Source of the DNA: Beijerinckia indica subsp. indica ATCC 9039
GTDB taxonomy: Bacteria > Pseudomonadota > Alphaproteobacteria > Rhizobiales > Beijerinckiaceae
Assembly: GCF_000019845.1 (NCBI RefSeq)
Contig: NC_010578.1
Location: 1-64,000 of the forward strand
DNA length: 64,000 bases
Direction: 5' to 3'
Below the pieces are notes generated by a model that saw nothing but the letters and a program-made list of their open reading frames with translations, was not told where the DNA came from and searched no databases. Below, piece by piece: positions 1-64,000 of the stretch. Positions within the stretch are counted from its first letter, which is position 1. Each line of letters starts with the position of its first letter. Both the position numbers and the translations under genes were made by a program.

Positions 1-579
1 GTCTCGTCAGGCAAGATGATTTAATTGATCGCCCCTCGGAAAACTGGCACCGAGAGGTTCCAACAGAAACGTCCAAGCGATCGCATGAGACAAATTGTCG
101 CTGGAATTTCCGGAGGTCCCTTAGAATGGGGCCCTTGTCAAGGTTTGCGCTATATAGTGCTTACTGCTCCGTAGGAGCCCAGCGGATTGATTTACCTCAA
201 GAAGTTCGTTTCCTGTAACACAGCACTAGAGCGCTTGCATCCATCGCTAGCGGCTAGATGCTCAATTGAATTATGGCATTTTCATGGAGATTCTATGATC
301 TCAGTTTCTATATCATTTATTTTTCAATAAATTGATAATGGCATGGATTGCATTTCTGCCATAGTTTTAATATCGTGAATAAAAAATTATATAGTGTCAA
401 TTGAAGTCCGCAAGATTTAGGTAAAAATTCTTGGCGTTCATTAAGGCATCAATTTATAATGATGCCCGCAGGTTTGTGTTCAATAAATAGTATATTATCG
501 CTGTAAATGGCTTAATATAATTAGTTTATATTATGAGTTTACATGTTATAATTTGTATAGTATCGGGAGATGGTTATCT
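1..579. other. AT-rich non-coding leader
   Basis: No convincing gene is seen. The second half of this stretch is strongly AT-rich (many TATA/ATTA runs) and lies directly upstream of the 2OG-Fe(II) oxygenase gene. A TATAAT hexamer at 547-552 could be a -10 box, but no good -35 box is seen at the proper distance. The first 200 bases could be the flank of an upstream gene outside the window. Confidence 0.4.
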
Positions 580-1509
580 ATGCTTGAAGATACTATGCTT
601 GTTCTGCCGAGCTTCTCTCCCTCCACCGCAGATAACGGATCCATAGGCGATCACGTCGTGATCGACGGGGTCTCTATTGGCCTCGACGAGATCGTCAATT
701 CTGCCATTTTCACCCCGCAGACCGTGAAAAACCTCAACAAAGCGTTCCTCGCGGCGAAGCCCTTTCCATATCTCGTCCTCGACGGCCTCATCAACCCGCG
801 CCTGCTCGAACTGATGCTCGTCGATTTCGAGCGCCTCAACTGGAACGATTGGCGTCGCCACGACAATGTCAATGAGTTCAAGCGCGGATCCGCGCCGAAC
901 ACACGGTTCGGCAATGCCAGCCAACTTTATTTCGATACGGTCTATTCTGGCCGTTTTGTCGAATTTATGGAAAATGTAACAGGAATTGAAGGTCTTATTA
1001 CGGACCCTGCGCTCTATAGTGGGGGGCTCCATGATATTCCGACTGGTGGCAAATTCGCAGCCCATATCGACTTCAACCAACATCGCGTGACACGGCTCGA
1101 CAACCGTCTTGTCTTCATTACCTATCTCAATAAGAATTGGCGTCCCGAATATGGCGGCGAGCTCGAGCTTTGGGATATGGACAAGGATGAGCCATCTGTC
1201 CGCGTCATTCCGGAATTTGGCCGGTCGGTCGTGTTCTTACAATCCTCCAAGAGCCTTCATGGCCATCCAACGCCTGTGAACGCTCCGGACGGGCGCCACC
1301 GGAGGTCAGCGGCCACCTATTTCTACAGCAACGTAGGCACTGCCAAGGCCGGGGAAGCCTATCACCCGACCCAGTTCGGCAAAACTGTCTCATTGGTGCA
1401 GAAACAGGAAAAATTGAAGAATACGCTCAAATATTTCACGCCACCCGTTCTGATAGATGTTGTGCGTAAATTGGCATCTGCGCGACATCCTAGCAAAACC
1501 AATCGCTAG
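580..1509 (+). CDS. 2OG-Fe(II) oxygenase (prolyl-4-hydroxylase-like)
   Basis: The product (309 aa) has the double-stranded beta-helix signature of 2-oxoglutarate/Fe(II) dioxygenases: an HxD pair in AAHIDFN (His162, Asp164), a distal His in SLHGHP (about 227-229) and a following Arg in RRSAATYFYS that would bind 2-oxoglutarate. This matches the prolyl 4-hydroxylase alpha-subunit-like branch often found in polysaccharide loci. An in-frame TTG lies at 553, but the ATG at 580 is preferred because GGGAGA sits about 10 bases upstream. It is convergent with the GT9 gene and lies at the edge of an exopolysaccharide cluster, so the substrate may be a sugar, a lipid-linked intermediate or a protein; the sequence does not tell which. 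The family call is firm, the substrate unknown. Confidence 0.8.
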   Translation: MLEDTMLVLPSFSPSTADNGSIGDHVVIDGVSIGLDEIVNSAIFTPQTVKNLNKAFLAAKPFPYLVLDGLINPRLLELMLVDFERLNWNDWRRHDNVNEFKRGSAPNTRFGNASQLYFDTVYSGRFVEFMENVTGIEGLITDPALYSGGLHDIPTGGKFAAHIDFNQHRVTRLDNRLVFITYLNKNWRPEYGGELELWDMDKDEPSVRVIPEFGRSVVFLQSSKSLHGHPTPVNAPDGRHRRSAATYFYSNVGTAKAGEAYHPTQFGKTVSLVQKQEKLKNTLKYFTPPVLIDVVRKLASARHPSKTNR

Positions 1510-1518
1510 AGCATTAGA

Positions 1519-1540
1519 CCAAAAAAGACGCCCTTTTTGG
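1519..1540. terminator. Hairpin after oxygenase gene
   Basis: CCAAAAA (1519-1525) pairs with TTTTTGG (1534-1540) just after the oxygenase stop codon. It follows a TAGAGCATTAGACC sequence, a half-copy of the dispersed GAGCATCAGAC repeat. Probably part of a bidirectional termination region. Confidence 0.5.
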
Positions 1541-1580
1541 AAGAATTTGGGGCTTCAATAATCGAAAAGCAAAAGACTTG

Positions 1581-1611
1581 CGACCATCGATCAGCAAATA
1601 ATCGATGGTCG
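1581..1611. terminator. 11-bp inverted repeat between convergent genes
   Basis: CGACCATCGAT (1581-1591) is perfectly complementary to ATCGATGGTCG (1601-1611) with a 9-base loop. It lies between the convergent oxygenase and GT9 genes, which fits a bidirectional terminator, although no clear T-run follows. Confidence 0.5.
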
Positions 1612-1663
1612 GTCATCTCCTTCGAAACGAGCCAAATTCACCGCAGAACCGCTTTGGCGATCG

Positions 1664-2749
1664 TTACTCCGCTGCATGGACGCCCGGCTCTGGAACCATT
1701 GCTGATTTTGCAGATATCCGATGCTTCGGCCAAGTGGCGACGACATCCAGAATCTGATCGACGGTGATGGTGGTCATGCAACGGGCGGCATGGGGACAAT
1801 TGCCTTGCAGGGGGGTGAACCAGCAAGGCCGACAATCAAATTCCTCGCGGCTCTGCACGATGCGCGAAAGTGCATTATAGGGATGCGTTTCCAACGGATT
1901 GGTCGGGCCGATTGGAGTAATGGTCGGCACGTTATAGGCGGATGCCGCAATGTGGCCGAGCGCGGAATCGCTGCCGAGAAAGCCCCAGGACCGGGACAGG
2001 ACAAACTTGGTTTCATCGAGACTAGCGCCCGAGATCAGGCTGATCCCCGGTTCTGGCGGCGTGAAAGAGGGGATCAGATCCTGATCGTCCGGGCCGAAAA
2101 GGATCACGAAGCGCAAGTCTGGATCGTATTTGCGCAGGCCCGCAATGACGTCTTTGACAAGCCGCACCGGGACGCGCTTCTCAATGCCTGGTCCACGGCT
2201 GCTGCCAGGATGGATCGTGAAGAAGCGGGCATTGGTCAGGCCCTGAGCCTCCAAGGTCGCCATGGCCAATCGCCGCGGTTCTTCGGCGATGGGTAAGGGA
2301 AAATCCGGCTCTTCGACCTTATGTCCTGTCCAGAGCGATAGAGTTTGGAGCATCCGGTCGACGCGATGGACAGCCGGATCGATAGTGTTGCGATGTGTGT
2401 AGAGCCAGCCGAGGCGGTTCCCGTCACCGATGATCGTCGAAACCCCAGTCACGAGGCGCAGCAAAAGGGGAACCAGTGGCGTGATCCGCGTGCCGATATA
2501 GACCGCCTCGAAATGATATTGCCGCAAGGACCAAAAGAACCGCAGCAAGTCCAGTTTCTCGCTATTGGGCGGTACTTCGAGGATCTTGTCGATAAGGGGC
2601 GATTTGGCCAGCAAGGCGGCCTGCGCCTTGCCGCGCACGATCAGCACGATCTGGGCGGCGGGGTGAAGCCGCCGCAGCTCTGACAAAACGGGCACCGTCA
2701 TCAAAAGATCGCCGAGGCCCCAATGTTGAAAGATACCAATGCTCTTCAT
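1664..2749 (-). CDS. Glycosyltransferase family 9 (heptosyltransferase-like)
   Basis: The 361-aa product has the ADP-heptose:LPS heptosyltransferase fold (GT9). The N-terminus MKSIGIFQHWGLGDLLM carries the Gly-Asp-Leu nucleotide-fold loop. The C-terminal half has FFTIHPGSSRGPG, then SDSALGHIAAS and ITPIGPTNP, which are GT9 donor-site landmarks. A Cys-rich tail (CRPCW, NCPHAARC) is also typical of this family. The frame is open 75 codons further upstream, but the ATG at 2749 is chosen because it starts a canonical N-terminus. This ATG overlaps the stop of the flippase gene (ATGA), implying translational coupling. In this locus it probably adds a sugar to an exopolysaccharide repeat unit rather than heptose to lipid A core; the donor is unknown. 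Confidence 0.8.
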   Translation of the reverse strand: MKSIGIFQHWGLGDLLMTVPVLSELRRLHPAAQIVLIVRGKAQAALLAKSPLIDKILEVPPNSEKLDLLRFFWSLRQYHFEAVYIGTRITPLVPLLLRLVTGVSTIIGDGNRLGWLYTHRNTIDPAVHRVDRMLQTLSLWTGHKVEEPDFPLPIAEEPRRLAMATLEAQGLTNARFFTIHPGSSRGPGIEKRVPVRLVKDVIAGLRKYDPDLRFVILFGPDDQDLIPSFTPPEPGISLISGASLDETKFVLSRSWGFLGSDSALGHIAASAYNVPTITPIGPTNPLETHPYNALSRIVQSREEFDCRPCWFTPLQGNCPHAARCMTTITVDQILDVVATWPKHRISAKSAMVPEPGVHAAE

Positions 2750-4089
2750 GACAAGATATCCTCCGCTCCCTTCACAGCGCCCCGGCGGGGAAAAAGAGTC
2801 TGTATATAGGCAGGGGTGAAGTTTGCTCCGACCCAGACGCCATGTTTGCGCCAGACGAACCAAAGCATGAATCCATACATGCCGACGAAGGTGCCAGCCT
2901 GGATTACGGCCGTGACGATGACATCGAAACCGCCGAATATCCAAACCAATAGAGCCTCGCTCATCGTCGCGCAAATCAAGATGGCGAGCACAATATTGGC
3001 CCGGCTGGTCATTTTGAGGATCTCATCGACCGGGCCCCCGACACACTCCCCTAATGTGCCGAAAAGCAGAATGGCAAGAAGGAGGGCCGAGGCACGATAG
3101 CTCTCGCCAAAGATCAGGCCGATGGCAAATGGCCCGAGCAGAAGCGTGCCGGCGAGCGCCACGAAACTAACGAGGGTGGCAAGCGTCGCGACTTTGGAAC
3201 TCTCGATGGCGATCTCCTGCCAATCGTTACGGGCAGCATGACGCACGATGACCGGACGAATAGTGAAACGAATAGCCGCCATGACAGCGGCAATGGCGAC
3301 ATTGAGCCGTGAGGCGGTGCCCAGAGTGGCAGCGGCGGCGGCACCATGAAAGGCGCCGATGCCCCAGACTGGAATCCAGTGGATCGAGCTTTGAAGGACG
3401 CGCGAAAGGCCAATCGAAAATCCGAGCCGCATCGCGGGTCGCAGCGATACAGGCTCGGAGGAGGAAGGAAAGGTAGAATAATAGAAGCCTGCGGTCGCGA
3501 GGGCCGCCACGCTGCATAAAAGGCCCCCGATGATCGTCGCGACAAGTGTGGCCTGGATATCAGGCGTCGTCGCAAGCGCAAGATAAGGCACGGAGGTCCC
3601 GAACAAGGCGATGTTCATCGCGGGATAGAAGAAAAATGCTCCCTTGCCGCTTTCGCCGAGGGCGACGAGCACTTGAGCGGCAAAGAATGTCGCGCCGTAG
3701 CAGAGCCACCAAATAGCCGCGAGGATGATCAGGCTACGGTCTTCGCCATAGCCCCCGTTGAAGAGCTCTGCAGCCGTCACGCCGAGAATGAGCATGACCA
3801 GGGAAGTGCTCCCCGTGGCAAGCGCGGCGCGTCGAACCAATGGCCGGATCTCATGTCGACGGTCGAGGGCGTCGGCATGCGCGACCGATTTCACAATTCC
3901 ATCGGGAATACCAAAGCCGACAAAGACATAGGTCGCGTTGATGATGCCGAAAAGTTGCAAATAAATGCCAGCATCGCCCTGAGACAGTCTGCGTGTGATA
4001 AAAACCATGACCACGAATTGCAGAACCAGGGAAGCATATCTGAATATAATGGGATACAGATAGCGCACGGTATCTTCTTTCGTCGTCAC
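2746..4089 (-). CDS. Wzx-like polysaccharide flippase (MOP superfamily)
   Basis: This 447-aa protein is built almost entirely of hydrophobic helices, with about 12 predicted membrane spans, beginning YPIIFRYASLVLQFVVMVF. The pattern of an N-terminal FITRRLSQGDAGIYLQLFG segment followed by paired helices is typical of polysaccharide transporters (PST/MATE-like, MOP superfamily) that flip undecaprenyl-linked repeat units across the inner membrane. Its stop codon overlaps the start of the GT9 gene, so the two are co-translated. Its position beside glycosyltransferases, a Wzc-like kinase and, 58 kb away, a Wzy-like polymerase supports a Wzx/Wzy-type pathway. Family assignment is strong; specificity cannot be read. 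Confidence 0.8.
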   Translation of the reverse strand: MTTKEDTVRYLYPIIFRYASLVLQFVVMVFITRRLSQGDAGIYLQLFGIINATYVFVGFGIPDGIVKSVAHADALDRRHEIRPLVRRAALATGSTSLVMLILGVTAAELFNGGYGEDRSLIILAAIWWLCYGATFFAAQVLVALGESGKGAFFFYPAMNIALFGTSVPYLALATTPDIQATLVATIIGGLLCSVAALATAGFYYSTFPSSSEPVSLRPAMRLGFSIGLSRVLQSSIHWIPVWGIGAFHGAAAAATLGTASRLNVAIAAVMAAIRFTIRPVIVRHAARNDWQEIAIESSKVATLATLVSFVALAGTLLLGPFAIGLIFGESYRASALLLAILLFGTLGECVGGPVDEILKMTSRANIVLAILICATMSEALLVWIFGGFDVIVTAVIQAGTFVGMYGFMLWFVWRKHGVWVGANFTPAYIQTLFPRRGAVKGAEDILS

Positions 4090-4184
4090 ACAACCAGATA
4101 TCGCCAGGCTGTCCGTAGAGGCCCGAACATCAAACCAAAAATGAATGTCATTTTTGGGTATATTTGAGTTGTTTTCAGGAATCT

Positions 4185-4220
4185 AGAGCATCAGACAGGA
4201 GTTCCGAAGTCTGATGCTCT
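4185..4220. repeat. GAGCATCAGAC inverted repeat (12-bp arms)
   Basis: AGAGCATCAGAC (4185-4196) and GTCTGATGCTCT (4209-4220) are perfect inverted arms around a 12-base loop, just downstream of the GT4 gene on the minus strand. The same sequence recurs at 7872-7911, and half copies occur near 1508 and 43432. It may act as a terminator, but its recurrence suggests a small dispersed palindromic repeat family. Confidence 0.65.
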
Positions 4221-4225
4221 CGCTC

Positions 4226-5533
4226 TCAATTATCGATGCTTTCGTAAAACGCGTTTTCCAATTTCAGGAAATGCGCTTTCCATGTCCAATCGTTAAGAAT
4301 GCATTCACGCGCGGCGTGGCCGAGTTTTTCCGCTAAGACACGATCGGACAGAAGCCGGATGACCGCATTGGCGAAATCCGTCGGTGAATCGGCGATGAGC
4401 AATGTCCCAGGCGGTGCTGAGACACCTTCATTCGCCACGGAGGTCGCGACGATCGCCTTGCCGCTCGCCATGAACTCGATGAGCTTGTTTTGCATACCAC
4501 CTCCCGCCTGCATCGGGTTAATGCAGACAGCGGCTTCGGAGATCAAAAGGGCGGGATCGGGCACAGTGCCAGTCACTGTGACACCAGGCAATTTGCCCAG
4601 CTCACGCACCTCAGCACTGGGTTCCCGGCCGACAATCGCCCAAGTCGCGTTCGGTCGTTCCTGAAGCACGGCGGGCCATGCATTTTTGGCGAACCATTGG
4701 ACAGCCTGAACATTGGTCGGAGTACGCATCACACCAGAGAAGACCAGATGATCAGGTTTCACCTGAATGTCTTTTCGCGGCGTAAACCTGGTCACATCCG
4801 TGCCATGCGCGCCAAAGACGAAATTGTCGATCTCTGGTTGTTTGTTCTTGCGGCACGCAGTCCTGATTTCCTCAACGTCACTTTTGCCGATGAGGACCGA
4901 TTTCGTGAAATGCCTCCAAACGTGCGATTCATAGCGCTCGACGAGCCGGCTCTCGAATTCATAGAAGAGCTTTAGCGGAATATTCGGCGCCTGCTTTGCA
5001 ATGCGCTTTGTATTCAGGGTCTGCGACAATTGTAGGGCAAGAAAACTGGCCGGCCGGCCGGCCCTCTGATATTTTGGCGTTCCCGCGGGAAAACCCAGTC
5101 CCTTCGTCACTTCCGCGCTGCGGAAGTAATATGTATAAACGATGTCATATTCGTTGTTATTGATGTGTTCACGAACCTCGCGGATCTGCTGAGGATGCGA
5201 AAACAACCCGACCTGCACGGGGACACGCTCAGTCAGGACACGCGTCAAACCGCGAAGAACCGACCATCTGCCGAACTTATAGGCCTGGCACAATTCCGTA
5301 TGCTGTCTGAGCCACTCACGATCTGCTTCGGTGGCCTGGCCACCGGTATCGAGATAAAAGAGGCTGACTGCATGGCCGCGCGCATGCAGGAAAGCGATGA
5401 GATGGGCGACGGTTAACTGGTCTGCGCGCCGCATTGGCAAGGGAGTGCGGCCATAAATGATGCAGATCCTCAACTTGCGTTCAGCAGGCTCTACATCGGG
5501 TTCAGTCGGAAATAAAATGTCGTGGCTCGACAC
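4226..5533 (-). CDS. Glycosyltransferase family 4 (sugar transferase)
   Basis: A 435-aa GT-B glycosyltransferase. The N-terminal half begins LRICIIYGRTPLPMRRADQ, typical of the Stp1/PEP-CTERM-associated GT4 subgroup. The C-terminal half shows VFSGVMRTPTNVQAVQWF and then NPMQAGGGMQNKLIEFMASG, in which the Gly-rich segment and the Glu of KLIEFMA are the nucleotide-sugar binding site. The start is GTG at 5533, supported by AGGGAGAG about 8 bases upstream. It reads toward the flippase gene with about 136 bases between them that include an inverted repeat, so it may be a separate transcript. It probably adds one sugar to an exopolysaccharide repeat unit; donor and acceptor are unknown. Confidence 0.8.
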   Translation of the reverse strand: MSSHDILFPTEPDVEPAERKLRICIIYGRTPLPMRRADQLTVAHLIAFLHARGHAVSLFYLDTGGQATEADREWLRQHTELCQAYKFGRWSVLRGLTRVLTERVPVQVGLFSHPQQIREVREHINNNEYDIVYTYYFRSAEVTKGLGFPAGTPKYQRAGRPASFLALQLSQTLNTKRIAKQAPNIPLKLFYEFESRLVERYESHVWRHFTKSVLIGKSDVEEIRTACRKNKQPEIDNFVFGAHGTDVTRFTPRKDIQVKPDHLVFSGVMRTPTNVQAVQWFAKNAWPAVLQERPNATWAIVGREPSAEVRELGKLPGVTVTGTVPDPALLISEAAVCINPMQAGGGMQNKLIEFMASGKAIVATSVANEGVSAPPGTLLIADSPTDFANAVIRLLSDRVLAEKLGHAARECILNDWTWKAHFLKLENAFYESIDN

Positions 5534-6436
5534 CTTAACTCTCTCCCTGGCTGCATTAGGTTACTGGGAAGTAAGACGTCTATCAGTTAAGGCCGCCCCC
5601 ACCACCCCATCGTCAACTGGAAGTGGCTCTCGTTATTCGGCCTGAAATATCACGCTTCTCACGCGAGATCCACTATATGCCTGCATATCTATATAGTGGC
5701 CTCGCAGATATTACCAGCATAACCTCTTACTACATTGCCATGATGGTTTCCCCGCATGGCTGGCATGCATTCCGTTCCTCACATCCTGTTATAGAGACAA
5801 GTCTTCCACAGCCAGCGGCCATAGTGCCATCGATGCCAAGAGCGACCATACCGACGACGTTCATGGCTGGGACCGTCGGAACGCATTCGAATTTTTACTA
5901 AAACATCGCTCGTTAATTCGGCCTCAAGAACGATGGTCTGGATTGTTGGAACGTGTCAATTAATTCAAAAGAGTCACCACCTTTGAATTGATGCTCTATC
6001 GTCTTGGCATCACTCCGATCAATGGGTCCGGCAGGCGATCTTGCTTCGGCGTCAAAAGAGCGTCGATGGAGCCCTTGGCGCCTATGTACGAACGTCAGGT
6101 AAAGAAAATGCGTCACTTTAACAAGCTAATGCATGATGCGGACAATCATGACCGGAATAGTCTCGAATTTTTGCGCGCCGTGCGGATCGAGAACTCATTG
6201 ATGACCTAAAGCTGTTTTCGTGCCAGATCAAGTTCAAAGTTACGTGAAGGCATGGAGAGATTGTGTGTTATGGACAACGCGACGATCCAATACATCACGC
6301 CCAAAGGTTCTTTGACAATCTTTTGGCGAGATAATCGGGGAGAAGGTCTTCAATCTATGAAGCCACGTAAATTGTTCTCCTGAAATTAAAATATGCTAAA
6401 TAGGCCTTGCTTCTTGATGCCTCGGGGAAATTGTGA
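5534..6436. other. Non-coding divergent region
   Basis: About 900 bases between the divergent GT4 and acyltransferase genes. Several short open frames exist (for example 5623-5901 and 5988-6209 on the plus strand) but none has a ribosome-binding site or a recognisable domain. The region should hold the promoters of both flanking genes. No specific operator is recognised. Confidence 0.4.
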
Positions 6437-7507
6437 ATGACCGTTGCCAGACGCCGCACATTGACCAATATACAAATTCTGCGCGGCTTCGCAGCCGCCA
6501 GCGTCGCTCTTGCTCATGCCGCAAACCAGTTTCCTGAGGTCGGATCAATACCTCGTATCGACGCTGCCCAGGCTGGTGTTGATGTATTTTTCGTCATCAG
6601 TGGCTTTATTATGGTCTATGTGACCTCAACGCGTCCACAAACCAGCAGCCAATTCCTTTTGAACCGCGCCAGCCGCATCGTCCCAAATTATTGGTTCTAC
6701 ACTTTGGCGACGGCGGCACTCGCGATTGCGGCCCCTGCGGTCTTTCGCGGCACGAGCTTCAATCTCCCCCATCTCATTCTTTCCCTTTTCTTCGTCGCGC
6801 ATCCCAATCCGGCATTGGACGATTCAGTGTCCCCACTACTGCGCGTCGGTTGGACACTGAATTATGAGATGTTTTTTTATCTGATCTTCGCCATCGGCTT
6901 GCTGCGGCCGCAATCGAAGGTGACGACCTCCGTCGGGATCATCATTTCCCTTGTCTTCCTTGGCTTTCTTCTGCCGGATCCCGGCCCTGTCACACGATTC
7001 TATACGCGCGACATCATGCTCGAATTTGTTTTCGGAATGCTTCTCGCGATCGCCTATCTGCGAGGGCTGCCCAAGCTCCCTGTGTCCCTCATTCTCGCGG
7101 CCTGTGCCGGAGCCGTCTTCTTCATGATCCTGTCGGATGATGTTGCGGAGAACACGCATGCCGTGCGCAGCATCTTCTTTGGTCTCCCTGCCCTCGTGAT
7201 CGTGGCTTGCGCCCTGATGCTTCCCGATCATGACGACGGCTTTGGCCATGTGATCCTGACCCGTATCGGCGATGCGTCCTATACGATCTATCTCTGCCAT
7301 CCTTTCATACTGACCCTTTGCCGTGTCGTTGCCGTTCGTCTCGGCCTGCAGCCCATGAGCCTGTTAGGAAACATAACTTTCATGCTTGGCGCCACGGCGG
7401 CGGCCACTGGCATCGGCTATCTTGCCTATCTGTTCATCGAGGTGCCGATTGGTCGGTCGACGAAACGTCTTTTTATCCAACCACGCCTTCGCGCGGTGGA
7501 TCCGTAA
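6437..7507 (+). CDS. Acyltransferase family 3 (OafA/ExoZ-like O-acyltransferase)
   Basis: A 356-aa integral membrane protein of the acyltransferase-3 family, which transfers acetyl or other acyl groups to sugars during envelope polysaccharide synthesis. It opens with NIQILRGFAAASVALAHAANQ, where Arg and the His of AHA match the conserved N-terminal R and H motif, followed by the DVFFVISGF motif. Around ten hydrophobic segments follow. The ATG at 6437 has GGGGA about 8 bases upstream. It ends convergently with the Wzc-type kinase gene across a hairpin-rich gap. It resembles the short ExoZ-type members (about 330-360 aa) and is clearly distinct from the two longer acyltransferase-3 proteins of this window. 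Likely role: acetylation of the exopolysaccharide. Confidence 0.85.
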   Translation: MTVARRRTLTNIQILRGFAAASVALAHAANQFPEVGSIPRIDAAQAGVDVFFVISGFIMVYVTSTRPQTSSQFLLNRASRIVPNYWFYTLATAALAIAAPAVFRGTSFNLPHLILSLFFVAHPNPALDDSVSPLLRVGWTLNYEMFFYLIFAIGLLRPQSKVTTSVGIIISLVFLGFLLPDPGPVTRFYTRDIMLEFVFGMLLAIAYLRGLPKLPVSLILAACAGAVFFMILSDDVAENTHAVRSIFFGLPALVIVACALMLPDHDDGFGHVILTRIGDASYTIYLCHPFILTLCRVVAVRLGLQPMSLLGNITFMLGATAAATGIGYLAYLFIEVPIGRSTKRLFIQPRLRAVDP

Positions 7508-7544
7508 TGCGGATGGAGGTGGAGGCGATCACTTTGGGAAATCT

Positions 7545-7580
7545 CGCATGTTTGCTTTTTTCAGCACAAGCAAACATGCG
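7545..7580. terminator. 13-bp hairpin after acyltransferase gene
   Basis: CGCATGTTTGCTT (7545-7557) and AAGCAAACATGCG (7568-7580) are perfect inverted arms with a 10-base T-rich loop, 38 bases after the acyltransferase stop. This is a strong candidate terminator, although a T-run after the second arm is lacking. Confidence 0.55.
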
Positions 7581-7653
7581 AATTGTGTCCCATCAGCCAT
7601 TCTCTACAACTGATGGTCTTATACCAAGGGGCGCGGATCGCGCCTTCGCGTTC

Positions 7654-7696
7654 CAGAATGTTCTTCTTTAAATTCCTTCGGGCGAAGAACATTCTG
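7654..7696. repeat. 13-bp inverted repeat
   Basis: CAGAATGTTCTTC (7654-7666) pairs perfectly with GAAGAACATTCTG (7684-7696) across a 17-base loop in the convergent gap. A second hairpin of the same cluster; role uncertain. Confidence 0.45.
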
Positions 7697-7770
7697 ACAA
7701 CTGCTAAAAAGCCCTGATCGTTCTATCAATCGAGATCAGAAGCGATGATTATAGATCTTTGGAAACACAT

Positions 7771-7810
7771 AAATTCAAACCAAAAGCTGCCCCACTTTTG
7801 GTTTGAATTT
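7771..7810. terminator. 16-bp hairpin in convergent gap
   Basis: AAATTCAAACCAAAAG (7771-7786) is perfectly complementary to CTTTTGGTTTGAATTT (7795-7810) around an 8-base loop. The AT-rich outer stem gives A-runs and T-runs on both sides, so it could terminate transcription in either direction. Confidence 0.55.
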
Positions 7811-7871
7811 CCTGTTCCCCTACCGTCACGTCTCACGGGCAATGAGACTTGGTAACGGAGCTGATTTGGGA

Positions 7872-7911
7872 CTGGAGCATCAGACACTCAAGGTGATGTC
7901 TGATGCTCCAG
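7872..7911. repeat. GAGCATCAGAC inverted repeat (14-bp arms)
   Basis: CTGGAGCATCAGAC (7872-7885) and GTCTGATGCTCCAG (7898-7911) are perfect inverted arms, the second full copy of the dispersed element also seen at 4185-4220. It is followed by TTTTTG. It lies downstream of the Wzc-like gene on the minus strand. Confidence 0.65.
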
Positions 7912-7997
7912 ATTTTTGAAGGGGCATTAGGCATTAGATTAATCCCGAGAGCGCGATCAACTTTCAGGTCTGTTACTTCTGCCCCTGTCAGATCCTT

Positions 7998-10352
7998 CTA
8001 TCGAACCCACCTGCGCAACCCGCCTGGGTAGATCGAACCTCTACGCCTTCTGGAAGCACTTTCCTCTTCCAGATCGCCACCGTAATAACTTTCCGTATAT
8101 TGCATGCCACTGAAAGACCTCATCATTTTGAGGTCGACTTTATTGAGCACGACGCCAATGCATTTCCGCATGACGGTATAATTCTTCGTCAATGCGGCCT
8201 TGGCCTGCACTTTCGTCGTTTTTCCCCATTCTACAACCATCACGAAGGCGTCGAACATTTCCGCAGCCGCGCGGACGTCAACGACAGGGTCCAGAGGCGG
8301 CAAGTCGACGATGATATATTCGTACCCCTCTCTTCCGAGATATTCCAGGACGGTGCCCATGGCTTCCGATGCGAGCAAGTGGCTCGGATGCGCCAACTGC
8401 TGTCCCGCCGGACCGGGGAGGAAAACAAGACCGGAATCGTTCTCGACAAGCATGACCTCTTTCAACGACGACACGCCTCGCAAAAGTTGCGTTAAACCGA
8501 CTTGAGCGGTCGGACTCAAGGCTAGAGTCAGCCGGGAACGATGCAGGTCGCCATCGATCAAGATGGTTTTGATGCCATGACTGGCAATCAGCGTCGCGAG
8601 GTTTTTGGAGACGATGGTCTTACCCTCGCCAGAGACCGAGGATATGACGCCAATGATTTTGGGGCGCTTGCCAGTCAAGGAAATATCGACTGCAACTTTA
8701 ACCGCTCGCATCGTCTCGGAAGCCATCGAGAAGGATTGATCGAGGGTAAATTTCATCCGCGTAGGCAATGCGCCGAGTTCGCCCGCTCTTCCAGGTTGGG
8801 CCGGCGCGGCAACTTTCTCAGCTGGCAAGATGGGCAATACACCCAGCACATCGAGACCGAGTTCGGATGTAACCTGCGCTTCGGTCCAGAATCTCCGATC
8901 GAGGGCATCCCGTGCCAAGGCCGTTCCACAACCGAGAAAAAGCCCGCCGATCAGACCGAGTCCCAGGACGAGAAACGGACTCCTCGCCACGGCGATCGGC
9001 TTGGCCGCGTCTCCGATGATGCGCGCCGTGCTGCCCGGGAAGGATTCCTGCTGCATTGTTTGCTGATAGCGTTCCAGATTGACACGATACAATTCTTTAA
9101 GAGTATCGGCCTCGCTCGTCAGCTCACGCAAGTGCACCATGACCTCGTTATTTGCCGAAGCCTGAAGCATCAATTCGTTGACGTTCTTGTTGATCGCGTC
9201 GAGATGGTCCTTCGCGATCTCATAATCGCTCTTGTAGGTTTCACCGATATGGCGCAGTTCCTCGAACAGAAGAGCTTCATAGTTTTTGATCTCCGCGCGC
9301 GCATTTTGCGCGGAGGCATGGTTCGCGCCCCATTTCTGTGAAATATATTGCTCTCTTTGCGAAGCATCTGCGAGCTTCAACCGCAAAGCGTCGATGACTT
9401 TGCTGGAAAGCGACTCCGTCACGGCTGATCTGACGTCACCGGAGGCGAGAATGGCATCAATTCTGGTTTTCTTGGACTCGGCGTCGGCCACCTTCTGACG
9501 GGCATCGGCAAGCTGGGCACTCGCCTTCGAAAGCTGATCCTCGTTGACCAGCATCCCGTTGATGGTTTGCAGATTATGGTCCGCGCGGAACTTCTGGACT
9601 TCGAGATCGGCCGCATTCGCCTTCACTCTCAGCTCCGCGATATGGGCTTGCAGCCAGGTTCCGGCCGTTTCCGCCGCGGCATATTTGGCCTTCAGCTGAT
9701 CCTTGAGATATTGTTCGGCGAATGTATTCGCTATTTTCGCGGCAAGCACCGGGTCCCGCCAAGTGAACTTGACTTCAATGACGAAGGTCCTGCCCAGCCT
9801 TTGTACGGATACATTATTGATAAGAGTCTGAACGATTTGGCGTCTCAATTCATATTCGGCATCTTTTGGATCTGATTTCATGCCGAATAAATGTCCGATC
9901 CCCCGCGCGGTGGATTTCACAAAGCCCACGACCGGGGTAATAACGGGAATCCATGTGGGGAGGAATGACGGCTCTTTCTCGAGATTGAGCGCATCGATGA
10001 CGGCCAAGACCACGCGTTCAGATTTGAGGATTTGAACCTGACTGTCCGTATAGCCCGTATCGGCGCCGGACGCTGAACGCGTCACATCATAAGCATCGGA
10101 TACCGCTGAGACACGCGGGGCATCCGTGAGAATGTCCGTGGTCGCCGTATAGATGGGTGGTGCCACGAGCTGATAGAGAGCGGCAACGACAAGCCCCGCG
10201 ACGACCCAACCGCAGATCCATTTCCATTGGCGTTCTATAATGGCCTTGATATGCGCGAAATTCCAATTTTCCCGAGCGGATTCCCCGGATATATCGGTTT
10301 GTTCCCGCAGACGGTATGTCTCAACAGATTTCAACATTGTGTTGGGATCCAT
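7998..10352 (-). CDS. Wzc/ExoP-type polysaccharide co-polymerase and tyrosine autokinase
   Basis: A 784-aa inner-membrane protein that controls chain length and export of exopolysaccharide. The N-terminal part holds a Wzz domain with a first transmembrane helix (WICGWVVAGLVVAALYQLV), a long coiled-coil periplasmic region rich in Ala, Glu and Lys, and a second helix (SPFLVLGLGLIGGLFLGCG). The C-terminal BY-kinase has Walker A VSGEGKTIVSKN (about residue 570), Walker A' TILIDGDLHRSRL and Walker B YIIVDLPPLD. The tyrosine tail is short (YTESYYGG), so fewer autophosphorylation sites are present than in E. coli Wzc. No Wza-type outer-membrane exporter or priming transferase is found in this window; these must lie elsewhere. 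Confidence 0.9.
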   Translation of the reverse strand: MDPNTMLKSVETYRLREQTDISGESARENWNFAHIKAIIERQWKWICGWVVAGLVVAALYQLVAPPIYTATTDILTDAPRVSAVSDAYDVTRSASGADTGYTDSQVQILKSERVVLAVIDALNLEKEPSFLPTWIPVITPVVGFVKSTARGIGHLFGMKSDPKDAEYELRRQIVQTLINNVSVQRLGRTFVIEVKFTWRDPVLAAKIANTFAEQYLKDQLKAKYAAAETAGTWLQAHIAELRVKANAADLEVQKFRADHNLQTINGMLVNEDQLSKASAQLADARQKVADAESKKTRIDAILASGDVRSAVTESLSSKVIDALRLKLADASQREQYISQKWGANHASAQNARAEIKNYEALLFEELRHIGETYKSDYEIAKDHLDAINKNVNELMLQASANNEVMVHLRELTSEADTLKELYRVNLERYQQTMQQESFPGSTARIIGDAAKPIAVARSPFLVLGLGLIGGLFLGCGTALARDALDRRFWTEAQVTSELGLDVLGVLPILPAEKVAAPAQPGRAGELGALPTRMKFTLDQSFSMASETMRAVKVAVDISLTGKRPKIIGVISSVSGEGKTIVSKNLATLIASHGIKTILIDGDLHRSRLTLALSPTAQVGLTQLLRGVSSLKEVMLVENDSGLVFLPGPAGQQLAHPSHLLASEAMGTVLEYLGREGYEYIIVDLPPLDPVVDVRAAAEMFDAFVMVVEWGKTTKVQAKAALTKNYTVMRKCIGVVLNKVDLKMMRSFSGMQYTESYYGGDLEEESASRRRRGSIYPGGLRRWVR

Positions 10353-10905
10353 GCCTTATTTTAGCCACTGCCTGAAATTGTCTATGGCTATACATCATGC
10401 TTGATTAAGATCGAACCCCAAGAATTATTCATTTAATAAACCTCATTCAGGCTGGGTATTTTTACCTGGCGCAAGGAAAACCTATCTTTACTAAGATATT
10501 GAAAGTTACCGCTCAGCTTGTCAAGATTGCCCCCGTCTGGCCATGTAAGGGATAAATTGAAAGCGTCTTGCCCTGAGAGACTTATTTATCGCAGCCCCAG
10601 ATGATCGTTTTATGGCGCCAAGACGCCTTGATCATGGAAAGGGAGATTTCCGCAAGGATCTGGTGCTCTTTGTCGTAGAATTTCCATCAAGACATCGCAA
10701 AACCCACCCCGTCTGGCAAGGTTGGTTCACATTATCCTGCAATGCGTCGTATATTTCCTTATCGAAACAAAAGAGCTCTGGCCACCATCCGGCCATCATG
10801 ATACACGGCTCCATCTCTCCACCATCACTACCATCTGGTGACAGCTCTGGTTGCATTGCTTGAAACCTTTACCGCTCCATTCTATAGTCTCCCCGGAGAG
10901 ATCAA
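10353..10905. promoter_or_regulatory. Divergent promoter region with 11-bp direct repeats
   Basis: This 550-base gap separates the divergent Wzc-like and acyltransferase genes and must hold both promoters. The 11-mer CCCCGTCTGGC occurs twice in the same orientation at 10531-10541 and 10707-10717. They could be regulator-binding sites; this is only a sequence observation. No convincing gene is present. Confidence 0.35.
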
Positions 10906-12132
10906 ATGAAGCTGAATAGTGGAAACAGTTTTTCCCTCGCGACCATTGAAGACAATCGCCGATATTACGATGGGTTTTATCCTGGCTTTCTGCTTCTGAG
11001 GCATGCGCTGGCCTTTCTCATTATCGCAGTCCACACACGCGGACTCGTTATGGGCGTCAAACATGCCAACCAGTTTGTCGGACAGACGGCCCCTGGCGTC
11101 AGCAGCTTTTCCGATTTTATCGCAACCCTTTTTTCCTCCGCCGCCTTCCGGCCGCTTGGGTTCGCTTTGGTCGGCGCCTTTTTCGCGGTCAGCGGCTTCC
11201 TCGTATCGGGAAGTGCCATCCGCACGGGCAGTATTCGCACATTCCTCGCCTTTCGCGGCCTCAGGATTTTCCCCGCGCTGGTTTCCGAAGTGACGCTCTG
11301 CGCCTTGCTCCTCGGCCCTCTGACGACCACAGTTCCGCTGTCCGATTATTTCTCTGACCCTCAGTTCAGAGTCTATTTCCTGAACATACTCGGAATAGCG
11401 CATTATACCCTGCCGGGCGTCTTCGAGAATAATCCCATGCCGCGCATCATCAACGGCAATCTGTGGACACTCGCCCCTGAATTTTATTGTTATCTGATCA
11501 TGGCCGTCGTGATGATGTTCGGCATTCAAAACAAGAAGCGGCTGTTCGGTCTGATCATCGTCGTCCTCACGCTGGGCATATTCGCAAACGAGCTAACTGG
11601 CTTTCTCGATCTCCCCACGCGCGCGCCATTGGTCTCACGCTTCAGCGTCTGGTTCGTCGTCTATATGTTCTTCGTCGGCGTCGTCTTCTATCTCTTTTCA
11701 CACAAGATCATCCTCAATTTCTATCTGTTCCTGGCCTGTGTCCTCGGCTATTTCAGTCTGATGATCATCGGGGGCTTTGACACCATTTCCGCCTGGCTGC
11801 TTGGTTATTGCGCGATCTATGTCGGCATGATCGATACAAGGTGGTTCGATAGGCTGATCCGGAATTCCGATTATTCCTACGGACTCTATCTGTATGGTCT
11901 GCCCATTGGGCAATTGATGGCGCTTTTGCTCGTCGTCAAATTCGGCGTTCCGCAAAACAACGGCACGATTATCCTGCTTCTCACCCTCACGATCGTCTTT
12001 ACGATTGCTTTCTCGGCCGTATCCTGGACATTTGTCGAGCGTCCCGCACTCAAGTTTAAACGCATTCTGGCGGCTAAACGGCCAGTCGAACGCCAACGTG
12101 AGGATATTGCGATAGAGGCCAGCAGCAGCTGA
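10906..12132 (+). CDS. Acyltransferase family 3 protein
   Basis: A 408-aa multi-spanning membrane protein of the acyltransferase-3 family. YPGFLLLRHALAFLIIAVHTRG carries the N-terminal Arg-His and downstream His motif; a FFAVSGFLVSGSAI segment follows, and NLWTLAPEFYCYLIM is a conserved loop. The ATG at 10906 follows GGAGAGATCAA. It is clearly a paralogue of the gene at 60316-61548: both share the pattern NLWTL-PEF-CYL and a similar C-terminal FVERPAL / FIEKPAL ending. The likely role is acylation (often acetylation) of polysaccharide or lipid-linked sugar. It reads divergently from the Wzc-like gene, consistent with an exopolysaccharide locus. Confidence 0.85.
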   Translation: MKLNSGNSFSLATIEDNRRYYDGFYPGFLLLRHALAFLIIAVHTRGLVMGVKHANQFVGQTAPGVSSFSDFIATLFSSAAFRPLGFALVGAFFAVSGFLVSGSAIRTGSIRTFLAFRGLRIFPALVSEVTLCALLLGPLTTTVPLSDYFSDPQFRVYFLNILGIAHYTLPGVFENNPMPRIINGNLWTLAPEFYCYLIMAVVMMFGIQNKKRLFGLIIVVLTLGIFANELTGFLDLPTRAPLVSRFSVWFVVYMFFVGVVFYLFSHKIILNFYLFLACVLGYFSLMIIGGFDTISAWLLGYCAIYVGMIDTRWFDRLIRNSDYSYGLYLYGLPIGQLMALLLVVKFGVPQNNGTIILLLTLTIVFTIAFSAVSWTFVERPALKFKRILAAKRPVERQREDIAIEASSS

Positions 12133-12191
12133 AGGCCCTTGAATAGCTTGCGATGATCGTGGAGTTTTGACTCTTTCGCTGAGCAGCCCTG

Positions 12192-12224
12192 CCCGGCCAA
12201 AGCCGGGATTGGCAGACTTTTTTT
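12192..12224 (+). terminator. GC-rich hairpin with T-run
   Basis: CCCGGC (12192-12197) and GCCGGG (12202-12207) form a short GC stem after the acyltransferase gene. A run of seven T residues at 12218-12224 follows about 10 bases later. Spacing is loose for an intrinsic terminator, so confidence is moderate. Confidence 0.45.
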
Positions 12225-12726
12225 AAGCAAAATCAATGCTGCTCAGCGTTCAAGCCGAAGCCAACGGAGAGGCAATAGGAGGCTTGAATATTTTGCTGTC
12301 GAGCTGTCCTGAGCTCTTGTCAGAAGCTGTTTACGACCTTCGTTCCGATGCGAGGTGTGTTTAAAAAAGTTTATAATTCAGTGCCAGATTTCCTTGCGGC
12401 ACGCCCTGCCATGATGCCTTTCTATCTTCTGCGGTCCGATCCCAGGACCGATAGACTCCTCCAGTTCTTGTCCTCGAACGTTTGCTCTTTACCGGAAAAC
12501 ACGAACATTCGAGGCTGTTCGAATGGCCATGAAAATCGACTATTCGAATTCTAGCGGAAAAACCTCGGGGACCGACTGATCCTGACATTTGCGGATGTCA
12601 ATGTCCGGGTCGGACCACTAGGAGATTTTGGGCTCCCTCCGGCATGTCATGTCCTCGAGGCTGCCTCGTGCCCGATGCCGTTCCCACGTGCCTCGGGTTG
12701 ATCCTTAATCAACGAACAGGTTCGGT
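12225..12726. other. Non-coding leader of the heparinase-like gene
   Basis: About 500 bases without a supported gene. A short open frame at 12348-12554 has no recognisable product. The stretch presumably holds the promoter of the downstream heparinase-like gene; no specific motif is recognised. Confidence 0.35.
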
Positions 12727-14580
12727 ATGGTGAAGAGCAAACTTCTCAAGTTGCGCCGTACTCTCGTGGCTCTCCACTATGTTCCCTTGCGCAGGATTTT
12801 ATTGCGCGGCCGTCGGGAAATGCGTTGGCGACGCTTGTTGAAATCGCCCAAAGTGGCCTCCGCTCCAGCCCTTTCTGCAGCGCAGCGCACCCAAATCATC
12901 ACGCTTCTCACGACGCCCGCCTTCACGAAGGCGGCACGGAAGATCGCCGAGCTCACGGCCAGTTCCTTCCTTTACGAAGCTGATACCGATACGCTCATCT
13001 TCATTGCGTCAGGCGATCGCGTTCGCATCGACGACATTGATGATGTCGCCTGGACAAAAAAGGGCGGCATTCCGGCCAGCGACGTCAATCGCAGTTTCTT
13101 TATGAGCTTCGTCGAGCAAGCGACCTTGGTGAAGGGTGATCCGCGCACCGATCTCGAACAGATCGATCGCTATGTCGCCCGCCTGGTCAAAGCAGCCCCG
13201 ATCGCCGGCACTTTCCTTCCCATCCCATGGCATTCATTGACCGTTGCTCGACGCGCCATCAATCTCCTGGCGGCCTTGTCCTTGTTGCTGGAGCGCGATC
13301 CATCCCTGGCCTCTCATATGGCCGTCACTTCTCTCATCGAGCACATTGCGCTTCTCGAGCAACTCATCGCCTACCTGCGTGAGGATGATCTCGGCTATAA
13401 TCATCTCGCCAGTGAGGTTTTTGCCCAATGCCTCATCGCCTATGCCTTCGGCACGGATCAGCGGTTCGAACGTCTGATCGCAGAATTCCTGGATGTCATC
13501 GACGCTCAAATCAGCGCCGACGGAATGCAGTTGGAGCGCAGTCCCACTTATCAGGCGCATGTGCTCGGTCACGTCGACGTGCTCCTTGCCGGCAATATCC
13601 TGCCCGAGGCCTTCGCGCCGCGCATGCGTGACATCGCCTCGCGCATGCGCGAGGCACTGGCCATTTTGACACATCCCGATGGTGGTATTGCGGTGTTTAA
13701 TGATGCTGCGGTCGGGGATGGTCCCACACCCGCAGCACTCGGGGCCTGGCCGCGCGTTTGGAGCGAAGGCGTCGTGGCTCTTCCCGATGCCGGCTATGCG
13801 CGGCTAAGAGGTGGAGATCTCGTAGCGATCTTCGATGCCGGCCCCTGTGGTCCGGATGATAATCCTGGCCATGCCCATGCCGATTTTCTATCCTTCGAGC
13901 TCTCCTTGGGCGACAAGCGTCTGTTCGTCGACCCGGGAGTTGCCTCCTACAAGGCGAGTCCAGAACGAGATCGATGCCGGTCGGCTGCATCGCATAATGG
14001 TCCAACCTTCTTGGGCCTCGAGCCGATCGAGTTTATCGGCCCATTTCGCGTGAGCCGACGCGGACGCGCCGAATTCTTCACCGAAGCGTCGCTTCCAAAG
14101 ATCGGGGCACCTGTCATGGCCGCGGGCTGGCAGAACGGGTTTGATCCTTTTGGCGGACGTGTCTCGCGGTGGCTTGGCCTCTGGCCTGACAGCATCCTGA
14201 CAAGCGTCGATCTGTGGACGGGGCGTGGTGACCTCGAAGCCGTCTCCACCTTTCTCGTACCCACCATCTGGCACATTCAGGAGAAAGATTCAAAACGGAT
14301 CGTGTTCGGCTGTGAGGAAACCGGGGAACGCGTTATTCTTCGGGCTCTTAAGGGAACGCTGGCGATTGGACACACCATTAAATATTTCCCGACCGGACCT
14401 CGTTGTCCCGAGCCCGCCCAGGAAGTCGTTCTGCATCCCGATGGTCCGACCTCCGATAAACGCGTCGCAGCTCTGATGATCGCCAAGACAGATGCGGCCA
14501 TGGACATTGGCCTAGACGCTTCAGCATTGGATCGGGTCATCTCCACGCTTGAAGCCACTCAGCCGAAACGACACGGATGA
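12727..14580 (+). CDS. Heparinase II/III family protein
   Basis: A 617-aa protein whose C-terminal part is the heparinase II/III beta-sandwich domain: YARLRGGDLVAIFDAGPCG is followed by DNPGHAHADFLSFEL (about 376-390), with the His/Asp-containing GHAHAD core typical of this family, then LFVDPGVASY and SAASHNGPTF. The N-terminal 330 residues look all-helical, as expected for the alpha/alpha toroid of polysaccharide lyases. Members near exopolysaccharide genes are thought to cleave or edit uronate-containing polymer. There is no evident signal peptide (N-terminus is Arg/Lys rich), so a cytoplasmic or non-classical location is possible. It is adjacent to and convergent with an AlgD-like dehydrogenase that would supply uronic acid. 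Confidence 0.8.
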   Translation: MVKSKLLKLRRTLVALHYVPLRRILLRGRREMRWRRLLKSPKVASAPALSAAQRTQIITLLTTPAFTKAARKIAELTASSFLYEADTDTLIFIASGDRVRIDDIDDVAWTKKGGIPASDVNRSFFMSFVEQATLVKGDPRTDLEQIDRYVARLVKAAPIAGTFLPIPWHSLTVARRAINLLAALSLLLERDPSLASHMAVTSLIEHIALLEQLIAYLREDDLGYNHLASEVFAQCLIAYAFGTDQRFERLIAEFLDVIDAQISADGMQLERSPTYQAHVLGHVDVLLAGNILPEAFAPRMRDIASRMREALAILTHPDGGIAVFNDAAVGDGPTPAALGAWPRVWSEGVVALPDAGYARLRGGDLVAIFDAGPCGPDDNPGHAHADFLSFELSLGDKRLFVDPGVASYKASPERDRCRSAASHNGPTFLGLEPIEFIGPFRVSRRGRAEFFTEASLPKIGAPVMAAGWQNGFDPFGGRVSRWLGLWPDSILTSVDLWTGRGDLEAVSTFLVPTIWHIQEKDSKRIVFGCEETGERVILRALKGTLAIGHTIKYFPTGPRCPEPAQEVVLHPDGPTSDKRVAALMIAKTDAAMDIGLDASALDRVISTLEATQPKRHG

Positions 14581-14599
14581 GGTTTTCACTCTTTGAAAC

Positions 14600-14639
14600 G
14601 CATCCGCCCCAAAAGTGGATATCACTTTGGGGCGGATGC
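14600..14639. terminator. Long hairpin between convergent genes
   Basis: GCATCCGCCCCAAAAGTG (14600-14617) pairs with CACTTTGGGGCGGATGC (14623-14639) with a single-base bulge and a 5-base loop. It lies between the convergent heparinase-like and dehydrogenase genes. Similar GCATCCG-type hairpins are common dispersed elements in Rhizobiales, so it may be both repeat and terminator. Confidence 0.6.
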
Positions 14640-14688
14640 TATTTGCTTATCGAATTGACGCTTTTCTCTTCACGCCAAAAGGCTCAAT

Positions 14689-15951
14689 CTACGCCAAAGC
14701 GTTGATATCGATAAATTTGTCATAGGTGAGCTTCAACGTCTTGGCGCTGCCATTAGTGTCGATCACAACCGCGAAACGGTCTTGTTCGATCTGCGACTGC
14801 GAGACGAGCAGCTTCTCGAGATTGGGAAGCTGAGAATAAACATAGCCGAGATTTTGCCCGATGAGATCACGCGGCTTGAGAGCAGGATCATAGATCGACA
14901 GTCTATAGCCACTCACCAGGATCTTCCGAGCGAGATCGACTTTCGGGCTCTCTCTTAGATCATCGCTATCGTATTTGAACGCCAGGCCCAGCATCAGGAT
15001 ATGCGCATCCTTGGGGACACCTTTCAAACAATACTCGAAGAGATAATGTTTGTGAGCCTCATTCGAACGTAAAAGCGAGTCAATAAGATGCGTATGCGCT
15101 CCCGCATCACTGGAAATATATTGAAGCGCGCGCACGTCCTTCGGCAAGCATGATCCGCCGAAGGGGCCACCGGGCCGCAGATAATAGGGTGAAATATTCA
15201 GTTTCGTATCCGAGACGAATATTTCATGCACTTTCTGCGCGCTAATGCCGAGCTGGAGACAGACACGCCCGATCTCATTAGCAAAGGAAACCTTGACGGC
15301 GTGGAACGTATTATCAACGAATTTCGTAAATTCCGCTTCGCGGTAACGCGTATAGAAGACCGGAGCTTTGAGGTTCTGGTTCATCTTGTCCATATTGGCG
15401 CATGGCTTGCCGTCAAATGTGCCAATAACGATTTTGGGCGGATTGAAGAAGTCGTTGATGGCGACAGCTTCACGCAAGAATTCAGGATTATAGACGAGCT
15501 CGACGGCATTGATCTTGGAGTCGAGCACAGACCTGAAGATTGGCAGAATGAGCTCTTCGATCGTTCCGGGGCGAATAGTGCTTCTGAAGACGACGGTGAG
15601 AGGGTCTTTCCGGTCTGGATCGACGGCGTGGGCGATCTGGCGCGAGACTTCCGCGATATAGCTCATATTATGAGCGCCGTCGGGCCCGCTGGGCGTGCCC
15701 ACGCAGACGATCGCCATGTCGCATTCATTGATGAGATTACCAGGATTGCTGGTGCACTTGATGAGATTATTTGTGACAGCTTGCTGCAATAGCTCCGCGA
15801 GACCGGGTTCCTTTATGGGCGATGTGCCTTCGGCGATCTGGCGGATTTTGTCTTCACTCACGTCGACGCCAAGGACCCAGTGCCCTTCCTTGGTGAGGCA
15901 TCCCGCCGCCGTGAGCCCTACATAACCAAGTCCATAAATCGCTATTTTCAT
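14689..15951 (-). CDS. algD: GDP-mannose 6-dehydrogenase-like nucleotide-sugar dehydrogenase
   Basis: A 420-aa NAD-dependent nucleotide-sugar 6-dehydrogenase. The N-terminal Rossmann fold shows MKIAIYGLGYVGL and a VCVGTP motif; the catalytic Cys is Cys268 in FGGSCLPKDVRAL, and the C-terminal domain has LGLAFKYDSDDLRESP. Cys numbering and surrounding motifs match AlgD (GDP-mannose to GDP-mannuronate) better than UDP-glucose dehydrogenase, but a UDP-sugar substrate cannot be excluded. It supplies uronic acid precursor for the exopolysaccharide. It is convergent with the heparinase-like gene and has about 500 bases of upstream AT-rich sequence that should hold its promoter. Confidence 0.75.
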   Translation of the reverse strand: MKIAIYGLGYVGLTAAGCLTKEGHWVLGVDVSEDKIRQIAEGTSPIKEPGLAELLQQAVTNNLIKCTSNPGNLINECDMAIVCVGTPSGPDGAHNMSYIAEVSRQIAHAVDPDRKDPLTVVFRSTIRPGTIEELILPIFRSVLDSKINAVELVYNPEFLREAVAINDFFNPPKIVIGTFDGKPCANMDKMNQNLKAPVFYTRYREAEFTKFVDNTFHAVKVSFANEIGRVCLQLGISAQKVHEIFVSDTKLNISPYYLRPGGPFGGSCLPKDVRALQYISSDAGAHTHLIDSLLRSNEAHKHYLFEYCLKGVPKDAHILMLGLAFKYDSDDLRESPKVDLARKILVSGYRLSIYDPALKPRDLIGQNLGYVYSQLPNLEKLLVSQSQIEQDRFAVVIDTNGSAKTLKLTYDKFIDINALA

Positions 15952-16467
15952 TGCCTGTCACGATCCGCTAGAAATACTATTATGGTAAAACGCACCATAT
16001 ACAAACTAAATCAGCATTCAAGCGCTTATTTATAAGTTGTTCCAAAGAGTCTGGCAGGCCAATTTAGACAAGTAAAATATATAGTATTTCAGTGCAAATC
16101 ATTGATGACAATCATAATAAAGCCAAAAAGCCTCAGGTAGCCACTTAGTAGCTATTTAATGGAATTGTCACATCCCACTGAGGAACATGCCGGTCCTTTC
16201 ACCTTCAGCTGGAATTACGAATAGTGTTCGCTAGGGAAGCATAGCTGTGAGTAGCCCTCGTAGAAGCCGAATGCGCGCCTCCAAGCGCAAACCGCCTCTT
16301 TGCCGATCTGTTCCAGATATCTATTTCGTCCAAATCTTCGTAGGGTTATCACGCAACTTGCGGCCAAACTTTGTAACACAACTCAAAAAATAGCGTTTGG
16401 ACACAGCCTCTGTGGATGCCAATCACTTCATCTCTGCTTGCGAAAAGGATTCTCTGAGGCGCAACGA
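15952..16467. other. Non-coding region upstream of the dehydrogenase
   Basis: No supported gene. The part next to the dehydrogenase is AT-rich and probably carries its promoter. From about 16250 rightward the sequence becomes a mixture of broken reading frames leading into the flavoprotein relic. Confidence 0.35.
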
Positions 16468-17040
16468 GGTGTCGATTTCTTGCTTATCGGCAAAGGGCTC
16501 GCCAGCGTGATGGCCTCCGCCCCTTGCTGTTCGAGAGCGCTGACGGCTCGATCTGATTTTGTCGGCTAAAGAACTCCTTCCCCTTTCACAGGGCATCGCT
16601 TTCCAAGCAATTCTTACTCGGAACCGGCAAATGCAGGGGACCTTTACGTTCATCCAGAGGCCTTCTATCAGGACCACGCGATCGAACTGTCACTCAATAC
16701 TCCAGTCGTTACGGCTCTTCCCGAGCAGCAGTTAGTGAGAACAGAGGGAGGCGAGGAAATCCGGTACGAACGGCTCCTGATCGCAACGAATGCCGGTCTA
16801 AAGCTGCTCGCCCTTCCGGGGGCTGATCTCGAGGACATTCACGACTTGCAACGCAAGGCTGAGTGCGATGCAGTCCGACGCCCAGCTTCCTTGGCATGGA
16901 GATCTCCATGCCACTCATCTCTCTGGATCTCAGCGTCACGATCATCGAAATCGATAAGAGAGTGCTCTCGCACTTGGAATCGCAGACTGTCTCCGACTTT
17001 TTCAAACAGCACGCCGAGTAGTAAGGAGCGTCTGTCCTGC
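16468..17040 (+). pseudogene. Relic of ferredoxin/rubredoxin-reductase-like flavoprotein
   Basis: Pieces of one FAD-dependent reductase can be followed in order on the plus strand but in shifting frames. They are VDFLLIGKGLASV (FAD-binding loop, normally LIGGGLAS), PFHRASLSKQFLLG, then HPEAFYQDHAIELSL running into EEIRYERLLIATNAG and LALPGADLEDIHDL, and finally FLGMEISM...VTIIEIDKRVLSHLE ending FFKQHAE and a stop. Several frameshifts and stops separate them and the NAD-binding and C-terminal domains are missing. The order and spacing match the ferredoxin-NAD reductase family of oxygenase systems. A remnant of a catabolic gene; not functional. Confidence 0.7.
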
Positions 17041-17069
17041 TCTGCGATACAGCAAGCGCGTCTTCATCG

Positions 17070-17302
17070 TCGACCTGTTCGCCGAACAAAGGGCCCTGCC
17101 CACGAACATAATGGAGGTTGTGGGCCGCCGCGACGAGATCGTCTATTCCAAGCGTATTCGCAGCGACCTGTGCTTTTGCGAGACGGTTGGCGCCTACCGC
17201 AAATTGATCATCGGGATTCTCACAGAGGTCGAGCCCACCTCTCTCACGAAGATCAAGCACCCCCTCTCCACATCGAACTTATGGGAGATGGCACGCCAAT
17301 GA
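17070..17302 (+). pseudogene. Possible relic of patatin-like phospholipase C-terminus
   Basis: An open stretch reads VFIVDLFAEQRALPTN, IMEVVGRRDEIVYSKRIRSD and YRKLIIGILTEVEP before a stop at about 17300. This resembles, from memory, the C-terminal region of patatin-like phospholipases of Rhizobiales (DUF3734-type). The N-terminal catalytic part with GxSxG is not present. It directly follows the flavoprotein relic in the same orientation. Assignment is tentative. Confidence 0.35.
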
Positions 17303-17531
17303 ACATCACCCGGTTTGTGCGTGTAGGCACAAGTGGCGAACCATGACTTCTCGGAGAACGCAAGTTCACAAAAGCGAGGGCTATGATCTTGTGAAGAAGA
17401 CGCTTGGCAGAGCCAAGAGGGAGTACTCTTGCAGGAAGCCCCTCTGCCAGATCACCAAGACGACTTTAACACTTGCTGGCCAGCGCACTCATTGCGCGAA
17501 GGCCAGCTAGCGCTTCTTCAAGGCGCACGGC

Positions 17532-17597
17532 AAAAGTTGGATGCATCCAACTTTTACCGTTTATTCATTTTAACCATCTAAGTTGGATGCATCCAGG
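17532..17597. promoter_or_regulatory. parS-like centromere palindromes upstream of parA
   Basis: A perfect 24-bp palindrome at 17532-17555 has the core GTTGGATGCATCCAAC (17536-17551), which fits the repABC parS consensus GTTNNNNGCNNNNAAC exactly. A second, imperfect copy (GTTGGATGCATCCAGG) lies at 17582-17597, 46 bases away. They sit 150-210 bases upstream of parA. They are the probable ParB-binding centromere and may also autoregulate the operon. Confidence 0.7.
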
Positions 17598-17752
17598 TTT
17601 ATGGTTCGCCTCGAATGCCCTGCGCATCGGCGTATGCTTGGATAATATTTTCGAGTAGCAATGAGCCAAAAGTGAACCTGATTAAAGGTTGGTCGCGAAG
17701 CGATTTGGTTTGAACGCATCATGCTCTCAAGGAAGTCCGACGAGGAATGAGA

Positions 17753-18970
17753 ATGGCCGAGATGGATCCTGTGGATACCTATCGCCGCATCGCGGATGTT
17801 TTGCGTTCAGCGCAACGCGTTGCAATTGAAATCGAGAATGAGCCAGAGAAGCGGAAGCGTCTGAGAACATTTTCGCCCCAGGAAGTGGCAACCCTTTTGA
17901 GAGTAAAGCCGCGAGAGATAACGGCTTATATGAAATCAACCTCCGATCAGCTTGGTGGGGCACGCAATCGCCTTACCTTCAGCGATATTCTCCAGTTGCG
18001 AAAATCCCTTCACGATTCATCCGGCGACCTGCGGTTTTTCCCGAGACGTCAACCAGAGCGCGGAGAGGGACTGGCGACCGCTGTTTTCTCCAATTTCAAG
18101 GGGGGATCAGCAAAAACCACGAGCAGTGTCCATTTCGCCCAATATATGGCTCGAGAGGGTTATCGCGTCCTGCTCATCGATCTCGATAGTCAGGGTAGCG
18201 CCACGGCCCAGTTCGGCATCGATCCTTCCACCGAAGTCGGGTTTGAAAATAGTTTCACGGCTTGGACGACGGCTCGAGAGACCGGGCAGGAAATCCAGGC
18301 TTCATCGCTTTGCCAAGCCACTTATTGGCCATCCATTGATCTGGTCCCGGCAGGTGCAGTTCTCTCCCAAGCCGAGGAGTCGCTGTCGAGGAGAGCAGCG
18401 AATGGCAATGTCGAAGACGTTTTCTATTTCGATGAATTGGCAAGCTTTCTGGCGGCTGTCGGCGATAATTATGATATTGCGGTCGTGGATACGCGGCCTG
18501 ACGTCAATATGTTGATGACGATTGCGCTGCACGCCGCCACAGGCCTTGTCGTGCCGACACGCGCAACCATGACCGATCTTGCATCGACGGGGGAGTTTTT
18601 CTCCCACCTCGCTAATTATATCGCTGATTTCAAGGAAGCGTTCGGCAACGGCCTCAAGGTCAAGTTCACCAAGGTTATGGTGACGGCCTATGATCCAACT
18701 GACCGCAGCCAGGAAGCCTTGGTCGGCCTCATCCGCGAGCGTTTCGGAGATGTTGTCCTGGAGAATGAATTTCTCCATTCCAAAATCATGGGGACGGCGG
18801 GGTTCGGTAAGGAAACACTCTACGAATATGAGCCGAGTACGGATCGAGCGGCCTATAACCGGGTCATGGCGAGTGTGAATGCGGTCAATCATGCGATTGA
18901 GCGTGAGATCCTTCAGAGTTGGGGAAGAATACCTGGTGAGTGGTTCGATGATATGGAGGCGCGGGCATGA
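17753..18970 (+). CDS. parA: ParA/RepA-type plasmid partition ATPase
   Basis: A 405-407 aa partition ATPase of the repABC RepA type. An N-terminal region of about 105 residues with a MerR-like helix-turn-helix (FSPQEVATLLRVKPREITAYM) precedes the ATPase. The ATPase has a deviant Walker A FKGGSAKTTSS (about 118-127 counted from the upstream ATG) and the VLLIDLDSQGS motif, and later VVDTRPDVNM. It would segregate the plasmid by ATP-dependent dynamics on the nucleoid, together with ParB. Two nearby starts exist: ATG at 17747 and ATG at 17753; the latter has GAGGA at a better distance. It overlaps parB by four bases (ATGA). The parS-like sites lie just upstream. Confidence 0.9.
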   Translation: MAEMDPVDTYRRIADVLRSAQRVAIEIENEPEKRKRLRTFSPQEVATLLRVKPREITAYMKSTSDQLGGARNRLTFSDILQLRKSLHDSSGDLRFFPRRQPERGEGLATAVFSNFKGGSAKTTSSVHFAQYMAREGYRVLLIDLDSQGSATAQFGIDPSTEVGFENSFTAWTTARETGQEIQASSLCQATYWPSIDLVPAGAVLSQAEESLSRRAANGNVEDVFYFDELASFLAAVGDNYDIAVVDTRPDVNMLMTIALHAATGLVVPTRATMTDLASTGEFFSHLANYIADFKEAFGNGLKVKFTKVMVTAYDPTDRSQEALVGLIRERFGDVVLENEFLHSKIMGTAGFGKETLYEYEPSTDRAAYNRVMASVNAVNHAIEREILQSWGRIPGEWFDDMEARA

Positions 18971-20076
18971 ACAGCGCTAAATCCCGTTTCAGTAGCTTGG
19001 CTCAGGCCGTTAAAGAGCGCACGGTGGAATCAACACCAAGTCCCCTTGATAACAAGCAGAGCCGATTGGACGGGGCGGGTGTTCATAAACCCGTGACGGC
19101 CCTGGGTGCTGTAGGGGAGGCTCTTCGTGAGCGTGTCGGCCGCCTTGAAACGGAACTCGCTGAGACAAGTACGGCAAATGCGGGACTCGTCGCTGAACTC
19201 CAGCGCGTTAAAGCCTTGAGTGAGCGTGTTGGTGATACAGCGGAGGAATTCCGCTTTCTTGATGTAGACACTATCGTCGACCGCCTTCCAAAAGACCGGC
19301 TGCGCGGCGGCTGTCAAGGACCGGAATTCGAGGAACTACTCGCTGATATCGAAGCCAATGGACAGAACGATGCCATCACTGTGCGGCGTTCATTGGAGGG
19401 GACATTTGAAATTGCAGCGGGCCGGCGCCGTCTGGAGGCATGCCGCCTTCTTAAGCGCTCTGTACTCGCGCGCGTAAGGGATCTCAACGACCAATCCATG
19501 CTTGGCGTCCAATTTTCAGAAAATGAGAGACGCGCGGATATTTCGGCTCTCGAACGGGCGCGCTGGTTTGCGGAGGTGCGAGAGCGGCTCCAAATACCAG
19601 CAAAAAATATTGCGGCTCAGTTTGGTGTCGATCCCTCAACTTTCAGTCTCTATCTCAGGCTGGCTCGGTTTCCAGGTGAGATTCTCGAACGATTGCAAGA
19701 GCCACGGCGGCTTGCCGTCCTTCCCGCGCGCCGCGTTATGGAGGCGATTGAAAGCGATTCAACAGCCCTTCAACGTATTCTTGGCGCCCTTGATACTTAT
19801 CAACAAACCGTCAGCCGGGCTGAAACCGAGAGCGACCCCGCAGCCCAGATCGACGTTCTGCTTCAGGCGGCCGATAGCAGGGGCGGTGGCCGCGAGGGCT
19901 CTCGATCCCCTGTCCCGGAGCGGCGGTCTATCGTCCACCAAGGGCGGCGAATTGGAACACTCACGCGGAATGGCGGGCAATGGGTCTTTCGATTTGCAAC
20001 CTCGATCCCTGACAGTGAAGTCCTTCTGCTTGCCGAGAGATTAGCGCTTCCTGTCAGTGATCCTGATGGCGACTAA
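18967..20076 (+). CDS. parB: ParB/RepB-type centromere-binding protein
   Basis: A 369-aa ParB-family protein. After a coiled-coil-like N-terminal region come the ParB/Srx domain (about 95-190) with GQNDAITVRR, FEIAAGRRRLEAC and the ENERRADISALERA segment, and a DNA-binding domain with helix-turn-helix IPAKNIAAQFGVDPSTFSLYL (just over 20 residues, 215-235). The C-terminal tail may dimerise. The start overlaps the parA stop, so the two are translationally coupled. It most likely binds the palindromes at 17532-17597. Unlike true repABC loci, no repC follows; the initiator lies on the opposite strand at 21264-22511 and is of a different family. Confidence 0.9.
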   Translation: MNSAKSRFSSLAQAVKERTVESTPSPLDNKQSRLDGAGVHKPVTALGAVGEALRERVGRLETELAETSTANAGLVAELQRVKALSERVGDTAEEFRFLDVDTIVDRLPKDRLRGGCQGPEFEELLADIEANGQNDAITVRRSLEGTFEIAAGRRRLEACRLLKRSVLARVRDLNDQSMLGVQFSENERRADISALERARWFAEVRERLQIPAKNIAAQFGVDPSTFSLYLRLARFPGEILERLQEPRRLAVLPARRVMEAIESDSTALQRILGALDTYQQTVSRAETESDPAAQIDVLLQAADSRGGGREGSRSPVPERRSIVHQGRRIGTLTRNGGQWVFRFATSIPDSEVLLLAERLALPVSDPDGD

Positions 20077-20269
20077 AGCATTGGATCCAAAGCTGGCCTG
20101 ATCAAAAATCAGCCGGCATGCTTGCAGGAGATTCCTGTATGCGTCATGATCAGCGCATGCATTGTGATTTCCTCTGTTTTTCTTTCGCTGGACAAAGCGT
20201 GAAACCGCTACTGACGGCATTGATCATTTGGTGTCGTGGCCTTTTCTTGCCTGCATGGGAGCTCATTTG

Positions 20270-20704
20270 ATGCCGATCCGTGCACAGGACAGGTGGTTTT
20301 ATCCAATCGACTGGCCGCAATTGTCGATTGTGATCCGGTTCAAACGGGCTGGAGGACGATGTGAGCAATGCGGCCGTCCACATGGCCGATTGGTCTGGTG
20401 TCTTGATGATGGCCGCTGGTGGGATGCAGAAAGCACGCTCTGGCGTGATAGCCGGGGCAGGAGGTTGAGGCATCTGCCCCGCTCACAGGATATTTTTGCC
20501 ACGATAAGAAGCACGAAGGTCGTTCTGGCAACAGCCCATCTAGATCATGATCCGAGCAATAATAGCACGGGCAATCTGAAGGCACTCTGCCAGCGCTGCC
20601 ATCTCCTTTATGATCGAAGGGAGCATCGCCGCCGGCGCTGGCTGACCTTGCACAGGCGCAAGGCGCTCGGTGATCTATTCCTTGGCCCTTATCTTACACG
20701 CTGA
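20270..20704 (+). CDS. HNH endonuclease-like protein
   Basis: A 144-aa protein with an HNH/zinc-ribbon nuclease layout: a first CxxC in GRCEQCGRP, then AHLDHDPSNNSTGNLKALCQ with the catalytic His-Asn elements, and a second CxxC in LCQRCHLLYD. The tail is basic (REHRRRRWLTLHRR), suitable for DNA binding. An ATG at 20228 is in frame, but the ATG at 20270 has GGGAG eight bases upstream and is preferred. It lies between parB and the origin on a plasmid. Small HNH proteins of this type are common on alphaproteobacterial plasmids; the biological role (homing, restriction, DNA processing) is not known. Confidence 0.65.
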   Translation: MPIRAQDRWFYPIDWPQLSIVIRFKRAGGRCEQCGRPHGRLVWCLDDGRWWDAESTLWRDSRGRRLRHLPRSQDIFATIRSTKVVLATAHLDHDPSNNSTGNLKALCQRCHLLYDRREHRRRRWLTLHRRKALGDLFLGPYLTR

Positions 20705-21050
20705 GCATGGCGATCCCGGGCTATCTATTTGTTTTGCAGTGAGAAACTTGTAGCCTGTAGTGAGACAACACACTCGACTATATTCTTCGAGGGTAGCTGG
20801 GGTTTAGCATGCTCATTCCAAGTCTGTTTAAACAGTTTTTGGAACGATAGGAGCTTCAATGGCTCATCTTATTTTGAAATTGCTTTTAGGCTAATGATTA
20901 AATGGAGTGAAATACGGATTACTCATTCCTTTCTTTTTAAAAAATTTTAAAAAATGAGCGCCAGCGTTTTCAAATTTGTTTTTATAGTTTTAAAACTAAA
21001 GTTTTAGTTTCATAAAGCCCTATAAAATAATGGGTTTTCCCTGTTTTTAG
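20705..21050. other. AT-rich segment beside the origin
   Basis: About 350 bases with strong AT-richness between 20860 and 21060 and no credible gene. It adjoins the iterons, so it may be the DNA-unwinding element of the plasmid origin. An alternative is a simple intergenic spacer. Confidence 0.45.
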
Positions 21051-21313
21051 GACTAAAATACGTTTCTGACAGATTGAAATACGGTACTGACAGATTGATG
21101 TACGGCACGAGTGGTGTCGTTGTACGGCTGATTTTGTCTTATCCACAGGCTCGGTTTTTGACAAAAGCCGGCGGATCGAAATACGGGTTTTGTCAATTCT
21201 GGGTCTGTTTAAACATTGCCTTAGCGAATCGTTTTTGACAAAGGAGATAGGACCAAAGTACGGTTATTTTGGCAGGGGCTGGTTTTGGCAATCCGGGAAG
21301 GATCGTTGTACGG
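21051..21313. repeat. Iteron array of the plasmid origin
   Basis: Seven same-orientation copies of a motif approximating GATYGWWRTACGG are seen, with cores at 21057-21063 (ACGT ending), 21078-21084, 21099-21105, 21121-21127, 21180-21186, 21257-21263 and 21307-21313. Copies two to four are spaced by 21-22 bases, one helical repeat times two, and CTGACAGATTGA is a 12-bp direct repeat (21066-21077, 21087-21098). The last copy lies within the 3' end of the rep gene. Such arrays bind the Rep initiator. Confidence 0.7.
21139..21147 (+). promoter_or_regulatory. DnaA box
   Basis: TTATCCACA is a perfect match to the DnaA box consensus, in the middle of the iteron array. It supports this region being the replication origin. 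Confidence 0.7.
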
Positions 21314-22511
21314 AATTTTTGTCATATGCTCTATTGACCATGCGAAGGACGGGTTCAGTTTCTCCATCGATTAGGCTGAGGTCATAATCTGGCAGTGGGA
21401 CAGCAGCTTCGACGATCTCACGGATTGCCTGCCTGAATTTATGGCGAGGCAGCTTTGATCCGCTGCGTTTGTGCAATTCGGTTAATCCGTAGTGGGCTTC
21501 GGTCTGGCCTGCCGCTTTGCGGGCCAGACGGTAGAGAAATTTCGCAATGGGACGTGTGATGAGGAAATAATCAGGATTGAGGGTCAGGATCGATGGCTTT
21601 CCATCAGGCTTCACCACCCCTTCATAAACCCAGTTCGGGATGTCGATTTCGACCTGATCGATCCTGTCATGACTCGTCCGGCTCACGACTTTATAGCGTC
21701 CGATCAGCGGGAAGGATTCTGTTTCACGGCGCTTCGACCGCCCTGTGTCCTTCGTCGAGAGGTTGGTGATTTTAATACGGGTTGCTTGCAGACGGTCTAA
21801 AGCGCGCTCAAGGTCCTCATATTGCTTTCCGCCCAATTCTCGACGGCAGAATTTAAGGATCTCCGAGGCGGCAGGCCGGTAAACTCGTGGCGGCAATGAA
21901 GGCCGCAGTCCTTTCGCTTCGTCGATCCGATACTGGCGTGTGGCGTCCGCCAGGTGCGAGATCATATTGATGACGATATCGTAATCATAGGCCGTGGCTA
22001 GACCGACGACCGCGCCGCCTTCGACGGTGATGATCGAGTCTTTCAGCTCGTAGCGGATAATCCCTTCCCCTGTCGTCTTGGACAAGGCGAATGGTGCTAT
22101 ATCCATAAGATTGAAATCATCCTTGATTGGTGCGTCATGGATGCTGGGAACGAAAAATGAAAGCTGTGAATCGTCTAATGGCGGCGCACGGACGATCGGT
22201 TTTGGTTCGGTCGGAACTTCATGGGATATGACCCGGGCCACTTCATCAGAGCGTATCGCTTCAGCCAGTCGCGCCAGAGATGATTTCAGATCATCATCCG
22301 GTAATTGCTCGAGCCGAAGATCGGCCAAGCTGCGGCGGCTGTAATAGCGGCGAATACGGCTTAGTGCATCCTTGTCAAGCGGCTTATAGGGATCGCCGCG
22401 TACATGGGCGACATGCTGCGCTATGCCTTGAATATACTCGTTTTTCTCATGCAGCGACAAGACCGCGAATTCGGCGCGTGATTTGAGATTGAGTCGAGTG
22501 GTCTTTGCCAT
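21264..22511 (-). CDS. repA: Plasmid replication initiator protein, RPA family
   Basis: A 415-aa protein matching the replication initiator RPA family of alphaproteobacterial plasmids. Recognised parts are DDFNLMDIAPFALSKTTGEG near residue 150, then AYDYDIVINMISHLADATRQ, an R-rich FCRRELGGKQYEDLERALDR region, and FLYRLARKAAGQTEAHYGL, the typical C-terminal winged-helix core. The N-terminal 110 residues are charged and probably specific to this plasmid type. It reads toward the iteron array, so the origin lies at the 3' side of its own gene. It converges with the parAB-HNH genes. As expected for an initiator it would bind the iterons and recruit host DnaA and helicase. Confidence 0.85.
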   Translation of the reverse strand: MAKTTRLNLKSRAEFAVLSLHEKNEYIQGIAQHVAHVRGDPYKPLDKDALSRIRRYYSRRSLADLRLEQLPDDDLKSSLARLAEAIRSDEVARVISHEVPTEPKPIVRAPPLDDSQLSFFVPSIHDAPIKDDFNLMDIAPFALSKTTGEGIIRYELKDSIITVEGGAVVGLATAYDYDIVINMISHLADATRQYRIDEAKGLRPSLPPRVYRPAASEILKFCRRELGGKQYEDLERALDRLQATRIKITNLSTKDTGRSKRRETESFPLIGRYKVVSRTSHDRIDQVEIDIPNWVYEGVVKPDGKPSILTLNPDYFLITRPIAKFLYRLARKAAGQTEAHYGLTELHKRSGSKLPRHKFRQAIREIVEAAVPLPDYDLSLIDGETEPVLRMVNRAYDKNSVQRSFPDCQNQPLPK

Positions 22512-22743
22512 AGCTTACGATAGGAATTGTCAACTTAAGTTATCTGATACGCATCCACGTCACGGAAGCTTCAGGCTGAAGGCATGGCTGTTGATCTCAG
22601 CCGGGAACGAAGACGGTCATGCGGATCAGGAGCAGCTTTCATCGCGTTATCCTGCCCTGCTTCAGGCAATATGCCAAGCCTGATTAATGTGACGAAGCCC
22701 TGCGAGGCGGTTGGCCTGGCGCTGGCCGCTCGTTTCGACCTAG
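22512..22743. other. Short gap upstream of rep
   Basis: About 230 bases upstream of the rep start, expected to hold its promoter. No clear promoter or operator is seen. Confidence 0.3.
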
Positions 22744-22956
22744 CTGGAGGATTATTTTACGAGCGACCCAGCTGGCTATTTCAAGGGAATGGTGAAGAAA
22801 GCCGAAAAAGGCGAACTCTTCCTGGAAGGCTCCTTCTGGACACTCCGTAAAGCCAATGCTGGCAAAAGACTTTGGGCGTTGAATATGGCGTTCATGCCAC
22901 GACACATGCGTCATCAAGGGGCTCGAAGCACAGATGGACGCTTATGTCCCTGGTAG
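22744..22956 (+). pseudogene. RepC-like C-terminal fragment (left copy)
   Basis: An open stretch from 22744 to the TAG at 22954 reads EDYFTSDPAGYFKGMVKKAE and then GELFLEGSFWTLRKANAGKR. This resembles the PAGYFRxMxxxAxxGELxLxxS segment near the end of RepC-type replication proteins. An in-frame TAG directly precedes it, and no start or N-terminal part is present. A shortened version of the same sequence lies at about 44165-44250 in the same orientation. Its last bases overlap the 3' end of the biotin carboxylase gene on the opposite strand. It is a remnant, not a gene. Confidence 0.5.
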
Positions 22957-24491
22957 GCTAACTCGTTTGGTGATGGAAGCTGCGGCTCACCTGTGGATCT
23001 TGCAATGGCACAGGGAGGATTACCTGTCCATGGGTCTTCAACACTTCTACTCTGACGCACTTTGATGCCATCGGGGGCGTCTAGCTCATCGGGCTCGTCT
23101 GCTTCCTCGGCTTCGTTCATATTTGTCTCAACGGTCAAGACGACGTCTTCAGCCACCGCTGCGAGAAATGCTTCCAGCCAGTGGATGCTATATTGGCCGT
23201 TCTGGATGTCGGCATTATTGACCAGCCTCTGAAACAAGGGAATCGTTGTCTTGATCCCGTCAACGATGAATTCGTCGAGGGCGCGGCGCAGCCGCATCAA
23301 GGCTTCCTTGCGGTTGGGACCATGAACGATGAGCTTACCGATAAGGGAGTCATAGGTTGGTGGAATCTTATATCCTGCATAGGCGGCACTATCGATGCGA
23401 ATGCCGATGCCACCAGGCGTATGATATTGGCCGATCCTGCCGGGTGAGGGTGTGAATGTGGTGGGATCTTCGGCATTGATCCGGCATTCTATGGCGTGAC
23501 CGCGAACGACCACCTGATCCTGGATAATGGATAAGGGCTGGCCCGCTGCGATCTTGATCTGTTCGTTGACGAGATCAAAGCCCGTGATCATCTCTGTCAC
23601 TGGATGCTCGACCTGAATGCGTGTATTCATCTCAATGAAGTAGAACTTGCCATCCTTGTAAAGAAATTCGATCGTGCCGACGCCTAAATAGCCGAGTTTA
23701 CGCATTGCTACGGCGCAGATTTCGCAGATTTCCTCGCGTTGCGTTTCATCGAGCACGGGGGAAGGGCTCTCTTCCCAGACTTTTTGGTGACGCCTTTGCA
23801 GGGAACAATCGCGCTCGCCAAGATGGACCGCATTGCCGCGCCCATCGCCAAGAACCTGGATTTCGATATGGCGAGGGTTTTCGAGATATTTTTCGAGATA
23901 GACCGAGCCATCACCGAAGGCAGCCTTTGCCTCGCTGGAGGCGGTCGCGACCGCGCTGGCAAATTCATCCCGGCTATGGGCTACTTTCATGCCGCGTCCA
24001 CCGCCTCCCGAGGCGGCCTTGATCAAGACAGGAAAGCCAATGCCCTCTGCGATGTCCAAGGCCTCTTCGGCATGATTGAGCGCGCCAGACGAGCCCGGAA
24101 CGCAGGGAATGCCGAGACTGATCGCGGTGCGTTTGGCTTCGATCTTATCGCCCATGATGCGGATATGTTCGGGCTTTGGACCGATGAAGGCGATATTATG
24201 CGCGGCGAGGATTTCGGCGAAATGCGCATTTTCGGACAAGAACCCATAGCCAGGATGGACGGCTTCGGCGCCCGTGATCTGGCAAGCCGCGATAATGGCT
24301 GGAATGTTCAAATAGGATTCTCGAGCGGGGGGCGGACCGAGACAGACCGATTCATGCGCAAGCTTGACATGCATAGCTTCGGCATCGGCGGTCGAATGAA
24401 CGGCAACCGTGGAAATCCCGAGCTCCTGCGCAGCTCGTAGAACACGCAGAGCAATTTCGCCGCGATTGGCAATGAGGATCTTACTGAACAT
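22914..24491 (-). CDS. accC: Acetyl-CoA carboxylase biotin carboxylase subunit with C-terminal extension
   Basis: A 525-aa biotin carboxylase. It starts [17 protein letters not shown] (canonical), which is why ATG 24491 (GGGGA six bases upstream) is preferred to 24497. The ATP-grasp domain has [14 protein letters not shown], then [20 protein letters not shown] and [16 protein letters not shown], holding the ATP and bicarbonate residues; the C-terminal biotin carboxylase domain ends near [11 protein letters not shown] tail of about 70 extra residues follows, acidic ([14 protein letters not shown]) then irregular, and unlike AccC; it extends into the RepC-like relic and may be recently acquired read-through. 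No biotin carrier or carboxyltransferase gene is present here. A plasmid copy would raise malonyl-CoA supply for the neighbouring polyketide synthases. Confidence 0.85.
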
Positions 24492-24718
24492 ACGCATTCC
24501 CCTCTTGTATTTTTATATCATGTATAGCTCACGCTATTGTCTCGAAATCAAAAGAGGTCCTGGCGGCGATGAAGTCTGGCTACGACATCGCCGATTATCC
24601 TAATCGGATAGGAAGTTCCGTTTCACTGAGTCTAATGCGCGGAGGAGTGAAGTGCTGACATAGACCGGGGTGGTGCCCCTTTCACTTCCCTCTCACTCAC
24701 GTGGCATTGACTTCTATG
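24492..24718. other. Gap between accC and devB-like gene
   Basis: About 230 bases separate the accC-like gene from the exporter genes, on the same strand. No terminator is obvious, so accC could be the last gene of the operon or have its own promoter here. Confidence 0.3.
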
Positions 24719-25777
24719 TCATTGACTTGGTCTCATCTCGGCGAAGCTGGGGCCACTCAAGAAATAGGCGTCTACCCGCAGACCGATCGGGAGCCTGACG
24801 CCAGGATCGAGATCGATCAATACTTGCAACACCTTGGTGTCGACCCGATCAGCAGGGCGACCTGTCATCACTTGTTTGGCGCCCATGCGTGTCGAGACGC
24901 GATAGACTGTGCCGCCGAATTTCTGATCCGGGAATGCATCGGCCGTGATCTCGACGCGCTGGCCGACCGTGGCCTGGCTGACATCGGTCTCATCAACTTC
25001 CGCGCGAACGCGCAGGCCATGCAGATTGCCGATGAGTGCGATGGGTGTCGGTGGCTGGTTCGTGACAGCTTCACCAGCGATGCGAACGCGGCGCAGAACG
25101 ATCCCGGCGATCGGGGAGCGGATGAGAGTCTTGTCGAGGAGTGCGTCCGCCAAGGCTACATTGGCCTCGGCGAGGCGGACCTGGGCGCGTGCCGCCGCAA
25201 TATCTTCCGGCCGTGTGCCTGCCTCGAGGAGGGCCAGCCTTTCAGCCATGACTTCGCGCCGCGCCGCAGTCGTATCGAGATTCGCCGTCGCCACGTCGAG
25301 AGCCGCCATTGTCGAGGCGCCCGTCTTTGCAAGGGGGACGCGGCGCTGATATTCGACGCGGGCGAGTTGGAGATTGGCTTCGGCTTCCTTCAGAGCCGCG
25401 CGTGCCTCCTTTCGTTCCTCGGAACGGGCGCCATTGATGCTCCGTTCGAGTTCTGCCTGCCTTAAGGCCAACTCCGCCCGCGCTGAGGACAACCTTGCAA
25501 CCTGCTCGTCATTCTCGATCACCGCGATGATTTGTCCTTCATGCACTTCGTCGTTTTCTTCGACACGGACCTCGTGGATGATGCCAATCACCTGAGATCC
25601 GATTTCACGCTCCTCGCTGACAGGCTCGACCAGCCCGGGAGCCGCGGCCAAATGCTGTCGGGACACCGGACTGATCGAGGGTTGCGTCTGCGCAAAGGTT
25701 GGCGCTTGCGCGGGCCATACTATGGCTACCAAGCCAAGCGAGGTCAGGAGCACCATGGCGAGCCAAGAGGTTTTCAT
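24719..25777 (-). CDS. DevB-like membrane-fusion protein of ABC exporter
   Basis: A 352-aa periplasmic adaptor (HlyD/RND membrane-fusion type). It starts with a signal/anchor segment (WLAMVLLTSLGLVAIVWP), then a barrel-sandwich half with GLVEPVSEEREIGSQVIGII. A long alpha-helical hairpin rich in Ala/Glu/Arg covers about residues 105-220, and the second half has DKTLIRSPIAGIVLRR, matching the lipoyl-like closing strand. Its start overlaps the stop of the ATP-binding protein gene (ATGA). This MFP plus MacB-like permease plus LolD-like ATPase arrangement is that of DevBCA, which in heterocyst-forming cyanobacteria exports glycolipids through TolC. No TolC gene is present here. Confidence 0.85.
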   Translation of the reverse strand: MKTSWLAMVLLTSLGLVAIVWPAQAPTFAQTQPSISPVSRQHLAAAPGLVEPVSEEREIGSQVIGIIHEVRVEENDEVHEGQIIAVIENDEQVARLSSARAELALRQAELERSINGARSEERKEARAALKEAEANLQLARVEYQRRVPLAKTGASTMAALDVATANLDTTAARREVMAERLALLEAGTRPEDIAAARAQVRLAEANVALADALLDKTLIRSPIAGIVLRRVRIAGEAVTNQPPTPIALIGNLHGLRVRAEVDETDVSQATVGQRVEITADAFPDQKFGGTVYRVSTRMGAKQVMTGRPADRVDTKVLQVLIDLDPGVRLPIGLRVDAYFLSGPSFAEMRPSQ

Positions 25778-26502
25778 GACGAATGTCCCATTGTAAGACT
25801 TTGAGAATCTGGAAGAATACTTGAACGCTCGACAATGCGACCGTCCTCGAGATGCACGACGCGATCTGCGAAAGGAAAAATTCGGGGATCATGTGTCACG
25901 ATGACAACGGCGCGATGCTGGTGATGAGCCAGCATACAGAAGAGTTCCATGGCCTTGAGGCCTGTCTCGGCATCGAGGGCAGCGGTCGGCTCATCGGCCA
26001 TGAGGATGGGCGGATCGCTGGCAAGGGCGCGGGCGATTGCGACGCGCTGTTTCTGGCCGCTGCTGAGCTGCGCGGGATAGCTATCAAGACGGTGTCCGAG
26101 GCCCACGAGTTTCAGAAGCTCATGCGCGCGTTCCTGGGCGGCGCGTCTCTTCACCCCCAGGAGATCGAGCGTGACCATGACGTTTTCCGTGGCCGTGAGC
26201 ACGGGAAACAAATTATAAGCTTGAAAAACAAAGCCGAAATGTTGCAACCGCAGCGAGGCAAGTTGCTCCTCGTTGAGCGATTGTGTCGTTTTCCCACGCA
26301 GATCGATGATCCCTGCGGTCGGCTTGAGAAGGCAGCCGAGGATATTGAGCAGCGTGGTCTTGCCACTGCCGGATGGACCCACGAGCATTAACACCTCGTT
26401 GGTATAAATCTTGAGATCGATCTCTCGCAGCACCGTGAAACGTGTGGTGCTGGAGCCGAATGTATGCGTGATGTTGGAGGCAATGACGACCGGCTGTTTC
26501 AT
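25774..26502 (-). CDS. DevA-like ABC transporter ATP-binding protein
   Basis: A 242-aa ABC ATPase of the LolD/MacB/DevA subfamily. Walker A is GPSGSGKTT (42-50), the Q-loop region is FGFVFQAYNLFP, the signature is LSSGQKQRVAIARAL (variant LSSGQ instead of LSGGQ), and Walker B is ILMADEPTAALD (about 166-177), followed by the VIVTHDPR switch His. The frame is open 35 codons further upstream, but ATG 26502 begins a normal N-terminus and overlaps the permease stop. It powers the exporter formed with its two neighbours. Confidence 0.9.
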   Translation of the reverse strand: MKQPVVIASNITHTFGSSTTRFTVLREIDLKIYTNEVLMLVGPSGSGKTTLLNILGCLLKPTAGIIDLRGKTTQSLNEEQLASLRLQHFGFVFQAYNLFPVLTATENVMVTLDLLGVKRRAAQERAHELLKLVGLGHRLDSYPAQLSSGQKQRVAIARALASDPPILMADEPTAALDAETGLKAMELFCMLAHHQHRAVVIVTHDPRIFPFADRVVHLEDGRIVERSSILPDSQSLTMGHSS

Positions 26503-27707
26503 CGAAACACCTTCACGGGGTCTATGGCTGTGACCTTGTTCAGGGATACCAATGATGCGCTGATGCACATCAAGATGGTGATAACCCCGATCCCCGAGGC
26601 GAGCCATAAAGGCACTTGCGGAGGGGAGCTGCTGTTGCGAGAGAGATAGGCGAGCAGCAGGACAACGCTAATGCCGGTCAGCCCCCCCAGAACCCCGCCA
26701 ATGACGGCTTGCTTGATCACGATTTTATACAAATAGGATCGTGGGCCGCCCATGGCCCGGACAACGGCATATTCTGGCAGCCGGTCCAGAGTGCTCGCAT
26801 AGAGCGTCTGTGCAACGATAACGACACCCACCAGGAGCGCCAGCAAGGATGAACTGATAAGTGTGATACCAGCACCCGTCGTGAATAACCAATAACTCCG
26901 GCTCCTGTGCGAGAACTCGTCCGTTGGCAGCACGTCGACATCCGGCATGCGTGTGGAAAGTGCCCGGATGACGGGTTCGGGTGCCTGTCCTTCCAGAAGC
27001 TTGATCAATACATAGGTTATGTCTTTGTCGCCAAGATCCGACAGCAGCCTCGCATTGCGCAGCGATGTGAAGACATAAGGTGCCTGGGTAAAGGTCCGGA
27101 TGCCTTCGGTAAAGCCAGCGACGCGGGCGCGGTGATTGTTGATTTCGACGATTTGACCAATGGATGTGACGCCGAGTTTCTGCGCATAAAGGCGATCGAT
27201 GATCACTCCATCGGGGGTCGACAGGGCATCATGGACATTCTGACCAGGCGTCATTGACGGCAGCAATCCCATTTCGGCATTTGGTTCCACGCCAATGACG
27301 AGGACCAATTCGCGAACGCCGTTGGATCGTTTCCAAGAGCCGAAATGCAGCAACATCGGCTCGGCCTTGGCGATCCCATCGACAGCGAGCGATTGGAATC
27401 GTCGCCGCTCTTCGATCGGGGTCGCGAGATCGACGCTGCGCACTCCTTGCACCGCGACCCAGAGATCCGCGCCGGCCTGATCGACGATCGTCGAGGTCGT
27501 ATGCATGAAATTCAGCAACATGCCGAGCTGAATGCCCATCAAAACCGTCGAGAAAGCAATACCGACGAGCGTTACGGCGAAACGGACCCGGTCATGAACG
27601 AGGTTGCGCCACGCGATGAGAAGCGTCAGGCTTGAATGCCCACGCGGGACTGCCTGGGGGCGCTGGAAACTCTTGGTGAGTAGGCCGACACTATCTGCTG
27701 AAGACAT
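26499..27707 (-). CDS. DevC-like FtsX-family ABC permease
   Basis: A 402-aa permease with four transmembrane segments in MacB/FtsX topology: one near the N-terminus (FAVTLVGIAFSTVLMGIQLG), a large periplasmic domain (about 65-270) and three near the C-terminus (ISSSLLALLVGVVIVAQTL; AVIGGVLGGLTGISVVLLLA; LASGIGVITILMCISASLV), as in DevC. It ends IDPVKVFR, the usual DevC/FtsX ending. Its ATG overlaps the TAA of the small upstream ORF by one base (TAATG), and its stop overlaps the ATPase start. Probably moves a lipid product made by the adjacent synthases. Confidence 0.85.
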   Translation of the reverse strand: MSSADSVGLLTKSFQRPQAVPRGHSSLTLLIAWRNLVHDRVRFAVTLVGIAFSTVLMGIQLGMLLNFMHTTSTIVDQAGADLWVAVQGVRSVDLATPIEERRRFQSLAVDGIAKAEPMLLHFGSWKRSNGVRELVLVIGVEPNAEMGLLPSMTPGQNVHDALSTPDGVIIDRLYAQKLGVTSIGQIVEINNHRARVAGFTEGIRTFTQAPYVFTSLRNARLLSDLGDKDITYVLIKLLEGQAPEPVIRALSTRMPDVDVLPTDEFSHRSRSYWLFTTGAGITLISSSLLALLVGVVIVAQTLYASTLDRLPEYAVVRAMGGPRSYLYKIVIKQAVIGGVLGGLTGISVVLLLAYLSRNSSSPPQVPLWLASGIGVITILMCISASLVSLNKVTAIDPVKVFR

Positions 27708-27952
27708 TAGCGGGACTCCGCAAAGTTCGCTGTCCTGTTGCCAGAGATCCGCTTTGGGAACTTCAGCCGCAGTTGAAGAGGCAATCCATCGATATCGCTT
27801 CCAAAAATTCGTTCCGATGTTGCCGCGGTCTGGTCATATGCCCATGTATCCGGCATGGTGCCCGCACTCGCAAGTCTAGGCATAGATACACAAATGGTTA
27901 TGCCGCAAAGGCGAAATCGCAAGATATCGAGCATCGTTTGTTGTCGCATCAT
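27707..27952 (-). CDS. Putative small exported protein
   Basis: An 81-aa frame (M at 27952 or 27949) begins with MMRQQTMLDILRFRLCGITI, then CVSMPRLASAGTMPDTW, which looks like a signal peptide ending ASA-G. The mature part has no recognised domain. AAGAAGAG lies about 8 bases upstream of the start. It sits between the glycosyltransferase and the permease and its stop codon overlaps the permease start, as in a translationally coupled operon member. The frame is also open 18 codons upstream, overlapping the end of the glycosyltransferase gene. It is either a small periplasmic partner of the exporter or a chance frame; position and signal favour a real gene. Confidence 0.5.
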   Translation of the reverse strand: MMRQQTMLDILRFRLCGITICVSMPRLASAGTMPDTWAYDQTAATSERIFGSDIDGLPLQLRLKFPKRISGNRTANFAESR

Positions 27953-27965
27953 CAATTTTCTCTTC

Positions 27966-29342
27966 TTATGAAGCTCTAACACGGCTTGTTGATCCGTATT
28001 CTTCACCGAAGCGTCGATTGAGTGATAGATTTAGGTGTTCCAATATATTGTTTGCCATGTGCTCGGCGCTGAACCGTGCCGCCAGCGCCCTGGTGTTCGC
28101 GGCAAGTTCCGCATGGAGATCATCATCCTTCAGCAGGCGCTCGAGCTGCCGTGCCAGATCGGCGCTGTCCCAGGTCTTGAATGTCAAGCCACCGGCAATG
28201 TTTCCATGCTGGATGACTTCCGTCACCCCGCCAATGTCTGGGACCAGCACAGGCGTCCCTTGGCTCATGGCCTCGGCGACAACCAGCCCGAACGCCTCCC
28301 GATCAACGGAAGGGTAGACGATACAGCGACTATGCGCGTAGAGAGCGTCACGCACCTCGAACGAAACAGCACCACTATGGTTGATGACGAGCTTCAAATG
28401 ACTCGTGAGATCGTTGATGACCTTCTGATACGAACGCCCTTTTGCAGTGGAGCCGCAAATGACGAGCTGCAGGTGAACGCCGCGTACTGCCAAAAGTTTT
28501 GCTGCATAAAGTAAAAGGTCGATTCCCTTCTCGCTTTCCTGGCGTCCAATGAATGTGACAATGGCACCGTCTTGGGCATCGTCTTGCCTCACTTTCGGAA
28601 AGGCCGTCTTGAGGATTGAAAAGGGAAGCCTCTGCTCCTGTTTGGGGAGGTCGATACCGTTATAGATGACCCGGAAGCAATTAGGGTCCAGCCCGAGCTC
28701 AGTGACAAGACGTTGAAGATAATCCCGGCTGATCGCTATTGCGGGCCAGCCCGAGTTGCGGACCGCTTCGTCCAGCCGGCGCCGATAGTTTTGGAGCAAT
28801 CCGGCTTTTGCGGCGAAATCGGCAAATTGTTCATCACCCTGGAACGTAACGAGATAATCGAGCGGCACTTTGCAAAGCTTCTTAACCTCGAGGGCCAGGG
28901 GGCTGATGGAGCCGAAACTCATCATCAGATGCGTAACGCCGTCCAACTCCACATATTTAAGCAATCTCTTGACAAGCGAAGGATCAGGATCCGACTCCGT
29001 ATAAAGCGAGCGCATGAGGTTTTGCAGAAGACGATCGACAAAGCCGGGAATGTTTTGGACGATATTGGTGCGCCAGCCTTTCGGGAAAAAAGACAGAAGC
29101 GGTCCAACTATTCTGTCCAAAAATTCGGACGGTTGCTTGAATTGATATCGTGTGCCGTAACAAAGAATCCTCTGTTCGATCCCATTGATGACAAGGTCAG
29201 GATTATGCTCGAGCATCCAATAGATTACGACCTTGAAACCACGTTTGTACAGGGAATGAGCGAGCGTTAGGTCCCGAATGGTGGAACCCAGATACGATCC
29301 ACTTCCTATAGTGACAAAGGCAAAGGTTGGGTTCTGTGCCAT
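27966..29342 (-). CDS. Glycosyltransferase family 4
   Basis: A 458-aa GT-B glycosyltransferase. The N-terminal half holds FVTIGSGSYLGSTIRDLTLA, and the C-terminal half AIVTFIGRQESEKGIDLLLYA with the E-x7-E motif in EAFGLVVAE (about 349-357), where the glutamates bind the nucleotide sugar. It lies between the dehydratase/PPTase gene and the exporter genes on the same strand. The context suggests it glycosylates the lipid product before export, but acting in exopolysaccharide synthesis is equally possible from sequence alone. The ribosome-binding site is weak. Confidence 0.8.
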   Translation of the reverse strand: MAQNPTFAFVTIGSGSYLGSTIRDLTLAHSLYKRGFKVVIYWMLEHNPDLVINGIEQRILCYGTRYQFKQPSEFLDRIVGPLLSFFPKGWRTNIVQNIPGFVDRLLQNLMRSLYTESDPDPSLVKRLLKYVELDGVTHLMMSFGSISPLALEVKKLCKVPLDYLVTFQGDEQFADFAAKAGLLQNYRRRLDEAVRNSGWPAIAISRDYLQRLVTELGLDPNCFRVIYNGIDLPKQEQRLPFSILKTAFPKVRQDDAQDGAIVTFIGRQESEKGIDLLLYAAKLLAVRGVHLQLVICGSTAKGRSYQKVINDLTSHLKLVINHSGAVSFEVRDALYAHSRCIVYPSVDREAFGLVVAEAMSQGTPVLVPDIGGVTEVIQHGNIAGGLTFKTWDSADLARQLERLLKDDDLHAELAANTRALAARFSAEHMANNILEHLNLSLNRRFGEEYGSTSRVRAS

Positions 29343-29473
29343 AGAGGAGTTCCATCGTTTATGCCGCTCGGAATATAGAGATGGATCATTTTTCTACCGC
29401 GATGGTCACGTGTTCGGTTAATGAATGTATCACCGACAGAACCATTTCATAAGCCATGATGAATACGCAAAGC

Positions 29474-31363
29474 CTATCCAAAAATTGTATAGGCTGACTC
29501 GCTTTTGTGACCAAAACTCGAATGTGGCTGACTTGCATAGGCGATGATGAAGCCACAGTCCTCCACGGTCTTCACCTCAAAGGAGCGAGCGCTTGTCTGA
29601 TGCTTGATCTCAATCCGCCCGCCGTTTTCCAGCTGGATTGCTTCGAACGCTTGAGGCAAGCCATTGATCCCTGTGCCCAGAAGCTTACCGGTGGCCTCCT
29701 TGGCGCACCAGAGTCGTGTAATCCATGTCTGGTGTTCCACCTGTGGAAACTTTGCAATCAAGTTACGCTCGTGTGCCGTGGTAAAGGCCTGGATGAAGCT
29801 GGCATCGTGTTCGGCGATACGCTCAATATCCACACCTACGGCTTCGGTATGCGCCACGGCTATTGCTCTGGTCTCACTGTGAGCGATGCTCACGAGTGGC
29901 GGCGTATTGCACCCCGGGAGCGCCCTGACGAATGGGCGTCCCTGTCCATCATTATCAATGGTGAAGGCTGCGGGATGCAGCATGGGAGCCTGCGTTTGCT
30001 CGGCGGCCCACAGACGCACGGCGTCCTTGGCCACGACGCGCCCAAGCAGCCATTGTTTCTGGCGTTGGGGGATACGGGCATGACCGTTAAAGACTGGCAT
30101 TTCTTCCATGCTCAAGCAATGCCGCGCCAATATGCTGAAATCAAAATTTTGAAACTCGGCAGTGGTCACCGTCAGGCATACGGATCCGTCGCCCGAGTTG
30201 GGCAGAGGCGCCGCTCGGCCAAGCAGGTATTGGTCGGGAAAGCGGCGGAAATCCACTAGGCATTGCTCCCAGTTGAACTTCCAGCTTCCCCAATCCACGA
30301 TGCGCATCCACACGGCGCCAGCGCCGTCCTGGACCTCGACATTGGCGAGGAGCCGCTTGCCTTCTGTCTGGGTGATCTCCACCCGCACTGGAACACGGGT
30401 CCCAACCGGGGGGGAGGGGCAATAGATCTCGAGTTTCGCAAGACCAATGGGGAAGACATAGCGGCCATGCTCCATGGCCCAGACGCCTAAGATCTGGCCG
30501 ATGCCATCGAGCAAAGCCGGGTCGATGAGGAGTTGTGGGCTACGGGTTGACCCAAACAGGTCCTCAGGGGAATGCCTGACGAATTCACCTATAATCCCAT
30601 GATCACCGACGATGATCTCACCGGACAGGCAGTGAAAGCTCGGTCCATGAAACATATGGCGCTCGCCATAGATCTCTTCACCGGTGAGAGGATGCCGATA
30701 GGGATTGGCCAGTTCGGTGAAAGCGGGAGATAATTCGATGAGATAGTGATCGCCAAACAGCACCATCGCGCTGATCGCGGGCCGGGTCTGCCCCTCGATA
30801 AAGACCTCGACCCTGATGAAGGAGGCGCCGCGATCTTCGTCATGGCGATCGACCCGCGCCGTGATATGCAGCGTCAGGACATCCGTATCCGCCAATTCGA
30901 TCCAACGGGTGGCCTTGACGTCTTCAAAGCCCAGCAAGCCATAGCCGGGGACGAGACAGGCCGCGACCTCCGCCATGACTTCGAGGCTCATGGTCATGGG
31001 CAGCACTGGCAGGCAGGCGGAGGCTGGCTTGACGCCTGGCGCATGGACGAAGGCATGATCGGCGAGGTAGCGATCCCCCTCCAGCGTCAAGTGCCGCTCG
31101 ACTGTGATGGTCTCCCCTGGAACATAGGCCAAGACCGGGCCCAGAAAAGGCAGAATGGCCTCGTTCTGGGCCTCATCCATTGTTGCTGTGTGGACAGGCT
31201 GGGACGCCGTGCTCGAGGGGGTAGGAATTGGTGGCTCGGGGTTTCCAAGGTCCTCATGCACGGCCACGGCCAGGGCCAACTCCTCCGCTGCTCGGGCCTC
31301 GAACACACGTCCGATCAATGGCAAGTCGCCGACACTTGGCTGCTTCGGGACAGGGGTTCCCAT
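29474..31363 (-). CDS. Polyketide synthase dehydratase fused to 4'-phosphopantetheinyl transferase
   Basis: A 629-aa fusion protein. Residues of about 80-390 match hot-dog dehydratase domains of PKS/PUFA-synthase-like systems: the segment FLGPVLAYVPGETITVERHL is followed by RYLADHAFVHAPGVKP with a catalytic-type His, then PVLPMTMSLEVMAEVAACLVPG; a second hot-dog half follows with GERHMFHGPSFHCL. Residues of about 410-610 are a Sfp-type phosphopantetheinyl transferase with AVGVDIERIAEHDASF and WCAKEATGKLLGTG, the Mg2+/CoA-binding motifs. It would dehydrate the beta-hydroxyacyl chain and activate the synthase's ACPs. AGGGAGGT precedes ATG 31363. A small piece of this gene's start is duplicated at 33125-33160. 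Confidence 0.85.
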   Translation of the reverse strand: MGTPVPKQPSVGDLPLIGRVFEARAAEELALAVAVHEDLGNPEPPIPTPSSTASQPVHTATMDEAQNEAILPFLGPVLAYVPGETITVERHLTLEGDRYLADHAFVHAPGVKPASACLPVLPMTMSLEVMAEVAACLVPGYGLLGFEDVKATRWIELADTDVLTLHITARVDRHDEDRGASFIRVEVFIEGQTRPAISAMVLFGDHYLIELSPAFTELANPYRHPLTGEEIYGERHMFHGPSFHCLSGEIIVGDHGIIGEFVRHSPEDLFGSTRSPQLLIDPALLDGIGQILGVWAMEHGRYVFPIGLAKLEIYCPSPPVGTRVPVRVEITQTEGKRLLANVEVQDGAGAVWMRIVDWGSWKFNWEQCLVDFRRFPDQYLLGRAAPLPNSGDGSVCLTVTTAEFQNFDFSILARHCLSMEEMPVFNGHARIPQRQKQWLLGRVVAKDAVRLWAAEQTQAPMLHPAAFTIDNDGQGRPFVRALPGCNTPPLVSIAHSETRAIAVAHTEAVGVDIERIAEHDASFIQAFTTAHERNLIAKFPQVEHQTWITRLWCAKEATGKLLGTGINGLPQAFEAIQLENGGRIEIKHQTSARSFEVKTVEDCGFIIAYASQPHSSFGHKSESAYTIFG

Positions 31364-31405
31364 ATGTCTACCTCCCTACTCAACAATTATCTCTTCATTC
31401 AACGC

Positions 31406-32626
31406 TCATATCTTCTCCAGCACTGATCCGCTGGCTGTCAGGCCAGGCCCGAAGCCGAGGCAAACAATGCGTGTGCCTACGGGAATCCCGGGCTCTTCCA
31501 CGATCGCCTTGAAGATGTGCGGGACCGTTGCCGAGGACATGTTGCCGTTCTCGGCGAAGACGGATTTGCTGATGGCCACCTGATCATCATCAAGACCCAG
31601 GGCGTCTTGAATATGTTCAACGATCTTTGGCCCACCTGGATGAATGGCGAAAGCGAGGTGCCGCCGTTCACGCTCGAAGTCGATTCCGACCTGTTGCAGC
31701 AAGGCTTCCACGAAAGGTCGGACCCATTGCTTGATGATCACAGGCACCATCACCGAGAGCGTCATGTGAAAGTGTGTTGAACCGGGCATCCAGGTCATGT
31801 CCTTGGCTGAATTGGGGAGCACGTGCTCGTTGAACGCCAGGATCTTCAAACCGTGCTGACCGCGCTTGCGCAGGGATTCCTCGGAGACCACGGAATATTT
31901 GATGAAGCCGTCTGAAAACAGCGTCGAAGTGATAATATTCTCTACTTTAGGATTCTCGACACCGATATGAGCCGACAGCACTTCGGTGTGGACGATGTCC
32001 ACACGCTTTTTGGGTGGTGTCACGCCGGATTGCGAGGAGGACAGGAATCCATGCGCCATCTTGATGGCCGGGAAAGCCCCGTGACAGCACATGTGATAGC
32101 TGTGCGTCACCGTCGTGTTGAACCAGTTCTTGTCAGCCGCCAGCTTCTCGGCGGGACTTGGGGCGAGATAGCCAGAACAGGTCACATGGATTAGATCATC
32201 GGGAGCCTCGGATTCATCGCCATACATTTCCGCCAGGCAGTCATCCGTGATTTTAGCGTAGCTCTCGTGACGGGTCTTGATGTCCTTGGCGTTCAAGCTC
32301 TCGTAATTATCAAAGAGCTTCATGTATTCATGCTCGGGCTCCATGAGCCTGAATTCACCATTGCTGAACTGAATGTCCTTCATACGCGGGAAGAACACCA
32401 GCTGCCGTCGTTTGATCACAGATGGTGACAAGGCATAATTATCGAATTTCTCTCGGATTTCCTTGTGGACCTTGTCAAAGTCTTCCTTCTCGGTAATGCC
32501 CTGATTCCGGCAATAGGTCTTGGCGAAACCCCAAGCCGATATTTCCAATGTCACGGCTTGAGGGGTGGGTTCGACCAATTGAACCGGAACGAAATCGGCC
32601 AAGACAGGCTGGTTATAAAGCGACAT
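31406..32626 (-). CDS. Type III polyketide synthase, copy 1
   Basis: A 406-aa chalcone-synthase-fold enzyme (type III PKS), CoA- or ACP-primed and malonyl-CoA using. The catalytic Cys is Cys181 in SYHMCCHGAF; the His is in FAIHPGGPKIVEHIQ and the Asn in AENGNMSSATV, giving the Cys-His-Asn triad; the C-terminal GFGPGLTASGSVLEKI is typical. It is about 92% identical at protein level to copy 2 by eye, but differs beside the catalytic Cys (CCH instead of GCY). The start is M at 32626 with GGGAGGT nine bases upstream. In Azotobacter, type III synthases ArsB/ArsC extend type I-made acyl chains to alkylresorcinols and alkylpyrones; the same role is likely here. Confidence 0.85.
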   Translation of the reverse strand: MSLYNQPVLADFVPVQLVEPTPQAVTLEISAWGFAKTYCRNQGITEKEDFDKVHKEIREKFDNYALSPSVIKRRQLVFFPRMKDIQFSNGEFRLMEPEHEYMKLFDNYESLNAKDIKTRHESYAKITDDCLAEMYGDESEAPDDLIHVTCSGYLAPSPAEKLAADKNWFNTTVTHSYHMCCHGAFPAIKMAHGFLSSSQSGVTPPKKRVDIVHTEVLSAHIGVENPKVENIITSTLFSDGFIKYSVVSEESLRKRGQHGLKILAFNEHVLPNSAKDMTWMPGSTHFHMTLSVMVPVIIKQWVRPFVEALLQQVGIDFERERRHLAFAIHPGGPKIVEHIQDALGLDDDQVAISKSVFAENGNMSSATVPHIFKAIVEEPGIPVGTRIVCLGFGPGLTASGSVLEKI

Positions 32627-32837
32627 GCTATTATACCTCCCTATGGCATATATGATTGCATAAAACAATATATAAAACGACATGTGTAAATATATTAAAA
32701 TAATTATTTCAGTAATTTGGCAAAAAATTGTCGCTATACTTGAGTGTCTTGTGAATAATTACAAGTTGCCGCCACTCATCTGCTTCCCATGTGCAGCATG
32801 AGGCTTAATATAACTATGCCTATGTTCTAGTCTGTGC

Positions 32838-33160
32838 TCATATCTTCTCCAGCATCAATCCTGTGACTGTCAGGCCAGGCCAGGCCAGGCCAGGCCGGAA
32901 GCCGAGGCCTGCGATGTGTGCCACTGGGATTCTGGGCTCTTCCATGGTTTTCTTGAAGATGTAAGGGGTCGTCGCCGAGGGTATGTTGTCGTGCTCGGCG
33001 ACGACGGATTTGCTGATGGCCACTTGATCCTCGTCGAGATTCAGAACGTCTTGTCCATGCATGATGATCTTTGGCCCACCCGGATACTCCTTCTGTTCAT
33101 TTGACTAAGATAAGTTGCAGGCGCCCGGCTGCTTCGGAAACGTGACAGGAAGCTCCATAT
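32838..33160 (-). pseudogene. Relic of third type III PKS and of a dehydratase gene start
   Basis: The sequence 32838-33062 is a 3'-end copy of the type III PKS (ending GLMLEKI, with AISKSVVAEHDNIPSATT in place of AISKSVFAENGNMSSATV) with no 5' part. Just beyond, at about 33108-33160, a start region reads MELPVTFPKQPGA, a relic of the beginning of the dehydratase/PPTase gene (MGTPVPKQPSVG). A tandem duplication of the unit dehydratase-start plus type III PKS, followed by deletion, explains it. The catalytic-Asn motif is changed (AEHDNIPSA), so the fragment is non-functional. Confidence 0.75.
32871..32895. repeat. CAGGC five-base tandem repeat
   Basis: Five consecutive copies of CAGGC lie within the third-copy PKS relic. 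Intact copies have only CAGGCCAGGC here, so this is a local expansion by slippage. Confidence 0.8.
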
Positions 33161-33186
33161 GACTATGCCTGCGTCCTACGCGACGC

Positions 33187-34407
33187 TCATATCTTCTCCA
33201 GCACCAGTCCGGTGGCTGTCAGGCCAGGCCCGAAGCCGAGGCAAACAATGCGTGTGCCTACGGGAATCCCGGGCTCTTCCACGATCGCCTTGAAGATGTG
33301 CGGGACCGTTGCCGAGGACATGTTGCCGTTCTCGGCGAAGACGGATTTGCTGATGGCCACCTGATCATCATCAAGACCCAGGGCGTCTTGAATATGTTCA
33401 ACGATCTTTGGCCCACCTGGATGAATGGCGAAAGCGAGGTGCCGCCGTTCACGCTCGAAGTCGATTCCGACCTGTTGCAGCAAGGCTTCCACGAAAGGTC
33501 GGACCCATTGCTTGATGATCACAGGCACCATCACCGAGAGCGTCATGTGAAAGCGCGTCGAACCTGGTACCCAGGTCATGTCACTGGTTGAATTGGGGAG
33601 CACATGCTCGTTGAACGCCAGGATCTTCAAGCCGTGCTGACCGCGCTTGCGCAGGGACTCCTCGGAGACCACGGAATATTTGATGAAGCCGTCTGAAAAC
33701 AGCGTCATGGTGACGATGTTCTCAGCCTTGGGACTCTCGACACCGATATGAGCCGACAGCACTTCGGTGTGGACGATGTCCACGCGCTCCTTGGGCGGTG
33801 TCACGCCGAATTGCGAGGAGGACAGGAATCCATGCGCCATCTTGATGGCCGGGAAAGCCCCGTAACAGCCCATGTGATAGCTGTGCGTCACCGTCGTGTT
33901 GAACCAGTTCTTGTTGGATACCATCCGCTCGACGGGACTGGGTGCGAGATAGCCAGAACAGGTCACATGGATCAAATCATCGGGGGCTTCGGATTCATCG
34001 CCATACATTTCCTCCAAGCAATCAGTGGCGACCTTGGCGTAGCTGTCGTGGCGGGTCTTGATGTCCTTGGCGTTCAGATTGTCATAGCTATCGAAGAGCT
34101 GCATGTATTCATGCTCGGGCTCCATGAGCCTGAATTCACCATTGCTGAACTGAATGTCCTTCATACGTGGGAAGAACACCAGCTGCCGTCGTTTGATCAC
34201 AGATGGTGACAAGGCGTAATTATCGAATTTCTCTCGGATTTCCTTGTGGACCTTGTCAAAACCTTCCTTCTCGGTAATGCCCTGATTCCGGCAATAGGTC
34301 TTGGCGAAGCCCCAAGCCGATATTTCCAATGTCACGGCTTGAGGGGTGGGTTCGACCAATTGAACCGGAACGAAGTCGGCCAAGACAGGCTGGTGGTAAT
34401 TGAGCAT
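33187..34407 (-). CDS. Type III polyketide synthase, copy 2
   Basis: A 406-aa type III PKS nearly identical to copy 1. The catalytic Cys181 sits in SYHMGCYGAF, closer to the GCFAG context of chalcone and alkylresorcinol synthases than copy 1. His (FAIHPGGPKIVEH) and Asn (AENGNMSS) complete the triad. Its start MLNYHQPVLADF follows AGGAG, nine bases upstream, and lies 36 bases after the stop of the giant synthase gene, so it is the second gene in the operon. Long stretches of nucleotide identity with copy 1 suggest recent duplication or gene conversion. It probably uses acyl chains made by the type I synthase as starter units. Confidence 0.85.
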   Translation of the reverse strand: MLNYHQPVLADFVPVQLVEPTPQAVTLEISAWGFAKTYCRNQGITEKEGFDKVHKEIREKFDNYALSPSVIKRRQLVFFPRMKDIQFSNGEFRLMEPEHEYMQLFDSYDNLNAKDIKTRHDSYAKVATDCLEEMYGDESEAPDDLIHVTCSGYLAPSPVERMVSNKNWFNTTVTHSYHMGCYGAFPAIKMAHGFLSSSQFGVTPPKERVDIVHTEVLSAHIGVESPKAENIVTMTLFSDGFIKYSVVSEESLRKRGQHGLKILAFNEHVLPNSTSDMTWVPGSTRFHMTLSVMVPVIIKQWVRPFVEALLQQVGIDFERERRHLAFAIHPGGPKIVEHIQDALGLDDDQVAISKSVFAENGNMSSATVPHIFKAIVEEPGIPVGTRIVCLGFGPGLTATGLVLEKI

Positions 34408-34443
34408 ATGAGACTACTCCTTGGGTGCGTTTGACCTGCGGGT

Positions 34444-37400
34444 CTATTGGCGCAAGGCTAGTTGGGCGATCTGCTGTAGACTTGCAGCCACGACGATCTC
34501 GGGCTTGCCGCTATTGCTGCGTCCGAGTTCCTCAAGGCAACGCTGCCTTCCTTCTGCTACTGGTATGGGATGGATGTTCTTGGTGGCATAGAGTCTGCGG
34601 AGCTCATCGCTCACCATGCCGCCATCCCAAGGCCCCCAATTGATCGCAATCGTATGGACATGGGGCCAGTCATGGCTCAGCCGGTCGGCGAGCTTGTTCA
34701 CGACCTCATTGGCCGCGCTATAGTCGGATTGACCGGCATTGCCGAAACGGCCCGCGATGGAAGAGAAGAACATCAGGAACTTCAGGCCCTCGGGCCGTAG
34801 CTTATTGGCCAGGACCGTCGCGGGAACGACCTTGGTCGTGAACACGATATCGAAGGATTCCGGGGATTTGTCGCGGATCGACTTGTCGTCGATCACGCCG
34901 GCGCCATGGAGTACGCCGTCGATACGTCCCCAGCGTGCATAGACATCGTCGATGAGACGGCCGAAGGCCTCACCATCTCGGATGTCCAAGGTGTGATAGT
35001 CCACCTCTGCCCCGGCTGCCCGCATCGCCGCGAGATTGGCGCGGATCTGTCGGTCTCGGAGCATCCGCTTGAGGGCGCGATTGACCTCAGCTGGTGTGGT
35101 CTTCGGGTTCTGCGCGCGCAATTCGTGGATCAGATATTGCTGCAATTGCTGCGGCTCAACCAGGTCGCGGGTCGCCTTGGCTTCCTCCTCGGGCATCGGG
35201 CTGCGTCCCACCAGCACGAGGCGCGGGTGGAATTTCTCCGCGAGCGCCTGCGTGACATCGGCGGTAATGCCATAGGCTCCCCCGGTCACGAGCAGCACCG
35301 AGTTTGAATCCAGGTCCAAGGTTGAGAGATCCGCGGCGGTGGCGCTGCCTTTGCCGAGATCGAGCTTCCAGCGCTCCTTCGGGGTGAATCCTACCTCTAC
35401 CGTCTGGTCGTCATTGCCGACTTCGCGCAGCACTTCGGTGACCAGATGATGGAGGTCGATGTCGGGATCCACATCGATACATTTCACCCGTATCCCGGGC
35501 CATTCCCGGGCCACTGACTTGGCCACTCCCAAGGTTCCCGCATGCAGGGCCGGAAAGGCACGGGTCTGCCGCAGGCCGAATTGCCCATCGAAAGCGGTCA
35601 AATTGATCAACCAACCGCCGCCGATCGGAGCACTTTCCTTGAGGTCCGTTTCGAGCACTTTCAGGAGGAGGAACAAACGACGGGCATATTCGAGATGCTG
35701 GTCGTTGGCAGCATCGGCGATTGTTCCCAGACCTGCCAGGTTGAAGAGGGCGCCGACCTTTTGTCCCTTCTCAGCAATGAGCGCGCGGAGCTTGCTTACG
35801 CCGTCCAGTGAAGAGAAATCGACTTCAATGCGATCCTCATCAAGGACATGGGTGTCGGTGCCGGAAACAATCTGCCGGACGTGATAGTGCTTGGCTGTCA
35901 GCCGATCTCGGAACGCAGTCCCCAGGATCGGCACGTCGCCGACTAACAGGATCAGCCGATCGGCCGGAAAGCCGTTCATCTCGGCCATGCCATCCCGTGG
36001 GGCCGCCACGGGGGTGACGGTATAACGCTGCACTTCGTCAGCGCTTGCCATGATCTCGATTGACTCCGCTGCCTCAGGCAAGGACACCGACGACGGAGTC
36101 TGGGATTTTTTTACGGAATCGGCCCCTTCCGGCATGGCCATGCTCTGATGCAGGCCGTCATACCAGTCGATCACCGCATTCAAGGTTTTGAGACTGGACA
36201 ATTCCTCGAACACGGTCTCCTCGGCACGTCCCTCCATGAAGGGATATTGGTCCTTGAGCTTGCTGAAGATCTCGATCCGTTTGATGGAATCGATGCCGAG
36301 ATCAGCTTCCATATGGGCGTCGAGGTCCAGCATGTCCTCGGAATAGCCGGTGCGCTCGGCCGCCGCGTGCAGGAGATCGGCCTTGAACTGTTCCGTTGGC
36401 GCGAATGCTTTCTCACCGGTCGCATGAGCATCGGTCGTGCTCTTGGCCTTCAGGATGACATGATCCGCCGCAGAGCCGTTCGTTCCTACCCCGGAATTCT
36501 GTGGCGCGGCCGTCTCGAGCAAGGAGACTGACGCTGCAAGGGGAGGGATTTTTATCGGATCCGCGCCCCCTCCCGGTTTTGCCAGGGTCTGACGCAGGCC
36601 GTCATACCAGTTGATCACCGCATTCAAGGTTTTGAGGCTGGACAATTCCTCGAACACGGTCTCCTCGGCACGTCCCTCCATGAAGGGATATTGGTCCTTG
36701 AGCTTGCTGAAGATCTCGATCCGTTTGATGGAATCGATGCCAAGATCAGCTTCCATATGGGCGTCGAGGTCCAGCATGTCCTCGGAATAGCCGGTGCGCT
36801 CGGATGCCGCGCGCAGAAGATCGGCCTTGAACTGTTCGGTTGGCGCGAATGCTTTCGCATCGGTCGTGTTCTTGGCCTTGGCGCTGCCGTTTCCAGACAT
36901 TGCTGGAGCTCTCGCCGGCACGGCGTTCAGGGTGGGGGAAGCGAAAGCGGCTGGAGCGGGTTGCGTGGGTTTAGCTCCATGCGGACTTGGTGCGACCGCG
37001 AATTTCGGCAGCACGGGAGCCGGGGGGACTATTGTCGCGGCCGGTGCCCTGGCTGGGACAGGAGGAAGTTGCGCAGGAAGGGGTTGCACATTGGCTAGCG
37101 CCAACACCGAATTCGAAGGAGCGGTCATCTCCGGACGTTGTCCGGTGAGCCAATGTTCCTGGAACTCGAAGAAGCGCCTAAGGGTCTCTTGCTGTGTACG
37201 CTGCAAATCGATGAGCTGCGCTAAACTGCCTTGGACCTCGGTAAACCGCGATTCAGATCCTAAAGCATAGGCCGCTGGGGGGCTGGCGGCGATTCTCGAT
37301 GATGGATCGTAATTGGACACAACGGGTCTCCCCTCACGCTCGACAAAGGAATTTTGGCTTGCTGGTGCGGCGGTGCTCCCGCTCGCTCGCTCGGCAGCGG

Positions 37401-40400
37401 CCGGATTGATCGCGGGACGGGCTAGCCCGTTTGGCAATGCGCCATCCTGCGCTGCTTGTGTATTAATGGGCTTGTGTATGCTGGGTGCCGACAAGCTGGG
37501 TGTTTTGGGCGGTGTAGGTATCTTGGTGGATGCCTGGGAAGGGGCCTGGATGGGTGTATACCAGGGAACCGCCTTGCCGCCGTTGACGCGCCAGACCATG
37601 GGGCCCGGCTGCGCCTTTGCGCGGGCTTGCGCGAGTGTCTGTTCCAGATTCGTATCCGCCAGCCCGCGCCGCTGGAACCAGGGCTCCAGATTGATCGGCA
37701 GCCCGAGGGAGAACACTTGGGCGAGCAGATGGGCGAATTGCAGCCAGCCGGGCCGATCCGGCACGTCAATGCCCAGGCTGACATGAGGTCTGTCACCCAG
37801 GATGCGGTCCACGAGCCCGCTCAACACGAGTCCCGGCCCCGCCTCGATGAAGACCCGCGCCCCCGCTTCATAGAGATGCTGGATCTCGTCCACGAAACGC
37901 AAAGGCTCGGCGATATGGCGTGCGAGCAGGGCCTGGATCTCGCCGGGATCGTCGGGATAACGATTCCCGGTGGTATTGCTGAAGAGTGAGATCTGAGGGC
38001 GTTGGAACGTGATCTTGGCGAGTTCGGCTGCGAGAGCCTCTTGCGCCTCGGCCATGGCGGCGCAATGGAAAGCCGCCGTGACCGCAATCGGTTTGATCCG
38101 CAGGGACTCCTGGATCAAGGCCTTGACCGCCGCATCGATGGCTTCGGCAGAGCCGGCGATAATGGTCTGATCGGGGGCATTGAGATTGGCCACGCTCACG
38201 GCCAATCCAAGGCGATTGATCGCCTCAACGACCCGGGCCTCATCGGCATTGACCGCCGCCATGGTCCCGGATTCCGCCTTGGAGGTCTGCGCCGCGATGC
38301 GGCCGCGCACTTCGGAGAGCCGGATCAGATCATCGCGTGAGATCACGCCTGCGGCGCAGAGCGCGACATATTCGCCGTAACTGTGACCAGCCACGAAATT
38401 CGGCCGCAGCCCGAAGGATGTGAGGAAATCAAGGGCTGTTAAATCAATTACGCCGAGGGCCGGCTGCGCCACATGGGTATCATTCAGGGCCTTTTGCTGC
38501 TGTTCCTGCTCCTCCTTGGTGAAACTGGGCAGCGGATAGATATAGCGCGACAAAGGTTGTGGCAGGGCTTCTTTGAGCAAGGCGTCGGCCCGCTCGAAGA
38601 GCGCATAGCTAGCAGGACGTGTGAGCACGAGGTCACGCAACATGTTGATCCGTTGCGATCCCTGACCCGAGAACAGCATACAGACAGCGCCACTGTCTTC
38701 GCGGTGCTCCTGTTCCCGGTAATAGATGCCCTGCGGCGCTTTGATGCTGGTCTTGTCCTTGGATTCGCGCAGGAAGAACTCTAGCTTGGTTTTGAGATCA
38801 GCGACCGAACTTGCTACAATGGCGAGCTGGCATGTGAGCGCACCGTTCTTCGGCCGAACCCTGGCCTCATCGAGATGGACCGCATAGGCGAGCTGGGCGA
38901 GGTTCAGATGCTCGGGCTGGGCGAGCCCCTGCAATAAGGTCCTGACGGCTTGTTCGACCTCGGGGCGCTTGGCGCGGCCGAAGGCGAAAATCTCGGCGGC
39001 GCGCGGGTTCAAGTCCTGGCTGTCCGAGGGTCTATATTCGCCGCGATATTCCTCCAGGACCGTATGAAAATTGGTGCCCCCGAAGCCGAAGGCGCTGACG
39101 CCGCATCGGCGTGGCTGCCCTTCGGGCATGCCGAGCCACGGCCTGGCTTCAGTATTGATATAGAATGGTGTGTTGGGGAAATCGACCCGCGATGAGGGCC
39201 GTTCCACTCCAAGGGTTGGGGGCAGTACGCGATGCTTGAGCGCCAGGCTAGCTTTGATCAGGGCGGCCAGGCCAGCGGTCACCTTGGTATGCCCGATCAT
39301 GGATTTCACCGATCCAACCGCGCAATATTGATGCTGCGTGCTGGCGGTCCCAAAGGCGAGGTTCAGCGACTCGATCTCCGACCTGTCACCGAGCGCGGTG
39401 CCCGTGCCATGCGCTTCAATCAAGGTCACGCTGGCCGGATCCACGCCTGCATCCGCGTAAGCCCGCTCGATCGCGCGGACCTGGCCTTGAGGATGCGGAG
39501 CTGTCAGGCTGCGGTTGTGCCCGTCACTGGAACTGCCGATGCCCTTGATGACAGCATAGATCTTGTCACCGTCGCGTTCGGCGTCAGTGAGGCGTTTCAG
39601 CACCACCGCGGCGACACCCTCGCCAAGAGCAATCCCGTCGGCGCTATCATCGAAGGGACGGCAACGCCCCCGTGGCGAAAGCGCATGGGTTTGGGCGAAG
39701 GTCATGAACCCGAGAACATTGTTGGCGCCATCGACCGATCCGACCAGGGCGACATCGGCATCGCCGCTGCGCAACTGGCGGATGCCGGTATCGAGCGCGG
39801 CAAGGGAGGCGGCACAAGCGGCGTCCACGGTGAAATTGGTGCCGCGCAAGTCAAGGCGATTGGCCACACGCCCCGAGACCACATTGGCGAGCATGCCCGG
39901 AAAGGAATCTTCGGTCCATTTGGGCAAGTCGTGTTCACAGAGGGAATCGAGAATGCGTTTGCGGTTGTCCTCCGAGACACCTTCCACTTTCGGTAAGTAA
40001 TGAGTCAAAAGGGTCCGGAAGATATAGTCCATCCCGAGATCGTTCATGCCGCTGGCGGCGAAGATCGTAGCGGTGCGTTCGCGTGGGAAAGGCCGGCGAT
40101 CAAACCCGGCATCTTCCAGGGCCTTGCTCGCGATATGCAGAGCCAGAAGCTGTATGGGTTCGATGGAGCGCAGACTTGCCGGCGGAATGCCGTAGTGGGT
40201 CGGATCGAAGGCGACATCGTCGAGGAAGCCGCCCCATCTGGAATAGACTTTGTCCTTGATTCCCCGTTTAGGATCGAAAAAATCGTCTGCCCGCCAGCGA
40301 GACTCCGGCACTTCGCGGATCGCATTGACCGCGAGCATGATATTCTGCCAGTAGCTCGGCAGGTCACTCGCCCCGGGCAGCAGGGACGCCATACCCACGA

Positions 40401-42468
40401 TGGCGATGTCCTCATGCGGTTTGGGCATGGCCGGATGTTTGTGTTCGGCTTGTCTGAGTGCGGCTTGGGCCAGTACCGCTGTTGCCTCCGCGGAGACATC
40501 ATTGTGTAACTCAGCCATGCTGACTCTGGCTTTGCGCAACCGCGCCACTTCTCCCATCATATACAGACCTTCGCGGCGCTGGGTCTCTACATCAAGGCCG
40601 GTATAGCGGTCGGTGCCGTCGCTGGCCGTAGAATTGGCGTTGCGAGATACTCCTTTGGAGGCGATGCGCAGACGGCCAATGTTGAGGAGTTCCAGCTCCA
40701 TGAGGATTTGGTCGTCGGATTTGGTGTCGAGCAGCAGCTCGTTTCTTTTGTCGTCGAACTCATTGCAGAAGTTCGTTTTGGCGCAGCGGGTATAGATGCC
40801 GACACCCGATTGCAGGACGGCGGTTTCCTCGCAGGCGATGGCCTGCTCCTGAAACTCCTGCACAATGGCGCCGGCGTGAACCGCTTCCTGCGTAAACAGA
40901 TAGGCTGTCCCCATCAGTACGCCGATCTTCATTCTGCGCTCGCTGAGCGGTGCTGCCATGACCGACACCATGGCGGCCGACATGGCATTATGTATGCCGC
41001 CCGCGAACAAGACCTGGACGGATTCAGGATCCTTGATCTCGGCATTGAGCAAAGTGTCGATCGCTGAGCCCCACAGGGTAAAACTTGTGCGCGGGCCGGT
41101 GTGACCGCCACATTCGCTTCCCTCGAAGATGAATTTCCGTGCTCCTTCCTTGAGAAATTCCTTCAGGAGGCCCGGAGAAGGCACGTGCAGATAAGTGGAA
41201 ATGTTGAGATCTTCCAATTCCCGCGCCTGGCTCGGCCTGCCGCCGGCAATAATGGCAAAGGGAGGTTTGACCTCGCGGACAGCTTCCATCTGCTCTTGCC
41301 GCAGATCGAGTGGCATGAAGCCCAATATGCCCACGCCCCAGGAACGCTGGCCCATCAGCTCCTTCGCCTTGACCAGCAGCGCGCGCGCTTGGGGGCCGCG
41401 CATCACCGCGAGGGCGAGAAAGGGCAAGCCGCCTGCTTCGGCCACGGCCTTGGCGAAGGGGGCAACATCACTCACCCGGGTCATGGGCCCTTGCACGATG
41501 GGGTAGCGGGTCCCATGCAGCTTGGCCAAGGGGGAATCGGGTGCCAGGTGATTGTTGCTTCCGGCCTGGCTCAGGGACGCATCAATGGCGTTGCGCATCG
41601 CCATGATGACACTGCCGACCGTCACATAGCGCTGGCCGAAGGCGCCAGCAAAAGCGATGTCCTGTCCGACGGGCATGAGGGGATCGATGTGATCGGAGAG
41701 CTGCCGTTGCAGGAGTTCCTGCCAGCCGGCGCCTTTCGCAACAGCCAGTTCGAGTTCGCGCAACTTGCCGCGCCCATGCCGATTGGACAGACGAAACAGA
41801 TCGGCATCGCGTCCAATCGTGAGCGTTTCGCTGCCATCGAGCCGGCTCCAGAGCTCCCTTTGCCCGGGGGAGAAACAGGGGCCTTCCTGCGTCAGCCAAA
41901 GTTGTTCGGCAAGGACCACCCCAGTGGCGCCGGCTAGAACCGCCGCAGCGGCACTATGCATGCTAATTCCGCCCTGTATCCAGTAAGGAATCTTGATTGG
42001 CCCGCGCAATTCCTGCAGCAAGATGAAAGAGGACGATTTGCCGACTTGGCCCCCGGCCTCATGACCTTTTACAATCAGGCCCGCATAGCCCGCGGCCTGC
42101 GCCGCCAGAGCCGTATCCTGATCATGAACCTCCAAGAAAACCTGTTGCGCCAAGCGCTCGGCTGCCTTGAGTTGCTTCAGCACCTCATGGGTCTTAAGCC
42201 CTGCGAGTACTAGGACTGGTATCTCGCCCTGGAGGTTGTTCGCGAGCTGGTCCAAGCCGCGAGAATCTGCCCCAAATGTATCCCACCGTACTCCCCAACG
42301 CCCAACTGCACCGGTCATGCTGCGTAATTGATGGAGTGCCGCAGTGATCGCGGCGGCGTCATCCTGTAATCCCAGATCGAGAATACCAAGTTCGCCTGCC
42401 TTGCTGGCTGCAATGGCTATTTGTGGATCGATTGTATGCCAAGGTGTAATAGCAACAATGGTTTCCAT
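34444..42468 (-). CDS. Type I polyketide/fatty acid synthase (NPD-NPD-KS-AT-ACP-ACP-KR)
   Basis: A 2674-aa multidomain synthase. Two nitronate-monooxygenase-like (NPD, FMN enoyl-reductase-type) domains come first: about 1-290 with GHEAGGQVG (His136) and about 310-640 with GSECGGHTG (Cys453, His456). KS follows (about 712-1190, catalytic Cys885 in VDAACAAS, EAHGTG His near 1020, MIGHTK His near 1058), then AT (Ser1363 in GHSYGEY), two nearly identical ACPs with LGIDSIKRIEI (Ser1913, Ser2061) separated by Ala/Pro-rich linkers, and a C-terminal KR (VTGGAYGITADV; Tyr2583 in DYSAAN). The dehydratase is in a separate gene. Domain content resembles PUFA/heterocyst-glycolipid-type iterative synthases and Azotobacter ArsA. 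It would build a saturated or partly reduced acyl chain for the type III synthases. GGGAG lies eight bases before the ATG. Confidence 0.9.
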   Translation of the reverse strand: METIVAITPWHTIDPQIAIAASKAGELGILDLGLQDDAAAITAALHQLRSMTGAVGRWGVRWDTFGADSRGLDQLANNLQGEIPVLVLAGLKTHEVLKQLKAAERLAQQVFLEVHDQDTALAAQAAGYAGLIVKGHEAGGQVGKSSSFILLQELRGPIKIPYWIQGGISMHSAAAAVLAGATGVVLAEQLWLTQEGPCFSPGQRELWSRLDGSETLTIGRDADLFRLSNRHGRGKLRELELAVAKGAGWQELLQRQLSDHIDPLMPVGQDIAFAGAFGQRYVTVGSVIMAMRNAIDASLSQAGSNNHLAPDSPLAKLHGTRYPIVQGPMTRVSDVAPFAKAVAEAGGLPFLALAVMRGPQARALLVKAKELMGQRSWGVGILGFMPLDLRQEQMEAVREVKPPFAIIAGGRPSQARELEDLNISTYLHVPSPGLLKEFLKEGARKFIFEGSECGGHTGPRTSFTLWGSAIDTLLNAEIKDPESVQVLFAGGIHNAMSAAMVSVMAAPLSERRMKIGVLMGTAYLFTQEAVHAGAIVQEFQEQAIACEETAVLQSGVGIYTRCAKTNFCNEFDDKRNELLLDTKSDDQILMELELLNIGRLRIASKGVSRNANSTASDGTDRYTGLDVETQRREGLYMMGEVARLRKARVSMAELHNDVSAEATAVLAQAALRQAEHKHPAMPKPHEDIAIVGMASLLPGASDLPSYWQNIMLAVNAIREVPESRWRADDFFDPKRGIKDKVYSRWGGFLDDVAFDPTHYGIPPASLRSIEPIQLLALHIASKALEDAGFDRRPFPRERTATIFAASGMNDLGMDYIFRTLLTHYLPKVEGVSEDNRKRILDSLCEHDLPKWTEDSFPGMLANVVSGRVANRLDLRGTNFTVDAACAASLAALDTGIRQLRSGDADVALVGSVDGANNVLGFMTFAQTHALSPRGRCRPFDDSADGIALGEGVAAVVLKRLTDAERDGDKIYAVIKGIGSSSDGHNRSLTAPHPQGQVRAIERAYADAGVDPASVTLIEAHGTGTALGDRSEIESLNLAFGTASTQHQYCAVGSVKSMIGHTKVTAGLAALIKASLALKHRVLPPTLGVERPSSRVDFPNTPFYINTEARPWLGMPEGQPRRCGVSAFGFGGTNFHTVLEEYRGEYRPSDSQDLNPRAAEIFAFGRAKRPEVEQAVRTLLQGLAQPEHLNLAQLAYAVHLDEARVRPKNGALTCQLAIVASSVADLKTKLEFFLRESKDKTSIKAPQGIYYREQEHREDSGAVCMLFSGQGSQRINMLRDLVLTRPASYALFERADALLKEALPQPLSRYIYPLPSFTKEEQEQQQKALNDTHVAQPALGVIDLTALDFLTSFGLRPNFVAGHSYGEYVALCAAGVISRDDLIRLSEVRGRIAAQTSKAESGTMAAVNADEARVVEAINRLGLAVSVANLNAPDQTIIAGSAEAIDAAVKALIQESLRIKPIAVTAAFHCAAMAEAQEALAAELAKITFQRPQISLFSNTTGNRYPDDPGEIQALLARHIAEPLRFVDEIQHLYEAGARVFIEAGPGLVLSGLVDRILGDRPHVSLGIDVPDRPGWLQFAHLLAQVFSLGLPINLEPWFQRRGLADTNLEQTLAQARAKAQPGPMVWRVNGGKAVPWYTPIQAPSQASTKIPTPPKTPSLSAPSIHKPINTQAAQDGALPNGLARPAINPAAAERASGSTAAPASQNSFVEREGRPVVSNYDPSSRIAASPPAAYALGSESRFTEVQGSLAQLIDLQRTQQETLRRFFEFQEHWLTGQRPEMTAPSNSVLALANVQPLPAQLPPVPARAPAATIVPPAPVLPKFAVAPSPHGAKPTQPAPAAFASPTLNAVPARAPAMSGNGSAKAKNTTDAKAFAPTEQFKADLLRAASERTGYSEDMLDLDAHMEADLGIDSIKRIEIFSKLKDQYPFMEGRAEETVFEELSSLKTLNAVINWYDGLRQTLAKPGGGADPIKIPPLAASVSLLETAAPQNSGVGTNGSAADHVILKAKSTTDAHATGEKAFAPTEQFKADLLHAAAERTGYSEDMLDLDAHMEADLGIDSIKRIEIFSKLKDQYPFMEGRAEETVFEELSSLKTLNAVIDWYDGLHQSMAMPEGADSVKKSQTPSSVSLPEAAESIEIMASADEVQRYTVTPVAAPRDGMAEMNGFPADRLILLVGDVPILGTAFRDRLTAKHYHVRQIVSGTDTHVLDEDRIEVDFSSLDGVSKLRALIAEKGQKVGALFNLAGLGTIADAANDQHLEYARRLFLLLKVLETDLKESAPIGGGWLINLTAFDGQFGLRQTRAFPALHAGTLGVAKSVAREWPGIRVKCIDVDPDIDLHHLVTEVLREVGNDDQTVEVGFTPKERWKLDLGKGSATAADLSTLDLDSNSVLLVTGGAYGITADVTQALAEKFHPRLVLVGRSPMPEEEAKATRDLVEPQQLQQYLIHELRAQNPKTTPAEVNRALKRMLRDRQIRANLAAMRAAGAEVDYHTLDIRDGEAFGRLIDDVYARWGRIDGVLHGAGVIDDKSIRDKSPESFDIVFTTKVVPATVLANKLRPEGLKFLMFFSSIAGRFGNAGQSDYSAANEVVNKLADRLSHDWPHVHTIAINWGPWDGGMVSDELRRLYATKNIHPIPVAEGRQRCLEELGRSNSGKPEIVVAASLQQIAQLALRQ
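36178..36850 (-). repeat. Tandem duplicated ACP modules inside the synthase gene
   Basis: The two ACP-coding segments, about 36178-36420 and 36622-36850, are almost identical in nucleotide sequence, including the codons around LGIDSIKRIEIFSKLKDQYP. This indicates a recent internal duplication or ongoing conversion. The intervening linker diverges. Confidence 0.75.
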
Positions 42469-43630
42469 TCGTGTACTCCCTGAGGACGCACGCCCACAGC
42501 GTCAGTTCAGGTGAACTGACTGCGCGATGAAGGCAGCGTCATCTTTGCCCGCTAGCGGTTTTTGGGTCTTGGGTTTTCGTATTTTGTGATTTTCGGCTTC
42601 ATGATATCGAGCCGGAATTTCAGCTGATTTTGTTGATCAGCTTTGCGCTGATGTCCACGACGCACGGGGATAAACTAAAACATAACAAATAATTACGATC
42701 CAAAGGGAGCGCGTCTATGAATGTCGAATGCGCTCTATTCCACTGTGGGCGTATATGCGACTAAATGTCGCATCTCCTTATTGATACGCTAGGTTCCAGG
42801 TGAGATCAAGGGCTTTCTCAGTATCAGCAATGTATTCATCGGGTTTGGACCGCAAAAATGATGCGGAGTGCTGTGGTATAGTGCCTACCACGGGGATAAT
42901 GGATACTCTCTCAGATGCGCGATGGTAGATAAAACAGCGATGTATCCAGTATTGGTAATGGCGTAGGTATAGTCATAGTAATTGTAGCGCCCAGGCTCGA
43001 AGGCGGGCCAGGGTGAAGATGACAAGTATCACAGTGCCCAATCCCCATTATCGTCATCGGTTCCCTGGACAGATGACAAATGATCCTGCGACGAGAGTTT
43101 CACCCGGATTTAGAGTGAACTCCATTATCCATGCACGCAGCGATCAATGCGGTGCCATGCTCGATGTCACTTCTGAATGATGACATCAAAATCTGCCAAA
43201 ATGCAGAGGCGATTTGTGAAGTGGCCTGGCGCCCGGCCGTGTATTTTATAGTAGCTTTAAAGAGATGCAACACATTCATGGTCTTCCAGAAACGGTTGTA
43301 AACTCTGCCGATGAGCAAGATTGGATTTGCGTCGCTTGCAGTATCAAATCTGAAAGTAGATTCCCCTTTTTAGGGATTAATATAACGTATTTTCAATAAG
43401 ATAATAGTATTAGATAAGACTTAACTTGAATGTCTGATGCTCTGAAGCAGAGGGACGAAGTTCTCCACGAGCGATATGAACGTCACGTCGCTGGGTCGCC
43501 GTGATGCGGCCCCTTATTGTGCTCATGATCGTGGCGCATGAATAGCGATTGGCGTCAGTTGATCTGTGAAAGCGTAGACCAAGCCGCTGATCACCGTCAG
43601 CATCGATGACAACGGTGCGTTCTTCTTCGC
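42469..43630. promoter_or_regulatory. Upstream region of the polyketide operon
   Basis: About 1.1 kb with no supported gene. It should hold the promoter of the minus-strand synthase operon. A palindrome lies at 42755-42773 (separate entry). The part from 43300 to 43440 is AT-rich and carries a half copy of the GAGCATCAGAC repeat (GTCTGATGCTC near 43432-43442). Confidence 0.4.
42755..42773. promoter_or_regulatory. ATGCGAC-N5-GTCGCAT palindrome
   Basis: ATGCGAC (42755-42761) and GTCGCAT (42767-42773) form a perfect 7-bp inverted repeat with spacer TAAAT, about 290 bases upstream of the synthase start. It has the form of an operator for a dimeric regulator. No regulator gene lies in the operon. 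Confidence 0.4.
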
Positions 43631-43979
43631 TCAATCGGAAATCGCGCCGGAGGAACTCGTCACTGTGCTCGGGCCAACTTTGTGTGGCCAGGTTCTCTCA
43701 CGTGTTAAAACCTATGTCCTGTATACCCTTACGAACTGCGCGGCCCTTTGGGCTGCGCAGTCCTGGCTTGTCTATGCTCGACGGCCGTGCGTACTGATCG
43801 TTTCGTGTGCTTGCCGCAAGGCTCGCGCCAAGCCGTTGCGTTTTCTCGCCATCTTTCAGGATGGTTGAAGCCTATTCTGCTGCCGCATGAGTTCAAGCTC
43901 GTTGCCTGGTGGTCAAGCAGATGCATCCGTGGGTTGGGAGAAGGGCTTGCGGCCATTCCCTTGCCTTCAGCCTTTCCCG

Positions 43980-44260
43980 CAGGACTTTCCGAGCCTGTTT
44001 CAGTCGGGTGAAAGCCTCGAACCTGGCGTTGTTTAAGGCCGGCATCTTTGTGCTCCGGGACAATGCCGAGGGCAAGAGCTATGGCCAGCGCGGTGCCGAT
44101 GGCCGCATCTTCATCGCCTATGGATTCTCTCGCTGCTGGAGCAGCGCTGCGGGGACTTTATCTCTCGACCAAGCCTGAGGATTATTTTCCGAGCGGCCCA
44201 GTGGCTATTTCGGGGCACTCCGCAAAGCCGATGTTGGAAAAAGATCATCGAGTTATTGAA
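43980..44260 (+). pseudogene. RepC-like replication protein relic (right copy)
   Basis: A plus-strand stretch reads LFKAGIFVLRDNAEGKSYGQ followed by RGADGRIFIAYGFS, similar to the RepC motif in which a wing of the DNA-binding domain (LxxRDSPNGKRYxxRxxxGxIxxAYGFDLSPL) is found; after a frameshift LSLLEQRCGDF continues it. Next comes PEDYFPSGP and then GALRKADVGKR, the same C-terminal sequence as the relic at 22744-22956 but lacking about 20 residues. Frameshifts and internal deletion show it is dead. The upstream 350 bases (43630-43980) may contain further decayed parts. Confidence 0.5.
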
Positions 44261-44363
44261 AACAAACGCGCAATTTATGTTAAATTGTCATTGAATAAAC
44301 TGTTTTTCTGGTTACAGGAAGCAGGATGGCTTGTGGAGCCGTTGACTTGAGAAAGAGAAGAAA

Positions 44364-44780
44364 ATGACCGTGTCCTCAATCGACCAGGTCCGATCCGAAA
44401 TTGCCTCCCTCGAAGAGCGCTTGGAGAAACTGCGTCAGGTGGAGAGCATCCTTGCCGAACTTTCTGGTGAAGGGGTAAGCCAACCGAGCCCGAGAAAGTC
44501 CCGTGTCTCAGCTCGGCAACAGATGGAGCGGCGGCCGGAAAAATTGACGCAGCCTGTGGGCCGCCGTCGTGGAGCTAAACTGCAAGGGCGTGAAGGCTCG
44601 ACGCCCAACGCCATTCTCTCTCTGTTGGAGACGCAAGGTCCCCTGGCACGTGCGGAGATTGAAGAAGCGATCCGCGCCGAGCGTGAGATCGGCAAACAGA
44701 CGGTTTCCGTGAGTCTTCAGCGCCTGCGCGGGAGCGGTAAGATCCAGCTCGAGGATGGCAAATGGGGTCTCGCTGCTTGA
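44364..44780 (+). CDS. Small coiled-coil / winged-helix-like protein
   Basis: A 138-aa protein without a firm family. The first 35 residues (VRSEIASLEERLEKLRQVES) form a probable coiled coil. A basic linker follows (SRVSARQQMERRPEK, then GRRRGAKLQG). The C-terminal 60 residues, NAILSLLETQGPLARAEIEE to VSLQRLRGSGKIQLEDGKWG, have the pattern of a winged helix-turn-helix with a beta wing. It could be a DNA-binding regulator or nucleoid-type protein. AGAAGA lies upstream of the ATG. It follows the RepC-like relic and is terminated by a strong hairpin. Confidence 0.6.
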   Translation: MTVSSIDQVRSEIASLEERLEKLRQVESILAELSGEGVSQPSPRKSRVSARQQMERRPEKLTQPVGRRRGAKLQGREGSTPNAILSLLETQGPLARAEIEEAIRAEREIGKQTVSVSLQRLRGSGKIQLEDGKWGLAA

Positions 44781-44870
44781 GCAGATGAAGTGAATGGCTA
44801 GAGCATTCGTCGTGGCATGCCCGACTTGGAAGCAATCACTGAACTGAATGGCAAATTGCCCTCTGCTGCC

Positions 44871-44897
44871 CTCCCGTCAAGTTGTGCTTGACGGGAG
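44871..44897 (+). terminator. 11-bp GC-rich hairpin
   Basis: CTCCCGTCAAG (44871-44881) pairs perfectly with CTTGACGGGAG (44887-44897) around TTGTG, 90 bases after the winged-helix gene. A likely terminator, although no T-run follows. Confidence 0.5.
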
Positions 44898-45218
44898 CCC
44901 TTGGCTAGCTTCACCCATTACAGCCATCCATTCACCCTCGCGGCACTATCTCGAGCCAGCGCTTTTTTATGGCGAGATATACAAGCTCCGGCTTCGTCAT
45001 TCGGAAAGCTGCTTCTGTATGTTGCTTGATTGCTCTGTATAAACACATTGGCTCCATTGCGCGAGATCGACGATAGAAACGCGCTGGCCTCTTCGCCTTT
45101 GTTCAACTGACGTAAGGGCGAAGGTGTGGCCTCTGTACATGACAACGATAGAAATCGGCAAACGATATCTGTCCTGTATAAAGCTTAAGCTTACGCTTTT
45201 CCGGCGTCGCTTTGTGTG

Positions 45219-45270
45219 CGTCCGAAGACCGGACGGATAAACCGTAGAATGAACCGGAATCCGAACGGTT
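45219..45270. promoter_or_regulatory. Candidate enhancer sites for the sigma-54 activator
   Basis: CGTCCG-N5-CGGACG (45219-45235) and AACCG-N9-CGGTT (45252-45270) are two inverted repeats 85-135 bases upstream of the sigma-54 promoter. This is the usual position for enhancer-binding proteins such as the AcoR-type regulator encoded at 48545-50587. Binding is inferred only. Confidence 0.45.
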
Positions 45271-45352
45271 GTTTCTGTAATGAACTTATAAAAATTTAAA
45301 ATTATCAAATAAAAACATATTATTATTGATTTTATAGTGCGCCCTAAATGTG

Positions 45353-45368
45353 TGGCATGTTCTCTGCG
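45353..45368 (+). promoter_or_regulatory. Sigma-54 (-24/-12) promoter
   Basis: TGGCATGTTCTCTGCG carries GG and GC elements with exactly 10 bases between them, matching the RpoN consensus TGGCAC-N5-TTGCA with few deviations. It is about 94 bases upstream of the monooxygenase start and fits the nearby sigma-54-dependent activator. Confidence 0.7.
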
Positions 45369-45461
45369 CTATCGAAAAAGTGGTCATTCGTGAACTTGAG
45401 AGAATGAACACCGCAAAGAAGTACATGTCTTAAAAGTCATAGACACATTAAGGGAGCGAAA

Positions 45462-47108
45462 ATGACTCATTCGGCGACGATGGAAAAGGTGGAAAACGGC
45501 TCGTCAGAACGGCTTACGCTTGATGCGATTGTCATTGGTGCCGGCGTAGCAGGTCTTTATCAGCTCTATCGCTTGCGCGAACAGGGCCTGAAGGTCAAAG
45601 TGTTCGAGACCGCGTCGAATGTCGGCGGAACCTGGTATTGGAATCGCTATCCGGGGGCACGTTTCGATTCCGAAGCCTATATCTATCAGTATTTCTTCTC
45701 CGAGGACCTTTATAAGGGCTGGAGTTGGAGCGAGCGCTTTCCCGCACAGCCTGAAATCGAGCGCTGGTTGAATTACGTTGCCGACCGATGCGATCTGCGC
45801 AAGGATGTCTATTTCAACACGACGATCAAGAGTGCCCATTTCAATGAGGGCACAGAGCGATGGATCCTTGAAACTGACGCAGGTTTGACGATTGATGCGC
45901 AATTTGTGATTACTTGCTGCGGCATGCTCTCTGCGCCCCTCACATCGACCTTTGCCGGACAGGATACATTCAAAGGACAGCTCTTTCATACCGCGCGGTG
46001 GCCTAAAGAGCCGGTCGATTTCTCCGGCAAACGTGTCGGGATCATCGGTAATGGTGCGACCGGCATCCAGGTCATCCAGACCATCGCTGATAAAGTTGGC
46101 CATCTGAAGGTGTTCATGCGCACCCCGCAATATATCATTGCGATGCGGAATCCGAAATATGGCAACGAGGAAGTAGCGGCCTACAAGGACAGATTCCACG
46201 AACTGGCGAAGACCCTACCGCATACATTCAGCGGCTTCGAATATAGTTTCGAGAATGGCGCATGGGCGGATTTGCTGCCTGAGCAACGCCGGGAAATCCT
46301 TGAGACGATCTGGAATGATGGCTCGTTGAAACTATGGTTAGCGTCGTTTTCCGAGCTGTTCTACGATCAAAGCGTTTGTGATGAAATCTCGGAATTCGTC
46401 CGCGAAAAGATGCGGGAGCGGATCACCGATCCAAAGCTTCGTGATCTGCTGATTCCGAGCGATTACGGTTTTGGCACGCATCGCGTTCCGTTGGAAACCA
46501 ATTATCTTGAAGCCTATCTGCAGCCCAATGTTGAAATTGTCAGCGTCAAAAACAATCCCATTGAATGCGTCACCCCGGAAGGGATCAAAACTGCCGATGG
46601 TACTGTCCACGCACTCGATATTATTATCCTGGCCACGGGCTTCGACGCAGGCTCCGGTGCACTGACGCGCATCGATATTCGTGGACGCGGAGCAAGATCT
46701 CTGAAAGAGGATTGGAGCCGCGACATCCGAACGAATATGGGGCTACAGATATACGGATACCCAAATCTCTTCACGACTGGAGCACCTCTTGCTCCCTCCG
46801 CGGCTCTCTGCAACATGACGACATGCTTGCAACAGCAAGTCGACTGGATCAGCAATTGCATTAAATATCTACATGATAATAATCTGAAGGTCATTGAAAC
46901 AACCAAGGAAGCCGAGGATCAATGGGTAAAGCACCATGACGATATTGCTAACAAGACGTTAATGACCAAGACGAATTCTTGGTACATGGGCTCGAATGTC
47001 GAAGGAAAGCCGCGTCGGCTTCTCTCTTACATTGGCGGGGTTGGGGCATATCGGCAGAAATGCGATGAGGTAGCGGCGGAGGCCTATCGTGGCTTCATCA
47101 TGAGCTGA
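45462..47108 (+). CDS. Baeyer-Villiger monooxygenase
   Basis: A 548-aa FAD- and NADPH-dependent monooxygenase that inserts an oxygen beside a carbonyl, turning ketones into esters or lactones. It has an FAD Rossmann GAGVAGLY (26-33), the type I BVMO fingerprint [12 protein letters not shown] (170-181) and a second dinucleotide motif GNGATG (196-201). The length matches cyclohexanone/acetone/phenylacetone monooxygenases. GGGAGCG lies six bases before the ATG. The downstream gene encodes an esterase, and a sigma-54 promoter is upstream. The pairing is like acmA/acmB (acetone monooxygenase and methyl acetate hydrolase), but the true ketone substrate, which could be linear or cyclic, is not determined by the sequence. 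Confidence 0.9.
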
Positions 47109-47197
47109 CGGCAGCAAGTATTCGGCCCATTGAGAAAGGCGCTTCGAGGCGGAAAGTCGCGGAGCGCTCCATAATCAATCAAAGAGGGAGGATGGCC

Positions 47198-48391
47198 ATG
47201 CTTGCAGAATTGAAAACTTCGGCCGACGTTATCCTTGATAACGCCGTCACATCGCAGCCAAGTGTTGCTGGTGTCGTGGCGATGATCACGGATCGCCACC
47301 ATACCATTTATGAGGGTGCGGCTGGTAAACGGCGTCTCGACAGGGATGCCGGCATGACGTCAGATAGCGTCTTCGCGTTATTTTCCACCACCAAGGCGAT
47401 TACCGCTACAGCCGTGCTGCAACTTGTTGAGGAGGGTAGGCTCGACCTCGATGCGCCCGCCAGCCATTATAGCCCAGATATCGGCAAGCTTCAGGTCATC
47501 GAGGGCTTTGAGGAGACAGGTGCGCCGAAACTGCGCGCACCCAAACGATCGATAACCACACGCATGTTGATGCTGCACACTGGTGGATTCGGTTACGATT
47601 TCTTCAATGAGACTTATAATCGTCTTGCCAGGGAAAGGGGCCAACCGAGCGTCGTCACCGCTTCGAAAGCAGCACTTATGACTCCGCTGCTATTCGATCC
47701 TGGCGAAAGATGGGAGTATGGAACCAATATCGATTGGTGTGGCCAGATCGTTGAAGGCATCACAGGGAAGCGACTTGGGCAGGTCTTCAAGGAGCGTATC
47801 TTCGATCCGCTGGGGATGCAGAATTCGACTTTTGAACTCACCGATGCGATGCGCAGTAAGCTGGCCATCGTGCACGCGCGCAATAGCGATGGCTCGTTGA
47901 CGCCGATGGACTTCGAGCTGCCGCCGCAACCGGAAGTGCATATGGGGGGACATGGTCTCTATGGCACGGTTGGCGATTACATGCGTTTCATCCGCATGTG
48001 GCTCAATGATGGTGCAGGTGAGCATGGGCGTGTACTGAAGGCCGAGACAGTCCGGATGGCCGAAAAGAACCATCTGGGGGATAAGAAAATATCGCCACTT
48101 CCTGGTGTCATCCCTGCACTTTCCAATGACGCGGAGTTCTTTCCAGGCGCACCGAAATCATGGTCCTTTAGCTTCATGGTAAACGATGAAGAGGCGCCAA
48201 CAGGGCGACCAGCCGGTGCGCTAGGCTGGGCGGGACTGGCCAATCTTTTTTACTGGATAGATCGCAAGAATGGTTTTGGAGGGTTCTGGGCAACGCAGAT
48301 CTTGCCCTTCGCCGATCCAGTCTCCTTCTCTGCCTATCTCGACTTCGAAAGCGCCTTCTACGCCAGCCTCAAGCAGCGCAATGTCGCATGA
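47198..48391 (+). CDS. Serine hydrolase / family VIII esterase (beta-lactamase fold)
   Basis: A 397-aa protein of the class C beta-lactamase/esterase family. The nucleophile motif S-x-x-K is STTK (Ser63), within [19 protein letters not shown], and the Tyr motif is in [10 protein letters not shown]. These esterases hydrolyse short-chain esters or lactones. ATG 47198 is preferred to 47192 because GGGAGG ends six bases before it. It follows the monooxygenase by 90 bases in the same direction, so the ester formed by the monooxygenase is the probable substrate, giving an alcohol and an acid. This matches methyl acetate hydrolase AcmB by context; the exact substrate is unknown. It is convergent with the activator gene, separated by strong hairpins. 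Confidence 0.85.
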
Positions 48392-48415
48392 CACAAGAGG
48401 GCTCGCTGGGATAAT

Positions 48416-48541
48416 TGACTCAGCAAGCCTTAGAGCATGTTTGGAAGTTTTGATCCACCCCCACATAAAAAACATACTAAATCTCATGGATCATGACTTG
48501 TCATGATCCATGAGAGACGGCGGTCAAGTCTTGCTGAGTCA
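48416..48541. repeat. Long-range inverted repeat TGACTCAGCAAG
   Basis: TGACTCAGCAAG (48416-48427) is complementary to CTTGCTGAGTCA (48530-48541); a near copy GACTCAGTAAGGC follows at 48541-48553. Together with the 16-bp hairpin in between, they make a structured convergent terminator region. Confidence 0.5.
48482..48515. terminator. 16-bp perfect hairpin between convergent genes
   Basis: TCTCATGGATCATGAC (48482-48497) and GTCATGATCCATGAGA (48500-48515) are perfectly complementary with a two-base loop. It lies between the esterase stop and the activator stop. It is probably a bidirectional terminator. Confidence 0.6.
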
Positions 48542-48544
48542 GAC

Positions 48545-50587
48545 TCAGTAAGGCTTTATATTACCGCTGGAAGCGCGGAGATCATGCGCGATATTTTCAA
48601 GCTGAAAGATCTTCATCTTCACGTAAAGAGTGCTTTTGGCAATTCCCAACTCGCGGGCGACAGCTGTCATATTGCCGTGATGGGTGCGAAGCATTCGGAC
48701 AATGGTTTCACGCTCCGCATTCTCGATCGGTGTCAGTGCCGATGAGGAGGTGTCCGAATTTCCTGTTGACGGTAGCTTATTTGTCAACGCTGAAAACTCG
48801 GGCGGCAGGTCGGCTTTCGTCAAAGTCTCGTTTGCCGATGTCAAGAGTATACCTTCAATCACATTCCGCAGCTCCCGGATATTGCCAGGCCAATCGTGTT
48901 GCTGCAACGCATTCATGATATCGGCTGAAATATGGCGAGAAGGGAGGCCATATTGTTTCGTAAACAAGGCCGTGAAATGTTCCGCGAGAAGCGGAATGTC
49001 TTCAGACCTTTCACGTAATGGGGGAATGGTGATGCTGATGACCGAAAGCCTGTAATAGAGATCCATACGGAAACGGCTGGCTTGCGTCTCCATACGCAGG
49101 TCGCGATTGGTCGCGGCAACAAGCCGGAAATTCACCTTCCGCGGCTGTACTTCGCCGATGCGACATATTTCCCGCTCCTCTAATACACGCAGAAAAAGGG
49201 GCTGAAGGTCGGTTGGCAATTCTCCGATCTCATCGAGAAACAAAGTGCCGCCATTTGCGGCTTCGATTTTTCCCATCATGCCGCCTCGGCGCGCCCCGGT
49301 AAAGGAGCCCTCTGCATAGCCAAACAACTCACTGGTCAGCAGATCGCGAGAAAGGCCACCGCAATTGAGCGCGATGAAAGGCCCTTTGCCGACTGCTGAA
49401 GCTTCATGCAGATCGCGCGCAAAGACTTCCTTGCCGACCCCGGTCTCGCCTAATAGAAGGACCGGCACACTGCTTTTGGCGATCTGACGCGCTCGTGCGG
49501 CCGCCAGAAGCAGAGCTGGTGCTTGTCCAACGAGTTTTGGGAAGATACGCGTCCGTTCGGGCTCGGAAGGTGGAAGAGCAATGCGTGTGCTGGCACGAGC
49601 GAGCTTAGCCGATGCTCCTTGACGGTTGGGAATTGTCAGAATGACTCCCAGACGCTTGCCGCCAGCGTTCATTGGCGTCAACCATTCCTTTTGTATCCAC
49701 GGCGGCAAATGTTCTGGGAGATCGTGTCCTCGTCTCCAATCAAGTGTGAGAGAGAACAGATTATTCCTCGTCAGGGATTGTGGTGCGCCGAGATCAGCCA
49801 ACATAACCGCTGCATGCGTATTGGCTTTGATCGCGCGGCCATGCCGGTCCAAGACGACTATGCCATCTGTGGAATGAGCTGTGAGACGATCCATGCAGCC
49901 CTCGAGGAGGCGATAGCGAAGATCCATTTCCATCTGCGCGATACGGCTTTCGATGCGGCCAGCCGTTGCCACGACGAGTGCGAGACTATGTCGGCTGTAA
50001 GAATGGCTGAGGCCGGATACGTCGATCACACCGAGGGTTGATCCATCGCAAGGATTTTTTATGATACTTGCAGAGCACGACCAACGCTTGATCCCAGAAC
50101 AATAATGTTCGTTGGAGTGAATCTGGATTGGCCTGCCGATCTCAATCGCGGTGCCTATTGCGTTGGTACCGCATGTGAACTCGCTCCAGTTCGCACCGGG
50201 CAGAAGATGCACATTCTCCGCGGCCCCGCGCAAGGATACATCGCCTTCCTGGCTGAGGATCAGGCCTGTGGAATTCGTGAGGACCATGACGGTCGATGTT
50301 TCACCGAGAAAGTCTCGAGCCGAGGCCATGACCGGTGCGCTGGCCTCGATCAGTTCGGCGCATTCATCGCGCAAAGCATGAAGGGTATCCTGCTTGACCG
50401 GTGGCGGTGCTTGATTTCGCCGATGGTCAATGTCAGCGTCGTGGCAGCGGCGCCAAGATTGATCGATAAGATCGCGCAGGCTGCTGGTTGCCGAAACGTC
50501 CCCGTTCATGAAACGTTCCCAGGACGCCATGATATCGGGGTCTTTCTCGGGCACGGAGAAAGTCTGGTTCATGGCTGTTCTGCTCAT
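48545..50587 (-). CDS. AcoR-type sigma-54-dependent transcriptional activator
   Basis: A 680-aa enhancer-binding protein. The N-terminal 320 residues hold a GAF-type sensor (SSTVMVLTNSTG region and downstream PAS-like part), followed by an AAA+ domain with Walker A GETGVGKE (about 380-387), the sigma-54-contacting loop GSFTGA (about 427-432; GAFTGA variant), Walker B GGTLFLDEIGELP and an arginine-finger region, and a C-terminal Fis-type helix-turn-helix (RTHHGNMTAVARELGIAKST). AGGAGG lies upstream of the ATG. It is convergent with the monooxygenase-esterase pair and probably activates their sigma-54 promoter in response to a ketone, alcohol or related inducer. Confidence 0.9.
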   Translation of the reverse strand: MSRTAMNQTFSVPEKDPDIMASWERFMNGDVSATSSLRDLIDQSWRRCHDADIDHRRNQAPPPVKQDTLHALRDECAELIEASAPVMASARDFLGETSTVMVLTNSTGLILSQEGDVSLRGAAENVHLLPGANWSEFTCGTNAIGTAIEIGRPIQIHSNEHYCSGIKRWSCSASIIKNPCDGSTLGVIDVSGLSHSYSRHSLALVVATAGRIESRIAQMEMDLRYRLLEGCMDRLTAHSTDGIVVLDRHGRAIKANTHAAVMLADLGAPQSLTRNNLFSLTLDWRRGHDLPEHLPPWIQKEWLTPMNAGGKRLGVILTIPNRQGASAKLARASTRIALPPSEPERTRIFPKLVGQAPALLLAAARARQIAKSSVPVLLLGETGVGKEVFARDLHEASAVGKGPFIALNCGGLSRDLLTSELFGYAEGSFTGARRGGMMGKIEAANGGTLFLDEIGELPTDLQPLFLRVLEEREICRIGEVQPRKVNFRLVAATNRDLRMETQASRFRMDLYYRLSVISITIPPLRERSEDIPLLAEHFTALFTKQYGLPSRHISADIMNALQQHDWPGNIRELRNVIEGILLTSANETLTKADLPPEFSALTNKLPSTGNSDTSSSALTPIENAERETIVRMLRTHHGNMTAVARELGIAKSTLYVKMKIFQLENIAHDLRASSGNIKPY

Positions 50588-51253
50588 GCGTTTCCTCCTT
50601 TACTGAATGCGACGCATGGCCCGCCGTGTGTTTCTCTTTTGGGCATGTCTGTCGCCATCAGGGCTCTGCGGCCCCTTGCTGTGTAGTATAATGCGATCAG
50701 TAGCAAAATACTCAGGCGACATTTATAGGAGTGGCTTGCTGCTGTCGTGCGAAAAATTGCTCCTCGGGGGCAGATTAGGTATCGGGCACTGTATGTCCCC
50801 AAGCTTATTAAGTTCCTTGACACCGAACGCGCCGCCCGTATCGCCGGCCCAGGCGTTAGAATAGAGGTCGTCCCCTGCGAGCAGAAGAACAAGGCCTCAA
50901 AACTATGGCGGCGATCAGGCCCGTGAAAGTGCCGCCAATCCGCGCCATAGGCGCGTCAGGTTATTGGCGGTACGTGCCGTCTTAGCTAGCGGGTGCCTGT
51001 TCGGTGAGTGCAGCGAGCGACGCGGGCAGGGCGGGCGCGGCCGACAGCTCTGGAATAGTGGAAAGAGGATTTGCGGCAGGGCAATGGGATATGGGTCGAG
51101 GGGGAGGCAATAACATCCGATAATTGAATATTATCGGATGTTATCTGGCCATGCTAAGCGCGGCGATTCATGCGCTTTTTATGGCGAAAAGACGCCGTCT
51201 TGGCTTATCAGGCGGTATGCCGCTGCCGTTCGCCCCAAACTGCAGGAGCACCG
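50588..51253. other. Non-coding region at the edge of the GC-rich island
   Basis: No supported gene in about 660 bases. The left part should include the activator promoter. GC content visibly rises from about 50930 onward. The minus strand has an unbroken stretch of plausible amino-acid composition at 50720-50890 (contains AGDDLYSNAWAGDTGG), perhaps a fragment of a lost gene; I do not recognise it. A 15-bp inverted repeat lies at 51110-51144. Confidence 0.4.
51110..51144. repeat. 15-bp perfect inverted repeat with 5-base spacer
   Basis: ATAACATCCGATAAT (51110-51124) and ATTATCGGATGTTAT (51130-51144) flank TGAAT. It lies about 110 bases beyond the TetR stop, at the left edge of the GC-rich segment. 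It is very AT-rich compared with its surroundings. It could be a recombinase core site or a terminator; the architecture fits both. Confidence 0.6.
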
Positions 51254-51892
51254 CTAGGCAATGTCGGCGGGGATCATCCCGACGAGGATCAGGCGCACGA
51301 TCCCCGGCAACGCCGCGTGGAAGCTAGCATGTGTCGCATGCGCCGCATGTTTCGCCCCATAAGCCGCGAACAGCAGCACCTGCGCCACATCCTGTGCGGA
51401 CGAGCCGACTGCGGAGAGCCGAAGCTCTCCGCGTTCTTCCGCGGCCTTGATCATACGCGTCAGCCGACGCCGGAACGCCTGCACCGGCTCGTCGACCGGC
51501 ACGGAGATCTCATGGAGAGCGACCGACTTCAGTTCTTCGATATGCGCGGTATTCTCGAACCATTCGATAGTCGTGCCGTAGACCGCGTCGATCAGGGCCA
51601 CGATCTTGTTCTCGACGGACGTCTCGATCGCCTCCGCCGCGGCGCAGCGTTCCTCCTGCAAAAGCTGGAACCGCCGGATCATCTCCCTGAACATCTCCTC
51701 CTTCCCCGAGAAGTGCAGGTAGAGGGTCGCCTTGGCGACCCCCGCCTCGCGCGCAATGTCGTCCACGGACGTGCGGCGATAGCCGTAACGGACGAACAGC
51801 GAACGGGTCGCGGCGATGATCTGATCGGCCTTGGAGCCGGACGCAGTGACGGATGCGATGGTAGCCATGCTGCGATCATAGCATAAAACCAT
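51254..51892 (-). CDS. TetR-family transcriptional regulator
   Basis: A 212-aa TetR-type repressor. The N-terminal helix-turn-helix reads QIIAATRSLFVRYGYRRTSV then DDIAREAGVAKATLYLHFSG, the family signature, and the rest is an all-helical ligand domain. It is divergent from the SDR genes with about 65 bases between, so it most likely represses them. The codon use is far more GC-rich than that of the neighbouring plasmid genes, suggesting horizontal acquisition together with the SDRs. Confidence 0.9.
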   Translation of the reverse strand: MVLCYDRSMATIASVTASGSKADQIIAATRSLFVRYGYRRTSVDDIAREAGVAKATLYLHFSGKEEMFREMIRRFQLLQEERCAAAEAIETSVENKIVALIDAVYGTTIEWFENTAHIEELKSVALHEISVPVDEPVQAFRRRLTRMIKAAEERGELRLSAVGSSAQDVAQVLLFAAYGAKHAAHATHASFHAALPGIVRLILVGMIPADIA

Positions 51893-51958
51893 ATAGACTA
51901 AAATGACCTAATCGGTATATTTGGTATATCCACACTCTTCACTCCAGGAGAAAGCGTC

Positions 51959-52688
51959 ATGGCTCGCTTCACCGGCAAATCGGTCGTCATCACCGGCGGC
52001 TCCAGCGGCATCGGCCTTGCCACCGCCCAGCGCATCGTGGTGGAGGGCGGGCAGGCGCTCGTCACCGGCACCAACGCGCAGAAGCTGGCGGCCGCGCGCA
52101 GCGATTCCATCCACGTACTGGAGAATGACGCGGCTAACCCCGCCGCCGCCGCCGCGCTTGCCGCCAGGGCGAAGGAGCTGTTCGGCGAGATCGATGGCGC
52201 ATTCCTCAACGCCGGCATCGGCAAGGGCGCGGCCCTGGGCACGATCACCGCCGAGTTCTATCACGCGCTGATGGACCTCAATGTGGGCGGCGTGATCTTC
52301 GGCGCGCAGGCGCTGGCGCCGCTGATCCGTCCGGGCGGCTCGATCCTGGTCACGGCGTCGGCCGCCAAAGACAAGGGCATTCCGCAGGGCGCGATCTATT
52401 CCGCGACCAAGGGCGCGGAATAGATCGCTGGTGCGCGGACTGGCGCCGCAGGGCATCCGGGTGAACAGCGTCAGCCCCGGCCCGATCGAAACGCCCTTCT
52501 TCGAGAGGATCGGCTTTCCCAAGGAGATGCTGGACATCGTCATCGAGCATGCCGTGCAGAGTAATCCGCTCGGACGCATGGGCAAGGTGGAGGAGCCCGC
52601 CGCCGTCGCCGCCTTCCTGCTGTCCAGCGAGGCAAGCTTCGTCACCGGCGCCGACTATGCCGTCGATGGCGGCGAAGCGCAGCTCTGA
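51959..52688 (+). pseudogene. SDR oxidoreductase disrupted by a 1-base frameshift
   Basis: A short-chain dehydrogenase with an N-terminal GGSSGIGLATAQR cofactor loop and ILVTASAAKDKG, and the catalytic YSATKGA. After YSATKGAE an in-frame TAG (52421-52423) stops it; the reading continues in another frame as SLVRGLAPQGIRVNSVSPGP to the normal C-terminus VTGADYAVDGGEAQL. A single inserted T at about 52421 would explain this (GAATAGA instead of GAAAGA). Restoring the frame gives a full-length SDR of about 243 aa. It may be a true pseudogene or a sequencing error. It is divergent from tetR and followed by a second SDR. Confidence 0.85.
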
Positions 52689-52726
52689 CCGGGCGGCGGC
52701 GCGTCGCGCCTACGAAGGAGGAACGC

Positions 52727-53650
52727 ATGACCGATCGCATCGACGCCCTTGGCTTCGGCAGGCGCAGCACTGCGGAGCAGGTGACCGAGGGCGTGGACCT
52801 GTCGGGCCGCACGATCCTGCTGACGGGATGCAATTCGGGCATCGGGATGGAAACAATGCGGGTCCTGGCCGCGCGCAGCGCCCGCATCGTCGCCGTCGCT
52901 CGGAATGAAGAGAAGGCGCGCGGGGCGCTGGCGAGCGCCGGCGCGGCCGATGGCCTCGCGATCGGCGCGGAATTCACCGATCTCGCCAGCGTGGCCCGCG
53001 CCGCCGATCAGGTTTTGGCGAGCGGCGTCGTGCTCGACACCATCATCACCAACGCCGCGATCATGGCGCTGCCGAAGCTGGAGACGGTGAACGGCATCGA
53101 GAAGCAGTTCCTGGTCAACCATGTCGCGCACCATCTGCTGGTGACGCGCCTGCTTCCCGCGATCCGGCGCTCTTCCGCCGGCCGGATCGTGGTGGTGGCC
53201 AGCAACTCTCATAATTTCGCGCCGCGTGGAAAAGGCATAGACTTCGACAATCTCGACGGCGGCAAGAGCTATGGCGGCTTTCGCTTCTACGGGCAGGCGA
53301 AGCTGGCCAACATCCTGTTCGCCAACGAGCTGTCGCGGCGTCTGGCGAATGACGGGATCACTGCGAACGCGCTTCATCCCGGGCTGATCGGTGCGACAGG
53401 CCTGCACCGCCACATGAGAGGGCCGATCGACTGGGCCGTCTCCATCGCCATGATGTTCGGCAAGACCGTGCCACAGGGCGCGGCGACGACCTGCCTGCTG
53501 GCTGCACATCCGGCGCTCGAGGGTATTTCCGGCCGCTATTTCGCTGACTGTCGCGCCGCGAAATCCTCCGCATTTGCTCGGGACGCCGGCCTCGCACGAC
53601 GGCTCTGGGGCCGGACCGAGGAGATCATCGCATCGTTCGGGGTGGCCTGA
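52727..53650 (+). CDS. Short-chain dehydrogenase (retinol-dehydrogenase-like)
   Basis: A 307-aa SDR. The NAD(P)-binding loop is TGCNSGIGMETM (about 36-47), the catalytic Ser lies in RIVVVASNSHN, and the Tyr-x-x-x-Lys is YGQAKLAN. HPGLIGATGL follows. The length and N-terminal extension match the retinol/protochlorophyllide-type branch. It lies 40 bases after the disrupted SDR and is probably co-regulated by the TetR protein. GC-rich codon use as in its neighbours. Substrate unknown. Confidence 0.85.
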   Translation: MTDRIDALGFGRRSTAEQVTEGVDLSGRTILLTGCNSGIGMETMRVLAARSARIVAVARNEEKARGALASAGAADGLAIGAEFTDLASVARAADQVLASGVVLDTIITNAAIMALPKLETVNGIEKQFLVNHVAHHLLVTRLLPAIRRSSAGRIVVVASNSHNFAPRGKGIDFDNLDGGKSYGGFRFYGQAKLANILFANELSRRLANDGITANALHPGLIGATGLHRHMRGPIDWAVSIAMMFGKTVPQGAATTCLLAAHPALEGISGRYFADCRAAKSSAFARDAGLARRLWGRTEEIIASFGVA

Positions 53651-53653
53651 AAA

Positions 53654-54538
53654 GGAGCTGTTGCACAATTTTATGGTTAACGGCGTGTTGAGGAAATAGG
53701 TGGATTTTGTGCCTCCGATTTGGGAGGCCAGCCATGATCCTCAACGCCATTGTCGAGAAGCTGAAGCGTTCGTCCAAGGACGATTTCAAGGGGCGGCATT
53801 TCGAGGCGTGGCTGATTATCCAGGCGGTGTCCTGGTATCTGCGCTATCCCTTGAGCTACCGGAACATCAAAGACATGTTCCTTGAACGCGGCTTCGAGGT
53901 CGACCATAGCACCTTGAATCGTTGGTTTTGGCCTATGCGCCGCTAATCGAGACGCGGCTGCGATCCTTCCGCAAGCCGCATTGCGGCTCGATCCGCATCG
54001 ATGAGACTTATGTGAAGATCAAAGGTCAATGGCGCTATCTTTATCGGGCCATCGACAAGCACGGCAACCAAGTCGATTTCCTTTTGACGGCGCAGCGTGA
54101 TTTGGCCGCCGCCAAGCGGTTCTTCCGCAAGATGCTGAAGGACGAGCCTCTGCTTTCCCCCGATCATATCGGCACCGATGGTACCAAAACCTTCCCGCCT
54201 GCCATCGAGGCGGCGGAGAAGGAAGGGCTTTTACGCACGAACCCGATCCATTGGGGCACCAAACACCTGCAACAGGGCATCGAAAGCGACCATTTTAGGG
54301 TCAAACAAAACATGCCGAAGGTCGGCTGCTTCCAATCCTTTCACACCGCCAGACGAACCATCAAAGGGTTCGAGGCCATGCTGTGGCTGCGCAAGGGCTT
54401 TGCTTCATCGGCCAGTCGACTGTCTGCGAGCAGAACAACCTGCTCTCTGTCTGCTTCGGACTTCCCTTGGTTAACAGAGCGTAAAAATCACAGTCTCAAA
54501 CGTCTTGCCGTGTCCGTATACAAAATTTGCAACGCGCC
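53654..54538 (+). mobile_element. IS6-family insertion sequence (decayed)
   Basis: An IS6-family element. Its left end GGAGCTGTTGCACAA (53654-53668) and right end TTTGCAACGCGCC (54526-54538) are imperfect inverted matches of the family end GGCTCTGTTGCAAA. The transposase inside carries two frameshifts. The element forms the right border of the GC-rich TetR/SDR segment; no target duplication is recognised. Confidence 0.75.
53734..54484 (+). pseudogene. IS6-family transposase with two frameshifts
   Basis: The DDE transposase starts at ATG 53734 (GGGAGG upstream) with KGRHFEAWLIIQAVSWYLRY and STLNRW, then a one-base loss in a G run after 53925 changes frame to VLAYAPLIETRLRSF; GSIRIDETYVKIKGQWRYLYR with the first Asp and DGTKTFPPAI (second Asp) follow, and RRTIKGFEAMLWLRKGF is near the end. 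A second one-base loss near 54400 (T run) shifts it again so that CFIGQSTVCEQNNLLSVCFGL and a TAA at 54482 end it. Both losses are in homopolymers, so the element is probably inactive. Confidence 0.85.
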
Positions 54539-54539
54539 C

Positions 54540-54803
54540 CTATCTGCGGGGATGCTTTTTCTGGGGGCTTGGACTTGGACCGATCGCTGCGCTATCCGGC
54601 CGGAAAAAATTCTGATTGACCGGTCTGTCCTCTCTTCCTTCATGCATGATCAAGGTGCCAGGAACACGACGGGCTTCCGCCGCATCTTCCTGGGCGCGCC
54701 CGATAGGAGAAGGTTGGCTATGCGCGCTCATTAAGCTCGCCACGAGAAGAGAGGACATCATGAAGAGTAAAAAAATTATTGGATATGGCTTTCTGAGAGA
54801 CAT
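54540..54803 (-). CDS. Small exported protein, paralogue A
   Basis: An 87-aa protein with a signal peptide (MSLRKPYPIIFLLFMMSSLL, cleaved around SAHS). The mature part reads QPSPIGRAQEDAAEA then VPGTLIMHEGRE and NQNFFRPDSAAIGP. A paralogue lies at 55063-55344 with the same pattern. The start is taken at the M of MSLRKP because it aligns with the paralogue and GGAG lies upstream. No known domain; function unknown. It lies next to the IS6 remnant and its 3' end touches the IS end. Confidence 0.6.
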   Translation of the reverse strand: MSLRKPYPIIFLLFMMSSLLVASLMSAHSQPSPIGRAQEDAAEARRVPGTLIMHEGREDRPVNQNFFRPDSAAIGPSPSPQKKHPRR

Positions 54804-55062
54804 CTCTCCTCTCCACCTACGCGTGGCTGGCTTTTGAAGGATCCAAACGAAGCCCCACGACAAGAGTTCCTGCAAGGCATGGCCTTCGCCAAAGGGCCCT
54901 TAGCTCTTTGTCTTCGAACATCGGGATCACGCTCGACATGATGGCCTAGCCTGAGGGAGAAGTCTTACACGGAGTTTCAAGGTCGTGCCATTTATGCGCA
55001 GCTTTTTGAAGCTTCATGCCAACAAGCCAACAAGACTTCGGATCTGTGTCTTCTCCCTAGCC

Positions 55063-55344
55063 TCAATGCTTATGGTATGGATGTTTCCGCTGGTGGCTTG
55101 GTTTCGGATCGATCGCCGCGCTGTCAGGCCAAAAATAATTCTGATCGCCAGGAATGGCCGATCTCCCTTCACGAATGATCAAAGTGCCAGGAACCTGATA
55201 AGCTTCCTCTGTCAGTTCCTGGACTTGGCCGATGGGAGAAGGTTGGCTATGGGCACTCATTGATCCAGCCAGGGATACAGCCATGATACAGATGGACATT
55301 AGCAGGAACCAATAGGTCGTCTGATGCGGCTCTTTAAGGGACAT
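55063..55344 (-). CDS. Small exported protein, paralogue B
   Basis: A 93-aa protein, paralogue of the upstream-numbered small exported protein. It starts MSLKEPHQTTYWFLLMSICI with a signal peptide to SMSAHS, then QPSPIGQVQELTEEAYQ, VPGTLIIREGR and DQNYFWPDSAAIDPKP. The pairing of N-terminal QPSPIG, VPGTLI and PDSAAI segments in both copies argues that this is a real gene family, not a chance frame. GGAGGGT lies upstream of the ATG. Located between the other copy and the outer-membrane barrel gene. Confidence 0.65.
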   Translation of the reverse strand: MSLKEPHQTTYWFLLMSICIMAVSLAGSMSAHSQPSPIGQVQELTEEAYQVPGTLIIREGRSAIPGDQNYFWPDSAAIDPKPSHQRKHPYHKH

Positions 55345-55696
55345 CTGACCCTCCAACCCCCGCGATGCTAACCTCGAATGGCCCAAAAACGGATTGGAGA
55401 GGAGAAGGGTTCCCCCCTTCAGGGGATCGGCATGCGCTGAAGAGCCGTTGCTCCCCATCTTTGGCTGCCGAGGATCAGGTTTCGCGGATGACCAGTGCAG
55501 GAACTCACTGAGGCCCTGATGCGCTCTCTCGAGAACTGTATCCGCCTTTTCTCATTGGACAGCGATGTTTCAATGCCAAAGAGAGTGGATACTTGAGTGT
55601 TGTTCTTCGCATCAAGCCAAAGCGGTATCCGCTTTGGCTTGATAGTTCCTTTATACCCTTTGCAAGAGGGAAGGGCAGGGTGGGACGAGAGCGTTC
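55345..55696. other. Gap with a terminator hairpin
   Basis: About 350 bases between the small exported protein and the outer-membrane barrel gene on the minus strand. It holds one strong hairpin (55611-55643). No other feature is seen. Confidence 0.35.
55611..55643. terminator. 15-bp perfect hairpin after the barrel gene
   Basis: ATCAAGCCAAAGCGG (55611-55625) and CCGCTTTGGCTTGAT (55629-55643) are perfect arms with a three-base loop, about 55 bases after the barrel-protein stop. Likely terminator. Confidence 0.6.
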
Positions 55697-57124
55697 TCAG
55701 AAACTGAACTCGACCTGGAAGACGCCGGCATCTGAACTTTTGCCTCCGGAGAGAGTAATGGCAGGGCCAGCGAACGCATGGATATATTCGACATAAACCT
55801 GCGTATTTGAGTTCAGGAGCCAGGAGACGCCGCCGATCATATTGGTGCCGATATAGCTCGCCTTATTGTTGCGGGTCGCCGTCAAAGGAGTTTGGGCGGG
55901 AATATAGACATAGTCATTGACGGAGGCGCGCCAGTTGAACTGAGGCCCGAAACGAACCGCAAATTCCTTAGTGGGGTTGAGGATAAGCGCGGGAGCGACA
56001 TGGATCATGTTTGAATAAGCGTTAAAGCTCGCATAGGTCAGCTGTGCTGAACGCGGGAACGGCGCCGTGAAAGTGCCGATCGTGCTGCTCTTATAGCCGT
56101 TGCTGCCGCTGAAATAGCCGCCCTGGAGTTGGACGATCGGCTGCCATTCCGCCTTTGAGAAGGTATAAGTGACGCGCCCCAAGGTACCAACGGCGCCGAC
56201 ACGTGTATGAGCAAATTGACCGAATTTGTAACCGAAATCGACATCATAGCGGAAATCGTCCACACGGCCATAGACGCGGCCGGCGACCATATCACCCTGT
56301 TCGGTGCCGGAGCGGCCGGCCAGTGACACATTGGGGCGACGCCAATAATAATAATATTCGTCGACATTCAGCACCTTGTCGATGACAGGTGTTGTAATAT
56401 ACACGCCGCTGAGTTCCTGCGTATAGGAACCGTCCTGGAACGCTGTGGTCGTTGTCACGGTTGGCCGGGCCGAGAACATCTGGAGCCGATATCCCTTGTC
56501 CCAGGTCGCTTGAACGAGGGCGCCATCGACCGCGGTCGTGATATTGTTCGCATTGCCGTTCCACAGGAAGCGGCCGGAACCAAACAGGAATTCCTGGCGT
56601 CCCAAGCGCGCGGCAATGTCCAGTGGACCGACTTTCTGGGTATAATCGACGAATAGATTTTGGATGCGCGCCGGCGCGACATCATTGGCGCCATAAGGCT
56701 TGTTGCGGCCGGGGCTAAAGTAGCTGCCCAATTCCACCAGCATCGAGAGATGTTGGTCCACATGATACCAGGCAGAGACCGTTATGCGGGAATTTAAAAG
56801 CGTATCATTTTTATTTTGGGGGCTGGTGGGAAAGCCCTGCCGTAGATTTCGATACCACCAGCCCTGCTCACGGATCGCGCCGCCGAGAGTCAGATAGGAG
56901 GTACCGGGGATGCCGAGCGGAATGTAATGAATATTGTCCAAAAGGGTCTTCCGGTTCGCCGGATCGGCGAGCTTGGAATAGTCCCGATCGGTGAACATGG
57001 TCGGGTATTCACCCTGATTGATCTGAAAATATTGCGCCATCGCTGAGCCAGGCAGCAATGCGATCGCGCAAGGAACTGAATATTTTGCAACTTTATATGC
57101 AAACCCCCGCAGCAGCCTACTCAT
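55697..57124 (-). CDS. Outer-membrane beta-barrel, alginate-export family
   Basis: A 475-aa outer-membrane protein. A signal peptide ends IALLPGSAMA-QYF. The mature part has repeated amphipathic strands with alternating aromatic residues; the segment GRQEFLFGSGRFLWNG and RLQMFSARPTVT match the alginate-export/porin family (Alginate_exp), and the protein ends VFQVEFSF with the terminal aromatic Phe typical of BAM substrates. It could transport organic acids or sugars or take part in export of polysaccharide; an alginate link is suggested only by family and by the AlgD-like gene. Similar proteins also act as channels for aromatic or alkane compounds. Confidence 0.8.
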   Translation of the reverse strand: MSRLLRGFAYKVAKYSVPCAIALLPGSAMAQYFQINQGEYPTMFTDRDYSKLADPANRKTLLDNIHYIPLGIPGTSYLTLGGAIREQGWWYRNLRQGFPTSPQNKNDTLLNSRITVSAWYHVDQHLSMLVELGSYFSPGRNKPYGANDVAPARIQNLFVDYTQKVGPLDIAARLGRQEFLFGSGRFLWNGNANNITTAVDGALVQATWDKGYRLQMFSARPTVTTTTAFQDGSYTQELSGVYITTPVIDKVLNVDEYYYYWRRPNVSLAGRSGTEQGDMVAGRVYGRVDDFRYDVDFGYKFGQFAHTRVGAVGTLGRVTYTFSKAEWQPIVQLQGGYFSGSNGYKSSTIGTFTAPFPRSAQLTYASFNAYSNMIHVAPALILNPTKEFAVRFGPQFNWRASVNDYVYIPAQTPLTATRNNKASYIGTNMIGGVSWLLNSNTQVYVEYIHAFAGPAITLSGGKSSDAGVFQVEFSF

Positions 57125-58107
57125 CTATGAATCCCCAACAGATAGTTTATGAAAGTTTTTTGTACCTATAGCTTAGCGATAATCAAGCCACACAAGCTCA
57201 TTGTATCGCAGCGGGGCACTCATAAATGTACGATGAAGCATAAGCGCAACACTATGATGGCAGATAGCCCATAGTACAATGGATGCGGCGCGCCAGTTTA
57301 CGCGCACGTAATCGACTGACCTTGCATGAAAGCAGGGTCAGACAGCATCAAGGATGAAATAGGAAACACATACACTTGGAAAAGGCGTCACGACTGCGGT
57401 GTCAACCCAAGTCGACTCTTCCATGACGTCAGCCGAGCATGGTTGTTTTCCAAGTGGTCATGATGAACGTACCGGAAGCAAGGAGATCGACTGCCTGTCC
57501 GTCACTCGATCTGCAGTTCGCCGTTCGCTTTCCCCGCCTTGTCGCCACCGCCTCTGTGGGGTCCTCTCGATACTAAATCCGATCCGTGCCATCCCGCCCA
57601 GCGAGACATTCCTTTATAGCATAGCGATTTTCTATGCTATGTAAATATATTTATATGGAAATATTTTCCCATATAAATGATATAATTTATCAACAGCTTA
57701 TTGATATCGTAATAGCTTTCGCTGTTTAGTCCCATATATTTTAGGCAGCGCCGGCCGGGACGGCGGTCTCACGGGACCAAAAACGTTTCGAAGCGAAAGG
57801 TCTGGAATATTGCCATGGGAATAGGGGGAGCTAAAGTCTTCGCGATGATCAAATCGGCTGGCATCGACGAAGGCCTTTTTGGTGGTCCGCCCCTTTTGCC
57901 TGCTTAATGAGAAGGTTCGTTCGATAGCCCAGACAAAATCGGTTAGTCTTTGAGCGCTTAGCAGGATGGAGGGCACCATGGCATGAAGGTGTAGGAAGGC
58001 GACAAGGCCAAGGTTCCAGAAGTGGCGCGAGGCCTGCGTCGCTCTGGGGCTGGCATCCACATGGTTATTTTCAGATCAGTGTAAGCAACCTATTTCGAGA
58101 CAACCTC
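57125..58107. other. Long gap with one uncertain small frame
   Basis: Nearly 1 kb between two minus-strand genes. A 120-aa minus-strand frame at 57698-58060 contains FVWAIERTFSLSRQKGR, faintly similar to IS5-type transposase endings, but the rest does not match. I call no gene. AT-rich sequence at 57640-57700. Confidence 0.35.
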
Positions 58108-59532
58108 TTAAGGCCATGAGGCGAGATACTTAAATTGTCTAATATAAGGTTTGCTAATCTTGATTGTGCCCCCAGCGGCTGCACCTGATACAGAGCCGAA
58201 ACATATTTTTAGAGAACTTAGTTCTATCGTCGAAAAATGATCAGGAACGGTAAAGACCGGTGATAAGAGATTATAAGTGCCATCCGGCATGGTATCATTT
58301 TTTGTATATGCGGCAGTGGCGAACGTTGTCTCTATCGTTGTCACTCCATCAATCTTGAATGTCATAAAGAATCCAACAGGGACGATATTTTTTCCATTGG
58401 CAAGCTCTATGGTTATCCCCGCGCGATAAGAATTCCCCGGGCTTATCCCAGAACTGGCGGCGCTCGCAGTAGGAATAATTGTCCCTGATGTTGACAGATT
58501 GAGCCAAGTGGCCGCGTTAGAGGAAGGGGCCGATCCATTTGGAACGGTTATGACGACCTTTTTTCGGTATGCTCCGTCAGGCTCCGTGGTGATTGCCGGC
58601 AGAGAGCCCGCAGAGCCGTTCCAAGATGCATTCGCCGTTGCTATCCATCCTGTTGGAACCTTCCCTGTAAAGTTCGTGGCCACACCGTCAGCGCCCCCAA
58701 ACAGTTGTTTCGCGGAGTTCGGCGTTGCCGCATTTTGAAGAAGATTAGTTGGGTCGGCTGCTGCATCAAGTGTGAAGGGAAAGACGACGGGAGCGGGAAG
58801 CATGTCAATGTGACGGAGCTGTGAAAAGATGTAATCGGCCACGCGCAAGGATCCTGACACATTCGGATGCACTCCGTCGAATGTATAGGCCGGATTAAAA
58901 GTCCCGGGATTTTGCGGATCCTGCAGCAGTTCATCGAAATCAATTGACTTTAGATATTTGTTTGCATGACTTTGAGAGGAGTGCCAAGCGTTGAAGTTCA
59001 GTCGGGCTGGATAAGTTGTCGCGGGATGCGAAAGGTGTGTCCGGGGCCAGATATTCTCATTTAAAATGCGCGGTGGAGTTGGCGAGATACTTAAAAGTGC
59101 GGCCTGTACGGCTTCCGCATCGGCCTTCATGCTCTCAAGCGGTCTCCCCAAGTCATTGCTGGCCCCTTCGCTAAAAAAGATGTCGGGATGCCATTTGATG
59201 AGCGGGCCCCATCTACGATCCGAGGGTGTCGCGCTGGAGGATGTATAATTGGTCAGAACCTGCGCCAATGTATTGCCGCCTATCGCCCACGAGCGCGGGG
59301 AAGCGTAGTTCCAGCCGAGCAAATTGCTCAATGGTGTCAAATAGATTCGTGTCCAATATGTATCGGAATAAGTGCCTGTCGAAGTTTGAGCGAATGTATT
59401 GGTGCTCAAACTGGTTCCGCCCGCGGCGACATTGACGATGCGAGCGAGTGACCAATGCGTTTCTGCGGCGGCATGCGTCGCGGATAAAAGGGTCAAGCCG
59501 GCAAAAGCAAGTTTGAAGCGGGCGAAACTCAT
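58108..59532 (-). CDS. SGNH/GDSL-hydrolase-like exported protein
   Basis: A 474-aa exported protein with a signal peptide (FKLAFAGLTLLSATHAAA). The N-terminal 240 residues follow an SGNH hydrolase: AAGGTSLSTN (block I-like but not the usual GDS), GGNTLAQ (Gly block), SEGASNDLGRP (Asn block) and YTFDGVHPNVSG (Asp-His block). The C-terminal half is beta-rich (Ala/Ser/Thr, IKISKPYIRQF) and may bind carbohydrate. It may remove or transfer acyl groups of a polysaccharide, which fits the acyltransferase-3 gene close by. The start is M at 59532 with GGAG nine bases upstream; a TTG five codons before is the alternative. Confidence 0.65.
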   Translation of the reverse strand: MSFARFKLAFAGLTLLSATHAAAETHWSLARIVNVAAGGTSLSTNTFAQTSTGTYSDTYWTRIYLTPLSNLLGWNYASPRSWAIGGNTLAQVLTNYTSSSATPSDRRWGPLIKWHPDIFFSEGASNDLGRPLESMKADAEAVQAALLSISPTPPRILNENIWPRTHLSHPATTYPARLNFNAWHSSQSHANKYLKSIDFDELLQDPQNPGTFNPAYTFDGVHPNVSGSLRVADYIFSQLRHIDMLPAPVVFPFTLDAAADPTNLLQNAATPNSAKQLFGGADGVATNFTGKVPTGWIATANASWNGSAGSLPAITTEPDGAYRKKVVITVPNGSAPSSNAATWLNLSTSGTIIPTASAASSGISPGNSYRAGITIELANGKNIVPVGFFMTFKIDGVTTIETTFATAAYTKNDTMPDGTYNLLSPVFTVPDHFSTIELSSLKICFGSVSGAAAGGTIKISKPYIRQFKYLASWP

Positions 59533-60315
59533 GGGCAGAAGCTCCAATCTTCCTTGTCGTCAAATGCAACAATATGAATGCTGAGATTTGTTACAAACGT
59601 CGTCTGGTTAAGGATTTATTGCGGAATTGAGAACATCCACAGCCTGAAGACGATAGCCTGGAATTACGGCTGAAGCCGGGTCGAGTGAGTTATGCCACGA
59701 TCCAACATCGCGCCTGACATTGTGGCTTTGCGGCGGTTCCATATTAGGATGGCATGGAATTCATCATTTATTTCAAAGTATTAGTGATAAATTATTCGTG
59801 ACTTTTTGCCAAATTTCTGGCGTTATGTCGCCTTATTTTTAATATAGGTAAACTAAAATAATGATTACATTTTTGATAAATTAATTTAATACCAATATAT
59901 GCTTTCTATATAAATATTGTATATAATTACGAACTAAATTTTATATATAGTATATTTAAATAATTTTGTTTATTTGTCTAGATATAATTTTCTTAAATTC
60001 AATATATTTTTATAGAATTTGCCTAAATATAATGAATTATTATATATTTATTAGCGGCATCAAGCGGCGCTGAAATGATAATTAGGGCAATAAGATGAGG
60101 CTGTGAGGGGAGCCGTTCTTGTTTTTTTATTAGGGTGATGAAAAATTGAGATTGGTTGGGAGGGTATTTTATATTACCACGCATTGCGTGGGAATTCATG
60201 TATTCAAAGCCGTTTAAGCGAGACTAGCCCTTTCTAATCCAATAGGATATTCGGGATTTCAGTAAACTGTTGGGCGTCCGCGGCTAAAGGGGTGTTGGCT
60301 GGTTGAGGGGAAGTT
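59533..60315. other. Strongly AT-rich divergent region
   Basis: About 780 bases between divergent genes, with a very AT-rich core from about 59800 to 60060 (poly A/T runs, ATATAT stretches). It should hold the promoters of both genes. No open frame is supported. Such a segment could bind nucleoid silencers. Confidence 0.4.
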
Positions 60316-61548
60316 ATGACGCTTGAAGAAACCATGAATGCCAACAAAGGCATCGGTCCGGGCTTTCATCTGTTGCGGCATGTGCTTGCCGCTTTGATTT
60401 TGATTTACCACTGCACCATTGCCGTGTTCGGTGCCCACACGAACGATTATATGGGAAAAGGCTTGCTGCTAGCCCAAAAGGCCGGTCATGACCTCACCAT
60501 GCCACAGCTGCTCATGGAAGTTATACGGCCAACATTATATACGCTCGTGGGCATGTTCTTCGCTTTGAGCGGGTTTCTTGTGACTTCAAGCGCTCTGCGC
60601 AATGGTAATATCAAGGTCTTTTTTCTCAATCGCGCCGTTCGTATCATTCCCGCTTTATCCGTGGAAATAACGCTTTCCGCCCTGATTTTGGGTCCCTTGG
60701 TAACCAACCTGCCACTTGGGCAATATTTCTCAGATCCACGATTTTTTCGGTATTTTGGTAATATAGCGGGCTTTGTGACCTTCACGCTGCCAGGCGTTTT
60801 CACGGACAATCCGTGGCCAAACATCGTTAACCTGAACCTCTGGACCTTACCGCCAGAGTTTTGGTGTTATCTCCTCATGCTCGGATTGATGATCAGCGGT
60901 CTGCTGTCTAAACAGAAATTACTGACGGCGGGCATCATCTTTGCCATATTCGTTGCGACAGCCCTTGATATTTTTGATCATCATACCTTTACCATTAAGG
61001 AAAATAATACACGTTTCACGGTGTGGTATATAGTCATGATGTTTTTTATTGGGATGTTGTTTTGTGTTAACGCAAAACATGTCATCCTGAATGTCTGGCT
61101 TGCTCTCGGCTGTGCTCTCGGCTTCTACGTCCTGACGCTGAGTGATTCCTTTGGCCCCCTAAGTGGATTATTACTGACCTATCTGACCGCTTACATCGGA
61201 ATGATACGTTTTCCTCTGTTCGACCGGATTCTCAAGGAAGATCTTTCGTATGGAATTTATTTGTATGGTTTTCCCCTCACTCAGGTGACGATCTTCTTCC
61301 TGCTACCCCATCTCGGTTTTCTTCCCGGGGGGATACGTTTGGCGATTATAACGCTGATCAGTTTTTGCCTGACTCTTATTTTTGCGAGCCTGTCTTGGAA
61401 GTTCATTGAAAAGCCAGCTCTGCGCTTACGCAAATGGGGACAAAAGAAATCCGTGCCCATATCTGCCGACGAACACGGTCCTGCGCAGAGCGTCCCCGAA
61501 GGACTAGTGCCTGTTACGGACGAAACAAGCCTGCGACCAGCGCAGTAA
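60316..61548 (+). CDS. Acyltransferase family 3 protein (paralogue)
   Basis: A 410-aa membrane acyltransferase with HLLRHVLAALILIYHC carrying the Arg and His of the family, MFFALSGFLVTSSAL, and NLWTLPPEFWCYLLM. About eleven hydrophobic segments follow, ending WKFIEKPALRLRKWGQ. It is paralogous to the protein at 10906-12132 (shared loop NLWTL-PEF-CYL and same overall length). GAGGGGAAG precedes ATG 60316. Probable role: acetylation of the exopolysaccharide, next to a Wzy-like polymerase and an SGNH hydrolase. Confidence 0.85.
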   Translation: MTLEETMNANKGIGPGFHLLRHVLAALILIYHCTIAVFGAHTNDYMGKGLLLAQKAGHDLTMPQLLMEVIRPTLYTLVGMFFALSGFLVTSSALRNGNIKVFFLNRAVRIIPALSVEITLSALILGPLVTNLPLGQYFSDPRFFRYFGNIAGFVTFTLPGVFTDNPWPNIVNLNLWTLPPEFWCYLLMLGLMISGLLSKQKLLTAGIIFAIFVATALDIFDHHTFTIKENNTRFTVWYIVMMFFIGMLFCVNAKHVILNVWLALGCALGFYVLTLSDSFGPLSGLLLTYLTAYIGMIRFPLFDRILKEDLSYGIYLYGFPLTQVTIFFLLPHLGFLPGGIRLAIITLISFCLTLIFASLSWKFIEKPALRLRKWGQKKSVPISADEHGPAQSVPEGLVPVTDETSLRPAQ

Positions 61549-61551
61549 GGA

Positions 61552-61581
61552 ACCAAGGATTTATTATCCGCGATCCTTGGT
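61552..61581 (+). terminator. Terminator after acyltransferase paralogue
   Basis: ACCAAGGAT (61552-61560) and ATCCTTGGT (61573-61581) form a 9-bp stem, followed by ATTATTTTAA. Located just after the acyltransferase stop, before the convergent polymerase gene. Confidence 0.6.
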
Positions 61582-61699
61582 ATTATTTTAAGGTGAGCCG
61601 CCACTCATGGCGGCTGTCGATTGTAGCACTTTACCCTATTGCGTTCAGCGGGCCGGTCTTCATTAAGAGTGCCTTCTAGCCCTTTTAAGGAAAGAATTT

Positions 61700-63064
61700 T
61701 CAAATCCGCGATCCGCGAGGCGGGGTTGCGATGAAGTTCGGCCTCGCATATCCCGCTCTTCCCTCCGTGGCTGCGTTTCTCATGGCATGATCCGGTTCAT
61801 GGAAATGTCGAGCGGATTTCCGTTGACGCCTATCACTCATGATCGCGAGATAGGTCAAGACAACAATGGGTGCCAACACGCGTGACCCATACACAAAATA
61901 CCATTGGTTCGGGCTCCAAACAACGCTAGCAATGTCATAAGCGAGTAATGCGGCCCAATACAGGCTACCTTCACGGGTTTTTTGAACCAGAAATGCGGAT
62001 ATGACACCCCATGTGAAGAGAAAAATTCCACAGCCGATAAGACCAAAGTCATTGACCATGACGCGAAGCGCTGTCGAGGCGTTTCCATCGCGCCAATCCC
62101 CAATATCAATATTTGACTGAACCGTATCCAGGTAGCTGCCGCCTCCCGTGATTAATCCAGCCAGGAACTTGAAAGTATTGTTGCCGTATGCGAGATCGCC
62201 GCTCCAATAGTTCCAGTACCACCCGTGGAAGGCGGGGATATAGCCAGCGAACCATATGCGCATATGCTCCAATGTTTCCCCAATTTGCGAAAAATTAAAA
62301 TCACCGAGGCGAATGCTTTGGAGAAAAGCCATCATCGAAACGAGGCCAAACACGAGAACCGTGGCCGCAATGGTGTTTCTCTTGGAGAAGATTGACCTTT
62401 CGGTTCCTAAAAGCGTCTGTCCCGCTATGATCCCAGATACAAGAAGCAACAAGGACATGAAGACGGGACTGCGGATCGTGCTCACGAATGTCAGGACGAA
62501 AAGGGGAAACAAGGAGACGATGACGAGAATGGCGCGCCGCATCCATTGATAGCGCCCGATCACCGAGCAGACGCCGACAAGAACGATCGCGGCTTGCGGC
62601 ATCGCGAAGGCAATCTTACCGAGCATACCCGACTCGATGCCGCCCGTTCTGATTTCCGAGTTGATGTCTCTGATTGTCTCCGCATAATCATCGTTGAGCA
62701 GGTCGCCTGCGCCGCCCTTCAAAATTTCATAGGGAGACCACAATCCAGCGAGCGCGCAAAGGGAAACGAAGGCTGAAATGTTGGGAGTGGGGGGTGTTTC
62801 CCGGCTGACAGGTCGGCATTCACGCATAAGAGTCAGGATCTTGTGGCCCGCCATGAACGACAAGATAAGCTCAATGATGATAATATTCGTTAGGGTACTC
62901 TGGATAAACGGTCCACCAAGCAGGCCGTTTAGCGTAAAAAGAGCTCCCCAAACGAGTACCCATAAGGTATAATCGATATAAAAATCCACACCTCGGCATG
63001 AATTTATGATATAAATTCCATATGCTACCAAGAAAAGCCCTGGTATAACGGAAGAGATGACCAT
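61700..63064 (-). CDS. Wzy-like polysaccharide polymerase
   Basis: A 454-aa inner-membrane protein with about 10-12 transmembrane segments and a large periplasmic loop (around IWFAGYIPAFHGWYWNYWSG to ITGGGSYLDTVQ) with an Arg at each end, as in O-antigen/exopolysaccharide polymerases (Wzy). A cytoplasmic tail of about 45 residues is rich in Arg/His/Pro. These proteins have low sequence conservation, so the call rests on topology and context: convergent acyltransferase, adjacent glycosyltransferase, and Wzx and Wzc homologues elsewhere in the window. Confidence 0.6.
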   Translation of the reverse strand: MVISSVIPGLFLVAYGIYIINSCRGVDFYIDYTLWVLVWGALFTLNGLLGGPFIQSTLTNIIIIELILSFMAGHKILTLMRECRPVSRETPPTPNISAFVSLCALAGLWSPYEILKGGAGDLLNDDYAETIRDINSEIRTGGIESGMLGKIAFAMPQAAIVLVGVCSVIGRYQWMRRAILVIVSLFPLFVLTFVSTIRSPVFMSLLLLVSGIIAGQTLLGTERSIFSKRNTIAATVLVFGLVSMMAFLQSIRLGDFNFSQIGETLEHMRIWFAGYIPAFHGWYWNYWSGDLAYGNNTFKFLAGLITGGGSYLDTVQSNIDIGDWRDGNASTALRVMVNDFGLIGCGIFLFTWGVISAFLVQKTREGSLYWAALLAYDIASVVWSPNQWYFVYGSRVLAPIVVLTYLAIMSDRRQRKSARHFHEPDHAMRNAATEGRAGYARPNFIATPPRGSRI

Positions 63065-63348
63065 TATTTTGACTCTGGCTTCGATGAGCTGCGGGTAATT
63101 CGTGGATTATTCTTCGTTATCGCCATCCAGTGGCGATGCTTTCGTCCGAAGCGATATCACACCATCCATGGCGGAAATATGCCACGTGCCGATTATGGAG
63201 CAGATTTTCGGCATTGTCGCGTTTGCCCATTTTACTTGTCAAGAGATGGGACATCACACTCCGGCATCAAACCAAATGGACGGATGAAGGACGCTGTATC
63301 GATCGCCATGCGTTTTCGATCGGCTGAATGGCCCCGAGCGGTGCCGTT
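63065..63348. other. Short gap between polymerase and glycosyltransferase
   Basis: About 280 bases without a supported gene; it should hold the polymerase promoter. Confidence 0.3.
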
Positions 63349-64000
63349 CTATCCCGTCCCTTGAACGGGCTTGCTCCGAGCATCAGGCAACGTCTCGATA
63401 ATACGCTCGGCGGCGGCGGACCAGGATAGATGATCATGGACCCAGCGCTCCGCCGCCTCACCTAACTTCGTTCTAAGCGCGGGATTATCGATAAGGAGTT
63501 TAATCGCCTTGGCGATTTCTGTGTCCTTGGTTCCGTCGACAAGGAGTCCAGTCGCACCATCGATCACGAAATCGGCCGGACCGCCATCACGCCCAGCCAC
63601 CACCGCGGCACCAAAGCTCATCGCATCGGCGATCGTGAGCCCGAAGCCTTCGACATCACCCGATAGGTCGATTTGCGGGTGCAGGAAGATATCCGCGGCG
63701 TGATAGAGTGCCGGCATGTCCGCATCATCGACACGGCCGAGCAGGCGGACATAAGGCTTGAGGCCTCGCTTATTGATCAGCGCCTGAATCGCATCATAGT
63801 CTGGCCCGTTCCCCGCGATTTCATAGATGAATCCATTCATGCCGCTCTCGACAAGCAGGGCCATGGCGCGTACCGCGCCCAAAATATTCTTGCGTGGCAC
63901 CAACCGGCAAAGAGAGAGCAGTCGGACCGGCGCACCGGCCATAACTGGGGGATGCGGTGTAAAGCCATGATCATTGTTGAGGGAAACGCCATTCCACACG
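63349..64000 (-). CDS. Glycosyltransferase family 4, C-terminal part (cut by window edge)
   Basis: Only the C-terminal donor-binding half is inside the window (about 216 residues). It has LLSLCRLVPRKNILGAVRAM, GNGPDYDAIQALI and the E-x7-E motif of GT4 in EGFGLTIADAMSFGAAVV. The frame runs to the last base, and the upstream half with acceptor binding lies outside. It reads toward the polymerase gene in the same orientation. Probably another exopolysaccharide glycosyltransferase. Confidence 0.8.
   Translation of the reverse strand, partial: VWNGVSLNNDHGFTPHPPVMAGAPVRLLSLCRLVPRKNILGAVRAMALLVESGMNGFIYEIAGNGPDYDAIQALINKRGLKPYVRLLGRVDDADMPALYHAADIFLHPQIDLSGDVEGFGLTIADAMSFGAAVVAGRDGGPADFVIDGATGLLVDGTKDTEIAKAIKLLIDNPALRTKLGEAAERWVHDHLSWSAAAERIIETLPDARSKPVQGTG

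Follow-up and report, generated by a model that had tools for sequence, protein, structure and literature searches.

The 66,727-bp contig NC_010578.1 of Beijerinckia indica subsp. indica ATCC 9039 carries what we judge, with a probability of roughly 0.7, to be a phenolic-lipid cluster of the ars type ('Type P'), borne on a plasmid and equipped with an exporter of its own. In the reading that best accounts for the gene content, the plasmid would allow long-chain alkylresorcinols to be made, probably glycosylated, and exported, with the chemistry deduced from sequence. Coordinates refer to the window, the 64,000-nucleotide stretch of this contig that was analyzed, in which the following features were recognized:

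21264..22511, minus strand: plasmid replication initiator (RPA), a replicon marker outside the pathway
22914..24497, minus strand: second biotin carboxylase (AccC), extended by a tail at its C-terminus (Pfam, NCBIfam); an ars-adjoining copy is present in both Beijerinckia
24719..25777, minus strand: DevB-like periplasmic adaptor of the HlyD/MFP family (Pfam HlyD-type), with an ATGA overlap with devA
25774..26502, minus strand: DevA-like ABC ATPase (Pfam), with an ATGA overlap with devC
26499..27707, minus strand: DevC-like FtsX/MacB-type permease (Pfam FtsX, MacB_PCD)
27707..28006, minus strand: 99-aa frame with a GTG start, earlier described as a small exported protein, probably not a gene
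27966..29342, minus strand: GT4-family glycosyltransferase, candidate alkylresorcinol glycosyltransferase (Pfam, co-occurrence, GT-B fold model)
29474..31363, minus strand: ArsD-like dehydratase plus 4'-phosphopantetheinyl transferase fusion (Pfam PS-DH and ACPS)
31406..32626, minus strand: ArsB/C-type type III polyketide synthase, copy b (T3b); Trp279 kept, with Gly180 to Cys and Tyr182 to His flanking the catalytic Cys
32797..33085, minus strand: relic of a third type III copy, 3' end (~250 bp), between T3a and T3b; gene match at 32838-33085 plus some 3' flank
33187..34407, minus strand: ArsB/C-type type III polyketide synthase, copy a (T3a); Cys181-His329-Asn362 and Trp279 present
34444..42468, minus strand: ArsA-like type I fatty-acid synthase (NMO/ER-like, KS, AT, two ACPs, KR; Pfam NMO, KS, AT, 2 ACP, KR)

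The frame listing and Pfam matches place all cluster frames on the minus strand between 22914 and 42468, at the positions first described. The gene order of the entire cluster is repeated in Beijerinckia mobilis, with proteins that are 61-84% identical, which argues that these frames are not chance occurrences. The gene content proposed in an earlier note on this DNA was borne out in this way, except for the small exported protein: the corresponding 99-aa frame has no Pfam or NCBIfam match, gave no counterpart in B. mobilis or 10 other stretches searched (best E value of 0.14), and was rejected as a gene. The ATGA overlaps of devC with devA and of devA with devB, as well as the TAATG ahead of devC, are present as had been noted, and the first of these overlaps points to a devA start at 26502 rather than at 26607. 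Intergenic gaps of 131 bp (arsD-GT4), 258 bp (GT4-devC), 221 bp (devB-accC) and 560 bp (T3a-T3b) leave space for more than one transcript; scans for promoters (13 vs 9.3 expected) and terminators (17 vs 17.0 expected) were uninformative, and a tRNA scan found no tRNA. The size of the contig, together with its RepA (21264-22511), ParA and ParB genes, upholds the designation of the replicon as a plasmid. Genes for a flippase, a Wzz/kinase, a glycosyltransferase, an acyltransferase and a UDP-glucose dehydrogenase are also found on it. A megablast search of 28001-34400 against plasmids returned no match, the plasmid's own records possibly being excluded from those listed.

With respect to the synthase core, the ArsA-like protein contains its active-site motifs as well as two ACP serine motifs, and its domains follow the NMO-KS-AT-ACP-KR order of ArsA-type synthases, which is also that of A. 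vinelandii ArsA. It is 68-69% identical to its B. mobilis counterpart, 53-56% identical to the A. vinelandii protein and 53-58% identical across Azotobacter. The ArsD-like fusion combines the dehydratase and phosphopantetheinyl transferase domains found in A. vinelandii ArsD (51% identity; 51-52% across Azotobacter), and the type III synthases, located between arsA and arsD with intact Cys-His-Asn triads, share 59-66% identity with six Azotobacter ArsB/C-type copies. Taken together, these values confirm the kinship to Azotobacter ArsA-D that had been suggested initially. The type III synthases have ArsC (3vs8/3vs9) as their closest solved structures. A PF00195 search gave chromosomal matches only, and the plasmid synthases match Pfam just at the C-terminal half; their being missed reflects a limit of the N-terminal model and not absence.

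In terms of product, the residue aligned with ArsB 281 and ArsC 284 is a Trp (Trp279) in both T3a and T3b. As reported in PMC6274091, W281G converts ArsB to a pyrone synthase and G284W in ArsC increases resorcinol output. The conserved Trp thus narrows the predicted product, previously given as a phenolic lipid or pyrone, toward the resorcinol side. The two copies are 93% identical at the DNA level, almost identical across their last ~320 nt and far more divergent elsewhere. A tree suggests that type III duplication was independent in Azotobacter, B. indica and B. mobilis; because gene conversion over the last ~320 nt could mimic this pattern, we do not claim independence. The relic between the two copies shares 75% nucleotide identity, with gaps, with T3a 986-1221. 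Its derivation from an old copy of the B. mobilis copy-2 type found no support, as it is closest to T3a/T3b, at 60-63% identity vs 47-55% to the B. mobilis copies.

The exporter comprises an ABC ATPase, an FtsX/MacB permease and an HlyD-type adaptor, and the host chromosome supplies TolC-family candidates in the form of 18 OEP-domain matches, which correspond to nine proteins by position. A TolC-type gene adjoins the Dev module in three Methylosinus genomes and lies upstream of arsA in one Methylocystis. The DevBCA-like tripartite type proposed earlier therefore stands at the level of gene content, but not membership in the strict heterocyst-glycolipid family, as all three subunits fall below the curated NCBIfam cut-offs (241.5 of 295.8 bits for DevA, TIGR02982; 113.8 of 129 for DevB, TIGR02971; 145 of 290.35 for DevC, TIGR01185). 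DevC has no sequence match in the PDB, and the LolA_like carrier (PF17131) that marks the other exporter type seen at ars loci has no match across the whole genome at E<=0.001. BLASTP of DevC against the beta/gammaproteobacterial permease gave no significant match (E 0.12). Both permeases contain Pfam FtsX and MacB_PCD, and the corresponding ATPases are 36-44% identical, so that the two modules, although different, belong to one superfamily.

The link between exporter and synthases was assessed across 35 ars loci, window included, of which 34 could be judged. Loci with ArsA-, ArsB- and ArsD-like genes together numbered 30 among the best 80 of 115 confirmed, and these were counted; the other 50 of those 80 were dropped, as none had ArsD at the limit used. 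Several dropped loci are short contigs, so missing ArsD may reflect truncation: one (L044) has ArsA and a type III gene before the contig ends, and another (L046) has just a weak 27% KS match. L046 and two further loci (L051, L065), in which a type III gene is followed by a distant ABC/permease/LolA set, were excluded from the count. An ABC exporter is found downstream of arsD in 34/34 judgeable loci, as a DevC-A-B module in 10 (alphaproteobacteria) and a LolA-type module in 24 (beta/gammaproteobacteria), with both together in 0/34. The co-conservation that the earlier note had set as its own test was thus found, and the exporter-synthase link is supported by co-occurrence.

It is nonetheless conceivable that the exporter acts as a general efflux pump of MacB/DevBCA-like type, carries some other cargo (a drug, another lipid or a protein) and neighbors ars by chance in these alphaproteobacteria. 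The sub-threshold NCBIfam scores would fit such a pump, as would DevC homologues of 62-63% identity in two family genomes (G166, G245) in which no ars genes were found, which show that the exporter is able to stand alone. Near these two exporters, only one ABC ATPase was matched by the queried genes of the window and its relatives; another lipid synthase may lie among the frames listed beside them. On the other hand, among 248 family genomes DevC is present in all nine that contain an ars-type type III synthase, after arsD and at distances of 1.8-5.5 kb, in a co-occurrence that spans three genera only (P 3e-4 by genus). Moreover, in the remaining 24 judgeable loci this position is taken by a different exporter, which suggests that export is required, and we consider a chance neighbor unlikely.

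Two further alternatives concern the product rather than its export. The GT4 could serve a plasmid exopolysaccharide or another acceptor, such that the exported lipid is free alkylresorcinol. The polysaccharide-type genes listed above for the plasmid are compatible with this idea, as GT-B enzymes act on many acceptors, and a structure model of the GT4 (pLDDT 88) gave GT-B matches among which BshA and HepE ranked highest and PimA and WaaG, which act on lipids, ranked lower. In addition, 10 of the 35 ars loci show neither this GT4 nor the GT2 in the stretch examined. No GT4 is seen in the examined stretches of five Burkholderia/Paraburkholderia loci, and searches at E<=1e-60 and E<=1e-40, respectively, detected none in 4/9 family ars genomes (all of the Methylocystis genus group) and in a Methylocaldum genome. 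We regard this alternative as unlikely, since close relatives (E<=1e-60) occur in 5/248 and 5/392 genomes of the two families sampled (640 total), 10/10 of which have a type III synthase/ars, and relatives are near neighbors of ars in loci of A. vinelandii, Massilia and Methylobacter. A relative of 58% identity is also listed for Methylocapsa aurea. The second alternative, which we find somewhat unlikely, is that T3b has changed function (to a pyrone or another ring) or is decaying, which would yield two lipid classes or fewer resorcinols. T3b departs from Gly180 and Tyr182, both invariant in 17 aligned rows, and differs from T3a by 33 amino-acid vs 32 silent codon changes. Second copies have also diverged elsewhere: ArsC, the Azotobacter copy 2, is described in PMC6274091 as a pyrone synthase, and the Trp site holds Gly in A. 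vinelandii copy 2 and Leu in B. mobilis copy 2. Against this, T3b retains its catalytic triad and Trp279 in an open frame, which extends to 32683 with a start that alignment places probably at 32626.

Returning to the preferred reading of alkylresorcinol synthesis and export, we infer the following sequence of events. The transferase domain of ArsD would arm the ACPs of ArsA, and a long acyl chain would be assembled iteratively from malonyl units by ArsA and the dehydratase of ArsD. The type III synthases would then receive this chain from the ACP, extend it by three malonyl units and cyclize it through aldol condensation, yielding a 5-alkylresorcinol. The cluster-linked AccC, which adjoins ars in the two Beijerinckia but in none of the other stretches examined, probably supplements malonyl-CoA together with other, chromosomal carboxylase subunits, and the GT4 probably glycosylates the resorcinol. 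Finally, DevC-DevA-DevB docked on a chromosomal TolC-type channel would take the lipid, with or without a sugar, out of the inner membrane and on to the cell surface, in the manner of DevBCA-TolC for heterocyst glycolipids.

A broader proposal, which we advance tentatively and at slightly less than even odds, is that ars clusters encode a whole surface-lipid line. The GT4 would fill the unassigned role of alkylresorcinol glycosyltransferase, galactosylating the cyst lipids in Azotobacter, and one of two mutually exclusive machines, each able to replace the other, would follow arsD, namely DevCAB-TolC in alphaproteobacteria or an ABC/FtsX-LolA-barrel system in beta/gammaproteobacteria. The 66.7-kb plasmid, which adds polysaccharide and alginate-export-like genes, would then be a coat module in a host not known for phenolic lipids. 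The conserved neighborhood supplies candidate genes for lipid exit from the cytoplasmic side and for galactosylation, also in A. vinelandii, where genetics exist. If the proposal is true, the swap of exporters would illustrate cleanly how two strategies of envelope transport can serve a single lipid class, and the lipid class predicted for B. indica would be one hitherto unreported there.

The synthase core itself is not new, as its proteins match those encoded by the alkylresorcinol operon of Azotobacter (ArsA, ArsB/C and ArsD). A 'Type P' secondary lipid synthase cluster was assigned to B. indica subsp. indica ATCC 9039 by Shulse and Allen in 2011 (PMC3098273), who also state that this organism was not found to form cysts or phenolic lipids; as the strain is named there, that cluster is very probably identical with the FAS/PKS part described here. 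The earlier note, whose author knew of no described system with this exact content, was overstated as regards the synthase part. The terms 'ABC transporter', 'DevB' and 'glycosyl' do not appear in the main text of that paper, and in the open-access literature we found no publication tying the exporter or glycosyltransferase to an ars cluster. Nor is their presence beside ars a peculiarity of this plasmid, since an exporter, and often the GT4, recurs in the clusters that were examined; this holds for A. vinelandii as well, where the exporter is of a different type.

Relative to cyanobacterial DevBCA-HgdD(TolC), reported to export heterocyst glycolipids (PMC6161253), the plasmid exporter has the same three components, and the cyanobacterial host likewise has a PfaA-like long-chain lipid synthase; the plasmid gene order is C-A-B, and its exporter adjoins a type III synthase, which does not feature in the description of hgl clusters in section 6 of PMC3098273. 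A. vinelandii, described as making alkylresorcinols and their 'galactosidase derivatives' (as printed; PMC11330419), encodes ArsA, two type III synthases and ArsD in an order and with a domain make-up that match those of the plasmid; an ABC exporter and a GT4 of 56-57% identity lie downstream. Its ars genes are chromosomal, its ArsA has one ACP motif vs two in the plasmid synthase, no AccC is present in the stretch examined, and in place of DevCAB it has a module that combines an ABC ATPase and an FtsX permease with a LolA_like carrier and an outer-membrane-barrel-like component. The ATPase Avin_29510, directly past arsD by tag order, is missing along with ArsA, ArsB and ArsC in an algU mutant under encystment conditions (PMC10651043, Table 3). 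Plasmid pMSC49a of Methylosinus sp. C49 (NZ_AP022333.1) differs in having one type III copy, a GT4 divergent upstream, an adjoining TolC gene and further large PKS, and no AccC match in its 31-kb stretch, but it shares with the B. indica plasmid a plasmid-borne ArsA, type III synthase, ArsD and DevC-A-B with GT4 nearby.

The ars cluster lies on the smallest of three contigs in the host genome (66,727, 181,736 and 4,170,153 bases), C1, which encodes RepA (PF10134), ParA and a ParB-like protein and which we take to be plasmid pBIND02. The gene set described in the earlier note at 22914-42468, all on the minus strand, is well supported by Pfam: a type I synthase (ArsA), two type III synthases, a DH-PPTase (ArsD), a GT4 glycosyltransferase, a permease (DevC), an ATPase (DevA), an adaptor (DevB) and a biotin carboxylase (AccC). 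ATGA overlaps do join the permease, ATPase and adaptor genes. The type I synthase contains NMO/ER-like, KS, AT, two ACP and KR domains, and a motif check found the KS, AT, ACP, KR and PPTase motifs in the window proteins. The features discussed individually are:

22914-24497, minus strand, biotin carboxylase AccC
27966-29342, minus strand, GT4 glycosyltransferase
31406-32626, minus strand, second type III synthase copy, T3b
32797-33085, truncated third type III copy, between T3a and T3b
33187-34407, minus strand, type III synthase T3a

A 99-aa "small exported protein" also proposed for the cluster found no support, having neither a Pfam or NCBIfam match nor a detectable counterpart in Beijerinckia mobilis UQM 1969, the same-genus genome used for comparison. 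Genes upstream of ars, at 45462-50587, encode an FMO-like oxidase, a member of the beta-lactamase family and a sigma-54 activator; nothing evident relates them to the cluster.

With respect to the core, T3a shares 64-66% identity with the first type III copies of three Azotobacter species and 59-61% with the second copies, and its nearest solved structures, 3vs8/3vs9, are described as ArsC and its G284W form. B. mobilis carries the complete gene set in identical order at 61-84% identity. The proposed kinship of this mixed type I/type III content to Azotobacter Ars therefore holds in identities, order and domains; the core itself is not novel, because Shulse and Allen (PMC3098273) list B. indica ATCC 9039 among carriers of this cluster type. 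Judged by sequence, the homology of the cluster is well anchored and its gene content real.

The association of synthase and exporter was borne out by co-conservation. Among 248 genomes of the host's family, searched at E<=1e-60 for both proteins, this type III synthase occurs in nine and DevC in 14. The DevC is a close one (62-100%) in 11 genomes, and the nine synthase genomes all belong to that set, their two genes lying 1.8-5.5 kb apart. The hypergeometric P is 7e-15 by genome and 3e-4 by genus (3 vs 4 of 43 genera), the latter being the fairer figure. Close DevC occurs without ars in two genomes, G166 and G245. The stand-alone DevC-A-B modules there (L127 9534-12471 and L128 9544-12520, respectively) are 57-63% identical to the window's and have no ars genes nearby.

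Beyond the family, the exporter appears to be exchanged. We compared 35 loci with ArsA-, ArsB- and ArsD-like genes, namely the window, 30 of the best 80 of 115 confirmed synthase loci, pMSC49a of Methylosinus sp. C49 (L095) and three further family genomes; by their coordinates, G001, G101, G226, G257 and G264 duplicate L015, L095, L018, L019 and L016, respectively. DevC-A-B follows arsD in 10 loci and an ABC/FtsX pair does so in 24, with both together in none. The sole locus with neither, L017, is covered to 2.0 kb past arsD, and devC in its relatives lies 3 kb away. By Pfam, the second module comprises ABC_tran, FtsX and PF17131 LolA_like, the last present in 23 of the 24. In 17 of these 24 beta/gamma loci, LolA_like is followed by a protein of ~417 aa (L031 13749-15002 and relatives) without a Pfam match. 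Modelling gave it an almost entirely beta fold (pLDDT 78) that best matches outer-membrane porins and AlgE (TM about 0.55), which suggests an outer-membrane beta-barrel. BLASTP of DevC against the beta/gamma permease gave no alignment, the two permeases have FtsX and MacB_PCD domains in common, and the ATPases are 36-44% identical; on these comparisons, the exporters are best described as different modules of one superfamily. A profile search of all host contigs found no LolA_like protein, and the chromosome yields 18 OEP-domain matches, which their positions assign to nine proteins. A TolC gene adjoins the Dev module in three Methylosinus genomes and lies upstream of arsA in one Methylocystis. 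In L046, L051 and L065 (Chlorobium-group bacteria, BMS3Bbin08), a distant type III synthase precedes ABC ATPase, permease and LolA_like genes; the synthase-exporter link may therefore predate the ars cluster of proteobacteria.

Published data on Azotobacter touch on the same neighbourhood. For an algU mutant put under encystment, PMC10651043 Table 3 gives a fold change of 0 for ArsA (Avin_29560), ArsB (29550) and ArsC (29530), and likewise for Avin_29510, an "ABC-type antimicrobial peptide transport system, ATPase component", which the section containing that table does not connect to lipid export. By locus-tag order, Avin_29510 would be the ATPase past arsD.

At E<=1e-60, GT4 was found in 5/248 host-family genomes and in 5/392 of the family of the Duganella aceris genome, and all ten carry the type III synthase (present in nine and seven genomes of these families, one of the seven being a weak 37% match); weaker GT4 copies could be missed, as each genome had only its few first-look candidates scored in these searches. 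A 58%-identical relative in Methylocapsa aurea, among the matches listed, is a candidate exception to an ars-exclusive GT4. Six of the 35 loci (Methylocystis-type and one Methylococcaceae) have a GT2-type transferase. Neither type occurs within the stretch covered around 10 others; among these, contig ends truncate L028 and L034, and in G184 a GT4 lies 2.4 kb beyond that stretch. A. vinelandii is reported to make C21 and C23 alkylresorcinols plus their "galactosidase" derivatives (PMC11330419), a word we read as galactoside.

In terms of product, W281G switches A. vinelandii ArsB from resorcinols to pyrones, and G284W in ArsC partly has the opposite effect (both PMC6274091). T3a and T3b have Trp279 at this column, as do most aligned relatives, which favours a predicted alkylresorcinol over a pyrone. 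The column holds Gly in the Azotobacter second copies and Leu in B. mobilis copy 2. It holds Glu in four single-copy synthases of Paraburkholderia/Burkholderia (L035-L038), whose product may differ; L030 (P. mimosarum) retains Trp. T3a and T3b differ at 33 residues, including G180C and Y182H in T3b, which flank the catalytic Cys at positions invariant in a 17-row alignment of other sequences than T3b; their last ~320 nt are nearly identical, as after gene conversion. Motif counts give two ACPs per ArsA in both Beijerinckia and one in 16 other loci tested.

Both Beijerinckia have a second AccC copy. In the host, the chromosomal AccC scores above the family cut-off. The plasmid AccC shares 84% identity with the ars-adjacent copy of B. 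mobilis and 74-75% with the AccCs of chromosomal type from the two species. As the earlier note had it, the plasmid copy would supply malonyl-CoA.

Nothing linking an exporter or glycosyltransferase to the ars operon was found in the open-access literature searched, as far as its available text goes; within the same bounds, the neighbourhood rule and the exporter exchange had not been remarked, the ars core itself being known. The rest of the plasmid (553-15951 and 55697-63999) is rich in surface-polysaccharide genes, encoding a flippase, Wzz/kinase, GT9 and GT4 transferases, acyltransferases, UDP-glucose dehydrogenase, a heparinase-like protein and an Alginate_exp outer-membrane protein. ArsA of A. 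vinelandii CA has the domain order seen in the window, and its ArsD is likewise a DH plus PPTase protein. Azotobacter cysts combine alginate and phenolic lipid, and the plasmid's polysaccharide genes together with ars resemble such a combination.
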